Below, in pieces: positions 1 to 64,000 of a stretch of 64,000 nt of DNA (positions within the stretch are counted from its first letter, which is position 1; every line of letters begins with the position of its first letter). A program made the translations under genes and the position numbers. The DNA comes from Mesobacillus jeotgali (lineage in GTDB: Bacteria > Bacillota > Bacilli > Bacillales > Cytobacillaceae): assembly GCF_014856545.2 (NCBI RefSeq), contig NZ_CP109811.1, positions 1,172,001 to 1,236,000 of the forward strand, written 5' to 3'. The notes below the pieces were generated by a model. It was not told where the DNA came from. It searched no databases and saw only the letters and a program-made list of their open reading frames with translations.

Positions 1-782
1 TAATAGCCATTATGCTTATCAAACAGGATTTGGTGGATTCCCAGTCCTAGGCTTCCATTAGCCGGCTTGACATAGACATTACCATAGTTTGAAAGCATCC
101 TTTCAATCACTGAAAAAGAAGAAAATTGATGTGTTTCAGGCAAGTACTCTGCCGCACGTTCATCCTGCTGCAGGCGCTCAAATACATCCAGTTTGCTGAA
201 AAACCCCGGGTTATACCATGGAATCAGGTAATCGGTCTGCATTCTGGATTTTAGGCTGCGGAGCTCAGATTTTCTTTCGGTGCGCCTGTTTGGAAGACGG
301 TCGTAAACAACATTGGGGAAGGGCACTTTTATTCTCATCCAGCCACCATCAACAAAGAAATAACCTTGTATCAATCCATGATCCCAGTCGATATGTTCCT
401 CTCCAAAGACGAAGGGGAGGGCGCCGACAGATTTATTGACGGAAAGAAGCTTGGCAAAGAACATAGACCTCTCACCAATCGGTCTTAATGGGAAAGGTGT
501 GAATCCAGATGTAAGGATGCCAATCAAGGGCCCGATAAATAATGTCTGCTGATCGATAAAAAGATGCAATGATGTCGATAAATCGGGCATTGAGAGCTCC
601 TTCTGCACATCATCACTCAGTACAATCACGTTTCTTCCTTTAGGATGAAGAGCACATGTGACATCAACCACCTTGTTACCAAACGCGATTTTATTAATAT
701 CCTTGCTAAGTGTCAGCTCGGCAGGGATAAAGACTAGCTGTTTGGAGTGGGTAATGATTTCAATTGGATACTTTTTTCTCAT
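1..782 (-). CDS. YheC/YheD-type ATP-grasp protein, C-terminal part outside window
   Basis: This minus-strand reading frame starts at ATG 782 (protein begins MRKKYPIEIITHSKQ) and runs off the left edge, so only about 260 N-terminal residues are visible. Its late part (KLDVFERLQQDE, then NVYVKPANGSLGLGI) matches the conserved block of the two complete genes just upstream, which identifies the YheC/YheD family. B. subtilis members are ATP-grasp proteins associated with the spore coat; no reaction is established. The ATG overlaps the TGA of the upstream gene (ATGA), so translation is probably coupled. It has a longer N-terminal domain than its two neighbours, which resembles YheD more than YheC. 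Confidence 0.8.
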   Translation of the reverse strand, partial: MRKKYPIEIITHSKQLVFIPAELTLSKDINKIAFGNKVVDVTCALHPKGRNVIVLSDDVQKELSMPDLSTSLHLFIDQQTLFIGPLIGILTSGFTPFPLRPIGERSMFFAKLLSVNKSVGALPFVFGEEHIDWDHGLIQGYFFVDGGWMRIKVPFPNVVYDRLPNRRTERKSELRSLKSRMQTDYLIPWYNPGFFSKLDVFERLQQDERAAEYLPETHQFSSFSVIERMLSNYGNVYVKPANGSLGLGIHQILFDKHNGY

Positions 783-1864
783 AAGTGCTGTTCCTCTCTT
801 TCTGGCAGAATTTCTGTTAGCATTCTGGCATATTCAAGTGGTGCTTTATATAGCACTTCTTTCAAATCTGGATTGGTTGAAGCGATAACTTTTCTGCCGG
901 GCTTTGAATTCGTATCAAGCACCCATAGGGCATGGTCCTTAGAAACACCAATATCTACGCCCAGTTCGAAAAGCCGGGGGAATGAGCCTTCAAGAATGCC
1001 GGGCAGCGTTGATAGAATTTCCTCTAACTCATGTAAAATGAATCTTTTTGTACGGATATTCAGAGAATTAGCATACTCATCAAATGGTATTATTTCTCCG
1101 CCGGCACTTAAGTTCGAAAGGATTCCATCCTTCCTGCCGCGGCGGACTCCTTTGCCTCGCACAACCCACTTATCCTCATGATCCTTTTGAAGCAGAATTC
1201 TTATGTCAAAAGGGCAATTTTGCGAATCGGACAGCTCGAGGTAAGGCTGCATCATATACTCTTTTTTACTGAACAGGCGGTCGAGCCAAATCTCTGTCTC
1301 ACTAGTGGAACCGAAGTTTTCTGTTGACACCCTGCCGCCAAGGTCTGCTGAGATTATGAACTCTCCACCTGATTTTTCAATTTTATAGATCCCGTTACCG
1401 CCCGATCCGAAAATCGGTTTCAAGACTGCCTTATCCATCTTTTCCAGCTGGGCAACAACTTCCTTTCCGCTGGCGGCAAGCATCGTTCTGGGAATGTATG
1501 GAGACAGGGAAGACTTCGATAGAACCTGATAAATGGCCCATTTATTTGGCAATCCATTTCCCAGGAAGGATATATCCGCCTTTTTCTTAAGCCATTTTAC
1601 AATCGCCATGGCTTGCTTAGATGAGGGATCATTTGTATAAAAACAACGGTCATAAATGATCATCGGGAGCGGAAATTCGGCCTTTACCCAGCAATCTTCC
1701 TTGTGGTCGAATTTTTCTCCCGAAACTAATTGTGTGACTGGATGGATTTTAGCGGGTGAGAACCTGAAGCAGGTAAACATATTTGGGTTCGCCCGCCTGG
1801 CAATCTCGGTAAGATATGTTTGTTCACTTTTCATGGAAAGTGTCATCATTCCAAATGAAATCAT
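779..1864 (-). CDS. YheC/YheD-type ATP-grasp protein (middle copy)
   Basis: A 361-residue member of the YheC/YheD family. Glycine- and lysine-rich nucleotide-binding stretches are visible (DKAVLKPIFGSGGNGIYKI in the middle) and the C-terminal region has the ATP-grasp pattern GVDIGVSKDHALWVLDTNSKPG. I chose the start at 1864 (MISFGMMTL) because the AGGAG lies about 8 bases before it; a longer frame starting at 1909 would overlap the upstream gene and lacks a suitable ribosome site. It sits between two paralogues in one minus-strand operon. The enzyme substrate is unknown; a spore-coat role is inferred from the family. Confidence 0.82.
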   Translation of the reverse strand: MISFGMMTLSMKSEQTYLTEIARRANPNMFTCFRFSPAKIHPVTQLVSGEKFDHKEDCWVKAEFPLPMIIYDRCFYTNDPSSKQAMAIVKWLKKKADISFLGNGLPNKWAIYQVLSKSSLSPYIPRTMLAASGKEVVAQLEKMDKAVLKPIFGSGGNGIYKIEKSGGEFIISADLGGRVSTENFGSTSETEIWLDRLFSKKEYMMQPYLELSDSQNCPFDIRILLQKDHEDKWVVRGKGVRRGRKDGILSNLSAGGEIIPFDEYANSLNIRTKRFILHELEEILSTLPGILEGSFPRLFELGVDIGVSKDHALWVLDTNSKPGRKVIASTNPDLKEVLYKAPLEYARMLTEILPEREEQHL

Positions 1865-1884
1865 TTGCATTTCTCCTTTTGTCC

Positions 1885-2988
1885 TTATGGCTGGCAAAGT
1901 CCATAGCAATGGTCAATGATGGCTTTTGTCGATGGCCTGATTTTCGTGCTTCTCTCTTCAAAGTTCTTGGAAGGCTTGGAATTGGCTTCAATCAACCACA
2001 AATTACCTTTAATATCAATTCCAATATCAATCCCCAGCTCGGCAGTGAGCCCCTCCGCATATTTGCTGATGACTTCTGCTGTCTCAAGGGCCAGCTCCTT
2101 CATCAATGCCAGTTGATGCCTCGCCTGTTCCTTTCCAAATATTAGCGCGAGAGTATACCCAGGTTTCATGACTTCGCCGCCACGGGCAATATTTGATACG
2201 AAATACTGTTCAGCTGAAACCCTCGCTACAATAGATGTAACTTTCCAAAACTGCTGGGCATTTTTATGGCAGAGGACCCTGAAATCCAATCTCCTGCCAT
2301 TTAATTCGGACAGCTGTATTCCTTGCTGGATGATACAAAGGCGTTTTCCGACGATTGGAGAAATGGCGCTGGCCAGTTCCGACAAATGTTTGAAGCCTGG
2401 AAGATCTCTTTCCGGCATTGATGATAAAGACGCATGGTACATCCCATCAATTTTCGCCACCTGGATAATATTGCGTCCCTGGCTTCCATGAACAGGTTTG
2501 ATATATACCTCATCATGCTTCTCGAGCATGCTTTCGAGCAGACTCTCGGTGTATAAATGTGTTTCAGGTATGAACGGATGTAAATGGTCTTCTTGTAATA
2601 TAGATTCATGGATTTCCCACTTGGATAGAAAGCGGTGATTAAATATCTTTATTCCACGAGCATCCAATTTATTTAAAAACCCCTTAAATCCTTTGCTGAT
2701 TTCAGTCCTTCTTGAGGAAACCCGATTATAGATGACAGCTGGAAAGGGAAAGCAACCTTTTTTCCACCCATCTTCTTTGTCATCATAAGAAAATCCCTCG
2801 ACTCCTTCATCAGAAAAGCCTTTAAGTGAAAAAACATAAAAGCTTCCCCCTAATTCGGAAACTCCCTGATGAAGCTCTTCGCAAAAGGAGTGGACTTTAC
2901 CGAAGTCAGGTCCGTTATCTTCAGTTATTTCGGTCAGCAAAGCGATGACAGGATTGTTGGGTAAGCTTTTCGATTTTGCTGGCGTCAT
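1885..2988 (-). CDS. YheC/YheD-type ATP-grasp protein (first gene of the operon)
   Basis: This 367-residue protein is paralogous to the next gene downstream. Shared features are the FPFPAVIYNRVSSRRTE segment, the DEVYIKPVHGSQGRNI nucleotide-binding loop and a C-terminal GIDIGIDIKGNLWLIEANSKP block typical of ATP-grasp folds. The start at 2988 is preceded by GAGGAG at good spacing. Only 20 bases separate it from the following gene, so the three copies are read as one operon, divergent from the yheA-like gene. Function is unknown beyond the spore-coat association known for B. subtilis YheC/YheD. Confidence 0.82.
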   Translation of the reverse strand: MTPAKSKSLPNNPVIALLTEITEDNGPDFGKVHSFCEELHQGVSELGGSFYVFSLKGFSDEGVEGFSYDDKEDGWKKGCFPFPAVIYNRVSSRRTEISKGFKGFLNKLDARGIKIFNHRFLSKWEIHESILQEDHLHPFIPETHLYTESLLESMLEKHDEVYIKPVHGSQGRNIIQVAKIDGMYHASLSSMPERDLPGFKHLSELASAISPIVGKRLCIIQQGIQLSELNGRRLDFRVLCHKNAQQFWKVTSIVARVSAEQYFVSNIARGGEVMKPGYTLALIFGKEQARHQLALMKELALETAEVISKYAEGLTAELGIDIGIDIKGNLWLIEANSKPSKNFEERSTKIRPSTKAIIDHCYGLCQP

Positions 2989-3128
2989 AGCTTCTCCTCA
3001 TTTTCTTTTAGGCTGCCTAAGGAAACAACCTATTGTAAAATAGGCAAACACACATATTGCATCCTATGAATAGTAGTTGTTATTGGTGATTTTCATGATA
3101 GGAGATGAATTTCGCCTAACCCGAACTT

Positions 3129-3158
3129 TTGGCATTCAGCAACATAGTTTGTTATAGT
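3129..3158 (+). promoter_or_regulatory. Candidate sigma-A promoter of the yheA-like gene
   Basis: TTGGCA at 3129-3134 and TATAGT at 3153-3158 are separated by 18 bases and lie 35 bases upstream of the start codon at 3194. Confidence 0.5.
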
Positions 3159-3193
3159 GTAGTGGAGCGTTTAACGTAGAAGGAGTGATTTAA

Positions 3194-3553
3194 ATGGCAG
3201 TCAATACTTATGATTCAGCCTACGAATTGGAAAAAGCAATCAGGAACAGTTCGGAATACACAGAATTGAAAAATCTTTATGATGCTGTAAATAGCGATGA
3301 ATCAGCAAAAAGAATGTTTGAGAACTTCCGCAATATCCAGATGCAGCTTCAGGAGAAGCAGATGACTGGGCAGGAAATTACCCAGGAAGAAGTGGAGCAG
3401 GCGCAAAAGACAGTTGCACTTGTCCAGCAGCATGAACTAATTTCTAAGCTGATGGAAGCAGAGCAAAGAATGAGCATGGTCATTGCTGAGCTTAACCAAA
3501 TCATCATGAAGCCTCTCGAAGAGCTTTACGGAAATCCGAATCAACAGCAATAA
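3194..3553 (+). CDS. yheA: YlbF/YmcA-family protein (YheA-like)
   Basis: A 119-residue, almost entirely helical acidic protein (MAVNTYDSAYELEKAIRNS) whose length and QMQLQEKQMTGQEITQEEVE centre match the YlbF/YmcA/YheA family. Family members YlbF and YmcA work with YaaT in the RNase Y specificity complex of B. subtilis; the YheA paralogue itself has no firmly known role. The AAGGAGTG ribosome site is well placed. A promoter candidate lies upstream and a strong terminator follows, so it is a single-gene unit divergent from the YheC/YheD operon. Confidence 0.85.
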   Translation: MAVNTYDSAYELEKAIRNSSEYTELKNLYDAVNSDESAKRMFENFRNIQMQLQEKQMTGQEITQEEVEQAQKTVALVQQHELISKLMEAEQRMSMVIAELNQIIMKPLEELYGNPNQQQ

Positions 3554-3565
3554 TAGAATGTCAGG

Positions 3566-3599
3566 ACTCCCGCCAATCAATGTGGCGGGAGTTTTTTTT
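3566..3599 (+). terminator. Rho-independent terminator of yheA
   Basis: Nine-base-pair stem ACTCCCGCC/GGCGGGAGT (3566-3574 with 3584-3592) followed by a run of eight T. Confidence 0.9.
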
Positions 3600-3811
3600 G
3601 TTTGGATTACAGGAAAAACTGTTGAACTCGAGGCTATGACGGACAAAAATCAGCGAAAAAGAGTTAAAACTGTCCGTCATCAAGGCTATGACGGACAAAA
3701 ATCAACGGAAGTGATTAAGCCCATATAATTGTGTAAATAGAAAATGAGTCATATTAATTCCTTTTGTCCTACAATGTTATCAGCGACGAAAAACATGTGG
3801 AGGAATTAATT

Positions 3812-4996
3812 ATGACTCAATTACAGTTTAACCTAAATCTAGATCTTTTAAAAGAATCCGTGATGGATTCAGACATCGATTCTGTGATCAAAGCATCCAT
3901 TGTCCTGGTATTAAATGAATTCATGGAAAAAGAACGTGATGACCATTTAAAAGCGCGTGCTTATGAGCGTACACCTAGTCGACACGACTACCGGAACGGC
4001 TACTATGATCGTGAGCTTCTCTTAAGCATTGGAAAGATTGTGCTCAGAGTCCCTCGTACTAGAAACGGTGATTTTTCAACCACTGTATTTGAGCAATACG
4101 CTCGATGTGACCAGGCTTTCGTGCTATCCATGCTTGAAATGGTCGTAAACGGGGTTTCCACGAGGAAAGTAACCAATATCGTGGAACAGCTCTGTGGACA
4201 TAAAGTATCCAAATCGTTCGTATCCACTCTCACGGAGAAGCTGGATCCTATCGTGAACCAATGGGCAAACAGGCCACTCAATACAATGTACTACCCTTAT
4301 ATCTTTGCCGACGCTATGTATATCAAAGTAAGAGAACACAATCGTGTGGTATCCAAAGCTGTCTATATCGCCACTGCCGTTGATGAGACCAACAGACGGG
4401 AAATACTGGGCTTGCGAGTCGATCATGTGGAGAGTTTTGAAGCGTGGCAGCGATTCTTTCATCACTTACAGTCACGAGGGCTACAAGCACCAAAACTGAT
4501 CATTTCCGATGCCCATAAGGGCTTGAAGTCTGCCATTGAGAAAGAATTTGTAGGATCTGCCTGGCAGCGATGCACTGTCCATTTCAAAAAGAATATCATC
4601 ACTCATATGCCGAAAAAAGATATGGATGAAGTAAAAATCGCACTAAAAAGAATTTTCGAAGTAGCGAAGGTAAAAGACGCTAGAAAGTATAAAGATGAGT
4701 TCATCAACACATTTGGTGACAATCCAAAATTGGAGAAGGCTATAGAAATCTTAGAAGAAGGTTTCGAAGATGCCATCCAATATCTAAATGAAAAACCCAT
4801 GTTTCATAAGCATATTCGAAGCACAAATTCATTAGAAAGAATAAACAGTGAAGTCCGTAGGAGAGAAAAAGTGATTAGAATCTTTCCTAACACACAATCC
4901 GCATTCAGATTAATAGGAGCTGTCCTAATGGATTACGCTGAGGAAGTTAACAAGAGAATAATCCCTGAAAAAGAAGAGAAAAAACAGAAGAAGTAG
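3812..4996 (+). CDS. IS256-family (Mutator type) DDE transposase
   Basis: A 394-residue transposase. The start at 3812 (MTQLQFNLNLDLL) follows GGAGG at suitable spacing, and earlier in-frame codons have no ribosome site. The N-terminal region carries RHDYRNGYYDREL typical of IS256 transposases. The DDE core is visible: YIFADAMYIKVRE (first Asp), LIISDAHKGLKSAI (second Asp) followed by the WQRCTVHFKKNI signature, and STNSLERINSEVRRR (Glu). Length is normal for the family and no frameshift is seen. It is the only gene of the element. Confidence 0.95.
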   Translation: MTQLQFNLNLDLLKESVMDSDIDSVIKASIVLVLNEFMEKERDDHLKARAYERTPSRHDYRNGYYDRELLLSIGKIVLRVPRTRNGDFSTTVFEQYARCDQAFVLSMLEMVVNGVSTRKVTNIVEQLCGHKVSKSFVSTLTEKLDPIVNQWANRPLNTMYYPYIFADAMYIKVREHNRVVSKAVYIATAVDETNRREILGLRVDHVESFEAWQRFFHHLQSRGLQAPKLIISDAHKGLKSAIEKEFVGSAWQRCTVHFKKNIITHMPKKDMDEVKIALKRIFEVAKVKDARKYKDEFINTFGDNPKLEKAIEILEEGFEDAIQYLNEKPMFHKHIRSTNSLERINSEVRRREKVIRIFPNTQSAFRLIGAVLMDYAEEVNKRIIPEKEEKKQKK

Positions 4997-5016
4997 TAGG
5001 CGCTGCGAAGCGAAAA

Positions 5017-5062
5017 TTTTGATGTTCTGGAAGGGGGGTACCCCCCTTCCAGAACATCAAAA
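5017..5062. repeat. Perfect 46-bp palindrome at the 3' end of the IS256-type transposase gene
   Basis: Positions 5017-5039 are the exact reverse complement of 5040-5062 (23-bp arms, no loop, central GGGGGGTACCCCCC). It lies 20 bases after the transposase stop codon and inside the element. Flanking T and A runs would let it act as a terminator in either direction. Confidence 0.85.
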
Positions 5063-5570
5063 ACATATAAGCTGTTTAACTTGTTTTTCATAAGGAATGA
5101 ATTTACACAGAATAATGGGCTTGACTACGGAAGTGAAGAAAAACTGTCCGTCATCAAGGCTATGACGGACAAAAATCAACGGAAGTGAAGAAAAACTGTC
5201 CGTCATCAAGGCTATGACGGACAAAAATCAACGGAAGTGAAGAAAAACTGTCCGTCATCAAGGTTATGACGGACAAAAATCTGCGGAAGTGAAGAAAAAC
5301 TGTCCGTCATCAAGGTTATGACGGACAAAAATCAGCGGAAAAGAGGAAAACTGTCCGTCATCGAGGCTATGACGGACAAAAATCAGCGAAAAAAAGGAAA
5401 AATTGTCCGTCATCTAGACTTCTTTTGGAGGCAGTAGCCTGCCCTTATTCCATCTGTGGACTGGTTCCCGCAGGAAGCTAATATCATAACCCTGCCCATG
5501 TTCTATTCTCTCGCTTTCTATCATACAAGTTAAATAAGGACAAAAACACCGAAGGAATGGGGGCATAAAT

Positions 5571-6443
5571 ATGATTTACCGTCTTCTTGCGCTTAATGTG
5601 GATGGCACGATTATCCAGTCAAATGGAAGGCTCCATAAATCCACGAGGGATGCGATTGAGTACGTTCAGCAAAAAGGGGTTTACGTGACTCTAGTAACTT
5701 CAAGAAGCTTTCCATCTGCTAAAAAGGTGGCTAAAGCGCTGAAAATAAATTCCTTGCTTGTAACTCACCTGGGATCCTATATTTCTAATGATCTTCGCAG
5801 TGATCCAATTTTTGAAAAACGGATTCCCGAGGATGTAACCTTCCAGCTTGTCAGATTCCTGGAAAGCTTCCCTTGCCAAATCCGGCTTGTGCACGAAAAG
5901 TTCTCACTGGCAAACAAGTATAAATTAAACCATAATCTGCTGGCTAAAACCGTGTTTACTTCAGGTGACCCGATATTTTACTCACAGCAATTCACGGATT
6001 CTATCAGTGAAACACTCGTCAATGAGCCAGTCTCTCCTCCTAAAATCGAGGTCTATTTCGAGTACGAAGAAGATTTGAAGGATGCGCAGCAGGCGATTAA
6101 TGGAATGTTCTCTGAAGTGTCTATGTCGAGGCTGAATGACTACAGACTTGATATCATGCCTGAAGGTGTCTCGAAACTGAACGGCCTAATCCAACTGGGT
6201 GAACACCTTGGCATTCCTTTGAAGGAAATGGTCGCAATTGGCGATAGCAGTGATGACATTGATATGATCGAAGCGTGCGGACTTGGAGTCGCAATGGGGA
6301 ATGCATCTGTAGAAGTAAAAAAGGCTGCGGATTGGGTTACCCGTTCGAATAATCAGCACGGAGTAAGCTACATGGTTAAGGAACACTTCCGCAAACAGCA
6401 TCCAATCGAATTTCTTCGGAAAATGAATATTATTAAAATGTAA
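5571..6443 (+). CDS. yhaX: HAD-superfamily (Cof type) protein YhaX
   Basis: A 290-residue protein with the Cof-type IIB HAD fold: motif I region LALNVDGT (residues 6-13), motif II within VTLVTSR, and motif IV IGDSSDDIDMIE (from about residue 223) followed by GVAMGNA. Family members usually dephosphorylate sugars or cofactors in the cytosol. Here the first Asp of motif I, the nucleophile of active HAD phosphatases, is Asn9, so phosphatase activity is doubtful. B. subtilis YhaX is reported as a spore-coat-associated protein. The start ATG follows GGAATGGGGG. It lies between the repeat array and hemZ with its own terminator. Confidence 0.85.
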   Translation: MIYRLLALNVDGTIIQSNGRLHKSTRDAIEYVQQKGVYVTLVTSRSFPSAKKVAKALKINSLLVTHLGSYISNDLRSDPIFEKRIPEDVTFQLVRFLESFPCQIRLVHEKFSLANKYKLNHNLLAKTVFTSGDPIFYSQQFTDSISETLVNEPVSPPKIEVYFEYEEDLKDAQQAINGMFSEVSMSRLNDYRLDIMPEGVSKLNGLIQLGEHLGIPLKEMVAIGDSSDDIDMIEACGLGVAMGNASVEVKKAADWVTRSNNQHGVSYMVKEHFRKQHPIEFLRKMNIIKM

Positions 6444-6448
6444 ATTAG

Positions 6449-6484
6449 AAGCATGCCTGGAGTTGATTGCAGGCGTGCTTTTGC
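6449..6484 (+). terminator. Terminator of yhaX
   Basis: AAGCATGCCTG (6449-6459) pairs with CAGGCGTGCTT (6470-6480), with one G-T pair, followed by a short T-rich stretch. Confidence 0.65.
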
Positions 6485-6653
6485 TTTGTTTGGGAATATA
6501 TTGTGGTTTTCAGTGAAATATCTGGATGATTCGCAAATAAAGAAGCTCTTTTTAGATTTGATTCAGGAGGAAATGAGTTTTTCAGAAAAATGAACAGGAC
6601 GTCTATAATAATCATCGAACCAAAGCAGAAAAACTGGTAGCTTTTACACTGTC

Positions 6654-6683
6654 TTGACCTTTGAATCATAATTCTATTACACT
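6654..6683 (+). promoter_or_regulatory. Candidate promoter of hemZ
   Basis: TTGACC (6654-6659) and TACACT (6678-6683) with an 18-base spacer, 35 bases upstream of the hemZ start. Confidence 0.5.
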
Positions 6684-6718
6684 TATTGAAGCATGTTTAA
6701 TTGGAAAAGGTGAATTTC

Positions 6719-8227
6719 ATGAGAATTAATATAAAAGGTATTCAAGATGACAGATTACATCGTCCTCTGGGATTGATCGCTAATTTGTTTTTTGAAGAAT
6801 CAGAAGTAGCATTAAGCGAGACGGACCAGGAAGTTGATGCGTTAATTGAATTCGATGTTCAAAATGTCGACGGGGAGTTTTTTGTAAAAGCTGCTTTGGC
6901 GGCAAATGGGGAAACTTTTACAGCGGATGCCAACAAAGAAATTCCAGCTGGTTTAAGCGGTAAGGAAGAATTCAAATTGCTTAAAACAGTTGTTTCAAGG
7001 GCTTATTTAAAAGTGCTTCAGGACTGGACAGGAATAATTCAGAAGTGGGGAATTCTCACAGGAGTCCGGCCTACCAAGCTTTTGCATAAAAAACTCCGCG
7101 AAGGAATGAATCAGCAGGATGCCCACAGAGAGCTGAAGGAACAGTATTTGATATCAGATGAAAAAATCCAGCTCATGCAGCAAATCGTTGACCGCCAGCT
7201 CGCGGCCCTGCCTGACCTGTATGATTTGAAAAATGGTGTCAGCATTTATATCGGCATTCCTTTTTGCCCGACTAAGTGTGCTTACTGTACCTTCCCGGCT
7301 TATGCCATTAACGGACGGCAAGGATCTGTGGATTCTTTCCTTGGCGGGCTTCACTATGAAATCCGCCAAATCGGGGACTGGCTGAAGCAGAATGATATCA
7401 AGATTACGACTGTTTATTATGGAGGCGGCACACCGACATCGATTACCGCCGAAGAAATGGATATGCTGTATGAAGAGGTTCAGCAGTCATTCCCGGATGT
7501 CGAGAATATTAGGGAAGTGACTGTCGAAGCCGGCCGGCCGGACACGATCACTCCTGAAAAGCTGGAAGTGCTGAAAAAGTGGAATATCGACCGGATCAGC
7601 ATCAATCCGCAGTCATACATCCAGGAAACCCTGAAGGCAATCGGCCGTCACCATACAGTGGAAGAAACGATTGAAAAATTCCACCTGGCCCGCGAAATGG
7701 GCATGAACAACATAAACATGGATTTGATTATTGGCCTTCCGGGGGAAGGGACCGAGGAATTTGCCCATACCCTTTCTGAAACGGAAAAGCTGATGCCGGA
7801 ATCCCTGACGGTTCATACTCTTTCTTTCAAAAGAGCGTCAGAAATGACACGGAATAAACAAAAGTATAAAGTCGCTGGCCGCGATGAAATAGAAAGAATG
7901 ATGAATATGGCTGAATCATGGACGAAGGAACATGACTACGTGCCATATTATCTGTACAGACAGAAGAACATTCTTGGAAACCTGGAGAATGTAGGCTATG
8001 CTTTCCCAGAGCAGGAGAGTCTGTACAATATCATCATCATGGAAGAACAGCAAACCATCATCGGCCTGGGATGTGGCGCATCGAGCAAATTCATTAATCC
8101 TGAAACAGGTGTCATCACACAGTTCTCGAATCCAAAGGATCCGAAGTCATACAACGACAGCTTTGAAGAGTACGCTAATAAAAAGATCGAAATTCTCGAT
8201 TCTTTGTTTAATAAGGCGAAGATTTAA
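6719..8227 (+). CDS. hemZ: HemZ, oxygen-independent coproporphyrinogen III oxidase-like radical SAM protein
   Basis: A 502-residue radical SAM protein, close to the length of B. subtilis HemZ. The cluster motif is FCPTKCAYCTFPAY (Cys183, Cys187, Cys190), followed by YYGGGTPTSI and EAGRPDTI, typical of the HemN/HemW/HemZ class. The first 160 residues form the HemZ-specific N-terminal part. HemZ is assigned to anaerobic haem synthesis (coproporphyrinogen decarboxylation) in B. subtilis, although some clade members act otherwise. I chose ATG 6719 after AAAGGTG over an upstream TTG at 6701. It is monocistronic, with a promoter upstream and a terminator downstream. Confidence 0.9.
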   Translation: MRINIKGIQDDRLHRPLGLIANLFFEESEVALSETDQEVDALIEFDVQNVDGEFFVKAALAANGETFTADANKEIPAGLSGKEEFKLLKTVVSRAYLKVLQDWTGIIQKWGILTGVRPTKLLHKKLREGMNQQDAHRELKEQYLISDEKIQLMQQIVDRQLAALPDLYDLKNGVSIYIGIPFCPTKCAYCTFPAYAINGRQGSVDSFLGGLHYEIRQIGDWLKQNDIKITTVYYGGGTPTSITAEEMDMLYEEVQQSFPDVENIREVTVEAGRPDTITPEKLEVLKKWNIDRISINPQSYIQETLKAIGRHHTVEETIEKFHLAREMGMNNINMDLIIGLPGEGTEEFAHTLSETEKLMPESLTVHTLSFKRASEMTRNKQKYKVAGRDEIERMMNMAESWTKEHDYVPYYLYRQKNILGNLENVGYAFPEQESLYNIIIMEEQQTIIGLGCGASSKFINPETGVITQFSNPKDPKSYNDSFEEYANKKIEILDSLFNKAKI

Positions 8228-8234
8228 TGTTGAT

Positions 8235-8267
8235 AAGCTTCCGAAGATTCATTTCGGGAGCTTTTTT
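8235..8267 (+). terminator. Terminator of hemZ
   Basis: AAGCTTCCGAA pairs with TTCGGGAGCTT (one G-T pair), followed by TTTTTT. Confidence 0.8.
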
Positions 8268-8342
8268 ATGGTTTGAAGGGTAATTTGACCATTTTGCGCG
8301 TTTCAATAAATGATGGCCAGCAATTTCCTGTTAAATATGTGA

Positions 8343-8426
8343 TTCCGCGAAAAGGGCCGGCATTTCCGCGAAAACACCTTACAATTCCGCGAAAAACAAA
8401 CCTAATTCCGCGAAGTGGAAAAATAA
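8343..8426. repeat. 21-bp-period tandem array, TTCCGCGAA core
   Basis: Four copies of TTCCGCGAA start at 8343, 8364, 8385 and 8406, exactly 21 bases apart. Only the first 9-13 bases of each unit are conserved and the rest vary. The array fills the 318-base gap between hemZ and yhaR. A short reading frame across it is an artefact of the 21-base period. Confidence 0.85.
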
Positions 8427-8545
8427 TCCAATTACTTGCTATGAATTTCGGGTTATTCTTTAAAAAATCTAAATAGTGAGAAAAAGGTTTTTAAATATAA
8501 CTTCTCCCTATATAATAAAAATATAAGGATAAATGGAGGGGATGA

Positions 8546-9340
8546 ATGGTGGCGATTGAGTTTTCAACGGACACTGTGAAATTAGACATTAATGGACGTG
8601 TTGCAGTTCTTGAGTTGAACAGGCCTGCAGCACTGAATGCTCTTGATGTGGAAATGATCAAGGGAGTCACTATGAATCTGAAGGAAATCTGCAAGTCTGA
8701 TGAGATTGATATTGTTGTGATTAAAGGAGCCGGCCGTGCCTTTTCAGCAGGCGGTGATATCAAAACGATGCTTTCCAATACAAATGAAAGCGATTTCTAC
8801 CATGTAATGGATGACATTCACGATATGATCGTGACTCTGTACAGCATGCCGAAAGTAACAATCAGCGCAGTAACAGGTGCAGCGGCAGGCCTCGGCTTCA
8901 GCCTTGCACTCGCTACAGATTACATAATCGCTGAGCCGTCAAGCAAGATAGCAATGAACTTTATTGGCATAGGCTTGATACCGGATGGTGGAGGCCACTT
9001 CTTCATGGAGGAACGGCTTGGGGAAACGAAGGCGAAGCAGCTGATCTGGGAAGGAAAGACTCTTTCTGCCAGTGAAGCGCTGACTCTGGGACTTGTTGAC
9101 GAGGTGCCAACAGGAGATTTTACAGAAGCGGTGGAAGCTAAAATACAAGTATGGCTGAACAAACCGGTTCAGGCGATGATTAAAACAAAGAAAATCCTAG
9201 CAGAGAAAAACAGGCCATCTCTATTGAAAATCCTTGAACTGGAAAAATACGGCCAATTCAAAATGCGCCAAACAGAGGACCACCAGGAGGGCATCAATGC
9301 TTTCCTTGAAAAAAGGAAACCGCAGTTCAAAGGGAAATAA
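8546..9340 (+). CDS. yhaR: Enoyl-CoA hydratase/isomerase-family protein YhaR
   Basis: A 264-residue crotonase-fold protein. LELNRPAALNALD marks the N terminus, GAGRAFSAGGDIK forms the first oxyanion-hole segment, and GAAAGLGFSLALATDYIIA the second. The expected catalytic glutamates of classic hydratases are not obvious in the GIGLIPDGGGHFFM segment, which has Asp instead, so the exact reaction (hydratase, isomerase or thioester hydrolase) is open. The start at 8546 follows GGAGGGGATGA. It shares a convergent terminator with the small gene on the other strand. Position between hemZ and yhaQ matches B. subtilis yhaR. Confidence 0.85.
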   Translation: MVAIEFSTDTVKLDINGRVAVLELNRPAALNALDVEMIKGVTMNLKEICKSDEIDIVVIKGAGRAFSAGGDIKTMLSNTNESDFYHVMDDIHDMIVTLYSMPKVTISAVTGAAAGLGFSLALATDYIIAEPSSKIAMNFIGIGLIPDGGGHFFMEERLGETKAKQLIWEGKTLSASEALTLGLVDEVPTGDFTEAVEAKIQVWLNKPVQAMIKTKKILAEKNRPSLLKILELEKYGQFKMRQTEDHQEGINAFLEKRKPQFKGK

Positions 9341-9344
9341 ACAA

Positions 9345-9376
9345 AAAAGCAAAGAGGATTGACCTCTTTGCTTTTT
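9345..9376. terminator. Bidirectional terminator between yhaR and the YhzD-like gene
   Basis: AAAAAGCAAAGAGG (9344-9357) pairs with CCTCTTTGCTTTTT (9363-9376), loop of five bases; A and T runs on the two sides serve both directions. Confidence 0.88.
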
Positions 9377-9377
9377 C

Positions 9378-9563
9378 TTATGGATGAAAAAGAATTAATT
9401 TTCCTCTAGGAGATGTACAGCGGTGCGTCTTATCAGTGAGATTTTTTTCTTCAAGCATTCTTGATCCGATTTCCTTTGCTTCTTCATCATTGCCGGCCTG
9501 GAATGATTCGTCGATCAATTTTTCCCCGTTTGGTTCAAAGGCTGTCAGTTTGTAAGTATCCAT
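9378..9563 (-). CDS. YhzD-like small conserved protein
   Basis: A 61-residue protein (MDTYKLTAFEPNGEKLIDES) with an acidic helix EAKEIGSRMLEEKN and a C terminus THRCTSPRGKLILFHP. This pattern resembles the small YhzD-like family of Bacillaceae; function is unknown. I chose ATG 9563 because the GGGG ribosome site is 8 bases away; a GTG at 9566 directly before it is also possible. It is convergent with yhaR and divergent from yhaQ. Confidence 0.7.
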   Translation of the reverse strand: MDTYKLTAFEPNGEKLIDESFQAGNDEEAKEIGSRMLEEKNLTDKTHRCTSPRGKLILFHP

Positions 9564-9711
9564 CACAACTTCCCCTTTTTTATAAAATTCCGACTCTTAC
9601 TATTATTTTTGCATAACTTTTTTAAATATGCAAAACAAAAAATATTTTTAAATATGAAACTATTTCCCTATAAAATTCGTAGTAATTTATTGGAAAAGGA
9701 GGAAGATGATT

Positions 9712-10611
9712 ATGGTATTACAGCTTGAACAAGTCACAAAGAGATTTGGCAATTTTACAGCAGTGAATCAGCTGTCACTTAATATTCCAGAAAAAGAAAT
9801 GTTCGGATTCCTTGGTGCAAATGGCGCCGGGAAGACAACGACCTTCCGGATGATCCTGGGTCTCCTTGATGTCTCCGAGGGAAAGGTCATGTGGGATGGC
9901 AAACCGATCAATTATGATTCGAGCAGTATCATCGGCTACCTGCCGGAGGAAAGGGGACTTTATCCAAAACTTAAGGTCCGCGACCAGATAGTCTATCTTG
10001 CCAGGTTAAGAGGAATGCAAAAACAAGCTGCCCTAAAGGAGCTTGATTACTGGCTTAATCGCTTTAAGGTACCAGAATATGCGGATAAAAAGGTGGAAGA
10101 GCTGTCAAAGGGGAACCAGCAGAAAATCCAGTTCATTGCCGCTGTCATCCATAAGCCAAAGCTTTTAATCCTTGATGAGCCTTTTAGCGGACTGGATCCG
10201 GTGAATGTGGAACAGTTAAAAGAAGCAGTCGTCGAACTGAAAAATGCGGGCATGACGATTGTTTTTGCGAGCCACCGTATGGAGCACGTTGAAGAAATGT
10301 GTGAGCATATCTGTATCATGCACAAGGGAAGCCCTGTCGTCCATGGTTCCCTTAAGGAAATCAAAAGATCATTTGGGAAAAAGAATCTGGTTATCCATGC
10401 CGATTTCGATACTTCTTTTCTTAAAGAGTATCCTGGAGTGTCAAAGGCAAAAATGACAGCAGAAGGAATCCATCTGCAAATCTCGGGTGAGCAAGTTGCC
10501 GAAGACATCCTGAAAGATATCGTTGGGAAAGGGTTCATCCGGAAATTTGTTCTTGAAGAGCCAAGCCTCAATGATATTTTCATAGAAAAGGTGGGTAATT
10601 CATATGAATAA
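9712..10611 (+). CDS. yhaQ: ABC transporter ATP-binding protein YhaQ
   Basis: A 299-residue ATPase with Walker A GANGAGKTT (residues about 36-44), signature ELSKGNQQK and Walker B LLILDEPFSGLD. The C-terminal extension after the ATPase domain is typical of NatA/YhaQ-type exporters. It pairs with the membrane protein YhaP, whose start overlaps its stop codon by 8 bases. In B. subtilis YhaQP is a putative sodium (NatAB-like) efflux pump, and the substrate is inferred from family only. I chose ATG 9712, nine bases after AAAGGAGG; an ATG at 9706 is too close. Confidence 0.88.
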   Translation: MVLQLEQVTKRFGNFTAVNQLSLNIPEKEMFGFLGANGAGKTTTFRMILGLLDVSEGKVMWDGKPINYDSSSIIGYLPEERGLYPKLKVRDQIVYLARLRGMQKQAALKELDYWLNRFKVPEYADKKVEELSKGNQQKIQFIAAVIHKPKLLILDEPFSGLDPVNVEQLKEAVVELKNAGMTIVFASHRMEHVEEMCEHICIMHKGSPVVHGSLKEIKRSFGKKNLVIHADFDTSFLKEYPGVSKAKMTAEGIHLQISGEQVAEDILKDIVGKGFIRKFVLEEPSLNDIFIEKVGNSYE

Positions 10612-11857
10612 TTTTTTCATTATCCTGATCCATACATACATGAGTAAGTTAAAAACAAAATCCTTTTTAGTTACCACCATCCTGACAGTAGGGATTATGC
10701 TCGCGCTGACGAATATGACTAACATCATCGATTTTTTCAATAAAGGTGAAGAGGCTGATAAAATTATAGTCATCGACGAAACCGGACAGCTTTTTGAGCC
10801 ACTGAATGAGCAAATGAAGATGGTTAACGAGGAGCTTGTCCTGGAAAAGCATGATGGGGATGAAGAAAGTGCCAGGAAAGCAGTTGAGGCAGGGGAATAT
10901 AAAGGCCTCCTTCAATTGAGTTTGAATAATGAAGGGCTTCCGGCAGCTTCCTACAAGGCGATGAGCATTGCTGATTCTGCTGTTCCCGGAGACCTGCAGG
11001 CTGCATTACAGCAGATAAAAACCGCAATGGCTTCGACACAGATAAATATCGCTCCAGATCAATTGGAAAAACTGTACGCGCCAGTTGAGTTTGTAAAAAC
11101 AGCCCTCGAAAAAGATGCCAAAACAGAAGAGGAACTGAATCAAGCTAGAGGACTAGTCTATGTCCTGCTTTTCATCATTTATTTTGCGGTCCTAATGTAC
11201 GCCAATATGATTGCCATGGAAGTCGCGACTGAAAAATCATCAAGAGTAATGGAGATCATGATCTCAAGCGTATCGCCTATCAAGCAAATGTTCGCGAAGA
11301 TTCTTGGCATCGGGTTGTTAAGCTTGACGCAGCTAGCGGTACTTTTGCTGGTGGGGTACTTCTCCATCAAACAGAACCTCGAAACCATGGAAGGTGGGTT
11401 CTTCGAGTTCTTCGGTTTTGGGAATATTCCAGCCAGCACGATCGTTTATGCGGTAATCTTTTTCATACTAGGATACTTCCTGTATGCGACGATGGCTGCA
11501 TTCCTTGGATCTCTTGTCAGCCGCATTGAAGATGTCCAGCAAATGATTACACCGATGACAATGCTTGTTATCGCTGGCTTCATGATGGCGATGTTCGGGC
11601 TTAGTCAGCCAGAAGCGCCATTTGTAAAATATACATCCTTCATTCCGTTTTTCTCGCCGATGTTGATGTTTCTGCGTGTGGGCATGCTGAACATCCCTTT
11701 CTGGGAGATTGCCTTATCGATCGGTATCCTTGTTGCCACCATCGTTTTTCTGGCTGTCTTCGGTGCCAGAGTCTACCGTGGCGGAGTCCTGATGTATGGA
11801 AAATCAAACTCATTCAAGGACATCAAAAAAGCTCTTCAGCTTACGAAAAATGAATAA
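10604..11857 (+). CDS. yhaP: ABC transporter permease YhaP (NatB-like)
   Basis: A 417-residue membrane protein: one N-terminal membrane segment (residues about 15-40), a long extracytoplasmic domain rich in charged residues to about 180, then five hydrophobic segments (LVYVLLFIIYFAVLMYANMI and following) with the conserved MEVATEKSSRVMEIMISSVSP loop of the NatB/YhaP family. ATG 10604 overlaps the yhaQ stop by 8 bases, so the two are translationally coupled and form one exporter in the cytoplasmic membrane. A strong terminator follows. Confidence 0.88.
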   Translation: MNNFFIILIHTYMSKLKTKSFLVTTILTVGIMLALTNMTNIIDFFNKGEEADKIIVIDETGQLFEPLNEQMKMVNEELVLEKHDGDEESARKAVEAGEYKGLLQLSLNNEGLPAASYKAMSIADSAVPGDLQAALQQIKTAMASTQINIAPDQLEKLYAPVEFVKTALEKDAKTEEELNQARGLVYVLLFIIYFAVLMYANMIAMEVATEKSSRVMEIMISSVSPIKQMFAKILGIGLLSLTQLAVLLLVGYFSIKQNLETMEGGFFEFFGFGNIPASTIVYAVIFFILGYFLYATMAAFLGSLVSRIEDVQQMITPMTMLVIAGFMMAMFGLSQPEAPFVKYTSFIPFFSPMLMFLRVGMLNIPFWEIALSIGILVATIVFLAVFGARVYRGGVLMYGKSNSFKDIKKALQLTKNE

Positions 11858-11862
11858 AGGTC

Positions 11863-11894
11863 AAAAGCCGCGATCATCGGATTGCGGCTTTTTT
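11863..11894 (+). terminator. Terminator of yhaQP
   Basis: AAAAGCCGC pairs with GCGGCTTTT across a 12-base loop and ends in TTTTTT. Confidence 0.85.
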
Positions 11895-12052
11895 ACAGGG
11901 AATTCAACCGGCTATGCGGAATATTTATTATAGATGAAACAGTAAGTACGTGGCCGGGACTTTAAAGACGGTCACAAAAACGCTGAGCATGTGCCCTTAT
12001 AGGAGAGGGAAGCCGGTCATAAGATTACTAGATGTATAGAAGGAGAGTGTTC

Positions 12053-12751
12053 ATGTTGCGTCAGATCATTGCGATGGGAGGCGGGGGTTTTTCGATGGAG
12101 CCGGAGAACCCGCTGTTGGATTTGTACATTCTGGGACAGTCGGAAATTCAAACTCCGAAAGTTTGCTTTGTGCCAACTGCCTCCGGGGATGCTGAGAATT
12201 ATATATCAAGATTCTATAAAGCTTTTGAAGGCCATGACTGCATACCATCACATCTATCATTGTTCCGTCCTCCAACAAGGGACTTAGAAGACTATGTCAT
12301 GGATAAGCAGATCATTTATGTGGGAGGAGGCAATACAAAGAACCTGCTGGCTCTGTGGAAGGAATGGGGACTCGATGTAATCCTGCGGAAAGCCTGGCAG
12401 CAGGGCAGAATAATGGCTGGAGTTAGCGCGGGATCGATCTGCTGGTTCGAGGAAGGTGTAACAGATTCTTTTGGCAGCGGACTTGAACCGCTAAGTACCC
12501 TCGGTTTTTTAAAAGGAAGTAACTGCCCCCATTATGATGGGGAAGAGGAGCGTCGGCCCGCGTATCAGAAATTTGTAGGTTCGCGCAGAATTAAAGGCGG
12601 GTATGCAGCAGATGACGGAGCGGCATTGCACTATATTGATGAGGAACTAATTAAAGCGGTAAGCTCCAGACCGGAAGCGAAGGCTTACCGTGTTTGGGAG
12701 ACAGAAGGAAAGGTGCAGGAAAAGGAAATGGAAACCATATATCTTGGATAA
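12053..12751 (+). CDS. Peptidase E-like protein (S51 family)
   Basis: A 232-residue S51-family protein similar to B. subtilis YgaJ. The glycine-rich start IIAMGGGGFSME, IIYVGGGNTKNLL and the nucleophile region AGVSAGSICWF (Ser in GVSAGS) are diagnostic. Family enzymes cleave Asp-X dipeptides or related substrates in the cytosol. I chose ATG 12053 after GAAGGAGAG; an upstream ATG at 12032 lacks a ribosome site. Its position between yhaP and yhaO differs from B. subtilis, so it was moved or inserted here. It has its own terminator. Confidence 0.88.
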   Translation: MLRQIIAMGGGGFSMEPENPLLDLYILGQSEIQTPKVCFVPTASGDAENYISRFYKAFEGHDCIPSHLSLFRPPTRDLEDYVMDKQIIYVGGGNTKNLLALWKEWGLDVILRKAWQQGRIMAGVSAGSICWFEEGVTDSFGSGLEPLSTLGFLKGSNCPHYDGEEERRPAYQKFVGSRRIKGGYAADDGAALHYIDEELIKAVSSRPEAKAYRVWETEGKVQEKEMETIYLG

Positions 12752-12755
12752 ATTG

Positions 12756-12789
12756 AAACTGCAGTTCTTACGGGGACTGCAGTTTTTTT
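12756..12789 (+). terminator. Terminator of the peptidase E gene
   Basis: AAACTGCAGT (12756-12765) pairs with ACTGCAGTTT (12776-12785), followed by T residues. Confidence 0.88.
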
Positions 12790-12803
12790 GCAATCTAGTT
12801 GGT

Positions 12804-12817
12804 AGAACGTGCATTCG
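12804..12817. promoter_or_regulatory. Candidate LexA (SOS) box upstream of yhaO
   Basis: AGAACGTGCATTCG agrees with the Bacillus LexA consensus CGAAC-N4-GTTCG at all but two positions and lies 55 bases before the yhaO start. I recall that the B. subtilis yhaO operon has been listed among DNA-damage-induced genes, which fits. Confidence 0.5.
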
Positions 12818-12871
12818 CATTTTTGGAGTGTTAAAATAAAGGAAAACAGGAAACGGGAAAGGAATTATCCA

Positions 12872-14095
12872 ATGAAACAGGTGAAGTTTTTACATACTGC
12901 CGACCTTCATCTTGATAGTCCGATGGTTGGCCTGCGGCATCTGCCAAAAGCTATTTTTCACCGGCTCCAGAAGAGCACATTTACGGCCCTGAAAAATATC
13001 ATAGATGCTGCGATTAAATATCAAGTGGATTTTGTCGTCATTGCGGGAGATCTATTTGATGGGGAGGACCGAAGCATACGTGCCCAGGCTGTTCTCCGTA
13101 ATGAAATGGAGAAACTGGCTGATAAAGGGATAAAGGTATATGCAATCCATGGGAATCATGATCATCTTGGCGTGAAATCTCTGACTTTAGACTTTCCGGA
13201 GAATGTTCACTTTTTCTCGGAACAGGTAGAAAAGGTTGATTATAAAAAGGATGATGGCACCCTTGTCCATCTTTACGGCTTTAGCTATCCAGAGCGGCAT
13301 GTGATGGAGCGGTGGATTGAGAAATATCAGAAGATTGAAGGTGCGGATTTTCACGTTGGTTTGCTTCATGGCCATTTTGAGGGTGTGAGTGATCATGGAA
13401 AATATGCGCCATTTAGGTTATCTGATCTTATTGAAAAAGATTATGATTACTGGGCACTGGGCCATATTCATAAAAAAGCGTTTTTATCACAGCAGCCTTA
13501 TATTGTCTATCCTGGAAACCCCCAGGGACGGAACAGAAAAGAGCTGGGAGAAAAAGGTGCGTATATCGTTAGTTTGTCAGAAGCAGGCTCAGAAGTTTCC
13601 TTTTTTGACACTGCTGATGTGATTTGGGATGAGGCCGTTATTGATGCCCGAGATTTGTTTAGTTTCAATTCACTTTATGAAAATTGCCTGGATGCCATCG
13701 ATAGTAAAAGAAGAGAAGGAAAAGGGGTCTTGCTGGACATCAAGATTGAAGGCCTGAATTCCGGCCTATCAGATGTGATTGAAAAAATAGAGAATGGCGA
13801 ACTTCTGGAACTTCTGCAGGAAGCTGAAAAAGAAGAGGATTCTTTTGTCTGGGTACACAGGCTAAAGTTCACCGAAGATATTGCTGTCGACCGCGCCGGA
13901 TTGATTAAGCAAAGTGATTTCTATGAGGAGTTATTCAGCACGATTGAGCAATATGATGACTTGGGGAATTCACTGTCACCATTATTCCAGCACAGCCAGG
14001 CAAGAAGGCATTTAGGTATGCTGTCGGAGCGAGAAAAAGAAGAACTGGTTGAGGATGCCGAGAGGATTCTTCTCCAGATGCTGCTGAAAAATTAA
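12872..14095 (+). CDS. yhaO: DNA repair exonuclease YhaO (SbcD/Mre11-like)
   Basis: A 407-residue metallophosphoesterase. The motifs LHTADLHLDSPM, VVIAGDLFDGEDRS, AIHGNHDHLG, LLHGHFEG and ALGHIHKK supply the metal ligands of the Mre11/SbcD nuclease fold in the first 240 residues; the helical C terminus presumably contacts YhaN. I chose ATG 12872 over an upstream ATG at 12809 because AAAGGAA precedes it and the protein then matches the B. subtilis length. The gene lies 14 bases before yhaN. The pair resembles SbcCD and is inferred to process damaged DNA ends; a LexA-like box lies upstream. Confidence 0.9.
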   Translation: MKQVKFLHTADLHLDSPMVGLRHLPKAIFHRLQKSTFTALKNIIDAAIKYQVDFVVIAGDLFDGEDRSIRAQAVLRNEMEKLADKGIKVYAIHGNHDHLGVKSLTLDFPENVHFFSEQVEKVDYKKDDGTLVHLYGFSYPERHVMERWIEKYQKIEGADFHVGLLHGHFEGVSDHGKYAPFRLSDLIEKDYDYWALGHIHKKAFLSQQPYIVYPGNPQGRNRKELGEKGAYIVSLSEAGSEVSFFDTADVIWDEAVIDARDLFSFNSLYENCLDAIDSKRREGKGVLLDIKIEGLNSGLSDVIEKIENGELLELLQEAEKEEDSFVWVHRLKFTEDIAVDRAGLIKQSDFYEELFSTIEQYDDLGNSLSPLFQHSQARRHLGMLSEREKEELVEDAERILLQMLLKN

Positions 14096-14109
14096 AGAAA
14101 GGAGGCCGA

Positions 14110-17109
14110 ATGATGAGAATCATTGAATTGCATATATACGGTTATGGAAAACTCGAGGATTATGTGATTAAATCATTAGATCAAATGCAGATTTTCTATG
14201 GTGAGAATGAAGCTGGAAAGTCGACCATCATGTCATTCATCCACAGCATCCTGTTTGGCTTTCCGGGCAAGCAAAGTGCCGAAAACCGCTATGAGCCAAA
14301 AAACAACCCAAAGTATGGCGGCAAGATCAAAGCCTTTTTTCCTGACCGGGGAGTGGCGGTCATTGAGAGAGTGAAAGGCAAGGCCACCGGTGATGTGACG
14401 GTGTCGCTTGAAGACGGGACGATTGGCGGCGAAGAATTACTTAAAGACCTCTTGAAACGAATGGAAAAGAGCATTTTTCAGGCCATTTTTTCATTCAACG
14501 TCCATGGACTTCAAAATATCCATGCAATGAAGGGCGAAGAGCTTGGCAGATATTTATTTTCTGCAGGGACACTTGGTACAGACAAGCTCTTCAACACTGA
14601 GGGTTTACTTCAAAAAGAAATGGAACTGCGTTTTAAGCCCAGCGGGAAAAAGCCATTGCTGAATGAAAAATTGAAAGAATTGAAGGACATCCAAACTTCA
14701 TTGAAGAATGCTGAGCAGCAGAATGAAACATATTCAGAGCTGGTGAGCATGAAGAATGAATTGACGGATAAAATTGCCCGGCTTAAGAACGAGATTTACA
14801 TGCTTGAGCAAACCGGTATTAAACTTCGTGAATATAAGCGCAATGAAAAGCTTGTCATAGAAGCCGCAGCATTGGACGGGAAAATTAAAGTGCATGATCC
14901 CTCTTTTTTTCCAGAAGATGGTCTTAACCGGCTTGAGAAGGTGGACGAGCAACTTAAATCAAATCAGGCTAGAATGTTAAGGTTGAAAGAGAAAAGAGAT
15001 CAATTACTGAAGGATCTGGAAAGCCACAGGCCAAACTCCGATTTACTTGGTATGGAAACAGAAATACAAGCAGCAATCGAAAATCTGCCTTTATATGATC
15101 AACTGAAGCAGGAAAAAAGACTGCTTGAATCCAAACTGGAGGAAATGACGGAAGAAATAGATCAGCTGAATGACAAGTTACATACAGATTTCAATGAGGG
15201 AAATATCCATGAAATCAATACAAGTATCTTCATAAAGGAACAAGCCGAAAACATTGATGAGACAGAGCAAAGGTTAAGGAATAAAAAGCTTGAGCTGGAA
15301 TCTGCTTTTGAAGAAGAGAAAAAGGCACTGGCAGAACTTGAAGCAAGGTCAGAATCCGCCAAGGAAGAACTCCTTGATGAAGCTGAACGAACAAAGCTGG
15401 TGAAAGACCTGGACCTGCTTGGGAATAAGGAGCGGATTCATTCCGAATTGAACTACGTCATGGATCAGATTGAATCGGCCAAAATCAAGGAAGAGACTGA
15501 AAAGGAAAGACAAAGGCAGCAGCAGAAGAAAGACTTTAATCAATTGCTTCTTCTCGGCAGCATTCTTCTGATTGTTTTTCTTTGGGGAATAACAAATGGG
15601 ACCTGGTTTTTAGCCGGAATTGGGATTGCAGGCCTGCTGCTTTTGTTGGCTGCGCGATTTAAGTCGGCTGACAAAAAGCCAATGGAGGACAAGGTCCTAT
15701 CCAGGTTGCTGGATCGGGAAAAAGCCCTAAAGGAAAACCTGAACAGCCAGCCTGAAGGCAATGCATCTTTTACCAAGAGTTTATTGGCCAAGGATGAAGA
15801 GGCGAGACAGCGCCATCGAGAACTGCACATCAAAATTGAACAGCAGCATGATCGCTTTGAAAAAATAGTTCAGCAATTTGAAGCATGGGAAGCAGATGAA
15901 GCCCAAATAAAACAGAGAAGAGCGGATTTACTGAAACAATTTGGATTGACGGAAACTTCCGCACCTATTAAAGTTTTGGATGCCTATCATTTAATAGAAA
16001 GACAGAAGCAGTATTTCCGTGAAAGAAAGAGAATAAAAGAAAGTTTAAAGACTGTGGCTGAATCTTTGATCGAAATGGAAAGCAGCCTGAAACTGCTTGC
16101 ACAACGATTCCTTCAAAATAGCAATCTTGCTCCGGTCGAGGCGGCTGGACTGCTGAAGCGGACACTGCGCGAAGCAATCGACCAGAAGTCGAGGTACCGT
16201 GAACTGAACGTGAAACTGGAGGAAATGGAAGAAGAGCTTTCAACACTGCAGAAGGAAGAGCATGTATTCAGTCAAGAAAGGGAAGGATTGCTTACACAGG
16301 CCGGGACTGAAGATGAGGATGGATTCAGGCAGAAAGCTAAAAATGCTTCATTGGTAAAAGGCTGGAAGACAAGACTGGAGGATATCAATCATCAGTTGAT
16401 TGCATCGGGAATCAGCGATGAGGACCGTGGAAAGATTCTAACAGGAATTCCGCTTGAGGAACAGATTGAGGAAAACAATTCGGATCTGGGAGAGAGAAAG
16501 CGGGAGTTATCCGCAAAGTTTGACTCGATCGCCGATGTTAAACATAAAATGAAGGTGCTTGAAGAAGGCGGCATATACAGTGAATTGCTCCATAAATATA
16601 AGCAACTTCAGCATGAGTTCACGGAGGATGCAAAGGAATGGGCAAAATATGCGGTTGCCAGGGATTTGCTTTCGAAGACAATTGACCGCTATAAGGATGA
16701 GCGGTTGCCGAGAATGCTGGCCAGGGCTGAAAGCTTCCTGTCAATATTGACTGATGGAAGCTATATGAAGATCATTCCTCAGGTTTCCGGCAGCGGCTTC
16801 CTGATTGAAAGAAATGACCATCTGTTTTTTGAGGCGAATGAACTGAGCCAGGCAACTGCAGAACAGGTCTATGTATCCATCAGGCTTGCGCTTGCTGCCG
16901 ACCATTATGACCGTTATCCATTTCCGATTATCATCGATGACAGCTTTGTGAATTTTGATCATAACCGGACTGCCCGGACGATTAAGCTGCTCAGGGAAAT
17001 GAGCAATAACAATCAGATTCTCATCTTTACATGTCATCGCCATTTGCTGGACTATTTTTCGGAAAAGGAAATCGTCAATCTGCAAGAAAAAAGTACAAAT
17101 ATAGTTTAA
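14110..17109 (+). CDS. yhaN: YhaN, SbcC/Rad50-like coiled-coil ATPase with internal membrane segments
   Basis: A 999-residue SMC-like ATPase. Walker A is YGENEAGKST (residues 30-39) and the C-terminal Walker B region is PFPIIIDDSFVNFD (about 935-948), with two long coiled-coil arms between. Around residues 478-515 two strongly hydrophobic segments (LLLLGSILLIVFLW and WFLAGIGIAGLLLLLAA) interrupt the coiled coil where SbcC has its hinge or zinc hook, so the protein is probably membrane anchored there. It follows yhaO by 14 bases, and the partner nuclease is YhaO. The start may be the first or second of two adjacent ATG codons after GGAGG. Confidence 0.9.
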   Translation: MMRIIELHIYGYGKLEDYVIKSLDQMQIFYGENEAGKSTIMSFIHSILFGFPGKQSAENRYEPKNNPKYGGKIKAFFPDRGVAVIERVKGKATGDVTVSLEDGTIGGEELLKDLLKRMEKSIFQAIFSFNVHGLQNIHAMKGEELGRYLFSAGTLGTDKLFNTEGLLQKEMELRFKPSGKKPLLNEKLKELKDIQTSLKNAEQQNETYSELVSMKNELTDKIARLKNEIYMLEQTGIKLREYKRNEKLVIEAAALDGKIKVHDPSFFPEDGLNRLEKVDEQLKSNQARMLRLKEKRDQLLKDLESHRPNSDLLGMETEIQAAIENLPLYDQLKQEKRLLESKLEEMTEEIDQLNDKLHTDFNEGNIHEINTSIFIKEQAENIDETEQRLRNKKLELESAFEEEKKALAELEARSESAKEELLDEAERTKLVKDLDLLGNKERIHSELNYVMDQIESAKIKEETEKERQRQQQKKDFNQLLLLGSILLIVFLWGITNGTWFLAGIGIAGLLLLLAARFKSADKKPMEDKVLSRLLDREKALKENLNSQPEGNASFTKSLLAKDEEARQRHRELHIKIEQQHDRFEKIVQQFEAWEADEAQIKQRRADLLKQFGLTETSAPIKVLDAYHLIERQKQYFRERKRIKESLKTVAESLIEMESSLKLLAQRFLQNSNLAPVEAAGLLKRTLREAIDQKSRYRELNVKLEEMEEELSTLQKEEHVFSQEREGLLTQAGTEDEDGFRQKAKNASLVKGWKTRLEDINHQLIASGISDEDRGKILTGIPLEEQIEENNSDLGERKRELSAKFDSIADVKHKMKVLEEGGIYSELLHKYKQLQHEFTEDAKEWAKYAVARDLLSKTIDRYKDERLPRMLARAESFLSILTDGSYMKIIPQVSGSGFLIERNDHLFFEANELSQATAEQVYVSIRLALAADHYDRYPFPIIIDDSFVNFDHNRTARTIKLLREMSNNNQILIFTCHRHLLDYFSEKEIVNLQEKSTNIV

Positions 17110-17185
17110 AAATGCCATGGTTTGAGAATCAGAGACAATAGACTCTGTATGTTATACTGTTGCAGAGAGGAGAGGGCTGTTAACT

Positions 17186-18130
17186 ATGAATAAAGGAATT
17201 TTAAATCACGAAACAGGGGACCAGGTAGAATTGTTTTTATTGATCAAGCATTCGTCAAAAGGGATTGCCAGCAACGGAAAGCCATTTTTGACGCTCATCC
17301 TCCAGGATCAGAGCGGGGAGATCGAAGCAAAGCTATGGGATGTTTCCGATGAAGATGAAAGTACTTATAGTGCTGAAAGCATTGTAAAAATACAGGGAGA
17401 TATCCAGAATTACCGAGGGAGAAACCAGTTGAAGATCAGGCAAATCCGCCCTGCTTCACCAGCTGACTCTGTAAAACTATCTGATTTTCTTGAGACAGCC
17501 CCTGTCAGCCAGGATGAAATGAGCAGCAAGCTTACCCAATATATATTCGAAATGAAGAACCCAAATATCCAGAGGGTGACAAGACATCTATTGAAAAAGC
17601 ATATGAGTTCTTTCATGGAATATCCTGCAGCGACAAAGAACCATCACGAATTTGTCTCAGGCCTTGCGTACCATGTTACCTCGATGCTTGACCTTGCGAA
17701 GTCGATCGCAACACTATATCCAAGTCTTGATAAGGATCTTTTGTATGCCGGAGTCATCCTGCATGATTTAGGGAAGGTCATTGAACTGTCCGGCCCGATT
17801 TCTACTACTTATACAGTGGAAGGGAATTTGCTCGGTCACATATCGATCATGGTCAATGAGATTGGTAAGGCAGCCGATGAGCTGGGCATTAGTGGTGAGG
17901 AGATAGTCATACTTCAGCATATGGTATTGTCACATCACGGCAAAGCTGAATGGGGCAGCCCGAAACCTCCAATGATCAAAGAGGCAGAAATTCTCCATTA
18001 TATCGATAATCTCGATGCAAAAATGAATATGCTGGACCGTGCGCTTGCAAGGGTGAAGCCAGGTGAGTTCTCTGAAAGAGTATTCGCGCTGGATAACCGC
18101 TCCTTTTACAAGCCTGTATTCCATAAATAG
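17186..18130 (+). CDS. yhaM: 3'-5' exoribonuclease YhaM
   Basis: A 314-residue protein, the same length as B. subtilis YhaM. It has an N-terminal OB-fold nucleic-acid domain (residues about 10-90, with [20 protein letters not shown]) and a C-terminal HD domain with [19 protein letters not shown] and LSHHG metal-ligand motifs. YhaM trims RNA (and DNA) 3' ends in the cytosol. It starts 76 bases after yhaN, following GAGGAGAGG, and ends with a terminator, so it closes the yhaONM cluster but may also have its own promoter. Confidence 0.92.
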
Positions 18131-18135
18131 TAAGC

Positions 18136-18172
18136 AAAAGGCCCTTCTCCATTTTATATGGAGGGGCCTTTA
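18136..18172 (+). terminator. Terminator of yhaM
   Basis: AAAGGCCC...CTCCAT pairs with ATGGAGGGGCCTTT with a small bulge; the T run is short. Confidence 0.7.
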
Positions 18173-18185
18173 TGTTTTGTCTTCT

Positions 18186-18270
18186 ATATAAGTTGAACTT
18201 AAGAATTACCATTGAATGAAGCGCCTGGAGCGAAATGAAAAGGTAAACTTTCTAGCTCAACTTATAAAAT
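18186..18270. repeat. Short inverted-repeat element with GAAGCGCCTGGAGCGAAA core
   Basis: TATAAGTTGA near 18187 and TCAACTTATA near 18258 form 10-bp outer inverted repeats around about 60 bases. The internal GAAGCGCCTGGAGCGAAA also occurs near 53000 in this window. This looks like a decayed copy of a Bacillaceae interspersed repeat. Confidence 0.55.
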
Positions 18271-18348
18271 GGCATATTTTTAAAAACCCTTCATATTAAT
18301 ACATTAAGAGTTCAAATTGGACAACCTTTAAATGGAGGGTATGAAAAA

Positions 18349-18531
18349 ATGTCAATTCCAATCTGGGTAATAGCAGTCGCAGCAGGGATCGTATTCAGTG
18401 CCTTCATGGCAGTAAAAACAGGGAAAGAAGAACGAAAAGAAGAAATGGAAAGCATTGAACGAGAAGGCGAGCTTTACATGAAGCGGCTTGAAAGAGAGAA
18501 AGAACAACGAGAAAAATCAATGGAAGCATAA
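18349..18531 (+). CDS. yhaL: YhaL-like small membrane protein
   Basis: A 60-residue protein with one N-terminal membrane segment (IPIWVIAVAAGIVFSAFMA) followed by a highly charged helix (EERKEEMESIEREGELYMKR). Length, topology and position before prsA match B. subtilis YhaL, a protein linked to sporulation. GGAGGG precedes the ATG. A strong terminator follows, convergent with prsA. Molecular function is unknown. Confidence 0.75.
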   Translation: MSIPIWVIAVAAGIVFSAFMAVKTGKEERKEEMESIEREGELYMKRLEREKEQREKSMEA

Positions 18532-18572
18532 AAAAAACACTGGTCTCCAGAAATGGAGCCAGTGTTTTTTGG
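18532..18572 (+). terminator. Terminator of yhaL
   Basis: AACACTGG-T-CTCCA pairs with TGGAG-C-CAGTGTT around GAAA, flanked by A and T runs, so it can also stop transcription from the opposite side. Confidence 0.88.
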
Positions 18573-18599
18573 TTTAATATGAGAGTTTATATAACTGTC

Positions 18600-18704
18600 C
18601 GGCCCTCCGAGGTACACGATGTACTAGACCCGCCAGCCACAGGACGTGGCGTTCTCGGCGGGCAGCGCATGTCAGGGCTGGACAAGGCGCTTTCGCTTTT
18701 CTTA
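18600..18704 (-). repeat. Post-stop GC-rich repeat after prsA
   Basis: On the minus strand the prsA stop codon is followed directly by TAAGAAAAGCGAAAGCGCC, then TTGTCCAGCCCTGACATGCG and a hairpin-rich tract containing a GCCCGCCGAGAACGCCACG / GTGGCTGGCGGG pairing. The first half matches the repeats that follow the stop codons at 20394, 28827 and 63516. It is the only candidate 3' end for prsA. Confidence 0.75.
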
Positions 18705-19589
18705 TTATTGTGGTTGTGTTTGTGCTTCTGCTTCTGGGAATTCAGCAGCACCTTTAAGGTCTTTATCTTTGATTTTAACATCTGCAGCTTCCAGCTCTCG
18801 CTTCAGAACCTCTTGAATCTTGTTTTGGTCAAGCTGAGCAAGCTTCAACTCATACTCAAGTTCGTCCTTCATTTCTTCATAAGATTCTTTTTCCTTCTTC
18901 TCTGTTACCTTAATGATATGGAAACCGTGCTGTGATTGAACTGGTTCACTGATTTTATTTACTTCAAGGGCATAAGCAGCCTCTTCGAATTCAGGTACCA
19001 TTTTGCCAGGACCAAAGAATCCAAGGTCTCCGCCTTGTGCAGCTGAACCAGGATCCTGAGAGTATTCCTTCGCTAAGTCTTCAAATTTGGCGCCTTCCTC
19101 TAGCTTTTTCTTCACTTCTTGTGCAGTCTTCTCGTCTTCCACAAGAATATGGCTTGCCTTGATTTCAGGCTTGTACTCTTCATAACGCTTCTTGACTTCA
19201 TCTTCGCTTACCTTTACATCTTTAAGCGCAGCTTTTTCCATTAGAAGCTGGTCTTTAAGGACTTCTTTTAATTCTTCTTCATCTTTTAGCTGGTTTTGCT
19301 GAAGAACTAGCTCGAAGTTCTCTCCAAGCTCTTCCTTAAGCTCGGCCACTTTTTCCTCAACCTCTTTATCAGTCACTTCATAATTTTCCGCAAGAACTTT
19401 TTGGTAAAGCAACTCTTGAAGTGCCTGCTCTCCATACTTTTCTTTCATGGATTGATAAAGCTCTTCTTTAGTAATGTTGCCTGCCTTCGACTCAACGATG
19501 ACTTCTGAAGAATCAGCATTATCGTTGCTGCATGCAGCTAATCCCATTACTCCGGCTGCAACCGTGAGGGAAATTATCATTTTTTTCAT
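18705..19589 (-). CDS. prsA: Foldase lipoprotein PrsA (peptidyl-prolyl isomerase)
   Basis: A 294-residue lipoprotein with a signal peptide and lipobox ending LAAC (Cys20), so it is anchored outside the cytoplasmic membrane. A helical chaperone region precedes a parvulin domain beginning near IKASHILVEDEKTAQEV and including GGDLGFFGPGKMVPEFEEA and SQHGFHIIKV. It assists folding of secreted proteins after Sec export. The start at 19589 (MKKMIISLTVA) lies nine bases after AGGAG; an ATG three codons earlier is too close to the ribosome site. The GC-rich repeat begins immediately after its stop. Confidence 0.95.
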   Translation of the reverse strand: MKKMIISLTVAAGVMGLAACSNDNADSSEVIVESKAGNITKEELYQSMKEKYGEQALQELLYQKVLAENYEVTDKEVEEKVAELKEELGENFELVLQQNQLKDEEELKEVLKDQLLMEKAALKDVKVSEDEVKKRYEEYKPEIKASHILVEDEKTAQEVKKKLEEGAKFEDLAKEYSQDPGSAAQGGDLGFFGPGKMVPEFEEAAYALEVNKISEPVQSQHGFHIIKVTEKKEKESYEEMKDELEYELKLAQLDQNKIQEVLKRELEAADVKIKDKDLKGAAEFPEAEAQTQPQ

Positions 19590-19782
19590 GGTGAACATCT
19601 CCTAAACAGAAAATTCTAGTGGCCGTTTTTAATCCACAATCTCTACTATAACATAATTTCAATTTTCTACAAAAAATAAGTAATGGATATTATTGGTTAT
19701 TTATTGAGATGGGCGGATATCTATACCGTTTGTTCGATGATGCATAGGATGTAGAGAAGAGAAAAAAAGGAGGTATTTGATA

Positions 19783-19863
19783 ATGGGCCACTATAATTCA
19801 GGATTTGCGTTAATTGTTGTCCTGTTCATCTTGCTGATCGTTGTAGGTGCAGCTTACCTGTAA
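19783..19863 (+). CDS. YjcZ-family sporulation miniprotein, copy 1 (26 aa)
   Basis: A 26-residue protein starting MGHYNSGFALIVVLF, consisting of a short polar head and one hydrophobic helix ending VVGAAYL. It follows AAAGGAGGTATTTGATA. Sequence and size match the YjcZ/SscA-type sporulation miniproteins of Bacillaceae; SscA helps spore-coat assembly in B. subtilis. It is the first of three paralogues within 450 bases. Confidence 0.85.
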   Translation: MGHYNSGFALIVVLFILLIVVGAAYL

Positions 19864-19956
19864 TCAACAAAATGCAAGTAATGCAGGATAGTTGCCTATG
19901 CGGATATGACATTACTTGAATAAGATATCATAACCACTTTGGAAGGAGGTGTTAAT

Positions 19957-20040
19957 ATGGGTGCAGGATACGGCGGCGGCTTTGCGTTAATTGTCGTGTT
20001 ATTCATTCTGTTAATCATCGTGGGTGCAGCTTGGCTTTAA
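19957..20040 (+). CDS. YjcZ-family sporulation miniprotein, copy 2 (27 aa)
   Basis: A 27-residue protein starting MGAGYGGGFALIVVLF and ending IIVGAAWL. GGAAGGAGGTG precedes the ATG. The glycine-tyrosine-rich head and FALIVVLFILLI membrane helix are shared with copies 1 and 3. It was identified directly from the DNA because it is very short. Confidence 0.88.
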   Translation: MGAGYGGGFALIVVLFILLIIVGAAWL

Positions 20041-20132
20041 TCTCTGAATAAAGAGTATGGGGGACATTTGGCCCCCGTACTTCGGAATTTCAATGTTAAA
20101 GCAAGTTCTCATAGCAGAAAGGAGGAACCTCA

Positions 20133-20225
20133 ATGTCTGGAGGAGGACATGGATATGGCGGCGGCTTTGCTTTGCTCGTTGTCTTGTTCATTCTGTTAAT
20201 CATCATCGGTGCATCTTGGCTGTAA
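20133..20225 (+). CDS. YjcZ-family sporulation miniprotein, copy 3 (30 aa)
   Basis: A 30-residue protein starting MSGGGHGYGGGFALLVVLF and ending IIIGASWL, preceded by AAAGGAGGAACCTCA. It has the longest glycine-rich head of the three paralogues. Each copy keeps its own strong ribosome site, which supports real expression of all three, and a hairpin follows this last copy. Confidence 0.88.
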   Translation: MSGGGHGYGGGFALLVVLFILLIIIGASWL

Positions 20226-20292
20226 ACTACTGATGAGGGCAATGCTTTCTGCATGCCTTATAATGAAGGCTAATCAAAAAACTTGAAATAAA

Positions 20293-20318
20293 AAGCGGTG
20301 AGGGAGACCTCACCGCTT
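20293..20318. terminator. Hairpin after the YjcZ triplet
   Basis: AAGCGGTGAGG pairs perfectly with CCTCACCGCTT around GAGA, with an A run upstream and a weak T run downstream. Confidence 0.7.
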
Positions 20319-20342
20319 AATTTATGTAGTTCGAAATTTCAA

Positions 20343-20393
20343 CGCCGGCAGCGCTTGTCGGGCTGACCGCAGCGCTGGCACTTTTGCATTCAG
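20343..20393 (-). repeat. Post-stop GC-rich repeat, short copy
   Basis: On the minus strand the stop codon at 20394 is followed by ATGCAAAAGTGCCAGCGCTG, then CGGTCAGCCCGACAAGCGCT, matching the first 45 bases of the repeat copies after prsA, yhaA and the gene ending at 63516. Confidence 0.7.
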
Positions 20394-20582
20394 TCACGTA
20401 TAAAGAATTTCAACGAATGATGAAATCAGCAAAATTGTAACTAAAATATTGATCGTCCTGAAAATATTAGCATGTTTGTCTTCTGGTATTTCCTTCTGGA
20501 TGCAGAGGGAGTCTGTAAGCTTGTTTATATAGAAAAGAATGAAAGCAGCAAAAAGGACAAACACCAATAAAATGGAGATCAT
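20394..20582 (-). CDS. Small two-helix membrane protein, unknown
   Basis: A 62-residue protein (MISILLVFVLFAAFILFYIN...) with two membrane segments, one at each end, and a charged linker (CIQKEIPEDKHANIFR). The start at 20582 follows AAGGAGGG at nine bases; an earlier in-frame ATG lies before that ribosome site. I do not recognise a named family. It lies between the YjcZ genes and hpr on the same strand as hpr but after the hpr terminator. Confidence 0.65.
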   Translation of the reverse strand: MISILLVFVLFAAFILFYINKLTDSLCIQKEIPEDKHANIFRTINILVTILLISSFVEILYT

Positions 20583-20907
20583 CGAAGAATCCCTCCTTAG
20601 CAATCTTTTTATCTTAAATACAATAACAAATATCTAATGAAAAAGATAGTTTTTTATACAGGCAATTATTATAGGAAGGAGGGTTATGATTCGCACATAG
20701 ACTTGTCTGATTGCAGGGGAAGGATTTGAATGTGAGAAAATGAGCAAACCATAAAAGAGCAAAAAGCGGAGGGTTTAACATTCATTCATCCGCTTTAAGA
20801 GATGATTCCCGCTTGTATCCAGCAATAAAACCAGCAAGAGGAAGTGGACAAGGCTTGTGTCTCTGAGGGGTTATCTTCCTCTATAAAGTGGCTGTCATAC
20901 AAAATTA
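20583..20907. other. Intergenic region between small membrane gene and hpr
   Basis: No convincing gene on either strand. It contains the hpr terminator (20763-20796) and presumably the promoter of the small minus-strand gene near 20600-20650. Short open stretches here lack start codons or ribosome sites. Confidence 0.6.
20763..20796 (-). terminator. Terminator of hpr
   Basis: On the minus strand AAAGCGGA pairs with TCCGCTTT across an 18-base loop and is followed by TTGCTCTTTT. Confidence 0.6.
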
Positions 20908-21483
20908 TCAAGCATACTCCTTCTCAGCTGGATCTATCTTCTTAAGTGTACCGTCTTCATCAGAAAACTTCTTGTCAATATTAGAAAAAGACTTCTCGAA
21001 TATTTCCATAAAGTCATCTCCATAAATATTGCGGACAATTGCCATAATTTCAATGATGTCCGGGAATTTTCCATATAGCTCCTTCAATGGCATTGCCCCT
21101 GAAAAAACAGCGTTACTGTCTGGTTCATAGCTTTCCATCAAAGCGAGCAATACGCCTTCGCCTTCTTCCGTAAGCTGGATATACGTATTTCTCTTATCGC
21201 TTTCCTTTTTGGAAAACTTTAAATATCCGCGCTCCTCAAGCTTTTTCGAGAAGTTGAAAGCAGTGGAAACATGCATGACTCCAAACTTTGCCACATCAGA
21301 AATCGAAGCCCCATTCAAATGATAAGCAATCCATAAAATATGATGCTCATTGATATTCAGGTCGAATGGTTTAATCCATTGCTGCCAGTCCTTCTCAACA
21401 GACTTCCATAGGGCCTTGCTCAACTGGGCAATTCTTTGGCTAAACATCATTGCTTCTTTCATAGAATAATTTTTATCTCCCAT
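20908..21483 (-). CDS. hpr: Hpr/ScoC, MarR-family transition-state regulator
   Basis: A 191-residue MarR-family protein very close to B. subtilis Hpr: [20 protein letters not shown], then [20 protein letters not shown] and [20 protein letters not shown] (winged-helix recognition region). Hpr represses extracellular protease genes, motility and sporulation functions. I chose ATG 21483, about eight bases after AGGTG; ATG 21489 and GTG 21495 are closer alternatives. It is single, with yhaH further upstream on the same strand. Confidence 0.95.
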
Positions 21484-21672
21484 TCTCATATTCACCTACT
21501 TTAATGTTCTATTTTCATTATGCCAATAAAACAAAAATTAATAAAGATATAAATTTACAAAATTTTTTGAATTTGTTAAATTCCATCTAAAGTCGTGTAG
21601 TTTTTATGTAATTATTTTATTCTGATGAAAAAATTAGCAATTTGCATAATATATCTTTCTTGATTAAAAAAG

Positions 21673-21715
21673 AAAATCCTTCCCGCCGGAAAAAAATTAC
21701 TTTAGGGGAAGGATT
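21673..21715 (-). terminator. Terminator of yhaH
   Basis: On the minus strand AATCCTTCCCC pairs with GGGAAGGATT and is followed by TTCTTTTTT. Confidence 0.75.
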
Positions 21716-21722
21716 GATCTGA

Positions 21723-22094
21723 TTATTTTTCTTTGGAATTAGCAGCAGCCAATTCAGTTTCCAATTCTTTAATTGAATCCTCAATCTCCTTGACATCCTC
21801 CTGAAGACCTTTCTTATTTTCCTCCGTTTCAAGCTTCCACTCAAAAATAGCTGTCTTTACATCAGTGATAAATGTTTGGATGGAAGCTTTGCCTTCCTTG
21901 GAAGCGGTGGCCACTGTATTTTTCAATTCCATAGCCGAATCCTTTATATCCTTGATGGATCCAATGTATTCATTTTTATTAGCCAGAAGGGTTCTCCTGG
22001 TCTCATATCCTGACTTTGGTGCTGCAAGCAGCGTTGCAATTCCTGCTACAACCCCACCTATAACCATTCCTGTTAAAACATTTTTCGATTTCAT
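21723..22094 (-). CDS. yhaH: YhaH, YtxH-domain protein
   Basis: A 123-residue protein with an N-terminal glycine-rich membrane helix (VLTGMVIGGVVAGIATLLAAP) followed by the KSGYETRR motif and a long charged coiled coil, the usual YtxH architecture. B. subtilis YhaH is a general-stress protein of unknown mechanism. GAGGTGG precedes the ATG. It is followed by a terminator before hpr. Confidence 0.85.
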   Translation of the reverse strand: MKSKNVLTGMVIGGVVAGIATLLAAPKSGYETRRTLLANKNEYIGSIKDIKDSAMELKNTVATASKEGKASIQTFITDVKTAIFEWKLETEENKKGLQEDVKEIEDSIKELETELAAANSKEK

Positions 22095-22268
22095 GCTCTG
22101 ACCACCTCATTAATTTTTCTGTATATGTTCTCCAAATGAATTGGGATTCCTCTTTTCTTCTATATTTAATTTCCTATTCTCGCACAAATAAACGTTATTA
22201 GCTTCATAGCCTTAAATTAACAGGCATAAAAATAAATTAAGGTCATGTTCAGGAAGGAGAGGAGGGGA

Positions 22269-22460
22269 GTGGGGATTTTTACAACTATAGTGTTTCTCAT
22301 CAGCGTTGCTTTCTTTGTGGGGGCCGTCCATCATCTCCTAGCGTTAAAGAAGCCAGGCATGTATCCTCCTAAGGCGCTTTTGCGAAAGAGAGCAGGGACA
22401 CTCGCAGGAGGAGGAGCCATTTTTTTACTGATTGGGATTATCTTTCACACATTCCAATAG
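22269..22460 (+). CDS. Small two-helix membrane protein, unknown
   Basis: A 63-residue protein with two membrane segments (IFTTIVFLISVAFFVGAVHH and GAIFLLIGIIF) separated by a basic loop PPKALLRKRAG. I placed the start at GTG 22269, nine bases after AAGGAG; an ATG at 22245 would add eight residues but has a weaker ribosome site. No family is recognised. It is convergent with trpP, sharing a hairpin terminator. Confidence 0.65.
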   Translation: MGIFTTIVFLISVAFFVGAVHHLLALKKPGMYPPKALLRKRAGTLAGGGAIFLLIGIIFHTFQ

Positions 22461-22470
22461 AACAAAACAA

Positions 22471-22497
22471 AGCCCCTGTCCGGTATGGTCAGGGGCT
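22471..22497. terminator. Bidirectional terminator between the small gene and trpP
   Basis: AGCCCCTG (22471-22478) pairs with CAGGGGCT (22490-22497); in the trpP direction it is followed by TTGTTTTGTT. Confidence 0.75.
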
Positions 22498-22504
22498 GGT
22501 AATT

Positions 22505-23023
22505 TTAATTGATTTCAGCAAGCTTTGCTCTTTTAAAAATGTTCGTTGCCACAGGATAAAGAATGGCCATGAAAACAGCGTTGAAGGCTGCTGCTGGTAG
22601 GACAACCGCCGCGAATAATGCAGTGAATGGTCCTGGCAGACCGATAAGGAAATAGGCAGAACCGAGGAAAACGATTCCTGACACTATGGTTCCAATCGCT
22701 GTAAGGCCAGCTGCAGTATAAATGGAAAATCTGAAATTTTTCAGCGCCATCAGGATTCCGAAAAAGACGAACGCAGTGACAGGCTTGTCGATTATGTTCG
22801 GGACAAGGCCTCCAGGGAATGTAGTAGTCAATCCAGAGATCAGTCCAGTGACGACTCCAACTAACAGTACACTCTTTTTGTCAGGAAACAGGATGATTCC
22901 AAGGAACATCATCGTCAGCATCATATCAGGCTTCATCCCAAGGAAAAAACCTGGTACCACCGTATGCAAGACGGCTCCCATCCCCACTAAAAGTGACAAT
23001 GCAACAAGATTCTTCGTATTCAT
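22505..23023 (-). CDS. trpP: Tryptophan transporter TrpP
   Basis: A 172-residue, five-helix membrane protein of the same length as B. subtilis TrpP (YhaG). Typical segments are LVALSLLVGMGAVLHTVVPG, GLTTTFPGGLVPNIIDKPV and LPAAAFNAVFMAILYPVA. The family imports tryptophan, probably as an ECF-like substrate-binding unit or stand-alone permease. The start at 23023 sits directly behind a run of GAG/TAG triplets that overlaps the ribosome site, indicating translational repression by the tryptophan-activated TRAP protein, as known for B. subtilis trpP. Confidence 0.93.
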   Translation of the reverse strand: MNTKNLVALSLLVGMGAVLHTVVPGFFLGMKPDMMLTMMFLGIILFPDKKSVLLVGVVTGLISGLTTTFPGGLVPNIIDKPVTAFVFFGILMALKNFRFSIYTAAGLTAIGTIVSGIVFLGSAYFLIGLPGPFTALFAAVVLPAAAFNAVFMAILYPVATNIFKRAKLAEIN

Positions 23024-23025
23024 TT

Positions 23026-23062
23026 CTCATCTCTCCTCTGCTATTCTAGCTAACTAGTACTC
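23026..23062 (-). promoter_or_regulatory. Candidate TRAP-binding site overlapping the trpP ribosome site
   Basis: Reading the minus strand toward the start codon: GAG, TAC, TAG, T, TAG, C, TAG, AA, TAG, CA, GAG, GA, GAG, AT, GAG, AA, ATG. The last five triplets have exact two-base spacers, and three or more further triplets precede them. Bound TRAP would cover the ribosome site. The gene for TRAP (mtrB) is not in this window. Confidence 0.75.
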
Positions 23063-23105
23063 CTCCTGCAGTGCTCTCTGTGCCTGCAGCGAAAAGCTTT
23101 CTCCA

Positions 23106-23133
23106 ATTATAACACATATTTTAATGGAGTAAA
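23106..23133 (-). promoter_or_regulatory. Candidate promoter of trpP
   Basis: On the minus strand TTTACT (23133-23128) and TATAAT (23111-23106) are 16 bases apart, with TG one base before the -10. Transcription would begin near 23098 and include the TRAP region. Confidence 0.6.
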
Positions 23134-23147
23134 GGTTTAATATTCTG

Positions 23148-24230
23148 TTAATTTCTGCTTCTGAATGAATTCATGAAATCAGCAAGTTTCTCGACGTTTT
23201 CAAGAGGAACAGCGTTATAGATCGATGCTCTGCAGCCGCCGACGGACCTGTGGCCGCCAAGCCCTGTGAAGCCGGATTCCTCCGCTTCATGCAGGAAGGC
23301 TGTAGTTAAATCATCACTTTCGAGTGTAAAGGTGATATTCATTCGTGAACGGCTTTCTTTTTCGGCATGACCGGTATAGAACCCATCACTTCTGTCTATG
23401 GCATCATAAAGCAGTGCAGATTTGTGCTTGCTCATAAGTTCAAGCTGTTTTACTCCGCCAAGAGCTTCAGCCCATTCGAGCACCAGCATCAGGAAATAAA
23501 TCGATAATGTTGGGGGAGTGTTGTAAAGCGATTTTGACTCAGCGTGAACCTGATAATTGAGCATAGAAGGCAGACCTGGTTCAGAGCGCTTAAGCAAGTC
23601 CTTTTGGATAATGACGACTGTGACACCTGATGGGCCGAGGTTTTTCTGTGCACCTGCATAGATAAGACCAAATGATGATAGCTTTAGCGGCCTGCTGAGA
23701 ATGTCACTGGACATGTCAGCAACGAGCGGATTAGGCAGCCCCTCAGGAAAGGAATGCCACTGGGTTCCATAGATGGTATTGTTCGTCGTGATGTGGAGGT
23801 ATGAAGATTCAGCTTGTATATCGATTTCTGATGTGCTGGGGATTGATCTGTAGTTGTCATGTTTGGATGAAGCGGCAGTCACTGCCTTTCCAATCTTCTG
23901 AGCTTCTTTGAGCGCTTTCTCTGACCATGTGCCAGTAAGGACATAACTTGCAGCCGAGCCTTCCTCAAGAAGGTTCATTGGTACCATTGAGAACTGCAGG
24001 CTTGCACCACCCTGGAGAAAAAGAATCTCATAATCATCAGGAATGTTGAGCAGACCCCTTAGCAAATTTTTTGTACGTTCATTTATTTCTTCAAATTCAT
24101 TGCTGCGATGGCTAAGCTCCATTACGCCCATGCCGCAGCCCAGGTAATTCATCATTTCTTTCTCCGCTTTCGCCAGTACAGCCTCAGGCAATGCAGCTGG
24201 GCCAGCATTAAAATTGAGAGCTCGTTTCAA
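23148..24230 (-). CDS. serC: Phosphoserine aminotransferase SerC
   Basis: A 360-residue class-V aminotransferase (first residues after the start KRALNFNAGPAALPEAVLA). It converts 3-phosphohydroxypyruvate and glutamate to phosphoserine in serine synthesis. The cofactor lysine lies in YAGAQKNLGPSG (about residue 197), and GGHRSVGGCRASIYNA binds substrate phosphate near the C terminus. The only sensible start is TTG 24230, seven bases after GGGGG, which may keep expression low. trpP follows on the same strand but has its own promoter. Confidence 0.94.
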   Translation of the reverse strand: MKRALNFNAGPAALPEAVLAKAEKEMMNYLGCGMGVMELSHRSNEFEEINERTKNLLRGLLNIPDDYEILFLQGGASLQFSMVPMNLLEEGSAASYVLTGTWSEKALKEAQKIGKAVTAASSKHDNYRSIPSTSEIDIQAESSYLHITTNNTIYGTQWHSFPEGLPNPLVADMSSDILSRPLKLSSFGLIYAGAQKNLGPSGVTVVIIQKDLLKRSEPGLPSMLNYQVHAESKSLYNTPPTLSIYFLMLVLEWAEALGGVKQLELMSKHKSALLYDAIDRSDGFYTGHAEKESRSRMNITFTLESDDLTTAFLHEAEESGFTGLGGHRSVGGCRASIYNAVPLENVEKLADFMNSFRSRN

Positions 24231-24406
24231 GTGAATCCCCCCGAAAATTAAATTACGGTATTTCTTTAATGTGTTAAAGTTATTATTATGCTACCAGAAA
24301 TTCAGGCAGAATTCTAATGTTTTCAGAAAAGTTTAAATAAATTTTGAAAAGTAGGAATTTCTTTACATATGACGAAAGAAACTGTGTGGACAGGCAGACG
24401 CCAATG

Positions 24407-24828
24407 TTTCCGATAGAAGGTCTATCGGACAAACGCAAGGGACCGGGAAAAAGTGTCCGATAGAAAGGGTCTAACGGACAAACGTGAGGGAAGAACGGCA
24501 AAAAGTGTCCGATAGGATGGCTCTATCGGACAAACGTGAGAGGAGAAGGGCAAAAAGTGTCCGATAGGATGGCTCTATCGGACAAACGTAAAGGAGAAGC
24601 CGCAAAAAGTGTCCGATAGGAGGGCTCTATCGGACAAACGTAAAGGAGAAAGCCGCAAAAAGTGTCCGATAGGATGGCTCTATCGGACAAACGCGAGAGG
24701 AGAAGGGCAAAAAGTGTCCGATAGGATGGCTCTATCGGACAAACGCGAGGGGAGAAATGCAAAAAGTGTCCGATAGGAGAGCTCTATCGGACAAACACAA
24801 TCTTGAAAGCCAGAAAAATGTCCGATAT
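24407..24828. repeat. Array 2: 52-bp-period hairpin repeats (TGTCCGATAG type)
   Basis: Seven full palindromes TGTCCGATAG-(7 bases)-CTATCGGACA start at 24454, 24506, 24558, 24610, 24663, 24715 and 24767 (the first has one mismatch), with a degenerate copy at 24407 and a half copy at 24819. Spacers read AAACG...GGAGAAGGGCAAAAAG with small variation. The gap between serC and hit (about 640 bases) holds nothing else. Array 1 has the same arm, loop and period lengths. Confidence 0.92.
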
Positions 24829-24848
24829 AAAGGTGATTTTGATGCCAA

Positions 24849-24875
24849 TAAAAAAACTCCCGCAATGGCGGGAGT
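24849..24875 (-). terminator. Terminator of hit
   Basis: On the minus strand ACTCCCGC-CATT-GCGGGAGT is followed by TTTTTTT directly after the hit stop codon. Confidence 0.9.
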
Positions 24876-25295
24876 CTAAATCTTGCTGTTGATTTCAGCT
24901 GCGATTTTTTGATAATCGTCCGAAGTGTATTGATCCTGGTGTGTTTTCCAGACTGCGCCGAAGCCATCACCATTGCCATAGCGCGGAATCAAGTGCATAT
25001 GGAAGTGGAAGACAGATTGGCCGGCTGCTTCACCGTTATTTTGAAGAACATTCAATCCGATTGGGTCGTATGCAGCTTTGATTGCATTGGCGACTTTTGG
25101 AACGGCCTTGAATACATCCGCGGCAATTTCATCGGTTAATTCATAAACATTTTCCTTATGTACTTTAGGGATGACAAGTGTATGTCCTTTCGTTACCTGG
25201 CTGATATCGAGGAAGGCAAGGACATTGTCATCCTCATACACCTTGGCAGAAGGGATATCTCCATTAATGATTTTACAAAAAATACAATCGCTCAT
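24876..25295 (-). CDS. hit: HIT-family nucleotide hydrolase
   Basis: A 139-residue histidine-triad protein: zinc-binding start CIFCKIINGDIPSAKVYED and catalytic triad VFHFHMHLIPRYG. HIT enzymes hydrolyse nucleotide phosphoramidates and related substrates in the cytosol. Position next to ecsAB (opposite strand) is conserved with B. subtilis. A ribosome site AAAGGGTGG precedes the ATG. Confidence 0.93.
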   Translation of the reverse strand: MSDCIFCKIINGDIPSAKVYEDDNVLAFLDISQVTKGHTLVIPKVHKENVYELTDEIAADVFKAVPKVANAIKAAYDPIGLNVLQNNGEAAGQSVFHFHMHLIPRYGNGDGFGAVWKTHQDQYTSDDYQKIAAEINSKI

Positions 25296-25356
25296 CTATA
25301 CCACCCTTTCCATTGCTCATCTTTCTGGTATTTTATCACATTTTGACAATAAACAT

Positions 25357-25394
25357 AAAGAAAGAAAGGACAGGATCCGCTTGGAATCCTGTCC
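25357..25394 (-). terminator. Terminator of an unidentified minus-strand transcript
   Basis: On the minus strand GGACAGGAT and ATCCTGTCC form a 9-bp stem (25394-25386 with 25376-25368), followed by TTTCTTTCTTT. It lies upstream of hit and does not belong to it, implying a separate transcript from the repeat region at 25450-25740. Confidence 0.7.
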
Positions 25395-25449
25395 CTGAAG
25401 GGAAAACGATTTACTGTTCATTGACGTTCTCAGCAGGTTTACCTTTGAT

Positions 25450-25740
25450 AAACACCTCATTTACAATTCATTTGAATTATAAAAATGATGGGTTATTCAG
25501 TACCTGGTTCAATCGGACCATCCCCTGTCTGCTTTAGTCGGTTTCACAACTTATAAAGCGGGAAGTGATCTGCGACACACACCTCATTTCAAAATGTGGA
25601 GTGATGTTACTGAACGGCTGGGTTAACATTAACGTAGCGCAATGCAACCATCCCCTTGTATGAACGTTGAAACCAGTGTGCTTATAAATCGAATAATATG
25701 TCTTTAACAGACACCTCATTTCGAATTATTGCTTGTTTCC
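25450..25740 (-). repeat. Diverged repeats of about 130 bp upstream of a minus-strand terminator
   Basis: Minus-strand AAATGAGGTGT occurs three times (ending near 25452, 25579 and 25711; spacing 127 and 132 bases). Between copies TTTATAAG and AGGGGATGG recur at matching offsets. The two AGGGGATGG sites each open a 14-codon frame (25607-25651 and 25477-25521) with shared positions (MV-L--V--NP---). No known gene or riboswitch family is recognised in this 577-base gap between hit and ecsA. Confidence 0.6.
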
Positions 25741-25872
25741 CCTTCAAAAATTATGATGCCCCGATTGAAAACATATATGCGAAAAAGTTTCTAAATAAGT
25801 TGAAGCTTTTCCTAAGGGAGCTGTATTTGTTAAAATAACGGTACAGAAATACGAACTGGAAGGACGTTGTAC

Positions 25873-26613
25873 ATGTCTTTATTGGAAATTAACGAGGTAA
25901 CCGGCGGATATACACGAAATCCGGTTTTGAAAAATGTAAGCTTCACTGTCAATAAGAATGAAATTGTGGGATTGATCGGACTGAACGGTGCCGGAAAAAG
26001 TACGACAATCAAGCATGTAATCGGTCTGATGGAGCCGCATAAGGGTGACATTAAGATCAATGGCAGGACCTTTTTGGAAGGCAAGGAAGAATACAGGAAG
26101 CAGTTCACCTTTGTACCTGAAACCCCTATTCTATATGAAGAATTGACTCTTGAAGAGCATCTGCGGCTGACAGCAATGGCCTATGGGCTTGAGGAGAGGG
26201 AGTATGAACAACGCATAGATGCTTTGTTGAAGGAATTCAGGATGAGCAAAAGACTAAAATGGTTCCCGGCCCATTTTTCAAAAGGGATGAAGCAGAAGGT
26301 CATGATCATGTGCGCGTTTTTGGTACAACCTTCCCTTTATATTGTCGATGAGCCATTTGTCGGTCTTGATCCGCTTGGAATTCAATCCTTATTGGACCTG
26401 ATGGACAAGATGAAGGAAAACGGAGCAGGCATTTTGATGTCGACGCATATCCTTGCAACGGCTGAACGATATTGCGATCGTTTTGTCATTCTCCATAATG
26501 GAGAAGTAAGGGCGCATGGAACGCTTGAAGAGCTGCGGGAGCAGTTCAAGATGCCTGGTGCGACACTGGATGATTTGTATATCCAACTGACGAAGGAAGA
26601 AGACTATGTTTAA
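25873..26613 (+). CDS. ecsA: ABC transporter ATP-binding protein EcsA
   Basis: A 246-residue ATPase with Walker A GLNGAGKST, a divergent signature HFSKGMKQKV and Walker B LYIVDEPFVGLD. It works with the membrane protein EcsB; in B. subtilis this pair affects protease secretion, competence, sporulation and intramembrane proteolysis. I chose ATG 25873 after GGAAGGACGTTGTAC over a TTG two codons earlier. Its stop overlaps the ecsB start by 8 bases. Confidence 0.93.
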   Translation: MSLLEINEVTGGYTRNPVLKNVSFTVNKNEIVGLIGLNGAGKSTTIKHVIGLMEPHKGDIKINGRTFLEGKEEYRKQFTFVPETPILYEELTLEEHLRLTAMAYGLEEREYEQRIDALLKEFRMSKRLKWFPAHFSKGMKQKVMIMCAFLVQPSLYIVDEPFVGLDPLGIQSLLDLMDKMKENGAGILMSTHILATAERYCDRFVILHNGEVRAHGTLEELREQFKMPGATLDDLYIQLTKEEDYV

Positions 26614-27817
26614 TCCGCAGCACTTATGGAAGGAGCGATTCGGTACTTTTGCCAAGGAAACCGGAAGCTACCTGCGATACATTTTTAATGGCCATTTAGT
26701 GATTGTCGTCCTGTTTTTATTGGGGACAGCGGCATTCTACTATCAAGAGTGGATTGATACGCTGCAGCCTGAATTCCCTGCCGCTTGGGTAATGGCATTG
26801 ATTCTTGCGACGGTACTTACATACAGCCCAATCCAGACATTTTTGACCGAGGCAGATAAAATATTTCTATTGCCGCTTGAAACCAGATTGGATGATTATT
26901 TCAGGAAATCAATCATATTCAGCCTGAGCCTGCAATCCTATTTATTGCTGATCATACTCGCGGTGCTGATGCCGCTCCATGTAAAAATACATGGTGCTGA
27001 CTTCAAATCGTTTTTCATCTTATTGGTCGCACTCATCCTGATAAAATGGTTCAATATCCTGATCCGCTGGAATGTACAGCATTTTATCGAGAGAAATGTA
27101 AAATTGACTGACAGCATCATTCGTTTTTCAATCAATGTGGTGCTTTTGTATTTTATCTTCTCAGGAGCCCAGCTGATTTTTGCTGCAGTTCCGATTGCTG
27201 CCTTGATCCTGTTGTATTTGTATTATCAAAAACAGGCAAAGGACAAGGGCTTGAAGTGGGAGCAGCTGATCGAGGACGAAGAAAGACGGATGAACGCCTT
27301 TTACCGTGTGGCCAATATGTTTACAGATGTTCCGAAGCTGCGGGACCGCACGAAAAGGAGGAAGTGGCTCGACTGGCTGGTTAACATCTTTCCGTATAAG
27401 CAGGACCTGGCCTTCAGCCATCTTTACTTAAGGACCTTCGCCAGGTCCGGTGATTATTTCGGATTGCTTGTCCGCCTTACACTAATAGGGGGAACAGCAC
27501 TTTATTTCCTTACTTATGGGCCAGGGCAAATTTTTCTTGCATTGCTTTTCATGTATTTGACAGGGTTCCAGCTTTTGCCGTTATGGAACCATCACCAAAA
27601 CAAACTATGGGTAAGTCTGTATCCAGTGCCGGAGAATGCTAGAAAGAAATCCTTTACAAGCCTGTTATTGGGAATCATGATTTTCCAGGCATCTGTATTT
27701 GCGGGGACTGTCCTAATTAAAGGAGAATGGCTGTCAGCAGCAATCGTATTGGCATCCGGAATCGCGTTCTCGCTGTTTTTTGTCTATTTTTACAGCCAGA
27801 GCAAGCTGAAATCCTGA
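26606..27817 (+). CDS. ecsB: ABC transporter membrane protein EcsB
   Basis: A 403-residue membrane protein with several hydrophobic segments (IFNGHLVIVVLFLLGTAAFY, VMALILATVLTY, IIFSLSLQSYLLLIILAVLMP, later VNVVLLYFIFSGAQLIFAAVPIAALI) and a basic cytoplasmic loop near residues 215-265. Length and order match B. subtilis EcsB. Translation is coupled to ecsA by the 8-base overlap. A terminator candidate separates it from ecsC. Confidence 0.92.
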   Translation: MFNPQHLWKERFGTFAKETGSYLRYIFNGHLVIVVLFLLGTAAFYYQEWIDTLQPEFPAAWVMALILATVLTYSPIQTFLTEADKIFLLPLETRLDDYFRKSIIFSLSLQSYLLLIILAVLMPLHVKIHGADFKSFFILLVALILIKWFNILIRWNVQHFIERNVKLTDSIIRFSINVVLLYFIFSGAQLIFAAVPIAALILLYLYYQKQAKDKGLKWEQLIEDEERRMNAFYRVANMFTDVPKLRDRTKRRKWLDWLVNIFPYKQDLAFSHLYLRTFARSGDYFGLLVRLTLIGGTALYFLTYGPGQIFLALLFMYLTGFQLLPLWNHHQNKLWVSLYPVPENARKKSFTSLLLGIMIFQASVFAGTVLIKGEWLSAAIVLASGIAFSLFFVYFYSQSKLKS

Positions 27818-27822
27818 TTAAG

Positions 27823-27869
27823 AATCCTTTTCGTAATCGCTTATTGCTTTTATGAAAAGGGTTTTTTTG
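27823..27869 (+). terminator. Terminator after ecsAB
   Basis: AATCCTTTTC (27823-27832) pairs with GAAAAGGGTT (27854-27863) and is followed by TTTTT. ecsC may therefore be transcribed partly on its own. Confidence 0.7.
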
Positions 27870-27918
27870 AATCGTTTTTGCCTTTGGTACGTATTAGTAA
27901 AAACAAGGGGTGAAAGCT

Positions 27919-28640
27919 TTGAATGAATATGAGTTGAAAGTTTATGAAGAGGTTCTCGCCTGGAAGCGGAAGCTGAATAAACGCTCTAGCCTTTTGGCGC
28001 GTGCATCTAAAAGAGCGCAGACAAAAGTGAATGAACTGATTCCAGACAGAGTCCATCAATTCTTAACGGAAAGCATTAAAAATATGGTCAAGGCAACCCT
28101 GGCGGGATCGAATTACACGACGAAAAAGCATCAGGGTACAGGGCTGACTCTTGCAGAGAAAGACCAGGAGCTTCATAAAAAGCTATCTGCATACAAGAGG
28201 ACGGCGGCTGTAGAGGGAGCTGGAACTGGAGCCGGGGGCATACTGCTCGGAATGGCGGATTTTCCATTGCTTTTATCGATAAAATGAAATTTCTGTTCGA
28301 TGCTGCATCTGTATATGGGTTCGATCCATCAAGATATGAAGAAAGGCTATTTATCCTCTATATATTTCAACTGGCATTTTCAAGTGATGAACAACGGAAG
28401 CAGATCCTTGACCTTATAGAAAACTGGGAAGCCAGGAAAGCAGAAATGGCAGAACTGGATTGGCAGCAATTTCAGCAGGAGTACAGAGACTATATTGATT
28501 TTGCCAAAATGCTGCAGCTAATGCCTGGGATTGGGGCTGTTGTAGGAGCCTACGCTAATTATAATCTGCTTGACCAGCTAGGGGAAACAGCAATGAATGC
28601 TTATAGAATGAGAATACTGCAAACACCTCCGCAGCTATGA
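27919..28640 (+). pseudogene. ecsC: ecsC, interrupted by a one-base frameshift
   Basis: Together the two frames encode a complete EcsC-like protein of about 240 residues. Frame one (from TTG 27919, or GTG 27910) ends GMADFPLLLSIK-stop at 28287. Frame two starts MKFLFDAASVYGFD at 28284 and runs to 28640. The run at the junction reads ATAAAATGAAA; one more A would join them as LLSIKMKFLF. The stop and start overlap as ATGA, so the two halves could be made by coupled re-initiation; a sequencing error or real mutation is equally possible. EcsC is the least understood product of the ecs operon. Confidence 0.8.
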
Positions 28641-28658
28641 GCAGCGGAGGTGTTTTTT
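28623..28658 (+). terminator. Terminator of ecsC
   Basis: ACACCTCCGC pairs with GCGGAGGTGT around the ecsC stop codon and is followed by TTTTTT. Confidence 0.88.
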
Positions 28659-28705
28659 GCATGATCAAATAATTGTTGTGGGTGACTTATTTTGTTTTCT
28701 TAATC

Positions 28706-28826
28706 TAGCTCCAGCGCCTAACCCCTCGAGACGCTTCGGTCCTGCCAATGAAGTCAAAGAACGACTTCACTGTCAGGCCCTCCAGCGCTTGTCGGGGCTG
28801 AACGAAGCGCTTGCGCTTTTTGTTTT
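28706..28826 (-). repeat. Post-stop GC-rich repeat after yhaA
   Basis: On the minus strand the yhaA stop is followed by AAAACAAAAAGCGCAAGCGC, then TTCAGCCCCGACAAGCGCTG and GGCCTGACAGTGAAGTCGTT. About 110 bases match the repeat block at 63517-63835 nearly base for base. Confidence 0.85.
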
Positions 28827-30035
28827 TTATGCTAATGTCTCGCTTTTTTCGTGTTTGTTTTGTTCCTGTGTTTGATAGTTGAGTGCGGCCGCGCAAAGAG
28901 TCTTTGCCGCGATGACCATCGCTTTTTCATCAAAATCGAACCTTGGGTGATGGTGTGGGTATGACCCGTCTGTTTCCGGCTTTGCTCCAGTGAAGAAGAA
29001 GGTGCCCTTTACATTCTGCAGGTAGTAGGCAAAGTCCTCGCCACCCATTTGAAGGTCGCTTTCTTCTATTTTTGTCACTTCCGGTACCTTACATGCACAG
29101 TCAATCAGGAACTCTGTTTCTGCTCCATGGTTGACGACGGCTGGATAGCCTTTCTCATACTGGTAATCATAGGTGCAATCTGTTGCCAGGCAGGTGCCAT
29201 GGACTACTTTTTCAATTTCCGTTGCAATGAAATCCCTGGTTGATTCGTTGAATGTCCTTACTGTGCCGATCAGCTTTGCTTTATCGGCAATTACATTAAA
29301 GGCATTGTCTGCAACGAATGAACCGACTGTCACGACAGCGGAATCAACAGGATCGACACGTCGGCTGACAATTTGCTGTAAAGTCGATACGAGCTGAGCT
29401 CCAGCGACGATGGCGTCCTTTGTTTTATGCGGCTGGGCGCCGTGCCCGCCTTTTCCCTGTATCGCTATTTCAAACCGGTCTGCTGCTGCCATGATTGGCC
29501 CAATCCTGTATTGGATGGTTCCTGTCGGCTCAGTTGCCCACAAATGGGTGCCGAAAATTACATCTACGTCTTCAAGACAGCCGTCTTCAATCATCGAGAT
29601 TGCCCCGCCTGGAGCGTACTCCTCAGCATGCTGGTGAATCATCACATACGTACCCTGCAAATTTTCCCTGTTTTCAAAGAGTACCTTTGCAAGCACCAAT
29701 AATGTCGCTGTGTGCCCATCATGGCCGCATGCATGCATCACACCGGGAACTAATGATTTATATGGTACATCTTTCTCGTCCTGAATCGGCAGGGCATCAA
29801 AATCAGCTCTAAGGGCGACCGTTTTTCCAGGCTTTGCACCGTAAATTTTTGCGACTACTCCATTTCCGCCCACATTGGCACGAACCTCAACGCCAAGTTT
29901 TTCATAATACGATTGGATATATTTAGCTGTGTTCACTTCCTGGAAAGACAATTCAGGATGTTGGTGCATATACCGGCGAATTTCCACCATCTCTGGAAAA
30001 AGGTTTTCTATTTTTTTTAAAAGCTGATCCTGCAA
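28827..30035 (-). CDS. yhaA: M20-family amidohydrolase YhaA
   Basis: A 402-residue M20D-type metallohydrolase (N-acyl amino acid amidohydrolase class). Motifs are YMHQHPELSFQE, GVMHACGHDGHTA (metal ligands), HQHAEEYAPGG, the dimerisation domain starting IQGKGGHGAQPHKTKD and the late GGEDFAYYL. Such enzymes remove acyl groups from amino acids or peptides in the cytosol. AAGGAG lies nine bases before TTG 30035, while ATG 30044 abuts the AAGGAG directly; I therefore prefer TTG. The GC-rich repeat starts right after the stop. Confidence 0.88.
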   Translation of the reverse strand: MQDQLLKKIENLFPEMVEIRRYMHQHPELSFQEVNTAKYIQSYYEKLGVEVRANVGGNGVVAKIYGAKPGKTVALRADFDALPIQDEKDVPYKSLVPGVMHACGHDGHTATLLVLAKVLFENRENLQGTYVMIHQHAEEYAPGGAISMIEDGCLEDVDVIFGTHLWATEPTGTIQYRIGPIMAAADRFEIAIQGKGGHGAQPHKTKDAIVAGAQLVSTLQQIVSRRVDPVDSAVVTVGSFVADNAFNVIADKAKLIGTVRTFNESTRDFIATEIEKVVHGTCLATDCTYDYQYEKGYPAVVNHGAETEFLIDCACKVPEVTKIEESDLQMGGEDFAYYLQNVKGTFFFTGAKPETDGSYPHHHPRFDFDEKAMVIAAKTLCAAALNYQTQEQNKHEKSETLA

Positions 30036-30123
30036 TTGATTCATCTCCTTATGTAAAATAGTTTGATAATTTAAATAATTATAGCACATAAATAGAATAA
30101 AAACATTTTAGAATGATAGCAAA

Positions 30124-30148
30124 AGAAGCTCCCAGTAATGGAAGCTTC
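30124..30148 (-). terminator. Terminator of yhfA
   Basis: On the minus strand GAAGCTTCCA-TTAC-TGGGAGCTTC (one G-T pair) is followed by TTTTGC. Confidence 0.75.
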
Positions 30149-30189
30149 GTATATAAATGGAGCCTTTGAGTGGCATCCAGTGTTTTATG

Positions 30190-31581
30190 CTATATCAGGA
30201 ACATCGCCACGATCGTGGTGACAATAAGGCCGATTGTGACCGGAAGCAGATTCCTTCTTGCTAATTCGAACGGATCGACACCGCAAATCGCCGCTGCTGG
30301 AATCAATGCCCAGGGTACAAGGGTACCGCCGCCGACCCATATGCCAGCAATTTGGCCAAGAGCAGTCAGGGTAGCTGCTCCAGCACCTATGGCAGTTGAG
30401 AAAATCGCTGCCACCGAGCCTGCAAGAGAAATCCCTGAAAATCCGGAACCATCAAGGCCAGTAATTGCCCCGACAGCCGTGAGGGTTATCGCACCAACTT
30501 CCGCGCTGAGTGGAACGACAGAAGCCAGTGCCACCCCGAGGTCATTTACAATTCCCTGGGAAGTTTTTGGCAGAAATTCGCCGATTATTTTGGTGAAACC
30601 TGAATCGCCAAGGTAAAAGAATGCGGCAATCGGAATAACTGCGCCGAATACCTTGAAGCCGAACTGGAATCCTTCGATAAGGTAGCTGGTCGTTTTTTCA
30701 AGACCTTTATTCTTGTGTGCTGCGATGGAAATGAGGAGAAGGATGAAGATTGAGGTCCCGCCTACCAGTGCAGTGGCATCGCCCCCCTGTAGGTTGAGAA
30801 GGGACATGGCAGCAACATCTGCTGCAAATAAAACCGGGATCATGAAGGCGAAAAACTTCCTTGCACCTTCTGATAATAAACTGGGGTCACTTGTTTGATC
30901 CATTTCCAGCTGCAACGCACCCTCGCTTTTTAGCTTTCCGCTTTTCATGTCCCTTTTTAATAAGTAGAAAGCGGTGACCGTTGTGACAAGCCCCATCACA
31001 ATGACCAGCGGGATACTTGCCTGAACAACTGAACTGACAGGAATGCCAGCTGCATCAGCGGTTAGTTTTGGAGCAGCCTGGATGACAAAGTCACCGGACA
31101 GGGCAATTCCGTGCCCGAAGAGGTTCATTGCGACAGCTACACCAAGCGCAGGCAATCCGACTCTGACAGCAACCGGTAAAAGGACGGCACCCATCAATGC
31201 GACAGCAGGTGAAGGCCAGAAGAACCAGGAGATGACCATCATGACAATGCCAATCGTCCAATAAGCAAGCGCCGGTGTTTTGATCAGCTTTGCAAACGGA
31301 GATATCATTGCATCATTGATTCCAGTCACAGTAAGTGTCCTGCTCATCGCGACGATAATCGAAATAACAAGAATAGTAGGCAAAAGCTCGGTAATCGCAT
31401 ATATGAAGCTATTGAATATGCTGCTGACCGACCCGCTTAGGGATCCTGTAGCGACGATGGCCAATAAAAAGATACCGGTTATCGATATAAGGGTTGTATC
31501 TCTTTTCATAACCATGAAACCGATAATGAGGAAAATGAATAAAACATATATCCAATGAAGTGCGGATAATTCTACAGCCAT
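30190..31581 (-). CDS. yhfA: YhfA-type membrane permease
   Basis: A 463-residue membrane protein with about twelve hydrophobic segments, starting MAVELSALHWIYVLFIFLII. Conserved stretches include WPSPAVALMGAVLLPVA and GHGIALSGDFVIQAAP. Size and neighbourhood (next to yhaA) match B. subtilis YhfA, a putative organic-acid or amino-acid-type transporter with unproven substrate. AGGAG lies nine bases before ATG 31581; an earlier in-frame ATG at 31608 has no ribosome site. Pairing with the YhaA amidohydrolase suggests uptake and deacylation of a shared substrate (inference). Confidence 0.85.
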   Translation of the reverse strand: MAVELSALHWIYVLFIFLIIGFMVMKRDTTLISITGIFLLAIVATGSLSGSVSSIFNSFIYAITELLPTILVISIIVAMSRTLTVTGINDAMISPFAKLIKTPALAYWTIGIVMMVISWFFWPSPAVALMGAVLLPVAVRVGLPALGVAVAMNLFGHGIALSGDFVIQAAPKLTADAAGIPVSSVVQASIPLVIVMGLVTTVTAFYLLKRDMKSGKLKSEGALQLEMDQTSDPSLLSEGARKFFAFMIPVLFAADVAAMSLLNLQGGDATALVGGTSIFILLLISIAAHKNKGLEKTTSYLIEGFQFGFKVFGAVIPIAAFFYLGDSGFTKIIGEFLPKTSQGIVNDLGVALASVVPLSAEVGAITLTAVGAITGLDGSGFSGISLAGSVAAIFSTAIGAGAATLTALGQIAGIWVGGGTLVPWALIPAAAICGVDPFELARRNLLPVTIGLIVTTIVAMFLI

Positions 31582-31883
31582 GGAATAAAGCTCCTTTCTA
31601 AATGACATGCTGTTTACACTTTGTGCAATATAGGCAAATTTCCTAATTGAGTACTACAGGATATGACGGCCGCGAAAAGGTGTGAGCGGTATGGGGGAAT
31701 TTTTTTCGGTCTCGAGACGGAGAGGAAAAGCTTCTACGGAGGGGTGGAAAATGTCCATCCATCTTTTAATATGAAGCTATGATTCTATCCTGAAAAACCA
31801 GAGTAGGATTAACGCAAAATAAAGGGATTTTCCCAGATGGAAAAGAATAAGTGATTATGTTGGAAAGAAAGAAGGGGGAAGTT
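31582..31883. other. Intergenic region between yhfA and the LiaF-like gene
   Basis: About 300 bases with divergent promoters expected. No gene, hairpin array or clear operator is seen. A start upstream at 31851 for the LiaF-like gene is possible. Confidence 0.5.
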
Positions 31884-32651
31884 TTGGGGACACGTTCGAT
31901 GAATCAGATAGCCGCTGCTGTCATACTTACAGCCATAGGGGTTATTCTGCTGCTAGTCAATTTAGGTGTCATTTCCTTGGAAATAAAAGAGCTTTTTGTC
32001 GTAACATATCCTTTTTTACTCATTGTGTATGGAATAGTGGTTTTGGTGCAGAAACGGTTTGGCTGGGGCGCGTTCATAGTCCTATTTTCATCACTGCTGA
32101 TCATGGACCGTTTTGGTCTGATCGTTTTTCAATTTCTTGATGTTTGGAAGCTTTGGCCTGTGGTGTTGATTTATATTGGTGCAGCCATTCTGTTTAACAG
32201 TAAAAAAATAAAGGTTATTTACCGAACTGATTTACCGTCAGCCAAGGCGATGGAAAATATCCCAGCGTCCGAAACTTCCTTGAAGAAAATTCGAGGGGTA
32301 TCGATGGGCAAGGTAACATTCAAAAAGCAAAACTGGGCAGTCGAACCAATGGATTTATACAATATGATCGGTGAATATTTTATTGATTTCAGTAAGGGCT
32401 TCATTCCTGACAGGGAGACGCCAATAAGGGTGAGAGGCTGGATTGGTGAAGTGAAAATGCTCATTCCTGAGGATGTCCCGGTAAAAATCAATGCTGTCAT
32501 AGGTGTCGGTGAAGTAAAGCTGTTTGATTATTCCCAGGAGCAAATCAAGCATGTAGTCGCATATAAGTCGGATGATTATGATCAGGCAGTGAGAAAGCTG
32601 AACATTACGATTGAATTGAAAATCGGTTCTGTAAGGATTGATCGGGTGTAG
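31884..32651 (+). CDS. LiaF-like membrane regulator of a cell-envelope stress system
   Basis: A protein of about 255 residues with four N-terminal membrane segments (IAAAVILTAIGVILLLVNLG, FVVTYPFLLIVYGIVVLV, GAFIVLFSSLLIMD and WPVVLIYIGAAILF) and a C-terminal beta-rich domain (MDLYNMIGEYFIDFSKGFI, GWIGEVKMLIPEDV) typical of LiaF/VraT. LiaF restrains the LiaS kinase in B. subtilis. The start is uncertain: TTG 31884 follows AAGGGGGAAGT, while ATG 31851 or 31857 would lengthen it. It leads a three-gene operon with the kinase and regulator. Confidence 0.85.
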   Translation: MGTRSMNQIAAAVILTAIGVILLLVNLGVISLEIKELFVVTYPFLLIVYGIVVLVQKRFGWGAFIVLFSSLLIMDRFGLIVFQFLDVWKLWPVVLIYIGAAILFNSKKIKVIYRTDLPSAKAMENIPASETSLKKIRGVSMGKVTFKKQNWAVEPMDLYNMIGEYFIDFSKGFIPDRETPIRVRGWIGEVKMLIPEDVPVKINAVIGVGEVKLFDYSQEQIKHVVAYKSDDYDQAVRKLNITIELKIGSVRIDRV

Positions 32652-32665
32652 GGGGGGAGAAGCAA

Positions 32666-33700
32666 ATGACAAGTATCCGCTTATGGTTTATCCAAACGTT
32701 CTTGATGATGGCTTTTATAACCTCCCTCATCCTCTTTATCGGCCTTCAAGTTTTTTTATTCCTTGTTCCCGACAACGGCCTTTCCACTGCGATGACCTTC
32801 TGGTTTTGGCTGTACAGCTTTCTCATAATGGCTGGTGCCGGGTTTTACTTCAGTTTACGAGGAAGTTATGTAATCAAAGGACGCCTTGGTGACATCTTGC
32901 AGTTTATTGCCACATTGCGCAGAGGTAAATTCACGGAAAGAATTAAAACGGATGAAAAAGATGAGATCGGCCTCATTTCAGAGGAGCTCAATCAGTTATC
33001 TGAATACCTTCAGGAGCAGGTTCATTCATTGCAACGGCTCGCAGAGGAAAAAACAGAGCTATCCAGGACCGCAAAGTCGGCCGCCATCATGGAGGAAAGG
33101 CAAAGGCTTGCCAGGGATCTCCATGATGTAGTCAGCCAACAGCTATTCGCCCTTAGTATGATGTCGTCTGCTTCACTGAGATGGTTTGATCAGGAGCCAG
33201 AAAAGGCTCGAAAGCAGCTGGAGCAAATTTCTGAGATAGCCGGCAAAGCACAGGGGGAAATGAGGGCTCTTCTTCTTCACTTGCGGCCTGTCCAATTGAG
33301 CGGTGAAAGCCTGTGCGAAGGGATCATTAAACTGATCAAGGAGCTGAAGCAAAAAACGAACCTGGCATTTGAAGCAAGTGTCGATGAAATCGAGCATCTT
33401 TCGCAGGCTGCAGAAGAGCATATATTTCGGATTGTCCAGGAAGCACTTTCGAATATACTGCGCCATGCAGAAGCATCAAAGGTGAAATTGGTGCTTACAG
33501 AGGAGCAGAAATACATCCATCTATATATAGGTGACGATGGTAAAGGCTTTGACATCCACGAAGAAAAGATGGCATCTTATGGCCTTAAGACAATGCGGGA
33601 ACGGTGCGAACAAATTGGCGGTACATATAATATCCGTTCAAAAGCGGATGAAGGAACATATATTGAAATACGGATACCGGCTTTGAGGAGGGAAGAGTAA
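32666..33700 (+). CDS. LiaS/VraS-type sensor histidine kinase
   Basis: A 344-residue kinase with two N-terminal membrane helices (about 8-33 and 44-65) and almost no extracellular loop, an intramembrane-sensing design. A HAMP-like region precedes the HisKA_3 motif EERQRLARDLHDVVSQQL with phosphorylated His153, then an ATPase domain (IVQEALSNILRHA, GDDGKGFD, YGLKTMRERCEQIGG). GGGGGGAG precedes ATG 32666. The stop overlaps the regulator start as TAATG. By homology it senses cell-wall-active antibiotics or membrane stress. Confidence 0.9.
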   Translation: MTSIRLWFIQTFLMMAFITSLILFIGLQVFLFLVPDNGLSTAMTFWFWLYSFLIMAGAGFYFSLRGSYVIKGRLGDILQFIATLRRGKFTERIKTDEKDEIGLISEELNQLSEYLQEQVHSLQRLAEEKTELSRTAKSAAIMEERQRLARDLHDVVSQQLFALSMMSSASLRWFDQEPEKARKQLEQISEIAGKAQGEMRALLLHLRPVQLSGESLCEGIIKLIKELKQKTNLAFEASVDEIEHLSQAAEEHIFRIVQEALSNILRHAEASKVKLVLTEEQKYIHLYIGDDGKGFDIHEEKMASYGLKTMRERCEQIGGTYNIRSKADEGTYIEIRIPALRREE

Positions 33701-34341
33701 TGGGGAAAATAAGGATTGCGGTAGTGGATGATCATGAAATGGTACGGAAAGGCATCATTTCCTATTTAGAAACCGAACCGTCAATCGAAATTGTCGGAGA
33801 GGCGGATAGCGGAAAAAAGGCCGTTTCACTTGTTAAGGATACAAAGCCGGATGTTGTCCTGATGGACCTGTTGATGGAGAATGGATCAGGTATTGATGCA
33901 ACCAGAGAGATTCTGAGCTTTTATCCAGAATGCAAAATCATCATCATCACGAGCTTTTATGATGATGAACAAGTTTTTCCGGCTATTGAGGCAGGGGCAT
34001 TCAGCTATATGCTAAAAACTGCGACCGCGTCCGAAGTCATCAAGGCGATTGAAAAAGCCTCTAAAGGGGAGACGGTCATTGAACCAAAAGTGGCCAATAA
34101 AATGATGAAGAGGCTCAGACCGCAGGAGCGCAAGCCGCACGATGAACTGACAGAGCGGGAGCTTGATGTCTTGAAATGTATTGGTGAAGGTATGACAAAC
34201 CAGCAGATCAGCGAAGAGTTATTCATCGGTGTGAAAACCGTCAAAACCCATGTTTCGAATATTTTAGGTAAACTCGGTTTGTCCGACAGAACGCAAGCGG
34301 CTGTTTATGCAAATCGGAACGGCTTGATCAAGTCGACATAA
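33700..34341 (+). CDS. LiaR/VraR-type response regulator (NarL family)
   Basis: A 213-residue regulator: receiver domain with the phosphorylation site VVLMDLLMENG (Asp56) and a LuxR-type DNA-binding domain DELTERELDVLKCIGEGMTN followed by ISEELFIGVKTVKTHVSNIL. Its start overlaps the kinase stop by one base, so the two are co-translated. By family it activates envelope-stress genes when phosphorylated by the upstream kinase. No liaIH-like target genes lie nearby. A terminator follows. Confidence 0.92.
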   Translation: MGKIRIAVVDDHEMVRKGIISYLETEPSIEIVGEADSGKKAVSLVKDTKPDVVLMDLLMENGSGIDATREILSFYPECKIIIITSFYDDEQVFPAIEAGAFSYMLKTATASEVIKAIEKASKGETVIEPKVANKMMKRLRPQERKPHDELTERELDVLKCIGEGMTNQQISEELFIGVKTVKTHVSNILGKLGLSDRTQAAVYANRNGLIKST

Positions 34342-34346
34342 GTGGA

Positions 34347-34376
34347 GGAGAGTGTCACGAGGTGACACCCTCTTTT
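34347..34376 (+). terminator. Terminator of the LiaFSR-like operon
   Basis: GAGAGTGTCAC pairs with GTGACACCCTC (one mismatch) and is followed by TTTT. Confidence 0.75.
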
Positions 34377-34438
34377 ACATTGGAAAAGTCTAATACTTAG
34401 CTGTGCTAGGATGGAGGCGCAAATTGGCGGTAGAACAG

Positions 34439-34475
34439 AAAAAAGCGCCATCCACTACCTGAATGGTGGCGCTAA
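34439..34475 (-). terminator. Terminator of hmoB
   Basis: On the minus strand AGCGCCACCA pairs with TGGATGGCGCT and is followed by TTTTTTC. Confidence 0.82.
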
Positions 34476-34485
34476 AAAGTGACAA

Positions 34486-34995
34486 TCATTCGCCTTCGAT
34501 ATAGTATTTGGACACATATGATGCGCTCTCGAAAATATTCGGTCGAGCACCGTCTATTCCTGCTTCTGTACCGCGTTTTTTGTGTGCATTTTCATAAGCC
34601 TTCGATTTTTGCCAGTTTTCGAATGAGCTTTCATTTTTCCAGATGGTCATAATGATGTAGGTGTTGGAGCTCAATGGACGCAATACACGGATTGCGATAA
34701 AACCTGGTTCATTCTCAATCAGCCTCGGCCTGTTCAAAAATCGGTCTTCAAAAAGGGGCCGGCCTTCATCTGTTACAGGGATATTATTGAAGACAGCAAA
34801 ACCTTCATGCCCAAGGTTGCCTGCAGAATCGATCACCTCATATTTCCTCGGTGAACTGAACACTGTTTTCTTGTCTGTCTCATGGACAAGGAGTGATGAC
34901 TCATTATTGTTCATCAATACCATAGTTTCTCCCTGGTGCTTTTCTTTTAATTTCAGCAAAAAATCTGGAGTTCCCGATGTAATATATAGATTCAT
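34486..34995 (-). CDS. hmoB: Haem-degrading monooxygenase HmoB
   Basis: A 169-residue protein with a C-terminal ABM domain (PGFIAIRVLRPLSSNTYIIM, WKNESSFENWQKSKAYENAH) after an N-terminal extension, the architecture of B. subtilis HmoB (YhgC). It opens the haem ring to release iron. It is divergent from hemE, placing haem breakdown next to haem synthesis. The ATG at 34995 follows AATGAGGTGAG. Confidence 0.9.
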   Translation of the reverse strand: MNLYITSGTPDFLLKLKEKHQGETMVLMNNNESSLLVHETDKKTVFSSPRKYEVIDSAGNLGHEGFAVFNNIPVTDEGRPLFEDRFLNRPRLIENEPGFIAIRVLRPLSSNTYIIMTIWKNESSFENWQKSKAYENAHKKRGTEAGIDGARPNIFESASYVSKYYIEGE

Positions 34996-35299
34996 TTTCT
35001 CACCTCATTTTAATAAAAGTGCTTTGCTTCTATTATACTAATTGTATGCTGTTAAACCCAAGCTATCATCTGTTTTCCCTTTTATAGAGGAAGTAAAAGC
35101 AAAATTCGTCAAATTTTCAACAATTTAAAGCGTTTCCTATGAAAACGGCTGATAAAAACGATATAGTGTATATAGTTTGTTTTTTTGTTATAACAGCGCG
35201 AGGCTATCGCAAATCTGATTTGGAAAATAGTTGTTTTTTATTTTAATCCTTTTATATTACAATGGAATACAGACATTACTGAAAGGTGGACAACACTCA
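34996..35299. other. Divergent regulatory region between hmoB and hemE
   Basis: AT-rich region with no gene. It must hold the hmoB and hemE promoters; several near-consensus boxes overlap (for example around 35225-35275), so I do not assign one. Unlike B. subtilis, no pbpF lies here. Confidence 0.5.
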
Positions 35300-36346
35300 A
35301 TGAGCAAGATGATTAACGATACATTTTTAAAAGCAGCCAGAGGAGAAGCAACAGATTATGTTCCGGTCTGGTATATGAGACAGGCTGGAAGGTCACAGCC
35401 TGAATATAGAGAGATTAAGGAAAAGTATTCCTTGTTCGAAATTACGCACCAGCCTGAGCTTTGCGCATATGTTACAAGGCTCCCTGTAGAACAATATGAT
35501 GTTGATGCGGCGATTCTTTACAAAGACATCATGACACCTCTGCCAGCTATGGGTGTGGATGTGGAAATTAAGTCTGGGATCGGCCCTGTCATTTCGAACC
35601 CAGTAAAAACATTGGCAGACGTTGAAAAGCTGGGTGCGATCAACCCTGAATCAGATATTCCGTATGTACTTGATACAATCAAGCTTCTTACAGAAGAACA
35701 GCTGTCTGTGCCATTGATCGGCTTCTCAGGAGCACCGTTCACACTAGCAAGCTATATGATTGAAGGAGGACCTTCAAAAAACTACAACAAGACAAAAGCA
35801 TTTATGTACGCTCAGCCTGAAGCCTGGTTCGCGTTGATGGACAAGCTAGGCGATATGGTAATTACATATGTTAAATCCCAAATCAATGCCGGGGTTAAAG
35901 CAATCCAGATTTTTGATTCTTGGGTGGGGGCACTGAATGTCCAGGATTACCGTACATTCATCAAGCCCGTTATGAACAGGATTTTTTCTGAACTTAAGAA
36001 AGAAAATGTACCATTGATCATGTTTGGGGTTGGAGCAAGCCATCTTGCCATGGAATGGAACGATCTTCCGCTTGATGTAGTAGGACTGGACTGGCGTTTA
36101 CAGGTGAGCGAGGCTCGCGAACTTGGAATCCAGAAAACCGTCATGGGAAATCTTGACCCTGCAATTCTTCTTGCACCATGGAATGTAATCGAAGAAAGGG
36201 CAAAAGCCATTCTTGACCAGGGTATGGCACAGCCTGGATACATCTTCAATCTTGGGCATGGTGTATTCCCATCAGTAAACCCTGAAACATTGAAAAAGCT
36301 GACGGCTTTCATCCATGAGTACTCTGCCTCAAAACTAGGCAAATAG
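35300..36346 (+). CDS. hemE: Uroporphyrinogen decarboxylase HemE
   Basis: A 348-residue enzyme that removes four acetate carboxyls from uroporphyrinogen III to give coproporphyrinogen III. Signature motifs are [18 protein letters not shown] at the N terminus and [19 protein letters not shown], with [10 protein letters not shown] and [13 protein letters not shown] later. I chose ATG 35300 after AAAGGTGG; an upstream start at 35231 lacks a ribosome site. It leads the hemE-hemH-hemY cluster. Confidence 0.95.
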
Positions 36347-36437
36347 GTCTTTATTCTGCTTCAGAGCATTACATTTGGTAAAATGGTCTTGGTTTTGGCA
36401 GAATAGAAGCTTAGAGACACGAAAAAGAGGTGCAATC

Positions 36438-37376
36438 ATGACTAAGAAAAAGATGGGTTTGCTTGTGATGGCATATGGCACGCCCTACAAAGAAGAAGAT
36501 ATTGAACGATATTATACACATATCCGCCACGGACGCACTCCGTCACCGGAAATGCTTGAGGACTTAACACAGCGTTATGAAGCAATTGGCGGTATTTCTC
36601 CACTTGCGAAAATTACCGTGGCGCAGGGCGAGAAGCTTGAACAGCATTTGAACAGCGTCCAGGATGACATCGAATTCAAGATGTATCTCGGTTTAAAGCA
36701 TATTGAGCCATTCATCGAGGATGCTGTGAAGCAAATGCATGACGATGGCATTGAAGAGGCAGTAAGCATTGTGCTCGCACCCCATTTCTCAACGTTCAGC
36801 GTCAAATCGTATAACGGACGCGCCAAAGAAGAAGCGGAAAAGCTCGGCGGACCCGAAATTGTTTCGGTTGAACAGTGGTACGATGAGCCGAAATTCATCA
36901 AATACTGGTCCGACCGCGTGGCAAAGACATTCGCTGAAATGCCTGCTGACGAGCGCGAAAACTCAGTATTGATCGTTTCCGCCCATAGCCTTCCGGAGAA
37001 GATTCTGCAAATGGGGGATCCTTATCCTGATCAATTAAAAGAAACAGCTGATATGATCGCCAAGCAGGCAAACGTAACAAAATACGAAGTTGGCTGGCAA
37101 AGTGCTGGCAACACACCTGAGCCATGGTTAGGGCCAGATGTCCAGGACTTGACGAGAGACCTGTACGAGGCAAATGGCTATAAAGCCTTTGTATATGTGC
37201 CGGCTGGATTTGTTTCCGACCATCTTGAAGTACTGTATGACAATGATTATGAATGCAAGATTGTGACTGAAGAGATTGGAGCCAGCTATTACAGGCCTCC
37301 AATGCCAAATACAGAACCTGAATTCATTGATGCATTGTCAGCTGTCATTCTAAAGAAGCTGTCAACTTCACGCTAA
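36438..37376 (+). CDS. hemH: Ferrochelatase HemH (coproporphyrin type)
   Basis: A 312-residue protein similar in length to B. subtilis HemH. Motifs include [33 protein letters not shown] (active-site His) and [20 protein letters not shown]. In Gram-positive bacteria it inserts iron into coproporphyrin III after HemY. The start at ATG 36438 follows AGAGGTG; an upstream ATG at 36375 has none. It sits 91 bases after hemE and 25 before hemY. Confidence 0.94.
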
Positions 37377-37401
37377 AACTATTCAAAGAAGGCGATTTAC
37401 C

Positions 37402-38825
37402 GTGACAGAAAAAAAGAAAGTTGTAATTGTAGGGGGCGGCATTACTGGTTGGCGGCAGCTTACTATTTGCAAAAGCATGCCAGGGAGAACCACCTTCCTC
37501 TTGATGTGAAACTGGTCGAATCCTCCCATCGTGTTGGCGGGAAAATGCAAACGTATGTAAAAGATGGATTTGTCATTGAAAGAGGACCGGATTCCTTCCT
37601 TGAAAGAAAAGAAAGCGCAGGACGTTTAGCGAGGGAAGTAGGTTTAGGAGATAAATTAGTCAATAACAGTACGGGGAAATCGTATGTACTGGTGAAGGAC
37701 AAGCTCCACCCTATGCCTGGCGGAGCAGTGATGGGAATTCCTACTCAGATTGGCCCCTTCGTTACAACCGGCCTATTTTCCTGGCCAGGTAAATTCCGGG
37801 CTGCTGGAGACTTCTTTATGCCACCTTCAAAGGTAAAAGGAGATCAGTCTCTTGGTGAATTTTTCCGGCGCAGACTAGGCGATGAAGTCGTTGAAAACCT
37901 GATTGAGCCTCTGCTTTCCGGTATTTATGCAGGGGATATTGATAACATGAGCCTATTGTCCACTTTTCCGCAATTCTATCAGGTGGAGCAGAAATACGGG
38001 AGCTTGATTCTTGGCACAAAGAAAACAACTCCCTCGGCAAAAAAGAAGCCTGCTGAAACCGGACAAGCCAAGAAAAAAGGAATGTTCCTGACCGTGACTA
38101 CGGGTTTGCAATCTTTTGTCGATGCAATTGAGTCTAAATTCGAACCCGGTTCTGTCATTAAAGGGATCCGTGTCGATAAAGTAAGCAAGCAGGGCAGCAG
38201 CTACCGTCTGAGACTGAGCAGCGGTGAATCGCTCGATGCAGACAGCATTCTTTTAGCTGCACCGCATGAAGCAGCGCTGCATATGTTCTCCGACCACGAA
38301 CATGTTTTTGATCCATTCCGCGACATGCCTTCAACATCCGTCGCGACGGTTGCCATGGCGTTCCCGGAAAGTGTCATAAAAGAAGATATTGATGGTACAG
38401 GCTTCGTTGTGTCAAGGAACAGCGATTATACAATCACTGCCTGCACCTGGACACATAAAAAGTGGCCTCATACTACCCCTGAGGGAAAAGTCTTGCTCCG
38501 CCTTTATGTCGGCAGGCCAGGGGACGAGGCGATTGTCGAGCTTTCAGACGATGAAATCATCAAGATTGCCCTCGAGGATTTAAACAAAACAATGGATATT
38601 CAGGCACAACCTGATTTTGCAGTAGTTTCCCGATGGAAAGAGGCAATGCCGCAGTATACAGTCGGGCATAAGGAGAGAGTCGCGAATCTGAAGAATGATC
38701 TGGCCAATGAGCTTCCAGGTGTCTTTGTAGGCGGCAGCTCTTATGAAGGAGTCGGACTTCCAGACTGCATAGACCAGGGAGAAGCAGCGGTTGAAAAAAT
38801 CCTTAATTACTTAAAACTGAAATAA
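37402..38825 (+). pseudogene. hemY: hemY (coproporphyrinogen III oxidase), frameshifted at its FAD motif
   Basis: The N terminus reads from GTG 37402 as VTEKKKVVIVGGGITG and then changes frame at about 37449; the remaining 457 residues (AAAYYLQKHARENHLPLDVK to the end) continue one frame over to 38825. The sequence GGTTGGCG needs one more T to give the expected GITGLAAA of the FAD-binding loop. HemY oxidises coproporphyrinogen III in the Gram-positive haem route. The rest of the protein shows no decay (ERGPDSFLERK, GSSYEGVGLPDCIDQG), so either a sequencing error or a recent mutation explains it. Confidence 0.85.
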
Positions 38826-38869
38826 GGAACTGTTTTCGTGTTGATTGTTTTCGAAAACAACTAAAAAAA

Positions 38870-38905
38870 AGAGCCAGCCGTTCATGAAGAACGAGCTGGC
38901 TTTTC
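38870..38905 (+). terminator. Terminator of the hem cluster
   Basis: GAGCCAGC pairs with GCTGGCTTTTC across a loop, flanked by A and T runs. Confidence 0.75.
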
Positions 38906-38975
38906 ATGTGCAGTTTTGACAACTGCGGGAAAGGGATTGTATTACACCCGGAAAACCGGGGAAGGAAAACGAAAT

Positions 38976-39110
38976 TTATAACTTTCCAGGGTCCATGCAC
39001 CCATCACACTTATTTCCGTAGCATTCATGCTGTTCATCAATTGATTCTCCACACTCAATACATTGCTTCTTCGGCAAATTACGAAAGAATTCTACGACAT
39101 TTTGAATCAT
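38976..39110 (-). CDS. yhfH: YhfH-like small zinc-ribbon protein (44 aa)
   Basis: A 44-residue protein starting MIQNVVEFFRNLPKKQC with four cysteines in CIECGESIDEQHECYGNKC and a further CDGC, which would form a small zinc ribbon. GGAGGG precedes the ATG. Size, motif and position before yhfI match the YhfH family of Bacillaceae. Function is unknown. Confidence 0.88.
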   Translation of the reverse strand: MIQNVVEFFRNLPKKQCIECGESIDEQHECYGNKCDGCMDPGKL

Positions 39111-39282
39111 GTTGTTTCCCTCCAAACAAGTTGTGTTTTGATACAGGTTTGTTTTTTATTTAATTGTATTATAACAGAATAGATGTCGTCAATCATAATT
39201 TTCTGAAAAAGCCGTTAAAGTGAAAAAATGGGCAGAATGAAGTATAGTGATAGAAAAAGCGTGTTAAATAGGAGGGAAATGA

Positions 39283-40017
39283 ATGAAGCTGACTATAGTA
39301 GGATTCTGGGGAGGCTATCCGAAGGTAAATGAGGCCAGCACGGGATATTTGCTTGAGCATGAAGGATTTAAGCTAATGATCGACTTTGGCAGCGGTGTAC
39401 TGGCGAGGCTTCAAAATTTTGTCCAGCCAGAAGAGTTGGATGCCTTGGTACTGTCGCATTATCATCCCGATCACATAGCAGACATTGGCGTATTACAGCA
39501 TGCCCGTCTGATTCAGGGCTTCCTGGGGAAAAAGTCCCCACAGCTTCCGATTTACGGCCATGGCCAGGATGAACAGGAGTTTGCGAAGCTTACATATAAA
39601 AACATCACAAAAGGGATTGCTTATGATCCGGCAAAAAAACTTAACATAGGACCTTTCACGATTTCATTCTTGCCTGCCGTCCACCCGGTTCCTTGCTATG
39701 CGATGCGAATTGAAGCAGGAGGCAAGTCAATTGTGTATACTGCCGATACTTCCTTTAAGGAAGAGTTCATTCCATTTGCTTCCGGTGCAGACCTGCTGCT
39801 TTCAGAATGTAATTTTTACGGGAACCAGGATGGCAAAGGTGCGGGGCATATGAACAGCTATGATAACGGAAAGCTTGCTGCCGAAGCGGATGTTAAACAG
39901 CTGGTACTTACCCATCTGCCGCATTACGGTGAAATCGACCAGCTAGTTTCTGAAGCTTCAACAGTTTTCAATGGCCCGGTTACCCTTGCAAGGGAAGGGC
40001 TCGAAATCATTCTATAA
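39283..40017 (+). CDS. yhfI: Metallo-beta-lactamase-fold hydrolase YhfI
   Basis: A 244-residue MBL-fold protein with the metal motif LSHYHPDHIADIG, then PAVHPVPCYAMRI, YTADTSFKEEF and LTHLPHYGE. It resembles the RNase Z/phosphodiesterase branch but lacks the long RNase Z extension. Length equals B. subtilis YhfI. Substrate is unknown. It lies 14 bases before lplJ, so the two probably form an operon. Confidence 0.88.
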   Translation: MKLTIVGFWGGYPKVNEASTGYLLEHEGFKLMIDFGSGVLARLQNFVQPEELDALVLSHYHPDHIADIGVLQHARLIQGFLGKKSPQLPIYGHGQDEQEFAKLTYKNITKGIAYDPAKKLNIGPFTISFLPAVHPVPCYAMRIEAGGKSIVYTADTSFKEEFIPFASGADLLLSECNFYGNQDGKGAGHMNSYDNGKLAAEADVKQLVLTHLPHYGEIDQLVSEASTVFNGPVTLAREGLEIIL

Positions 40018-40031
40018 AAGGAGACTTAACC

Positions 40032-41021
40032 ATGTTATTTATTGATAATAAGGGAATTACAGATCCAAGGATCAACCTGGCTATTGAAGAGTATGCCTTG
40101 AAGAACCTGGACATCAATGAAACTTACTTGCTGTTTTATATAAACGAACCATCCATCATTATTGGCAAGAACCAGAACACGATTGAAGAGATAAATACGG
40201 AATATGTCGAGAAAAATGGCATCCACGTTGTCCGCCGGTTATCAGGAGGCGGAGCTGTATACCATGACCTTGGCAACCTGAACTTCAGCTTTATCACGAA
40301 GGACGACGGAGATAGCTTCCATAATTTCAGGAAGTTCACCGAGCCAGTGGTGAACGCACTGAGAAAACTTGGTGTCAATGCAGAATTAAGCGGCAGGAAT
40401 GACCTGCTGGCAGAAGGCAGAAAGATATCCGGAAACGCACAATTTTCGACTAGAGGGCGGATGTTCAGCCATGGAACCCTGCTGTTTGACTCGGAGATCG
40501 AAAGCGTCGTTTCCGCGCTTAACGTTAAAAAAGACAAAATAGAATCTAAGGGAATCAAATCCATCCGCAGCCGAGTGGCGAATATCTCCGAGTTCCTCTC
40601 AGAAAAAGTGACAATTGAGGAATTCCGTTCCCTTCTGCTGAAAAATATCTTTGATGGTCAGGATGATATCCCGGAGTATGTCTTAACAGAGAAAGACTGG
40701 GAAAATATCCATGAGCTTTCTAAGGAAAGATACCAGAACTGGGATTGGAATTACGGAAAATCTCCTAAGTTTAACCTGCAGCATTCGCATCGATTCCCTG
40801 TTGGCCAGATCGATGTCCGTTTTGAGGTTAATAAAGGAGTCATCGAAAATTGTAAAATCTATGGAGATTTCTTCGGTGTAGGGGATGTCACTGAAATTGA
40901 GGACAAGCTGACAGGACTTAAATATGTGAAATCACAAATTACCGGTGCGTTGGAAGATGTGGACATCAAACATTATTTCGGAAATATTTCTAAAGAAGAT
41001 TTCATTAACTTAATATATTAA
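40032..41021 (+). CDS. lplJ: Lipoate-protein ligase LplJ
   Basis: A 329-residue ligase that attaches scavenged lipoate to the lipoyl domains of 2-oxoacid dehydrogenases or GcvH. Key motifs are IIGKNQNTIEEINTEYVE, the VVRRLSGGGAVYHDLGNLNF lipoate pocket and GRKISGNAQF; a C-terminal accessory domain begins near residue 250. AAAAGGAG precedes the ATG at good distance, and a strong terminator follows. Confidence 0.94.
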   Translation: MLFIDNKGITDPRINLAIEEYALKNLDINETYLLFYINEPSIIIGKNQNTIEEINTEYVEKNGIHVVRRLSGGGAVYHDLGNLNFSFITKDDGDSFHNFRKFTEPVVNALRKLGVNAELSGRNDLLAEGRKISGNAQFSTRGRMFSHGTLLFDSEIESVVSALNVKKDKIESKGIKSIRSRVANISEFLSEKVTIEEFRSLLLKNIFDGQDDIPEYVLTEKDWENIHELSKERYQNWDWNYGKSPKFNLQHSHRFPVGQIDVRFEVNKGVIENCKIYGDFFGVGDVTEIEDKLTGLKYVKSQITGALEDVDIKHYFGNISKEDFINLIY

Positions 41022-41027
41022 ATTTAG

Positions 41028-41055
41028 AAAACGCGGTGTAGTTATACCGCGTTTT
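41028..41055 (+). terminator. Terminator of yhfI-lplJ
   Basis: AAAACGCGGT (41028-41037) pairs with ACCGCGTTTT (41046-41055), followed by an AT-rich tract. Confidence 0.85.
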
Positions 41056-41191
41056 AAATTTTTTAATGTAAAATTGTTAGAATTTCGACATATTTTCCTT
41101 GAATCCATAATTTTCTTTCAATATAATATATTTAGAAAACTTTTTTACGAAGTTTGGTGATTCTTGTCACCGCAAAGGGGGAAGGGAGTTA

Positions 41192-42748
41192 ATGAATCTT
41201 TCATCACAGCTTCATCACACGGCCTCAATGCTTGGCAATAAGCCGGCATATTTTTTCATGGACAAAGCAAGCACCTATGCAGAGCTTGATGCTACTGTAA
41301 CGAAGTTTGCTTCTGGTCTTGAGAAACTAGGGGTAAAAAAAGGCGATCATATCGCATTGTTGCTAGGAAACTCTCCACATTTTGTCATCAGTATGTACGG
41401 AGCGCTTAGGCTCGGTGCAACAGTCATTCCCATCAATCCAATATACACAGCAGATGAAATCGGCTATATCTTGAACAATGGCGATGTAAAAGTAGTCGTT
41501 GGGCTGGATCTAATGCTGCCGCTCGCAGAAAAAATGCATCAGCTTCTGCCAAAGGTCGAACACTTCGTGATTGCGGAGACAGGCCAAAGCCAGATGTCTG
41601 AAGAGGAAATGTCCAAGCTTTCTTTAGGTTCGAAAATGAAACCGTTTACACATGTCGTTGGTGCCGGAGACCTGGATTTCAAGGGTCCTGAACTGAATGA
41701 TGATGATATCGCAATCATTCTTTATACCTCGGGAACGACAGGCAAACCTAAGGGGGCTATGCTTACACATAAAAATCTATATAGCAATGCAAAGGATGTA
41801 AGCGATTACCTTAAGATGAATGAAGATGACAAGGTGATTACCGCTTTGCCAATGTTCCATGTTTTCTGTTTGACAGTCGCTCTTAATGCGCCATTGATGA
41901 ACGGCGGAACATTGTTGATTGTCCCTAAGTTCAGTCCGGCAGAAGTGTTCCGGATCGCCAGGGAATACGAGGCAACTGTTTTTGCAGGCGTGCCGACGAT
42001 GTATAATTTCCTATTCCAGTATCCCGAAGGAAATCCAGATGATCTTAAGTCACTTCGACTGTGTATTTCCGGCGGCGCTTCTCTTCCGGTTGCGCTTCTT
42101 CAGAATTTCGAGCGCAAATTCAATGTTATGGTTTCAGAAGGATACGGTTTGTCGGAGGCAGCACCAGTTACATGCTTCAATCCGCTGGACCGTCCGCGTA
42201 AAGCTGGTTCAATTGGAACCTCGATTGTGAACGTTGAGAACAAAGTAGTCAATGAAATGGGAGATGAAGTGGCTCCTGGAGAAGTTGGCGAATTGATCGT
42301 CCGCGGCCCGAACGTAATGGCAGGCTACTATAAAATGCCAGAAGAGACAGCTGCGACGATCAGGGATGGCTGGTTGTATACAGGAGACCTAGCCCGCATG
42401 GACGAAGAAGGATATTTCTACATTGTTGACCGCAAAAAGGACTTGATCCTCGTCGGCGGATACAATGTATATCCTCGTGAAGTAGAAGAAGTATTATACA
42501 ATCATTCTGATGTGGTTGAGGTTGCTGTCCTCGGTGTTCCGGACCCGAATTTCGGTGAAGCAGTCAGATGCTATGTTGTCAGCAAGAACCCTGAATTGAC
42601 AGAAGATCAACTGCTCGAATATTGCCGCGAGCACTTGGCGAAATACAAGGTGCCAAGCGCGATCGAGTTCCTTGAAGAACTTCCGAAAAATACAACTGGG
42701 AAAATTTTAAGAAGAGCATTGAAGAATCAGGTATTACAAAAACAATAA
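41192..42748 (+). CDS. lcfB: Long-chain fatty acyl-CoA ligase LcfB
   Basis: A 518-residue ANL-family ligase. It has the AMP-binding motif [33 protein letters not shown], the [20 protein letters not shown] hinge region and the C-terminal lysine in [13 protein letters not shown]. It activates long-chain fatty acids with ATP and CoA. GGGGGAAGGGAG precedes the ATG. An enoyl-CoA hydratase gene follows, giving two steps of fatty-acid oxidation side by side. Confidence 0.92.
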
Positions 42749-42908
42749 TTTTTACAGTTGTGAGGCAGGCGCCATGCCTGCCTTGTTTTGTGTGATCTCA
42801 GCTTCGAAAGCTGGTCAGAAGTAATACAAATCGCTGGTGCTTTTCTGACAAAGGAGCAGGAAATTTGCCGCCTTGGCTAGAATGTCATTGGAGAAGGAGT
42901 TGATCAGT

Positions 42909-43685
42909 ATGGGAAACATCGAATATCATTTAGAGGGATATACAGCATTCGTCACGCTGAATCGTCCGGACGCATTAAATGCTTTTAATTATGATACACT
43001 AGATGAATTGCAGAAGGTCATTGAAAAAATCAGGACAAACCGTGATGTGAGGGTCGTGATTTTTACCGGAGCAGGTGAGAAGGCATTCAGTGTTGGGGCA
43101 GATTTAAAGGAGCGCCGTACACTGTCTGATGAGGACGTAAAGAGGAACATCTATAAAATAGGCGAGGTCTTCACGATGATTGACCAGTTGCCGCAGCCGA
43201 CAATCGCAGCAATCAATGGATTTGCCTTCGGCGGCGGAATGGAGCTCGCCCTGGCATGTGATTTCCGCATTGCCGCGGCTGGGACGCAGATGGGATTGAC
43301 GGAGACGAGCCTGGCGATCATTCCTGGGGCAGGAGGAACCCAGCGGCTGCCAAGGCTGATTGGCCAGGCAAAAGCACTTGAGCTGATCTTGACAGCGCGC
43401 CGGCTAAAAACAGAGGAAGCTCTGGATTATGGTCTGTTTACTGCTGTCGTCGAAAAAGAAAGCTTGCTTGATGAATGCGTGAAATTTGCCGAAATGATGC
43501 TGGCCAACGGACCTGTCGCACTGCAGCAGGCAAAGTACGCTGTCAAGCAGGGGATGAATGCAGACTTGCAGACAGGGCTGCAAATTGAGCGCAAAGCCTA
43601 TGAAGTCACGATTCCGACGGAAGACCGACTCGAAGCACTGGCTGCATTCAGCGAGAAACGAAAGCCTGACTTTAAAGGAAAGTAA
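42909..43685 (+). CDS. Enoyl-CoA hydratase
   Basis: A 258-residue crotonase-fold enzyme with TLNRPDALNAFN, GAGEKAFSVGADLKERR, NGFAFGGGMELALACDFRIA and TETSLAIIPGAGGTQRLPRL; both catalytic glutamates of true enoyl-CoA hydratases are present (MELALAC and MGLTETSLAI regions). It hydrates 2-enoyl-CoA in beta-oxidation. I chose ATG 42909 after AAGGAG; an upstream frame from 42873 has no ribosome site. A perfect GC-rich terminator follows. Confidence 0.9.
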   Translation: MGNIEYHLEGYTAFVTLNRPDALNAFNYDTLDELQKVIEKIRTNRDVRVVIFTGAGEKAFSVGADLKERRTLSDEDVKRNIYKIGEVFTMIDQLPQPTIAAINGFAFGGGMELALACDFRIAAAGTQMGLTETSLAIIPGAGGTQRLPRLIGQAKALELILTARRLKTEEALDYGLFTAVVEKESLLDECVKFAEMMLANGPVALQQAKYAVKQGMNADLQTGLQIERKAYEVTIPTEDRLEALAAFSEKRKPDFKGK

Positions 43686-43688
43686 CTC

Positions 43689-43712
43689 AACACGGCCGCG
43701 GCCGTGTTTTTT
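43689..43712 (+). terminator. Terminator of the enoyl-CoA hydratase gene
   Basis: AACACGGCC and GGCCGTGTT flank a central GC, followed by TTTTT. Confidence 0.88.
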
Positions 43713-43786
43713 TATGTTTTATGTAATCTTAGTGCTGTAAATAATGAAGTTTAGAGATTAAATTTGCCGTGGAGTCCACGTTTTTA

Positions 43787-43870
43787 TCAATAATTTAATC
43801 AGGTTTCTCAATAACTTGACCACTTTTCAAAGTAATTCGACCACATATTCGATTTTTTCGACCAACTCGT
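43787..43870. repeat. 21-bp-period tandem array, TTCGACCAC core
   Basis: GACCA occurs at 43818, 43839 and 43860, exactly 21 bases apart, inside units resembling AATAATTCGACCACTTTTC; TCAATAA at 43787 and 43808 keeps the same period. The unit is degenerate. It occupies the 336-base gap before azlC together with AT-rich promoter sequence. Confidence 0.7.
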
Positions 43871-44021
43871 ATATTAACAGCATGCCAGTCATGGGAACTT
43901 TTACGTAATTAATTATTTCGGTAAAAGAAACACTTTTCCGAGGTGCTGGAAGTATGTATAATATATTTTAATTGATTAAAGGATTTGTATTTATACATAG
44001 TAATAGAAAGGCGGGAAGCGA

Positions 44022-44750
44022 GTGGAAAGTACATTGGTTGCTAAGCAGGCGACAGATTTTAAAAGAGGGATTCAATCAGGCATCAGTATTGCGATAGGCT
44101 ATATGCCGGTTGCGCTTACCTTTGGCCTGATTGCCAAGACAACGGGGCTAGCCCTTAGCGAGACCATCATGATGAGTTTGCTGGTGTTTGCGGGAGCCGC
44201 ACAATATATTTCATTAAGCCTACTCGCCCAGGGTATTGGGATCTTTGAAGTCATTCTCACCACCTTTATCGTGAATATCCGCCATTTTCTCATGTCTGCG
44301 TCCTTGAATGAAAAAGCAGAAGAGGACACCGTGGCAGAGAGAATGGGCTATTCATTCGGGATCACGGATGAGACATTTTCAGTCGCAGCGACACGCGAGG
44401 GTACAATCAATGCCCGTTATATGTTTGGTTTAAACCTGACTGCTTACTCAAGCTGGGTCGTTTTCTCAGGGTTAGGCTTCATCATTGGGGCAGGGTTGCC
44501 TCAGACACTCCAGGAGAGCATGTCAGTCGCATTATATGCCATGTTTGTGGGCTTACTGGTCCCATCGATGAAAGGTAATGTAAAAGTTGTATATCTGGCC
44601 GTACTCGCAGCTGCGTTCAACTCGATTTTTACGATGGCTGAACTTATGTCCACAGGCTGGGCTATCGTGCTGGCAACATTGCTATCAGCGATTCTTGTAG
44701 AGGCAGTTGAAACATTCAAGAAAGGCAGGAGGGCAGAAACTGATGAGTAA
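44022..44750 (+). CDS. azlC: AzlC, branched-chain amino acid export permease (large subunit)
   Basis: A 242-residue membrane protein with the AzlC signature GYMPVALTFGLIA, LLVFAGAAQYISLSLLAQG and IVNIRHFLMSASL. With AzlD it exports branched-chain amino acids and their toxic analogues. It begins with GTG at 44022 after AAGGCGGGAAG. The stop overlaps azlD by 8 bases. The azlB and brnQ genes seen in B. subtilis are absent here. Confidence 0.92.
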   Translation: MESTLVAKQATDFKRGIQSGISIAIGYMPVALTFGLIAKTTGLALSETIMMSLLVFAGAAQYISLSLLAQGIGIFEVILTTFIVNIRHFLMSASLNEKAEEDTVAERMGYSFGITDETFSVAATREGTINARYMFGLNLTAYSSWVVFSGLGFIIGAGLPQTLQESMSVALYAMFVGLLVPSMKGNVKVVYLAVLAAAFNSIFTMAELMSTGWAIVLATLLSAILVEAVETFKKGRRAETDE

Positions 44751-45048
44751 AGAAATCGTCATCATGATCATAGGCATGGCTATCGTTACCTATATTCCGA
44801 GGATGCTTCCGTTTGTAATGTTCCGCGGAAAAGAACTGCCTCCATTTCTGCAGGGCGTCCTGAAAAATGTCCCTTATGCCACACTGGGAGCGCTGATCTT
44901 CCCGGCCATTCTGTTCATTCAGGAAGACATCTGGTACGGACTGGTCGGTGCAGCCGCCGCCTTCATCGTTGCCTTTATGGGAGCAAATGTCATCGTGGTC
45001 GTAATTGGTTCGATCTCCGTTTTGACTTTATATTCTTATTTCTTTTAG
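44743..45048 (+). CDS. azlD: AzlD, branched-chain amino acid export permease (small subunit)
   Basis: A 101-residue protein with four hydrophobic segments (IVIMIIGMAIVTYIPRMLPF, ATLGALIFPAILFI and following). The RMLPFVMF motif is typical of AzlD. I chose ATG 44743 after AGGAGGG; it lies inside the end of azlC, so translation is coupled. A terminator follows directly. Confidence 0.92.
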   Translation: MSKEIVIMIIGMAIVTYIPRMLPFVMFRGKELPPFLQGVLKNVPYATLGALIFPAILFIQEDIWYGLVGAAAAFIVAFMGANVIVVVIGSISVLTLYSYFF

Positions 45049-45075
45049 ATCTGCAGAAATGCAGGTCTATTTTTA
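45047..45075 (+). terminator. Terminator of azlCD
   Basis: AGATCTGCA pairs with TGCAGGTCT around GAAA (one G-T pair), followed by ATTTTT. Confidence 0.8.
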
Positions 45076-45133
45076 TGCATAAATGATTACCTGAATAAAA
45101 ACGGGCTGGCTGATCGCAAAAATAAATGAAATG

Positions 45134-45161
45134 TTGACAAGATGAATGAATAGATTATAAT
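45134..45161 (+). promoter_or_regulatory. Promoter of the SsuBCA-type operon
   Basis: Consensus TTGACA (45134-45139) and TATAAT (45156-45161) with a 16-base spacer, 55 bases before the first gene. The downstream TTAATTCCGACTAAAAC could be a sulfur-regulator (CymR) site, but I cannot confirm this. Confidence 0.7.
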
Positions 45162-45216
45162 TAACTTTATTAATTCCGACTAAAACAATAAGTTTTATTA
45201 GAATAGGGTGGTTTAA

Positions 45217-46005
45217 TTGTTTATTGAAATCAGCAATGTACACAAACAATACGCGGACAAAAATAATCACCAGGTTGATATTCTAAAAGATATTAATCTC
45301 GAAGTGAATAAAGGGGAATTTGTATCGATTCTTGGGCCATCTGGCTGCGGTAAATCGACGCTTCTTTCTATAGTGGCTGGACTGACTCCGGCAACGAACG
45401 GCGAAATTAAAGTCTCAGGCAAGAAGATAGATAAACCAGGAAAGGACAGAGGAATGGTTTTCCAGCAGGCCGCGCTGTTCCCGTGGTTGAATGTCCTGGA
45501 AAATGTTCTCTTCCCGCTTAAACAGGAAATGCCAAAGAAACAGGCGGAAGCGGAGGCAAAGAAACAATTACAAAAGGTACAGCTTAGCAAATACCTTTCC
45601 CACTATCCTCACGAGCTATCAGGAGGAATGCAGCAGAGGGTGGCGATAGCAAGGGCGCTGGCGATGAATCCGGAAATCCTTTTAATGGATGAACCATTTG
45701 GCGCTCTGGATGAACAGACTCGTTCTCGGCTCCATGAACAGCTGGAGACGATCTGGGCAGAAACTCAGAAAACCATCCTGTTCGTCACTCACAGCATTTC
45801 TGAATCCATTAAACTATCAGACCGGATCATTGTTATGGGAACGAAGCCAGGGGTGATCCTTAAGGATATTAAAGTAGAGATTCCAAGGCCCCGCCATGAG
45901 CATAAAAAAGAGATGGTGGAACTGGAAGAATATATTATGAGTTATTTGAAGAAGGAGATCGACAAAGTCATCAGGGAGGAGCTTGCAGATGAATCCGCAC
46001 ATTAA
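45217..46005 (+). CDS. ABC importer ATP-binding protein, nitrate/sulfonate/taurine (SsuB/TauB) type
   Basis: A 262-residue ATPase with Walker A GPSGCGKST, signature ELSGGMQQRVAIARAL and Walker B ILLMDEPFGALD, as in SsuB/TauB/NrtD. It energises the importer formed with the next two genes. TTG 45217 is the start, after AGGGTGG. Its end overlaps the permease start by 17 bases. The substrate is not decided by sequence: aliphatic sulfonate, taurine, nitrate or a pyrimidine precursor are all possible in this family. Confidence 0.9.
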   Translation: MFIEISNVHKQYADKNNHQVDILKDINLEVNKGEFVSILGPSGCGKSTLLSIVAGLTPATNGEIKVSGKKIDKPGKDRGMVFQQAALFPWLNVLENVLFPLKQEMPKKQAEAEAKKQLQKVQLSKYLSHYPHELSGGMQQRVAIARALAMNPEILLMDEPFGALDEQTRSRLHEQLETIWAETQKTILFVTHSISESIKLSDRIIVMGTKPGVILKDIKVEIPRPRHEHKKEMVELEEYIMSYLKKEIDKVIREELADESAH

Positions 46006-46744
46006 GAGAATTATATTTTTCGCAGCAATCATTGCATTCTGGTACACAGGAAGCAAGCTTGAATGGTGGATGCCCATCATCCTTCCATCTCCGGAAAAAG
46101 TCCTGGAGGCACTGGTCACAGGATTCGAGGATAAAACTTTGATCTATGATCTGATCGCCAGCTTCAAACGTCTTGCGATTGGTCTCGGTCTCTCTCTGGT
46201 CATTGGGACTGCGCTTGGAGTCCTGCTCGCAAAATCCAAAACGGCGGATGAGACATTGGGAACTATTGTCCTCGCATTTCAAAGTGTCCCGAGCATCGTA
46301 TGGCTTCCGCTCGCAATTATGTGGTTCGGCATGAACGAGAAGGCCGTAATTTTTGTAGTCGTTCTTGGAGGGACATTTGTCATGACCCTTAATATCAGGG
46401 TAGGCATCAAAAATGTTTCCCCTTTATTTATAAAGGCCGCGAAAACGATGGGCGTGACAGGCTGGAACTTATATAAAAGGGTTATTTTTCCGGCAGCGAT
46501 CCCCTATGTGGTAACCGGCTCAAGACTGGCATGGGCATTTGCTTGGCGGGCCTTGATGGCAGGGGAACTTCTAAGCACAGGACCTGGCCTCGGATATACG
46601 CTCCGTTATGCCTCAGATTTCGGCAATATGGGGCTTGTGATTGGCGTCATGATCATTATTGGTGTCATCGGAACAATCGTAGATCAGCTTATCTTCCAGC
46701 GCATCGAAAAATCGGTGCTGAATCGCTGGGGACTTGATTCATAA
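45989..46744 (+). CDS. ABC importer permease, SsuC/TauC type
   Basis: A 251-residue membrane protein with six hydrophobic segments and the BPD permease loop AAKTMGVTGWNLYKRVIFPAA. Typical family stretches are LAIGLGLSLVIGTALGVLLA and AWRALMAGELLSTGPGLGY. ATG 45989 follows GGAGGAG within the end of the ATPase gene. It forms the membrane channel of the importer. Confidence 0.9.
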   Translation: MNPHIKRIIFFAAIIAFWYTGSKLEWWMPIILPSPEKVLEALVTGFEDKTLIYDLIASFKRLAIGLGLSLVIGTALGVLLAKSKTADETLGTIVLAFQSVPSIVWLPLAIMWFGMNEKAVIFVVVLGGTFVMTLNIRVGIKNVSPLFIKAAKTMGVTGWNLYKRVIFPAAIPYVVTGSRLAWAFAWRALMAGELLSTGPGLGYTLRYASDFGNMGLVIGVMIIIGVIGTIVDQLIFQRIEKSVLNRWGLDS

Positions 46745-46762
46745 AATAAGGAGGAAAAGTTA

Positions 46763-47761
46763 ATGAAAAAAGCTATTTTATTTTTAACAGTGTTGTTTAC
46801 AGCTGCGATGGTACTTGCTGGCTGCGGTTCAAGCGGTTCATCGACAACTTCAGCAGGCAAGGAAAAAATCGTTATCGGCTACTTCCCGAACATCAACCAC
46901 GTACCTGCCATGGTGGCAAAAGATAAAGGCTATTTTGAACAGCAGCTTGGCGATGGAACAACAATCGAGTATAAGACATTTGCAGAAGGCGGTTCTTTCA
47001 TGACTGCACTGAAAACGGGTGAGATCGATGCAGGTCTTGTTGGCCCGGGTCCAGCGATGAACAATTACTCAACAGGTGCAGACGTTAAAATCATTGCCGG
47101 CGCTTCCACTGGGGGTACAGTGGTATTGGCAAGAAAAGGAGTCGAGATCAACTCAGTTGAAGACTTCGCAGGCAAGACATTCATCACCCCTGGAGTAGGA
47201 TGCACACATGATGTTCAGTACGAAACATACCTTGAAGCAGAGGGAATCACATCACAACGAATAGGCGGAACAATGAAGCATCTTACTGGCCAGCCGGCAC
47301 AATACTCGGCGATGCTTAAGGCAGGCAAGGTGGACATCGCGGTAGCTCCAGAGCCATGGGCAGCGGTAATTGAAAAAGAAACAGGAGCAGAAGTCGTTAT
47401 CGGCTGGGATGAAGTATCCTTCGGAGAAACGCTTCCTGCATCCGTTATGGTTACTTCCGGTAAAATGATCGAGGAAAAACCAGAAACAGTACAAAAAATT
47501 ATTGATGCTCATAAAGATGCTGTGAAATTCATCAATGAAAACCCAGCTGAAGCACAGGAAATCACAATTAAAGACATTAAAGAAACCACAGGGCAGGAGC
47601 TTGAAAAAGATGTAGTCGAGCTGGCGTGGGGACGAATTGGTTTCACTCATGAAGTCGATGCACAGGCAATCCAGGACTTCTCTGATTCATCTTACGCATT
47701 GAAGTTCCTGAAAGACAAACCAGACTTCAAAACACTGATTGACGATAGCTTTCTAAACTAA
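46763..47761 (+). CDS. ABC importer substrate-binding lipoprotein, SsuA/NrtA type
   Basis: A 332-residue lipoprotein with signal peptide and lipobox VLAGC (Cys21). The binding fold includes IVIGYFPNINHVPAMVAKDK, FAEGGSFMTALKTGEIDAG and LKAGKVDIAVAPEPWAAVI, typical of the NMT1/SsuA class. It captures substrate outside the membrane for the permease. GGAGG precedes the ATG. An IS1595-family element lies one base after its stop codon, separating the gene from its original terminator at 49485. Confidence 0.9.
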   Translation: MKKAILFLTVLFTAAMVLAGCGSSGSSTTSAGKEKIVIGYFPNINHVPAMVAKDKGYFEQQLGDGTTIEYKTFAEGGSFMTALKTGEIDAGLVGPGPAMNNYSTGADVKIIAGASTGGTVVLARKGVEINSVEDFAGKTFITPGVGCTHDVQYETYLEAEGITSQRIGGTMKHLTGQPAQYSAMLKAGKVDIAVAPEPWAAVIEKETGAEVVIGWDEVSFGETLPASVMVTSGKMIEEKPETVQKIIDAHKDAVKFINENPAEAQEITIKDIKETTGQELEKDVVELAWGRIGFTHEVDAQAIQDFSDSSYALKFLKDKPDFKTLIDDSFLN

Positions 47762-47852
47762 TGGCTCTGTTAAAGGTAAATGTTGATATTTGATACCTGC
47801 CCGAAATCTTAGTATAATCAATATAAGAACAAGTATTCGGGAGGTTGTAAGT

Positions 47853-48881
47853 ATGAGTAAAGCGTTTAGTAACTTGTTAAAACACATTGATAAACTACCA
47901 CATACGAAAAAAGAACAAGTTTATCAATGGGTTAAACGCTATGTTCAACCTTCTTCTTCTGTCGGTGGTCGTCTAATCAATGAAATGCGAGAAACTCGTT
48001 TTAAAGAAGGATTTGAATGCCCTCATTGTGCTTCTGAACACGTTGTTAGGTTCGGAAAATATAATGGTCGGCAACGCTACCGTTGTAAGTGTTGTAGTAA
48101 GTCCTTTACTGATACAACAAATACAGTCTTATATCGCACTCGAAAAGGTGACGAATGGATTACATTTGTTGATTGCATGTTCAAAGGCTATTCCCTACGA
48201 AAATCTGCCGAAATCGTAGGGGTTACTTGGGTTACACTTTTTTATTGGAGACACAAATTGTTAAACGCACTAAAACAAATGGATTTTGAACAATTTGAAG
48301 GTATCGTTGAAGTTGACGAGACCTATTTCCTTTACTCTGAAAAAGGTAAACGTGGTATTTCTGAACGTAAACCCCGTAAACGTGGTGGGAAATCCAAACA
48401 CAGAGGAATTAGTCACGAACAAGTTTGCGTTCTTGTTGCCAGAGACCGCACAAAAGCAACTGTATCAAAAGTAGCTTGTATGGGGCGTGTTGTGAAAACT
48501 AAGGTTGAAACTATGATTGGTTCTAAACTGTCACCTGATAATGTACTGGTTACAGATGCTTGGAGAGCCTACAAAACCTATGCAAAAGAAAAAGGAATAG
48601 AGCATTACAGAATCAAATCAAATGATGGCAAACACGTTATTAAGGGTTTGTATCACATTCAAAATGTTAATGGTCTACATTCTCGTATGAAACAATGGAT
48701 AGACCGTTTTAAAGGCGTGTCTACGAAATACCTCGACAACTACCTTTCTTGGTTCTTGTTTGTAGATAGCCGAAGCAATGAAAGCACAAAACACAATATT
48801 AAAGAGTTCTTGCTTACATCATTTGTATTTGAAATGAAGGATACTTATGATAGTTTGCGTATGGCAAAATTTAAGGTTTAG
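47853..48881 (+). CDS. IS1595-family transposase
   Basis: A 342-residue transposase with an N-terminal zinc ribbon (CPHCASEHVVRFGKYNG then CKCC), a helix-turn-helix region near YSLRKSAEIVGVTWVTLFYW and an ISXO2-type catalytic core: VEVDETYF (Asp), VLVTDAWRAY (Asp) and NVNGLHSRMKQWIDRF. The start ATG 47853 follows CGGGAGG; an earlier frame start at 47790 has no ribosome site. The gene is intact. Confidence 0.93.
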   Translation: MSKAFSNLLKHIDKLPHTKKEQVYQWVKRYVQPSSSVGGRLINEMRETRFKEGFECPHCASEHVVRFGKYNGRQRYRCKCCSKSFTDTTNTVLYRTRKGDEWITFVDCMFKGYSLRKSAEIVGVTWVTLFYWRHKLLNALKQMDFEQFEGIVEVDETYFLYSEKGKRGISERKPRKRGGKSKHRGISHEQVCVLVARDRTKATVSKVACMGRVVKTKVETMIGSKLSPDNVLVTDAWRAYKTYAKEKGIEHYRIKSNDGKHVIKGLYHIQNVNGLHSRMKQWIDRFKGVSTKYLDNYLSWFLFVDSRSNESTKHNIKEFLLTSFVFEMKDTYDSLRMAKFKV

Positions 48882-48904
48882 AGTTTCATAATTCTCTGTT
48901 TAAA

Positions 48905-49402
48905 ATGAGTAGTGTGGAGGTGAACAAAATAATATCACGAAAAATAATTTCTGCATCTGTCTCTGGTTCTATGTTTACTATTTTGTTAGGTCTAATCGTA
49001 CCTAATCCATTTGGTGGAACTATTTCATCAATACCAAATTATTTATTTGCTGTTGCATTAAGCACACCTGTTTATTTGATGTATAGTTTCCCAGCAATTT
49101 TAATTTATGGAGTATTAACCTCTATCATTAGTGATAAAGTCAGTCAATTCATTTCAACAAAAATGAAAAATGAAAAATCTGAAATAGTTATCTCTGGCAT
49201 TTTACACGCTGTTTTTGGTCTTATATTACTATTGTATAGTTTAGGGGCTTCATTGTTGTTCTTTATTACAGATAGAGTTCTACAAAAGAAAAATAAAGAT
49301 TTTAAACCTTTACAAGCCATTAAGAGTTTTGCAATTCCATTAGCAGTCTGGCTAATTTTTATGGGGATTGTATATTTAGAGCATATATTAAATGGTGTAT
49401 AA
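48905..49402 (+). CDS. Passenger membrane protein of the IS1595-type element, unknown
   Basis: A protein of up to 165 residues with four hydrophobic segments (SVSGSMFTILLGLIVPNPFG, YLFAVALSTPVYLMYSFPAI, IVISGILHAVFGLILLLYSL and FAIPLAVWLIFMGIVYLEHI). I do not recognise a family. It lies between the transposase gene and the right terminal repeat, so it moves with the element. The start is uncertain: ATG 48905 lacks a ribosome site, and the only good site (GGAGGTG at 48917) is not followed by a standard start codon at normal distance. Confidence 0.7.
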   Translation: MSSVEVNKIISRKIISASVSGSMFTILLGLIVPNPFGGTISSIPNYLFAVALSTPVYLMYSFPAILIYGVLTSIISDKVSQFISTKMKNEKSEIVISGILHAVFGLILLLYSLGASLLFFITDRVLQKKNKDFKPLQAIKSFAIPLAVWLIFMGIVYLEHILNGV

Positions 49403-49408
49403 AAGGTA

Positions 49409-49444
49409 TCGGGAAACCTTTATAAAGGGTTTCCCGAATTTTAT
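49409..49444 (+). terminator. Terminator inside the IS1595-type element
   Basis: TCGGGAAACC pairs with GGGTTTCCCGA around TTTATAAA, followed by ATTTTAT. Confidence 0.8.
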
Positions 49445-49484
49445 ATCATTTTTCAACATTAAAGATTAACAGAGCCAAACTAAT

Positions 49485-49520
49485 AAAAAGAGTATCAGGA
49501 GTCTTCCTGGTACTCTTTTT
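49485..49520 (+). terminator. Displaced terminator of the SsuBCA-type operon
   Basis: AAAAAGAGTATCAGGA pairs with TCCTGGTACTCTTTTT with one G-T pair. Without the IS1595-type element it would begin a few bases after the substrate-binding gene's stop codon. Confidence 0.82.
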
Positions 49521-49626
49521 GGTGTTAAAAACAGCTGCTGAATAAGCGAAGTATGGGGAATTCATGAATCACGATAACTAAATCACAGTAAACAGAGATT
49601 TCCATCGTATAAATGAGCAGAATTTG

Positions 49627-49877
49627 CCCGAAAAGCGGGAGGGCTGTAGGTTTCGGTAACATGTTGGGTTACCGTTCAAGCCGAAAGATACCCTTATGCA
49701 GTGCATTTCTCCGCTATAAGGGTCCCGTTCAAGCCGAAAGATACCCTTATGCAAGACAATTCTCCGCTATAAGGGTACCATTCAAGCCGAAAGATACTTT
49801 TATGCCAGCCAATTCCATGTTTGAAGAACTTGTACCCCCGAAAAGCGGGGTAGCAGAAGAATTCGGTAACATGTTGG
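49627..49877. repeat. Array 3: 53-bp-period hairpin repeats bracketed by 41-bp direct repeats
   Basis: ATACCCTTAT begins at 49688 and 49741, with a degenerate copy at 49794, each 53 bases apart; the pairing arm ATAAGGGT lies at 49716 and 49769. CCGTTCAAGCCGAAAG precedes each unit. On both sides lies CCCGAAAAGCGGG followed 12 bases later by TTCGGTAACATGTTGG (49627-49667 and 49837-49877, 210 bases apart). No gene is present between 49403 and 49973. Confidence 0.85.
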
Positions 49878-49973
49878 AGGAACATGTGCCCCTGCCAGCA
49901 ATAACTTGTTCTATTTTTTGGACAAAGGATTAAAATAGTTATAGATATGGTTGTACGTAAAGGGGGATAAGCT

Positions 49974-51260
49974 ATGGCGAGAAAGATGGGTTTTTATGGT
50001 GTGGTCGCCTATGTGCTCTATGGTTTCGCGGTGTACTGGTATTTATTTTACTTTGCAGATAGTAATCTACCATTTGAGTTTGAAGGTTCGAGGGCAGACC
50101 CGGCAACATTCTTGAATGGACGAGAATTGATGCTGAGTGAGGAATACTCAAAAATCAGGAATTTATTGTTCTTTCTGTCCACACCCTTCGAGTGGCTGTT
50201 TTACTTTTTGATTCTCCTGCTGGGACTTTCAAAAGCTTTTAAGAAATGGGGAGAAGAGACGGCGAAGAATAAGTATGGCCAGACAGCGATTTATTTAATA
50301 TGGCTTTCGTTCTTTGCTTATATCGCGACCTTCCCTCTAAGTTACATCAGTTATACGCTGTCCAAGACCTATAATATATCGACGCAAACATTCGCCTCTT
50401 GGATGAAGGATGAACTTATCGATTTCTGGGTCAACTATGCGTTGATGTTTGTGATTGTCATTGTCCTGTACTGGCTGATGAACAAGTTCAAAAGGTTCTG
50501 GTGGCTGTTTGCATGGATGCTGTCCGTTCCGTTCACATTGTTCATCATGTTCCTTCAGCCTGTTGTGATCGACCCGTTGTACAATGATTTTTCCCCGCTG
50601 AAAAATAAAGAGCTGGAGACGAAAATCCTTGATATTGCGGAGCAGGCTAATATTCCAGCTGATCATGTGTTCGAAGTCGATATGGCTGAAAAGACAAATG
50701 CCCTGAATGCGTATGTGACGGGAATTGGTTCTAATTCAAGAATTGTTCTTTGGGATACGACATTAAACCGGCTGAACGATGACCAAATTTTGTTCATCAT
50801 GGCCCATGAAATGGCTCACTATGTGGAGAAGCATTTATATATCGGGATCGCCGGCTACCTGGTACTTTCTTTGTTCGGCCTATACATTGTTTCAAGACTG
50901 ATGAACTGGGCGATCAAGCGATGGGGAAAAGAGTTCAAACTAGAGCACCCCGGGGACTTGAGATCATTCCCGCTGTTCCTGATGTTCCTTTCGATGATCA
51001 TGTTTGCCGCAAGCCCGGTTTCCAATCTTGTGTCCCGTTATCAGGAGACAAGAGCTGACCGGTATGCGATTGAAATGACTGACAACACAGATGCAGCGAT
51101 TTCTGCATTCCAGGAACTGACGAAGGCGGGGCGCAGCCAGGTAAATCCTCCATGGCTGGTGAAAATCTTCCGGTACGGACATCCGACAATGCTAGAACGA
51201 ATTTCCCGACTCGAGGATTATGAAGTGGAAAAGAGGAATGAGCAGGAAGATGAATATTAA
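49974..51260 (+). CDS. yhfN: M48-family membrane zinc peptidase YhfN
   Basis: A 428-residue CAAX-prenyl-protease-like (Ste24 type) enzyme, the length of B. subtilis YhfN. Membrane helices lie at both ends and in the middle; the zinc motif is FIMAHEMAHYVEKH (about residue 278) with the third ligand in RYQETRADRYAIEM. Bacteria lack CAAX substrates of the eukaryotic kind, so its targets are unknown. AAAGGGGG precedes the ATG. A strong terminator follows. Confidence 0.9.
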   Translation: MARKMGFYGVVAYVLYGFAVYWYLFYFADSNLPFEFEGSRADPATFLNGRELMLSEEYSKIRNLLFFLSTPFEWLFYFLILLLGLSKAFKKWGEETAKNKYGQTAIYLIWLSFFAYIATFPLSYISYTLSKTYNISTQTFASWMKDELIDFWVNYALMFVIVIVLYWLMNKFKRFWWLFAWMLSVPFTLFIMFLQPVVIDPLYNDFSPLKNKELETKILDIAEQANIPADHVFEVDMAEKTNALNAYVTGIGSNSRIVLWDTTLNRLNDDQILFIMAHEMAHYVEKHLYIGIAGYLVLSLFGLYIVSRLMNWAIKRWGKEFKLEHPGDLRSFPLFLMFLSMIMFAASPVSNLVSRYQETRADRYAIEMTDNTDAAISAFQELTKAGRSQVNPPWLVKIFRYGHPTMLERISRLEDYEVEKRNEQEDEY

Positions 51261-51261
51261 C

Positions 51262-51296
51262 AAAGAAAGCCCTCGCACAATGAGGGCTTTCTTTTT
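51262..51296 (+). terminator. Terminator of yhfN
   Basis: AAAGAAAGCCCTC pairs with GAGGGCTTTCTTT, followed by T residues. Confidence 0.9.
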
Positions 51297-51374
51297 GGGG
51301 GAATTTAATACAACAAAGCAATCAGCTCTATACCAAAATAATAAAATATCCCCTATATAGGGGATATCACTCAT

Positions 51375-51611
51375 CTAAGTGCCAAATTGTTTGTTGAGAT
51401 CCTTCAATTCTTCCGTCAATGTTAAGAACAGGATTTTGTCTCTTTCATCGATTGCTTTATCAATTTTCGACATCAGTTTTTCTTTTCTGGTGTTCAGCTG
51501 AATTTCGGAAATAAGCATGTCAACATACAGGTCCAGAACAAAAGATTCCTTGGCTTTAATGCGTTTCATCACACTAGCCTTCATGGTTTCAGAATACGAT
51601 TTTTCTTTCAC
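51375..51611 (-). CDS. yhzC: YhzC-like IDEAL-domain small protein
   Basis: A 78-residue protein ending in an IDEAL-type motif (MSKIDKAIDERDKILFLTLT followed by EELKDLNKQFG). Size and position divergent from comK match B. subtilis YhzC. Such proteins are thought to mediate regulatory protein interactions, but the function is unproven. I chose GTG 51611 after GAGGTGAGG; GTG 51620 is the alternative. It shares the upstream region with comK. Confidence 0.8.
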   Translation of the reverse strand: MKEKSYSETMKASVMKRIKAKESFVLDLYVDMLISEIQLNTRKEKLMSKIDKAIDERDKILFLTLTEELKDLNKQFGT

Positions 51612-51801
51612 TGACCTCACCTCTTAGACCTTTTTTATATTATATGGATTATCGAAAAGATAATCAACTAAATTTTTATAATTTTTAGAAAATTTATATC
51701 TAAACGCTAAATGTGGCTAAAAATAGAACTTTTTCTGTAACTAAAGAAAATTTAAACACTTATGGTAAAATAGGGTATAAGGTATTTTAGGAGGTGAAGG
51801 A

Positions 51802-52380
51802 ATGACAGGTAATACAAAGAACTTAGTAGAAGAGTACGAAATAAATCCTTTTACCATGATAATTATTCCTGAAGAATACGGCAGCAGGATTTACTCCAGG
51901 GTGATCGAGCTGGAGGAGGAGTATTTATCCCCGTTCAGACCAATAGATATCGTTAAGAAAAGCTGCAAATATTTTGGAAGCAGTTACGATGGCAGAAAAG
52001 AGGGAACGAAACAGCTTACCGGGATCACCCACAAAACCCCGATCATCATCGACCCTATAAGCTCCATTTATTTCATGCCTACAAGCTCACCTACAAAACC
52101 GGATTGCATATGGGTTTCACATGAACATGTATTATTCCATAAGAAGGTGGATGCCCACAGTACACAGGTTACCTTCAGGAATAAGAAAACCCTGATTCTT
52201 CCGGTATCCCATCATTCATTTGAAAACCAGCTGCTGCGGACATCCCTGTTGCGCACCAAATTCATGCAGCGGATGAAAGACACTGAACGTAAAGCGCTAT
52301 ATCTTCTTCATGGGCCAAAATTCAGTGAATCGCAAGGATATCCTCATGCAAGCCTCGTCAGTGAGGTATATAAGGACTGA
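51802..52380 (+). CDS. comK: Competence transcription factor ComK
   Basis: A 192-residue protein, exactly the B. subtilis ComK length: YEINPFTMIIIPEEYGSRIY, KSCKYFGSSYDGRKEGTKQL and PISSIYFMPTSSPTKPDCIW are conserved. ComK activates the DNA-uptake genes and its own gene. The gene is intact, with GGAGGTG before the ATG. The 180-base AT-rich region shared with yhzC has A-tract and T-tract stretches that could be ComK boxes, but no single pair is convincing. Hpr and EcsAB, both linked to competence, are in the same window. Confidence 0.95.
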   Translation: MTGNTKNLVEEYEINPFTMIIIPEEYGSRIYSRVIELEEEYLSPFRPIDIVKKSCKYFGSSYDGRKEGTKQLTGITHKTPIIIDPISSIYFMPTSSPTKPDCIWVSHEHVLFHKKVDAHSTQVTFRNKKTLILPVSHHSFENQLLRTSLLRTKFMQRMKDTERKALYLLHGPKFSESQGYPHASLVSEVYKD

Positions 52381-52382
52381 AT

Positions 52383-52415
52383 AAAGAATCCGGTTTTTCA
52401 GCCGGATTCTTTTTG
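52383..52415. terminator. Bidirectional terminator between comK and yhjD
   Basis: AAGAATCCGG pairs with CCGGATTCTT, with A and T runs on the two sides; the yhjD stop codon lies within it. Confidence 0.88.
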
Positions 52416-52787
52416 TTCTGCTGTCATGGGTTTAAACCGTTTGAAAAGGTAATGGACCATCAGCTCTTGGACTTTGTTGCGTATTCGGGGATTGAAATAG
52501 TTATGCTGTTCTTCGTAGCCTTTGTAGATGAAGAGGAACATGGTGAAGGCGTCATCCCGCTTTACTTCTTCAACCTTAAGATTATTCTTTTTGAGGTAGC
52601 TTTTCACGATAAAGAGTTCTTTCTGGACTGCTTTCATTGTTTCTTCAATTAGTTCCAAATAGGGCTTCTTTAATTTAAATGGACTATTTTCAACGACAGA
52701 AAGATCCCGGTTGAGCACGACCAATACCATCGGCAAATAGATAGCCTGCTCCATAATATCACGGTCTTTCTCAGGAATCCTTGTCAT
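52398..52787 (-). CDS. yhjD: YhjD-like protein, candidate SOS gene
   Basis: A 129-residue helical protein starting MTRIPEKDRDIMEQAIYLPM, with LKLKKPYLELIEETM-like charged helices and FLFIYKGYEEQHNYFNPRIR. Size and place beside comK match B. subtilis YhjD, of unknown function. I chose ATG 52787 after AGAAGGG; the longer frame would read through its promoter. A promoter with a LexA-type box over the expected start of transcription lies directly upstream, so DNA-damage induction is likely. Confidence 0.75.
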   Translation of the reverse strand: MTRIPEKDRDIMEQAIYLPMVLVVLNRDLSVVENSPFKLKKPYLELIEETMKAVQKELFIVKSYLKKNNLKVEEVKRDDAFTMFLFIYKGYEEQHNYFNPRIRNKVQELMVHYLFKRFKPMTAEQKESG

Positions 52788-52814
52788 TTTACTCTGTCCC
52801 TTCTGTATAAAATA

Positions 52815-52828
52815 AGAACGTTTGTTCG
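52815..52828. promoter_or_regulatory. LexA (SOS) box of yhjD
   Basis: On the minus strand CGAACAAACGTTCT matches the Bacillus LexA consensus CGAAC-RNRY-GTTYG at 13 of 14 positions. It lies just downstream of the -10 box at 52834-52839. Confidence 0.75.
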
Positions 52829-52833
52829 TAATT

Positions 52834-52862
52834 ATCGTACTGGATTTTGAAGAGGATTTCAA
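52834..52862 (-). promoter_or_regulatory. Promoter of yhjD
   Basis: TTGAAA (52862-52857) and TACGAT (52839-52834), 17 bases apart on the minus strand. Confidence 0.65.
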
Positions 52863-52974
52863 GAGGATAAAAAAATTTACTCATCCCTATCATCTTCTCC
52901 AAAACAAAAGGAAACTTGCAGTGCTGGTGGAGAAGGGCTTTTTTTGAAGGCATTGTTAAAGTTAAATGTTGTTT

Positions 52975-53036
52975 TTTACTCCTGTTGATTGTAGTGGAAA
53001 GCGAAGCGCCTGGAACGAAAATCAACAGCCTAATTT
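52975..53036. repeat. Decayed interspersed repeat with GCGAAGCGCCTGGAACGAAA core
   Basis: CTGTTGATT and AATCAACAG form outer inverted repeats around GCGAAGCGCCTGGAACGAAA. The core repeats that of 18186-18270 and resembles a common Bacillaceae repeat ending in GCGAAGCGCCTGGAGCGAAA. Confidence 0.55.
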
Positions 53037-53135
53037 GTGGGCCTTTCAGAAAAGATTAAAGTAAAAGCAGGAGATTTATTTCTGTTATCGAAATATAAAG
53101 TGAATAATTTTAACTTTGGAAGGATGGCTACCGAG

Positions 53136-55118
53136 ATGGAAAAAAGATTTATCAAAGCAGAGGATTTATTTGAATTAAAGTCCGTTACTGACCCTCAGTT
53201 TTCACCTGATGGAAAGAAGTGTGTGTTTGTACAGACAGAGATGCTGGAGAGTAAAAATGATTATGTCTCTAATTTATACATAATTGACATTGAAGAAGGC
53301 GGAGAGCCGAAGCAATGGACTTACGGTGAAAACCGCAACCATTCCCCAAGGTGGTCACCGGACGGAACGAAGCTGGCTTTCGTATCTAACCGCAGCGGCA
53401 AGAACCAGATATTCGTACTGGATTCTGCAGGCGGGGAGGCAAAGCAGGCAACTGATTTCAAGAATGGTGCGAATGGACCAGTCTGGTCTCCGGATGGAGA
53501 GAGAATCGCCTGTTCCGTATCCTTGAAGCCTGATGAGGATTTGCTCGAAAAAGCAGAAGATAAGAAAGACGACAAGAAGCTGGAACCGTTCGTAGCTGAG
53601 GAAATGAAATATAAATCAGATGCAGCTGGTTTCTGGGACGGAAGATACAAGCAGACAGTCATCGTCAATCTTGCAGATGGCAAAGCGGAGCTTGTGGCAA
53701 AAGGTGAAGTGGACTATCACGTGCAATGCTGGTCTCCTGATGGTAAAAGCCTTGTATTGTCGGCAGATGAGTCACCTGAACGTGATTTCTCTTTTAAAAG
53801 TGATCTATGGCTGATGGACATTGAGACAGGTAAGAAAACGAAACTGACAAACGGCACGGGTTATTTCGGGAATGCTGTCTTCTCTCCTGACGGAAAGTAT
53901 CTTGGCTACACGGGGCATGAGCGAGAGTTTGAGAACGCAACGTTAACTCAGCTTTGGGTACAGAATTTGGAGACTGGAAGCCTCCAATGCGTCACAGAAA
54001 ACATGGATATCCTTGTGGGGGACGCAGTTGCTGCGGACTTCCACCAGGGAGCGCATAGCCCGGGGTTGATCTGGGGCGAAGATGGCACTAGCTTTTACTT
54101 CCTTGCCAGCGACCAGGGAAACACCGTGTTATATTTTGCGAATCTTGATGGCGAAGTATATCCGGCACTTCTTGACCAGCAGCATGTTTATGGGTACACT
54201 CTTGACCGTAAAAACCAGAGAATCATTGCAGCCATCAGCACTCCGGTGCAGCCGGGAGAATTGTTCGAGCTTGAAGTAACCACTGGGGAAATGAAAAAAC
54301 TGACGTCCATCAATGAAAAGGTCCTGGAGTCTGTCACTTTATCGAAGCCAGAGCCAATTACTTTCGAAGCAAGTGACGGCACCCCTCTGCATGGCTGGAT
54401 CATGAAGCCGGCCGGGTATGAAGAAGGAAAGAAATATCCGCTGATTCTTGAAGTACACGGAGGACCGCACGCTATGTATGCGAACTCATACTTCAATGAA
54501 TTTCAGGTCCTGGCGGCTGAGGGCTACGGAGTTCTCTATATCAATCCACGCGGCAGCCATGGTTACGGGCAGCAATTCGTCAATGCTGTACGCGGTGATT
54601 ATGGCGGCGGAGACTACCAGGATGTGATGGATGCTATTGATTACGCGCTGGAAAACTACGATTTCATTGACAAAGATCGATTGGGCGTGACAGGCGGGAG
54701 CTATGGCGGATTCATGACAAACTGGATTGTCGGGCATACGGACAGATTCAAGGCAGCAGTTACTCAGCGTTCGATTTCAAACTGGATCAGCTTTTATGGC
54801 GTCAGTGACATCGGCTACTATTTTACAGAGTGGCAGATTCAGGCTGATCTCAGCGATTTGGAAACATTGTGGAAACATTCACCTATCGCCTATGTGGATA
54901 AAATCAATACACCATTATTGATTCTTCATAGTGAAAAGGACTATCGCTGTCCAATTGAACAGGCAGAGCAGCTTTTCATCGCCTTGAAAAGACAAGGGAA
55001 GGAAACAAAGTTCATCCGCTTCCCTGAATCCAACCATGAGCTTTCAAGAAGCGGAAAGCCTAATCTGCGCCTGAGCAGGCTGGCGTCCATTGTTGATTGG
55101 TTCAATAGCCATCTGTAA
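53136..55118 (+). CDS. S9-family peptidase (acylaminoacyl-peptidase/prolyl oligopeptidase type)
   Basis: A protein of about 660 residues: an N-terminal beta-propeller with repeated SPDG motifs (QFSPDGKK, RWSPDGTK, VWSPDGER, CWSPDGKS, VFSPDGKY) and a C-terminal alpha/beta hydrolase with the nucleophile GVTGGSYGGFMTN (about Ser522), Asp in HSEKDYRCP and His in PESNHELSR. It degrades short or N-blocked peptides, as B. subtilis YuxL is thought to do. ATG 53136 is chosen; ATG 53124 is close. A repeat remnant lies before it. Confidence 0.88.
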   Translation: MEKRFIKAEDLFELKSVTDPQFSPDGKKCVFVQTEMLESKNDYVSNLYIIDIEEGGEPKQWTYGENRNHSPRWSPDGTKLAFVSNRSGKNQIFVLDSAGGEAKQATDFKNGANGPVWSPDGERIACSVSLKPDEDLLEKAEDKKDDKKLEPFVAEEMKYKSDAAGFWDGRYKQTVIVNLADGKAELVAKGEVDYHVQCWSPDGKSLVLSADESPERDFSFKSDLWLMDIETGKKTKLTNGTGYFGNAVFSPDGKYLGYTGHEREFENATLTQLWVQNLETGSLQCVTENMDILVGDAVAADFHQGAHSPGLIWGEDGTSFYFLASDQGNTVLYFANLDGEVYPALLDQQHVYGYTLDRKNQRIIAAISTPVQPGELFELEVTTGEMKKLTSINEKVLESVTLSKPEPITFEASDGTPLHGWIMKPAGYEEGKKYPLILEVHGGPHAMYANSYFNEFQVLAAEGYGVLYINPRGSHGYGQQFVNAVRGDYGGGDYQDVMDAIDYALENYDFIDKDRLGVTGGSYGGFMTNWIVGHTDRFKAAVTQRSISNWISFYGVSDIGYYFTEWQIQADLSDLETLWKHSPIAYVDKINTPLLILHSEKDYRCPIEQAEQLFIALKRQGKETKFIRFPESNHELSRSGKPNLRLSRLASIVDWFNSHL

Positions 55119-55131
55119 AATGAACGAATTA

Positions 55132-55168
55132 TTACCCGCGGCATGCCCTATGCCGCGGGTTAATTTTT
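55132..55168 (+). terminator. Terminator of the S9 peptidase gene
   Basis: TTACCCGCGGCAT pairs with ATGCCGCGGGTTAA around GCCCT, followed by TTTTT. Confidence 0.9.
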
Positions 55169-55358
55169 GAAAAATTCTCCAGATAAGTTTAAGGTTATAG
55201 GTAAAGAAGGAAAATAGTAATAAAGTTGCTTTAGAAACAATGTTGCTAATCCACCAGTCCGGATGCGAATCAAAACATTGCAAAAGCAACAAGTTAACAA
55301 AAAGGACTTAATAAAAGTCCAGTTAAAACAATACCTATAAATCGGAAGGGTTTTTCGA

Positions 55359-56297
55359 ATGAGATCTGATAGGCACCAACACAAGAAAAGAAAAAAGAAA
55401 GTCAGGTGGTCAGGCATTTTTCTGCTGTTATTCCTTCTGGTCGGAGCTGCAGCGCTATATTCCTATATGCAGTACCGTTCCGGCGTGAATGATTCAGAAA
55501 AGGCAGCGGAAGAAAGCAAGCAGGAGTACCATTTCAATGGCGAGAGCGACCGCAATGGCTTGACGAATATCCTGCTGATTGGCAGTGATGCAAGAGGGAA
55601 GGAAACTTCGCGCTCAGATACAATTATGATCGCCAGCTATAATCCAGATACAGAGTCTTATAAATTGACCTCAATCATGAGAGATACGTATGTGGAGATC
55701 CCGGGACACGGAAACAATAAAATCAACTCTGCCTTTGCGCTCGGCGGGCCGGAATTATTACGGCAGACAATAAAAGAGAACTTTGATGTCAGCCTTCAGT
55801 ATTATTCAATCGTTGATTTTGAAGGGTTTGTCCGTCTGGTTGATGAAGCATTCCCTGAAGGTGTTGAAGTCAATGTTGAAAAGAGAATGTCCGAGGGAAT
55901 TGGTGTCACACTGGAACCAGGTGTCCAGAGACTGGATGGGAAGCATTTGCTTGGCTATGTCCGATTCCGCCAGGATGCAGTCGGTGACTTTGGCCGTGTT
56001 GAACGCCAGCAAAATGTCATTAAGGAAGTCGGAAAGCAGTTCGCCAGCATCCAGACATTGCCGAAACTCCCTAAATTGGTAGGAGTCCTGACACCGTTTG
56101 TCAATACCAATATGGATACAGGTGATATCATATTTATGGGAAAAGGGCTGATTTCAAAAGACAATCGGAATATCGAAACAATGAGGATACCTGTAGAAGG
56201 TTCATTCGAAAATCAGAGGGTGAGCGGTGCAGGAGCAGTTTTGGTAATAGACTTTGAAGAGAACAGGACCGCGCTCCAGGACTTTCTAACTAAATAG
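55359..56297 (+). CDS. LytR-CpsA-Psr (LCP) family protein
   Basis: A 312-residue membrane-anchored protein: basic N terminus (KKRKKKVRW), one membrane helix (about residues 18-38) and an extracellular LCP domain with NILLIGSDARGKETSRSDTI, LTSIMRDTYVEIPGHGNNKI and YVRFRQDAVGDFGRVERQQ, including the arginines that hold the polyprenyl phosphate. LCP enzymes attach wall teichoic acids or other glycopolymers to peptidoglycan. The start codon at 55359 follows GGAAGGG. Confidence 0.92.
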   Translation: MRSDRHQHKKRKKKVRWSGIFLLLFLLVGAAALYSYMQYRSGVNDSEKAAEESKQEYHFNGESDRNGLTNILLIGSDARGKETSRSDTIMIASYNPDTESYKLTSIMRDTYVEIPGHGNNKINSAFALGGPELLRQTIKENFDVSLQYYSIVDFEGFVRLVDEAFPEGVEVNVEKRMSEGIGVTLEPGVQRLDGKHLLGYVRFRQDAVGDFGRVERQQNVIKEVGKQFASIQTLPKLPKLVGVLTPFVNTNMDTGDIIFMGKGLISKDNRNIETMRIPVEGSFENQRVSGAGAVLVIDFEENRTALQDFLTK

Positions 56298-56436
56298 AAT
56301 AGGCCGTTGTTAAAAATTCCCCAATTAAAAATTAGAGGTGTACAATTATTTTTAAGAGGTAAAAGGATAAGGTAGTCAGAAGCCTATTAAGATTTCAGGT
56401 TTCTGATTGCCGAGTTGTTTGGACAAGGAGATTTCA

Positions 56437-57051
56437 ATGGATGTAGAACTGATGAAAGAATGGTTTACAATAGAAAACATTATGGATTTGCTCAATCAAT
56501 ACCGCTCTTTTGGGCCGATCCCCGGCATTCTTCTGCCCTTGCTTGAGGCGTTTTTGCCGTTCCTGCCATTGTTCTTATTTGTCATGGCGAATGCGAACGC
56601 ATTTGGGTTGTGGCTTGGGTTTCTCTTTTCCTGGACTGGCGCCGTTCTCGGAGCTTTGCTCGTTTTCTTGATTTTTCGCAGGTACGGCCAGGGAAGAATA
56701 CTTAGGTTCTTGCAGCGCCATCCTAAAGTCCAGAAGGGGATGAATTGGATAGAACGCCATGGTTTTGGCCCGATCTTCCTGATGCTGTGCTTCCCTTTCA
56801 CTCCATCTGCACTCGTCAATATTGTTGCAGGGCTTTCGAAAATCAGTATGGCCCAGTATATGCTTGCAGTGATAACTGGGAAAATGGTGATGATATTTAC
56901 AATCAGTTTCGTAGGATATGATATTCGTTCATTGATTACCAATCCTGCGCGAACTGCCATCGTTCTGGCTGTAATCGCCATTCTTTGGTATATCGGCAAA
57001 AGAATTGAAGTAAAGATGAATATGAGTGTTGGAAAAGACGATAATGACTGA
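56437..57051 (+). CDS. yhjE: TVP38/TMEM64 (DedA-like) membrane protein YhjE
   Basis: A 204-residue membrane protein with the VTT-domain pattern: LPLLEAFLPFLPLFLFVMAN, GFLFSWTGAVLGALLVFLIF, then RYGQG and GFGPIFLMLCFPFTPSALVN. Proteins of this family act in lipid scrambling or transport. I chose ATG 56437 after AAGGAG; an earlier start at 56407 has no ribosome site. It precedes the signal peptidase by 27 bases, the same order as B. subtilis yhjE-sipV. Confidence 0.88.
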   Translation: MDVELMKEWFTIENIMDLLNQYRSFGPIPGILLPLLEAFLPFLPLFLFVMANANAFGLWLGFLFSWTGAVLGALLVFLIFRRYGQGRILRFLQRHPKVQKGMNWIERHGFGPIFLMLCFPFTPSALVNIVAGLSKISMAQYMLAVITGKMVMIFTISFVGYDIRSLITNPARTAIVLAVIAILWYIGKRIEVKMNMSVGKDDND

Positions 57052-57078
57052 TAGGATAACAGGTGGTGAAAGTAGTCG

Positions 57079-57633
57079 ATGTTACAAATCATGAAAAGGG
57101 AAGGTCTTGAATGGATTAAGGCTTTTGCTCTCGGAATGATCATATTTGTCTTTATCAGGATTTTCTTTTTTTCCAATTATGTAGTTGAAGGGGAATCCAT
57201 GCTTCCGACTCTGGAGGACGGGAATAAAGTCGTTGTCAATAAGCTGGGATATGAGACGGAAGATCTTGAAAGGTTTGACGTGATCGTATTCCATGCGAAT
57301 GAGGAAGAAGATTATGTGAAGCGGGTCATCGGCCTGCCAGGAGAAAAAGTAGAATATCGGGAGGATATGTTATTCATCAATGGCAAAAAAGTGAATGAGC
57401 CTTTTTTGAAGCAGTACCGCGAACAATCCCCTGGAGGCTACTTTACGGGCGATTTTACCATTGAGGACTTGACCGGGGTTGAAAGAGTGCCTGAAGGAAA
57501 GTTGTTTGTACTCGGAGATAACCGCCTTGGAAGCTGGGACAGCAGGCAGATAGGCTTCATTTCGGAAGATCAGGTCGTTGGCAAGGTTAATCTTAGATAT
57601 TGGCCGCTCGAAGAAATGGATGTATCGTTCTGA
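57079..57633 (+). CDS. sipV: Type I signal peptidase (SipV-like)
   Basis: A 184-residue membrane peptidase with one N-terminal membrane helix (about 13-32), catalytic Ser40 in VVEGESMLPTL and Lys81 in DYVKRVIGLPGEK, and the late VLGDNRLGSWDSRQIG motif. It removes signal peptides from exported proteins on the outer face of the membrane. GGTGGTGAAAG precedes the ATG. Its place after yhjE indicates the SipV orthologue. A terminator follows. Confidence 0.92.
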   Translation: MLQIMKREGLEWIKAFALGMIIFVFIRIFFFSNYVVEGESMLPTLEDGNKVVVNKLGYETEDLERFDVIVFHANEEEDYVKRVIGLPGEKVEYREDMLFINGKKVNEPFLKQYREQSPGGYFTGDFTIEDLTGVERVPEGKLFVLGDNRLGSWDSRQIGFISEDQVVGKVNLRYWPLEEMDVSF

Positions 57634-57653
57634 CAATACATATAGAGAAGTGG

Positions 57654-57684
57654 AAGGACTCGTCAATTTTCGAGTCTTTTTTTA
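57654..57684 (+). terminator. Terminator of yhjE-sipV
   Basis: GGACTCG pairs with CGAGTCT across TCAATTTT, followed by TTTTTT. Confidence 0.82.
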
Positions 57685-57736
57685 TTTCGTCCATGTTAGA
57701 CTGGAAACATTATCATGATAACAGGGCGGAGATTAT

Positions 57737-60700
57737 ATGCAGGGAACATTGCCATTGATCAAAACAAAATTGATTGTTCCTGGCTTACAGGAACAATGGA
57801 TAAGGCGGGCAAAATTATCGAGGAAAATGAAAGCGGTTTCCGAAAAGCCGCTGACCATCATCCAGGCAGGCGCAGGTTATGGCAAGAGCACGGCTCTGGC
57901 ATTGCATGTCAAAGATCAGAAACAGTCATGCTGCTGGTATACAATTACTTCTTCCGATGATGATATTCTTCCGTTTCTTTCCTATTTGACAGCCTCGATT
58001 CAAACCTTGTTCCCGGATTTTGGCCACGAGTTAATACCATATATGAAAAAAATGGACCGTTATATTAGGGAAGAGGAACTAGGAATGCTCTCTTCACTTT
58101 TCATCAATGAGATTCTTCAAATACCAGATCAGATTATTATCATCCTTGATGATTTCCACGCGATCGAACATTCCTATCATATCAATGTCTGGATGGAAAA
58201 ACTGCTGGAGCATATGCCGGGCCACCTCCATCTTGTGATATCCACCAGGACAAAGCCAGGCTGGAAAGTACTTGCTAAGATGAGGGCGAAAAATGGATTA
58301 AATGAAATTTCGAAGGCAGATTTGATTTTCGGCAAAGAAGAAATTGAGCTGCTCCTTTCGGATCATTATCAGATGACTATTAGTGACGAACAGGTTGACC
58401 AGCTGTATCACATTACAGAAGGCTGGGTCATCGCTATTGGAATGATCGCTCAGCAGCTGCCGCATCTTCATAGCCTTGACCAGCTCCTGGCAGAGCCTGC
58501 TAAGTCGCTTGAGGATCTTTTTCAATACTTGGTTTATGAAGTGTTTTCGAAACAGCCCCCAATGATCCAGCAGTTTCTTGAACAGACAAGCATCTTTGAA
58601 GAAATAAGCACAGATGTATGTGACCATATCCTCGGTATGAACGGTTCCATCCAGATGCTGCAGCAGCTGACTGTGAAAAACCTGTTCATTCAAGAGATTG
58701 GCGAGAGCCAGTTCAGGTATCATGCACTTTTCCGCGAGTTCCTCGAGAACAGACTGATCACAAGCCAGCCTGAACAGTACAAAGTTTTAATGATGAACAG
58801 TGCCTATTATTTTGAAAAAAAAGGGCAGTGGGAAGAGGCATTATACTGCTATGAGAAAATTGGCCAATATCAGGCAGCTGCAGCGATTATGGATGAACAG
58901 GGGATGGAGCTTCTCGAAATGGGCAAGCTCGAGAATCTGCAGGAGCGGCTGGCAAGAATCCCGCTGGAAGATAAAAGCCGCTATTGTTCACTTTTATTTC
59001 TTGAAGGCGAAGTGTACCGTTACCGCTCATTGTACAAGCAAGCAGAAGCGTGTTATGAACAGGCAATCCAGACAGCTGACACAATGGGAAATGCGGAATG
59101 GAAAAGCAAGGCACTTGAAGGCAAAGCGAAAATCTATCTTGATACAATCCAGCCGCTTAAGGCTGAACGCATTTTAGCTCAGGCTATTGAGCTTCGGGAA
59201 GCGGCGATGCTTGATGCTGCCGCGGAGGAAACGGGGAGGCTCTATCGCCTTCTTGCTGAAAACCTGATCAATTCCGGGCAGGCTTTGAAGGCGGAAAAAT
59301 GGATAGAACGAGCAAGGTCGATGGGTGTCCATATTGAGGATGGAAACCTGGAAGCCCGGCTATACTTGAGGACCGGCCGATTTGAAGAAACGAGAAGGAT
59401 TTTAAGTTATGCTAAGAAAAATGGCCATCTGGATGAAAAGCAGCATTTACCGCAATCGCATAGGGAAACGGATTTGCTGCTGGCATTGATTGAGGCTTTT
59501 ACGGGCAATGGCGTGCAGGCAAAGACATTGTCTCAATCAGGGATACAGTATGGGATTGATATCCAGGCTCCGTTTGTGGAGGCTTGTGGATGGATTCGGA
59601 TGGGCCATGCAGTCCAGCTGATTGAACAATATGATCTGGCTCTGGCAGAAAAATGCTATGAAACGGCACTTGATATCATGGGGCGTCTAAGCATCGAAAG
59701 AGGGAAGGCCGAACCGCTGATGGGCCTGTGCATTCTCTATGGATCAAGGCGTGAATATGAAAGGGCAGCCGAGGCTGGAAGGAAGGCACTGCTCGAAACA
59801 GAACAGGTGAAGGATGTTTGGCTGTCAGCCCTCATTACCTTATGTCTGGCCATTGCGTCCATCTACAATGACAGGCACAAGGAGGCATCCGAGAACCTTC
59901 TCAAAGCAGAGGGACTGATCAGTCAGTGTGGCGATGAATATGGCAGGATGCTGCTTGCGTTTTGGAAGTCCTATTATTATTTCTCATTAAATGACGAGCA
60001 GGAGTTCAGAACAGCATTTTCAAGCTTTTTAAAATGGATGAAGACAGGAGGATATGAATTTTTCCTGAAAAAGCGGACGACTTTTGGTCCTCGGGATTTA
60101 CAAGTTTTCGCACCGATGCTCATTCAAGCCGTAAAACACTCGATCATGCCCGGATATGCAGAGAAGCTGCTAGAGGATTTGAAAATTTCGCGCTTAAGTG
60201 CCCATCCTGGCTACACACTAAGAGTCCAAACGCTTGGTCAATTCAGGCTCTGGCTTGGAGACCGGGAAGTGGAGGACAGGGATTGGCAGAGGGGGAAAGC
60301 GAAAGAGCTTTTCCAGCTATTCTTGACGAAGAGAAGCCAGTTCCTGATGAAGGAGGACATTTTCCAGATTCTATGGCCAGTCCATGAGGAAAAGAGTGCA
60401 GACAGAGATTTTAAAGTTGCTCTGAATGCCTTGAATAATGTACTGGAGCCTGCCCGCAAGGCGAGATCCACCCCGTTTTTCATTATCAGGGAGGGAACAG
60501 GCTACGGAATTAACCCTCAGGCAGCAATTGAACTGGATTCCCGTATTTTTGAAGAATGGGCAGAAGCCGGGCTTGAAGAAAAGAACACCGAAAAATCTAT
60601 GGAGGAATTAGAACGTGCCTTGAATTTATATAACGGGGATTATCTTCCTGAAAGAAGGTATGAGGACTGGTGCCTCAATGAGCGTGAACGGCTGCTTGTT

Positions 60701-60979
60701 TACTTTTTGCGAAGTGCGGAAAAGCTCGCTCAGCTTAATGTAAGGCGTGAAAACTATGACTCTGCCATTCATTGGTGCCAAAAAATCCTCCATAGGGACA
60801 GGACATGGGAGGAAGCCTACCGATTGCTGATGTTTTGTTATTATCGGAAGAACAATCGCCCGCAGGCAATGCGATGGTATAAAAAATGCAGTGAAGTGCT
60901 GGAGGAGGAACTGGGAGTGACTCCGCTGGAACCAACTAAGCATATGTATGAGATGATCATTGAAGGACATAATCAATAG
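57737..60979 (+). CDS. Giant MalT-like ATPase/TPR regulator with C-terminal BTAD domain
   Basis: A 1080-residue regulator. The N-terminal third is a MalT/STAND-type ATPase (Walker A IIQAGAGYGKST, residues 41-52; Walker B IIIILDDFHAIEH), followed by a long TPR-like helical middle (about 330-800) and a C-terminal OmpR-like plus bacterial transcriptional activation domain (VQTLGQFRLWLGDREVEDRD, WQRGKAKELFQLFLTKRSQF, then EEAYRLLMFCYYRKNNRPQA). It replaces the LuxR helix-turn-helix of MalT with a SARP-like DNA-binding unit. A small ligand is probably sensed through the TPR region. Targets are unknown; the VOC and binding-protein genes downstream are candidates. Confidence 0.85.
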   Translation: MQGTLPLIKTKLIVPGLQEQWIRRAKLSRKMKAVSEKPLTIIQAGAGYGKSTALALHVKDQKQSCCWYTITSSDDDILPFLSYLTASIQTLFPDFGHELIPYMKKMDRYIREEELGMLSSLFINEILQIPDQIIIILDDFHAIEHSYHINVWMEKLLEHMPGHLHLVISTRTKPGWKVLAKMRAKNGLNEISKADLIFGKEEIELLLSDHYQMTISDEQVDQLYHITEGWVIAIGMIAQQLPHLHSLDQLLAEPAKSLEDLFQYLVYEVFSKQPPMIQQFLEQTSIFEEISTDVCDHILGMNGSIQMLQQLTVKNLFIQEIGESQFRYHALFREFLENRLITSQPEQYKVLMMNSAYYFEKKGQWEEALYCYEKIGQYQAAAAIMDEQGMELLEMGKLENLQERLARIPLEDKSRYCSLLFLEGEVYRYRSLYKQAEACYEQAIQTADTMGNAEWKSKALEGKAKIYLDTIQPLKAERILAQAIELREAAMLDAAAEETGRLYRLLAENLINSGQALKAEKWIERARSMGVHIEDGNLEARLYLRTGRFEETRRILSYAKKNGHLDEKQHLPQSHRETDLLLALIEAFTGNGVQAKTLSQSGIQYGIDIQAPFVEACGWIRMGHAVQLIEQYDLALAEKCYETALDIMGRLSIERGKAEPLMGLCILYGSRREYERAAEAGRKALLETEQVKDVWLSALITLCLAIASIYNDRHKEASENLLKAEGLISQCGDEYGRMLLAFWKSYYYFSLNDEQEFRTAFSSFLKWMKTGGYEFFLKKRTTFGPRDLQVFAPMLIQAVKHSIMPGYAEKLLEDLKISRLSAHPGYTLRVQTLGQFRLWLGDREVEDRDWQRGKAKELFQLFLTKRSQFLMKEDIFQILWPVHEEKSADRDFKVALNALNNVLEPARKARSTPFFIIREGTGYGINPQAAIELDSRIFEEWAEAGLEEKNTEKSMEELERALNLYNGDYLPERRYEDWCLNERERLLVYFLRSAEKLAQLNVRRENYDSAIHWCQKILHRDRTWEEAYRLLMFCYYRKNNRPQAMRWYKKCSEVLEEELGVTPLEPTKHMYEMIIEGHNQ

Positions 60980-60998
60980 ACTTACTGGAGGAAATGGA

Positions 60999-61400
60999 AT
61001 GGAGACCAAAAGACAGATTCACAGTTCATTAAAAGTTTTATTGGTATCAGACCTGGAAAAATCAAAGAAGTTTTACAGTGATGTATTAGGCTGTGAGGTG
61101 ACAGACTGGTGGGCAATCCGTGATGGATTTTCAGGACTGGCAATAAAATTGCTGCAAGCAGGCGTTACGAAAGATGTGAGGCCAAATCCGCCGGCAACAG
61201 GTGAAAGACAAGGGTTCGACCTATATTGTTATGTTGAAGACTGGAATTCGCTTGATGAGTTATACCATGAATTCAAGGAAAAGGGGGCGCAAATGGCCAT
61301 TGAGCCATGGGTTGATGAAAATAATGGCCCGTGGAAGGAGTTTGCCATCAAAGACCCTGATGGCTACTGCATTGCATTTGGCGGGACAGACGGCTTTTGA
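60999..61400 (+). CDS. VOC-superfamily (glyoxalase/bleomycin-resistance type) protein
   Basis: A 133-residue VOC-fold protein: SSLKVLLVSDLEKSKKFYSD, GCEVTDWWAIRDGFSGLAIK and FAIKDPDGYCIAFGG. Such proteins bind metals and small molecules as isomerases, dioxygenases or resistance proteins; the substrate is not evident. GGAGG lies seven bases before ATG 60999. It begins 19 bases after the large regulator and is probably co-transcribed with it. Confidence 0.85.
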   Translation: METKRQIHSSLKVLLVSDLEKSKKFYSDVLGCEVTDWWAIRDGFSGLAIKLLQAGVTKDVRPNPPATGERQGFDLYCYVEDWNSLDELYHEFKEKGAQMAIEPWVDENNGPWKEFAIKDPDGYCIAFGGTDGF

Positions 61401-61429
61401 AGTGGACCTGCCGCATTCTTTTTAAAGAA

Positions 61430-61747
61430 TTAAGCCACAGTTAAAATGCGATCAAAATAACTTTTTAGGATCAGCCACCTTGCAGGATAGGTCAATGCGA
61501 AATCCCCGATAGACTCATTGGAGTACATCAGCAGGCAATCGATTTGCTTTTTATGAAGTTTTAAATCATAGAGCAATGCGTGCGGAATCGTATAATGCTC
61601 GTTTAATTGATAAGGATTTAATTTTACAGGAGCTACACCTTCTTTATTCATTAAATCAAGCAGGGCAGCTTGCTGAATTGCAGCACTTTCATCGTGGACG
61701 TATCCATTTATATGAATCTTTTCATTGATCAAATAGATTCCCTTCAT
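61430..61747 (-). CDS. Conserved-looking small protein, unknown
   Basis: A 105-residue soluble protein starting MKGIYLINEKIHINGYVHDE, with HALLYDLKLHKKQIDCLLMY and ARWLILKSYFDRILTVA at the end. The start at 61747 follows GGAGGGG at ideal distance; an upstream in-frame ATG has no site. I recognise no family. The product could be a small regulator, but nothing shows it. It is convergent with the VOC gene. Confidence 0.6.
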   Translation of the reverse strand: MKGIYLINEKIHINGYVHDESAAIQQAALLDLMNKEGVAPVKLNPYQLNEHYTIPHALLYDLKLHKKQIDCLLMYSNESIGDFALTYPARWLILKSYFDRILTVA

Positions 61748-61836
61748 AGAAATCCCCTCCATGTTTTTAGGCAATTTAGTAAAGTTATTGCCATAAAAAT
61801 AGGAGGGGATACTATTTTATTTGAGAGAAGTCCATT

Positions 61837-62094
61837 TTACCTATGCCGGTACTTATAAATCATCCCTGCAATGATATTTGCCGGAATGAACAAAAGATTC
61901 GATTGCAGGTTCATATGAAGGATTTCTTCATGGACAGGCATTTCCTCATACATTCTTCCCTGTGTTAAGTTTCGTTCTATCTTTACCTCTTCCATTTTTT
62001 TAATGTATCTGTACTGGAACGGCGTCATGATGATGGTGGTGATGATCCATGGCACTATGAAAAGGATAATAATAATTAAAAATACGGAACCCAT
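61837..62094 (-). CDS. Small membrane protein, unknown
   Basis: An 85-residue protein with an N-terminal membrane helix (VFLIIIILFIVPWIITTIIM), a charged middle (YRYIKKMEEVKIERNLTQGR) and a weaker hydrophobic stretch NLLFIPANIIAGMIY near the end. AAAAGGGGGAC precedes the ATG. No family is recognised. It lies 89 bases upstream of the other unknown minus-strand gene and may form an operon with it. Confidence 0.6.
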   Translation of the reverse strand: MGSVFLIIIILFIVPWIITTIIMTPFQYRYIKKMEEVKIERNLTQGRMYEEMPVHEEILHMNLQSNLLFIPANIIAGMIYKYRHR

Positions 62095-62271
62095 CGAAGT
62101 TGTCCCCCTTTTGGTGTATCTATCTCTACGGAAAGAGCGGCTTTTTGGTTTCGCTTTAAACGGTATTTTAAAACTTCAACCATTTCAATGTAACTCATTT
62201 GTAACTGGCATTTTTTAAGATGATGTCAAAGCTTGTGGCTTTGGTAAACCATTTTTAAAGGGGGAAAGGAA

Positions 62272-63516
62272 ATGAAAGCTGGTCAGCGGAATTTTGTTAT
62301 ATCTTTTATGCTCATTTTGGTCCTGTTGTTTACAAGTGCCTGCAGTGGATCGGGGACAGAGAAGTCAGGCGGTACGGAAGGAAAAGAAGGAAAAGATGAA
62401 CCGAAGAACACGGAAACAATTAAGATTGGTGTGCTGGCTTCGCAAACAGGCGGACTTGAAGCATATGGGAAGCAGACACTACGCGGGTTCGAGCTAGGGC
62501 TAGAATACGCAACTGACGGAACGAATGAAGTAGCGGGCCGAAAAATCGAATTCATCGTTGAAGATACGGAAACCAAACCTGAGGTAGCAGTCCAGAAAGC
62601 GACGAAGCTGCTTGAAGAAGATGAAGTAGACTTCCTGGTCGGGTCTTCAAGCTCGGGTGACACGCTTGCAGTCCTGCCATTGGCTGAGGAATATGAAAAA
62701 ATCATGATCGTCGAGCCGGCTGTAGCTGACAGCATTACTGGCTCTGAATTCAATGAATATATTTTCCGCACGGCGCGTAACTCTTCCCAGGATGCTGTTG
62801 CGGGTGCCGCTGCCATTGCCAAGGATGGTGTAAAGATCGCGACTCTGGCTCCGGATTATTCGTTTGGCCGCGATGGCGTCGCAGCGTTCAAGGAAGCAGC
62901 AGAAAAACTTGGTGCAGAAATCATCCATGAAGAATATGCAGATCCAGCTGCAACTGACTTTACTTCCAACATCCAGAAAATCATCGACCAGAAACCGGAT
63001 TACTTATTTGTCGTCTGGGCCGGTGCGAATTCACCATGGAACCAGATTTCAGATATGAAGGTACAGGAAAAAGGAATCAAAATCTCAACGGGTGCTCCTG
63101 ATATCGCAGCGCTGGCAACGATGGAACCTCTTGTCGGCATGGAAGGCTTCACAGTCTATTATCATGACCTTCCGCAAAATGACATCAATAAGTGGCTTGT
63201 TGACGAACATAAAAAACGCTTCAACGGTGAGCTGCCAGATCTATTTACACCAGGAGGCATGACAGCCGCGATGGCGATTGTCGAAGCATTGAAGAAAACT
63301 GAGGGTGACACGGATTCCAAGAAATTAATCGAAACCATGGAGGGAATGAGCTTTGATTCTCCAAAAGGCAAAATGACCTTCCGGGAAGAAGACCATCAGG
63401 CACTCCAGGCATTATACGCTATCAAATTGGAAAAAAAGGATGGAGTCGACTATCCAGTCCCAGTCCTGATTCGTGAGCTCTCTCCTGAAGAAACAGCTCC
63501 GCCGATAAGGAATTAA
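62272..63516 (+). CDS. ABC transporter substrate-binding lipoprotein (branched-chain amino acid/amide type)
   Basis: A 414-residue periplasmic-binding-protein type 1 (LivJ-like) lipoprotein with a signal peptide ending LLFTSAC (Cys24) and an acidic linker. The fold is recognised by TIKIGVLASQTGGLEAYGKQ, VDFLVGSSSSGDTLAVLPLA and KDGVKIATLAPDYSFGRDGV. It captures an amino acid, amide or related compound outside the cell. No permease or ATPase follows within the window, so partners must be elsewhere or beyond 64000. GGGGGAAAGG precedes the ATG. The GC-rich repeat block starts right after its stop. Confidence 0.9.
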   Translation: MKAGQRNFVISFMLILVLLFTSACSGSGTEKSGGTEGKEGKDEPKNTETIKIGVLASQTGGLEAYGKQTLRGFELGLEYATDGTNEVAGRKIEFIVEDTETKPEVAVQKATKLLEEDEVDFLVGSSSSGDTLAVLPLAEEYEKIMIVEPAVADSITGSEFNEYIFRTARNSSQDAVAGAAAIAKDGVKIATLAPDYSFGRDGVAAFKEAAEKLGAEIIHEEYADPAATDFTSNIQKIIDQKPDYLFVVWAGANSPWNQISDMKVQEKGIKISTGAPDIAALATMEPLVGMEGFTVYYHDLPQNDINKWLVDEHKKRFNGELPDLFTPGGMTAAMAIVEALKKTEGDTDSKKLIETMEGMSFDSPKGKMTFREEDHQALQALYAIKLEKKDGVDYPVPVLIRELSPEETAPPIRN

Positions 63517-63950
63517 CAAGAAAAGCGGAAGCGCCTTGGTCAGCCCCGACAAGCGCTGGAGGGCCTGACGGTGAAGTCGTTCTTTGACTTCATTGGCAGG
63601 ACCGAAATCGAAAAGTATAGCCGACTGTCCAGAAACGCAGAAACTGGAGACTCCGACAAAGAAGCGCTTTTAGCTTCTGCCGGCGGAGTTGAAGTTTCGG
63701 AGTTTCTAGGAGGCGACACTAGACAAATCGAAAAGCGAAGGCGACTGCCCAACTCCGACATGCGTTGGAGGGCCTGACAGTGAAGTCGCTCTTTGACTTC
63801 ATTGGCAGGACCGAAACGTCTCGAGGAGTTAGGAGCCGCAGCTAGACAAGCGACTCGAGCTGCTCAAAGCTAACGCTTCTCGCAAGATACTCAAGGAAGC
63901 ACTCACAGGGATGAAAACTGGCTAGGCGCTGGAGCTGGACAGTTCCCGAA
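63517..63950 (+). repeat. Composite GC-rich repeat block after the binding-protein gene
   Basis: Directly after the stop codon comes CAAGAAAAGCGGAAGCGCCT, then GTCAGCCCCGACAAGCGCTG and GGCCTGACGGTGAAGTCGTT. The GGCCTGACAGTGAAGTCG core returns at 63771 with CTTCATTGGCAGGACCGAAA, and AAATCGAAAAG occurs at 63605 and 63726. GGCGCTGGAGCTGGACAG at 63927 closes it. At least two near-identical units are joined by related filler. No gene is seen from 63517 to 64000. Confidence 0.85.
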
Positions 63951-64000
63951 GTGATTTTATACTTTCTTATTTTCCAAATATCATAATGAACTTCGGTAAT

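Follow-up and report, generated by a model that had tools for sequence, protein, structure and literature searches.

Arrays in the 64-kb Window

The window, that is, the whole stretch of 64,000 nucleotides of Mesobacillus jeotgali DNA that was analyzed, contains two tandem arrays of a 27-bp palindrome and a 25-bp spacer with a period of 52 bp, placed and built as an earlier sequence-only reading had described them. Array 1 lies between a gene of the YlbF/YmcA family (3194..3553, + strand, PF06133) and a gene for a HAD-type hydrolase (5571..6443, + strand, PF08282), and its left end is found about 30 bp past the intrinsic terminator of the YlbF-family gene (3566..3599, + strand; CTCCCGCC..GGCGGGAG and then a T run, as read from the sequence). 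The span 3636-5413, previously given as array 1, is one array, but most of it is a transposon, since a 1414-bp insertion sequence of the IS256 family (3713..5126, + strand) splits the repeats. The left part (3630..3712, + strand) is of the TC class and consists of the right half-palindrome ATGACGGACA, one full palindrome and spacers. The right part (5127..5414, + strand) comprises 5.6 units of 52 bp with a left half-palindrome at its end, and Tandem Repeats Finder (TRF) reported it as 5.6 copies with a 93% match and no indels; its + strand, the leading strand here, is purine-rich.

Array 2 (24405..24828, + strand) is of the AT class (TGTCCGATAG), with 8 spacers 52 bp apart, and TRF detected 7.5 copies at 24409-24796. 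It is located between a serC-like class-V aminotransferase gene (23148..24230, - strand, PF00266) and the adjoining gene for a HIT-domain protein (24876..25295, - strand, PF01230), the intrinsic terminator of which was read from the sequence at 24850..24876 (- strand). The + strand of this array is purine-rich, yet both flanking genes are transcribed leftwards. A third such array (49670..49815, + strand) has a ATACCCTTAT / ATAAGGGT palindrome, a period of 53 bp and 2.8 copies, and its palindrome family also forms arrays elsewhere in the genome. No match was obtained when the whole window was searched with the Rfam models at their gathering thresholds, and known RNA families were rejected for this stretch.

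Distribution in the Genome and in Relatives

The pattern TGTCCG-N15-CGGACA gave 133 exact matches in the genome and its backward reading gave 0, so the arrays are far beyond chance. Further TGTCCG arrays, for which a search had been proposed, were present both in this genome and in relatives: the palindrome pattern was detected in 20 of 21 genomes of the genus and in 108 of 193 genomes of the family, the genome itself included in both counts. The palindromes numbered 250 in genome G012, 204 in G016, 227 in G020 and 25 in G019, and there were none in G011. The TGTCCG-type arrays are intergenic and their distribution among species is patchy. Beside serC, the corresponding site carries an array in three close relatives and none in M. 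subterraneus, and the spacers counted manually at this site in four species were 8, 3, 6 and 2. At one of 17 orthologous array sites this genome has no array; hence, no single array is essential. An origin from plasmids or phages was rejected, as neither the three queries run against plasmids nor the two run against phages matched any record at the E limits set.

Conservation Within the Arrays

The conservation profile was built from 60 of the 88 arrays (about 436 units), namely those with a period of 52 and TGTC..GACA in the consensus. Substitutions within arrays were rare in TGTC (0.5-1.2%), GACA (0.5-2.1%) and the inner dinucleotides (0.4-1.1%), and amounted to 2-3% just beyond the palindrome, 7-12% at the two CG positions of the stem, 9-14% in the loop (positions 10-17) and up to 19% in mid-spacer. 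On average, TGTC and GACA were some 15 times less variable than the mid-spacer. The central CG of the stem was thus about as variable as the loop, and the bases flanking the stem were conserved. The proposed recurrence of one geometry in several sequences was borne out, and the conservation pattern points to selection.

By contrast, the idea that the hairpin form is what is kept did not hold. The matching changes in both arms were confirmed between arrays of different class, but within arrays the copies differ by uncompensated changes, which the sequence-only reading had itself named as a refutation of its proposal. Double changes in the arms were found as often as expected for independent changes (24 versus 23.7 at position 5, and 11 versus 10.1 at position 6), and in the AA class, the largest, 211 of 227 units have a fixed mismatch, G.G or C.C, within the arm. 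Selection for a hairpin was rejected on account of these uncompensated arm changes together with the variable stem bases. The inner-arm pairing differs only from class to class, as is expected of two copies of one half-site.

All 48 arrays of at least three units were class-pure, under a rule that lumps AA or TC in either arm, and AT or TT in the left arm. Most spacers of the AA class do not begin with AA. The spacers of one array are near-copies of each other, and a CRISPR array, which needs unique spacers, was rejected for this reason. The AA-class half-site, CCGAAC, resembles the core of the PurR box of Bacillus subtilis and the LexA half-site; the TC and AT classes have no such resemblance.

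Helical Periods and Spacing of Half-Sites

The remark that 52 bp is close to five turns of the helix agrees with a quantization of periods in a wider set of repeats. Among 56 noncoding tandem repeats in 1.6 Mb of family samples, which were taken at fixed coordinates, 51 had a period of 20-21, 41-42 or 51-53 bp, i.e., two, four or five helical turns, and the five exceptions had periods of 15, 16, 39, 45 and 77; coding-flagged arrays (3 and 3 in Mesobacillus, 2 and 2 in other genera) are not among the 56. Self-matching 8-mers, counted independently of TRF, gave peaks at 52, 104, 21 and 42. The TGTCCG arrays belong to a larger set of intergenic arrays, unrelated in sequence, with quantized periods.

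In the TGTC families the inverted half-sites are 21 and 31 bp apart, which places all of them on one face of the DNA. In some 52-bp families (L092, the second array of L167, and L222) the distance between half-sites is about 1.5 or 2.5 turns and so not a whole number, and no clear palindrome is present in a few 52-bp families. Outside the family the periods were less quantized: four noncoding arrays with periods of 20, 21, 25 and 52 were found in 380 kb, a set that leaves out the locus L220 because it had been chosen for a known array, and 12 were found in 671 kb of serC loci, with periods of 18 (two arrays), 20, 21, 24 (two), 27, 28, 42 and 52 (three).

The length of the palindrome was fixed in 126 of 128 cases in this genome, versus 113 of 134 for the 25-bp spacer (Fisher p 4e-5). 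Another 20 of the 134 spacers were within 19-26 but not 25, and one had 43; the 20 off-length spacers speak against strict phasing, which should not tolerate them. This contrast of a rigid palindrome and a loose spacer is not general, because both were equally fixed in other Mesobacillus stretches (123 of 123 palindromes and 133 of 136 spacers).

These data bear on the possibility that the arrays are neutral minisatellites, that is, functionless tandem duplications whose copy number rises and falls by slippage. The different copy numbers at the serC site and the homogeneous, class-pure arrays would fit this explanation. However, neutral decay should affect all positions alike, contrary to the 15-fold difference between TGTC/GACA and the mid-spacer, and neutral periods should be spread, not concentrated at three values. 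We consider it very unlikely.

Replication Polarity and Gene Context

The polarity of the arrays, defined by their purine-rich strand, was found to follow replication and not transcription in 39 of 43 arrays, with four exceptions, and the arrays located between two head-on genes were still purine-rich on the leading strand in 4 of 4 cases. In the fixed-coordinate sample, the polarity of the 51-53 bp arrays with a clear GC skew followed replication in 20 of 23 (three exceptions), and the 20-21 bp arrays showed a weak replication polarity, if any (11 of 18). Additionally, arrays were commoner between convergent open frames (15 of 43 arrays versus 24 of 155 gaps, Fisher p 0.008), the neighbors in these counts being script-found open frames of at least 80 aa and, for three arrays, the inserted transposase itself. 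Several arrays lie after intrinsic terminators.

This position after terminators and the enrichment in convergent gaps are what would be expected if the arrays acted at the RNA level, as transcript 3'-end hairpins with a role in termination or in the protection of messages. Such a role is highly improbable, given that polarity tracks replication rather than the neighboring genes, even for the head-on arrays, that pairing is not maintained, and that the window gave no Rfam match.

Alternatively, the arrays could be selfish palindromes whose spread depends on a transposase recognizing hairpins in the single-stranded lagging-strand template, as REP is spread by RAYT (a Y1 enzyme), in which case the polarity would come from the insertion site. 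The replication-aligned polarity, the palindromes, the patchy distribution among species and the intergenic placement are all compatible with this explanation, but the distribution of the enzyme is not: no match to the Y1 family PF01797 was obtained at E 0.001 in G016 and G020, with their 204 and 227 palindromes, nor in G019, whereas G011 has four PF01797 matches and no palindrome. The only Y1 gene of the M. jeotgali genome adjoins a different palindrome, GGGGGTCAGACCCCC. Mobilization by Y1/RAYT was rejected on these two grounds, the lack of a Y1 match in array-rich genomes and the other palindrome beside the Y1 copy of this genome. Moreover, stem pairing is not conserved and the helical periods would be left without a reason, so that selfish repeats of this kind are an unlikely explanation.

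Insertions of IS256-Family Elements

The element within array 1 has the features of the IS256 family: a Mutator-type transposase (ORF 3764-4996, PF00872, E 2.4e-124), terminal inverted repeats and an 8-bp target duplication, the length in this family being 8-9 bp. This duplication, ACGGAAGT, occupies 3705-3712 and 5127-5134 and falls in the middle of a spacer (unit positions 35-42). Two more identical copies of the element occur in the genome, both inside arrays. When the genome was searched at the DNA level for two related elements of this family, all six complete copies, each with its ends and its 8-bp duplication, were located inside 52-53 bp arrays of six repeat sequences, and a 70-bp remnant adjoined a 52-bp array.

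In relatives, 29 copies were detected, two of which were left out of the test (L280, a partial match, and L293, with a flank of N). Ten of the 27 testable copies abut 52-53 bp arrays, three more lie no more than 30 bp from 20-bp arrays, and for 14 the test applied detected no array at the site. At L274, L275, L278 and L292, inspection by eye showed palindromes, or a pair of units spaced by about 51 bp; these were not counted. The six insertions into TGTC- or GTCCGAA-type arrays all fell at unit positions 35-45; in GGGCAC-type arrays the insertion was within the palindrome and not in the linker.

It is conceivable that the transposase itself, with no host protein, reads phased palindromic DNA and that the arrays are passive, harmless landing targets. 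The six complete copies and the remnant in this genome, and the 13 of 27 copies in relatives, in or near arrays, agree with this, but no element match was obtained in G012, G016 and G020, which are rich in arrays; this would imply that the arrays can be kept without the element (two candidates were scored per genome, so this absence is not secure). Moreover, the ends of the elements do not resemble the half-sites of the arrays. This possibility appears decidedly unlikely.

Proposed Explanation

The interpretation that we put forward, with about even confidence, is that the arrays may be helically phased, double-stranded sites for one or more putative chromosomal proteins and landing pads for IS256-family elements. 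They would consist of rows of half-sites at whole helical turns, with all bound subunits on one face of the DNA, and the binder may be one DNA-binding protein of the chromosome or several related ones. The TGTC half-site would span about 13 bp, with an A-rich flank, TGTC, two loose bases and two class-defining bases; successive inverted half-sites would be separated in turn by 21 bp, or two turns, and by 31 bp, or three turns (the looser distance in this genome), which add up to 52 bp, or five turns. The unit as a whole would be polar through its purine-rich spacer, aligned with replication. Units would be copied within an array and lost; arrays would thereby remain uniform, but their number would differ from one species to another, as would their class at certain sites. 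The IS256-family elements would recognize the arrays irrespective of sequence and, in TGTC arrays, insert in mid-spacer.

What was observed directly is how the arrays are built, which of their positions are conserved, how they are oriented and where the elements insert. Conservation and spacing suggest a putative bound protein, which would occupy the arrays in the cell and may have a role in chromosome organization or replication. The three site classes and the many unrelated palindromes speak against this reading, as they would require either several proteins or one that reads shape.

More tentatively, and with rather more doubt than belief, the chromosomes of Bacillaceae may carry a standardized scaffold of intergenic arrays in which the sequence is free, the geometry and the fork-set polarity are fixed, and the common property is what IS256-family elements detect. 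Half-sites would lie one, two, three or four turns apart in units of two or five turns, and one site might hold unrelated arrays in sister species, so that a phased, polar presence would be kept and not the letters. Such a scaffold would represent a new type of element in chromosome architecture. Intergenic repeats are usually viewed as hairpins or selfish debris, whereas the data presented here point to double-stranded sites laid out by helix pitch, with replication polarity, in a large bacterial family, and to a transposon that finds the arrays across many sequences. This also hints at how certain IS256-family elements may insert without harm.

Comparison With Known Systems

The STAR elements of Staphylococcus aureus are intergenic tandem arrays with a palindromic core, a recurring spacer and units of some 50-odd bp; their spacers are locus-specific, their copy number varies between strains and they have no known function. 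The arrays likewise expand and contract at fixed loci, as seen at the serC site. However, STAR has one core sequence and the Mesobacillus arrays have many unrelated cores, and no direct repeat of the STAR type (TNTGTTGNGGCCCN) was seen by eye in 60 consensus units of the TGTC type. To our knowledge, neither replication polarity nor a helical layout of half-sites nor targeting by insertion sequences has been described for STAR.

REP/BIME repeats are intergenic, palindromic and grouped in tandem, are common between convergent genes and are targets of some insertion sequences, and their spread relies on a hairpin and the Y1 enzyme RAYT. The placement between convergent genes is shared by the arrays, but here pairing is unconserved and no Y1 match was obtained in two of the most array-rich genomes. 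The lox and FRT sites, with 13-bp arms and 21 bp between arm centers, resemble the TGTC unit in geometry; nevertheless, the central bases (positions 10-17) differ between neighboring units by 9-14% per position, a poor fit with recombination between units.

Intergenic repeats of Gram-positive bacteria also include bcr, from the Bacillus cereus group, and MIRU, from mycobacteria, which were compared by description only. MIRU units have about 53 bp; their described orientation follows genes, whereas the arrays follow replication. Iteron and partition-site arrays of plasmids are tandem protein sites with periods of about 21 bp, phased by helical turns, but the arrays described here are chromosomal, number dozens and have many sequences, and the array queries run matched no plasmid or phage record. 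Finally, the orienting sequences of FtsK and SpoIIIE (KOPS and SRS) are chromosome-wide motifs whose strand follows replication; they are short single motifs, whereas the unit here is a 52-bp palindromic array.

Palindromic Arrays in the Window and in Related Genomes

Re-reading of the sequence and Tandem Repeats Finder (TRF) bore out the existence and geometry of the two TGTCCG-type arrays described in the sequence-only reading, in which a 27-bp palindrome and a 25-bp spacer form a 52-bp unit. Array 1 (3630-5414) is interrupted by an insertion sequence (3713-5126) that carries an 8-bp target duplication and a transposase matching PF00872, the Mutator/IS256-type profile. Array 2 (24405-24828) has a HIT-domain gene on one side and a serC-type gene on the other, and a third array of like kind, with a different palindrome and a period of 53 bp, is located at 49670-49815. 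In many of the arrays inspected, a right half-palindrome comes first and a left one last, so that another way to view the unit is as a spacer between inverted arms.

The expectation that further arrays would exist in this genome and its relatives was confirmed. Exact TGTCCG-N15-CGGACA sites numbered 133 in this genome, compared with 0 for the reversed control, and the pattern was present in 20 of the 21 genomes of the genus, this one included, with a maximum of 250 per genome, one genome having 0 and another 4. Named relatives reached by way of the adjoining serC gene put the genome within or beside Mesobacillus. In the family, 108 of 193 genomes, from 15 of 25 genera, had at least one match, part of these matches being at chance level; by our own tally of the count table, 67 of the 193 genomes had at least five, and the reversed control never exceeded four. 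In a class sample of 398 genomes, those outside the family had 0 to 5 matches each, and among the places listed for this sample the 52-53 bp unit spacing was observed only in G569, a genome of the same order. Also outside the family, TGTCCTT..GAAAGACA-type arrays of the 27+25 geometry extend over about 700 bp beside serC in Ureibacillus acetophenoni (L073 6762-7468). In another family, TGTCCGAAT palindromes occur in a different arrangement, at intervals of 222, 222, and 208 bp (G339:C14:75840-76518).

The array beside serC has eight spacers here, three in Bacillus sp. ISL-45, six in ISL-41 and two in M. selenatarsenatis (our own tally), and is absent from M. subterraneus at the same site. All 17 array sites of a second species, G020, were found in this genome. 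A TGTCCG-type array is also present here at 13 of them, including a weak three-unit array and one that differs in class (the inner dinucleotide of the TGTC half-site, palindrome positions 7-8) behind the same terminator, with TC in G020 and AT here. The other sites hold an unrelated ATAAGGGTAC array, a TTTATTCGCAAA repeat with a period near 21, and a single decayed unit, one site each, and one is empty in this genome. Therefore, sites persist and their sequences can change.

Period and Helical Phasing

Periods were sampled with TRF in 20-kb stretches at fixed coordinates of single-contig family genomes, chosen regardless of arrays (1.6 Mb in total, with Mesobacillus contributing half). Noncoding arrays numbered 56, and the periods of 51 were 20-21 (19), 41-42 (5) or 51-53 bp (27), the remaining five having periods of 15, 16, 39, 45, and 77. 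A TRF-independent count of self-matching 8-mers by offset in noncoding DNA gave peaks at 52, 104, 21, and 42. The recurring periods correspond to two, four and five turns of the helix; outside the family, in smaller samples, periods were less quantised. What recurs among arrays is the period and not the sequence: families of 51-53 bp have different palindromes (TGTCCG, TGTCA, GGTAAA, ATAAGGGTAC, GGTCAC, GGTAAC, GGGCTC, and others). By our own working, the distance between inverted half-sites in many of these families is 20-21 bp over the palindrome and 30-32 bp over the spacer, which places all half-sites on one side of the DNA. Exceptions were L092, L222, the second array of L167, and a few families without a clear palindrome.

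The noncoding arrays with a 20-21 bp period form a second group (L149 11825-11913, L032 7824-7916, L039 1001-1097, L194, L195, and L239), with motifs such as TTTATTCGCAAA, TGGTCGAATAAAT, and TTCGCCAATAAAA that look mutually related.

Conservation Within Arrays

Compensated arm changes had also been proposed, as a sign of a hairpin. Between copies inside arrays this was not upheld, since double changes equalled the independent expectation (24 vs. 23.7 at position 5 and 11 vs. 10.1 at position 6); the class-defining bases 7-8 agree between arms, which accounts for the earlier impression. In the largest class, 211 of 227 units carry a fixed G.G or C.C mismatch at positions 9/19.

When about 436 units from 60 arrays were each aligned to their own array consensus, substitution was lowest in TGTC (0.5-1.2%), GACA (0.5-2.1%) and the inner dinucleotides (0.4-1.1%), and higher in the CG steps of the stem (7-12%), the loop (positions 10-17; 9-14%) and the mid-spacer (up to 19%), returning to 2-6% in the few bases immediately outside the palindrome. 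This profile fits a pair of half-sites in double-stranded DNA, each about 13 bp long, and neither a stem nor a neutral repeat. Neutral minisatellites leave both this profile and the quantised periods unaccounted for. By the class rule used, all 48 arrays with at least three units were of a single class. Length was constant in 126/128 palindromes and 113/134 spacers of this genome; in G020 and other Mesobacillus stretches both were nearly fixed (123/123 and 133/136, respectively), so that a contrast between rigid palindrome and loose spacer is not general.

Replication Polarity

One strand of the spacer is purine-rich, and with replication arms inferred from GC skew (sign change at about 2.5-2.6 Mb) it coincides with the leading strand in 39 of the 43 arrays of this genome (p 1e-4 even against a baseline of 65% leading-strand purine-rich among ordinary intergenic gaps). 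This polarity is independent of neighbouring transcription, as it was observed between convergent (15/15), head-on (4/4), divergent (4/4), and co-directional (16/20) open frames, the inserted transposase itself being counted as a neighbour for three arrays. A role of the arrays at the RNA level leaves a polarity that ignores transcription unexplained. In G020, the 100 sites listed, which belong to 17 arrays within the first 1.4 Mb, all share one orientation, and local GC skew is positive at 17/17 arrays. Where skew was clear in the fixed-coordinate sample, polarity agreed in 20 of 23 arrays with a period of 51-53 bp; in the 20-21 bp arrays it was weak if any (11/18).

Insertion of IS256-Family Elements

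A DNA search of this genome with the element of array 1, which more distant elements would escape, detected six elements, three of them identical copies and the other three relatives at 70% identity. Each sits within a 52-53 bp array and has an 8-bp duplication, the six arrays differing in repeat sequence, and a 70-bp remnant adjoins one more 52-bp array; of the sampled Mesobacillus sequence, 0.88% consists of 51-53 bp arrays. Of 27 testable copies in other family genomes (one from each genome), 10 directly adjoin 52-53 bp arrays, three lie at most 30 bp from 20-bp arrays (L285 in G047, L286 in G045, and L291 in G090), and 14 are away from arrays by the test used. These three hint that the element may recognise both array kinds, 20-21 bp and 52 bp. 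Because this search scored two candidates per genome, absence of the element from a genome is not secure. For TGTC- or GTCCGAA-type arrays, the duplication is mid-spacer, at unit positions 35-45, in 6/6 insertions (three in this genome, L277, L288, and L289); in this genome's two GGGCAC-type arrays it is within the palindrome.

Near its right end, the element in array 1 has an internal inverted repeat (window 5017-5062), where element positions 1298-1343 match both strands. Separately, a repeat dispersed in two species (GAAAAGCGGAAGCGAC..., GAGGAGCTAGGAGCCGCAGCTAGAC; L029 2540-2782, L038 1900-1968, and L127 5112-5178) is probably a mobile element of small size.

Interpretation and Known Systems

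From these sequence patterns, the arrays are most likely rows of phased and polar sites at which a putative chromosomal protein or protein set would bind double-stranded DNA, and which IS256-family elements would use as landing pads. We infer the bound protein from the pattern and, from that protein in turn, a possible role in chromosome organisation or replication. A stronger reading, that the arrays constitute a geometry-defined chromosome scaffold, is possible but less likely than not. Mobilisation of the arrays by Y1 transposases is unlikely, since genomes with 204 and 227 sites had no match to PF01797, the Y1 transposase profile.

A single Y1 transposase gene was found in this genome (L005 1297-1863; locus at 4306353-4309679); it adjoins a GGGGGTCAGACCCCC palindrome (1231-1284 of the locus), with a related GGGGGTCTGACCCCC palindrome (2959-3007) about 1.1 kb off, past another gene. 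This layout looks like a RAYT-REP arrangement built on a different repeat.

In broad type, the arrays belong to a known kind, the intergenic palindromic tandem arrays, and their closest known systems are presumably the STAR elements of S. aureus and the REP/BIME arrays.
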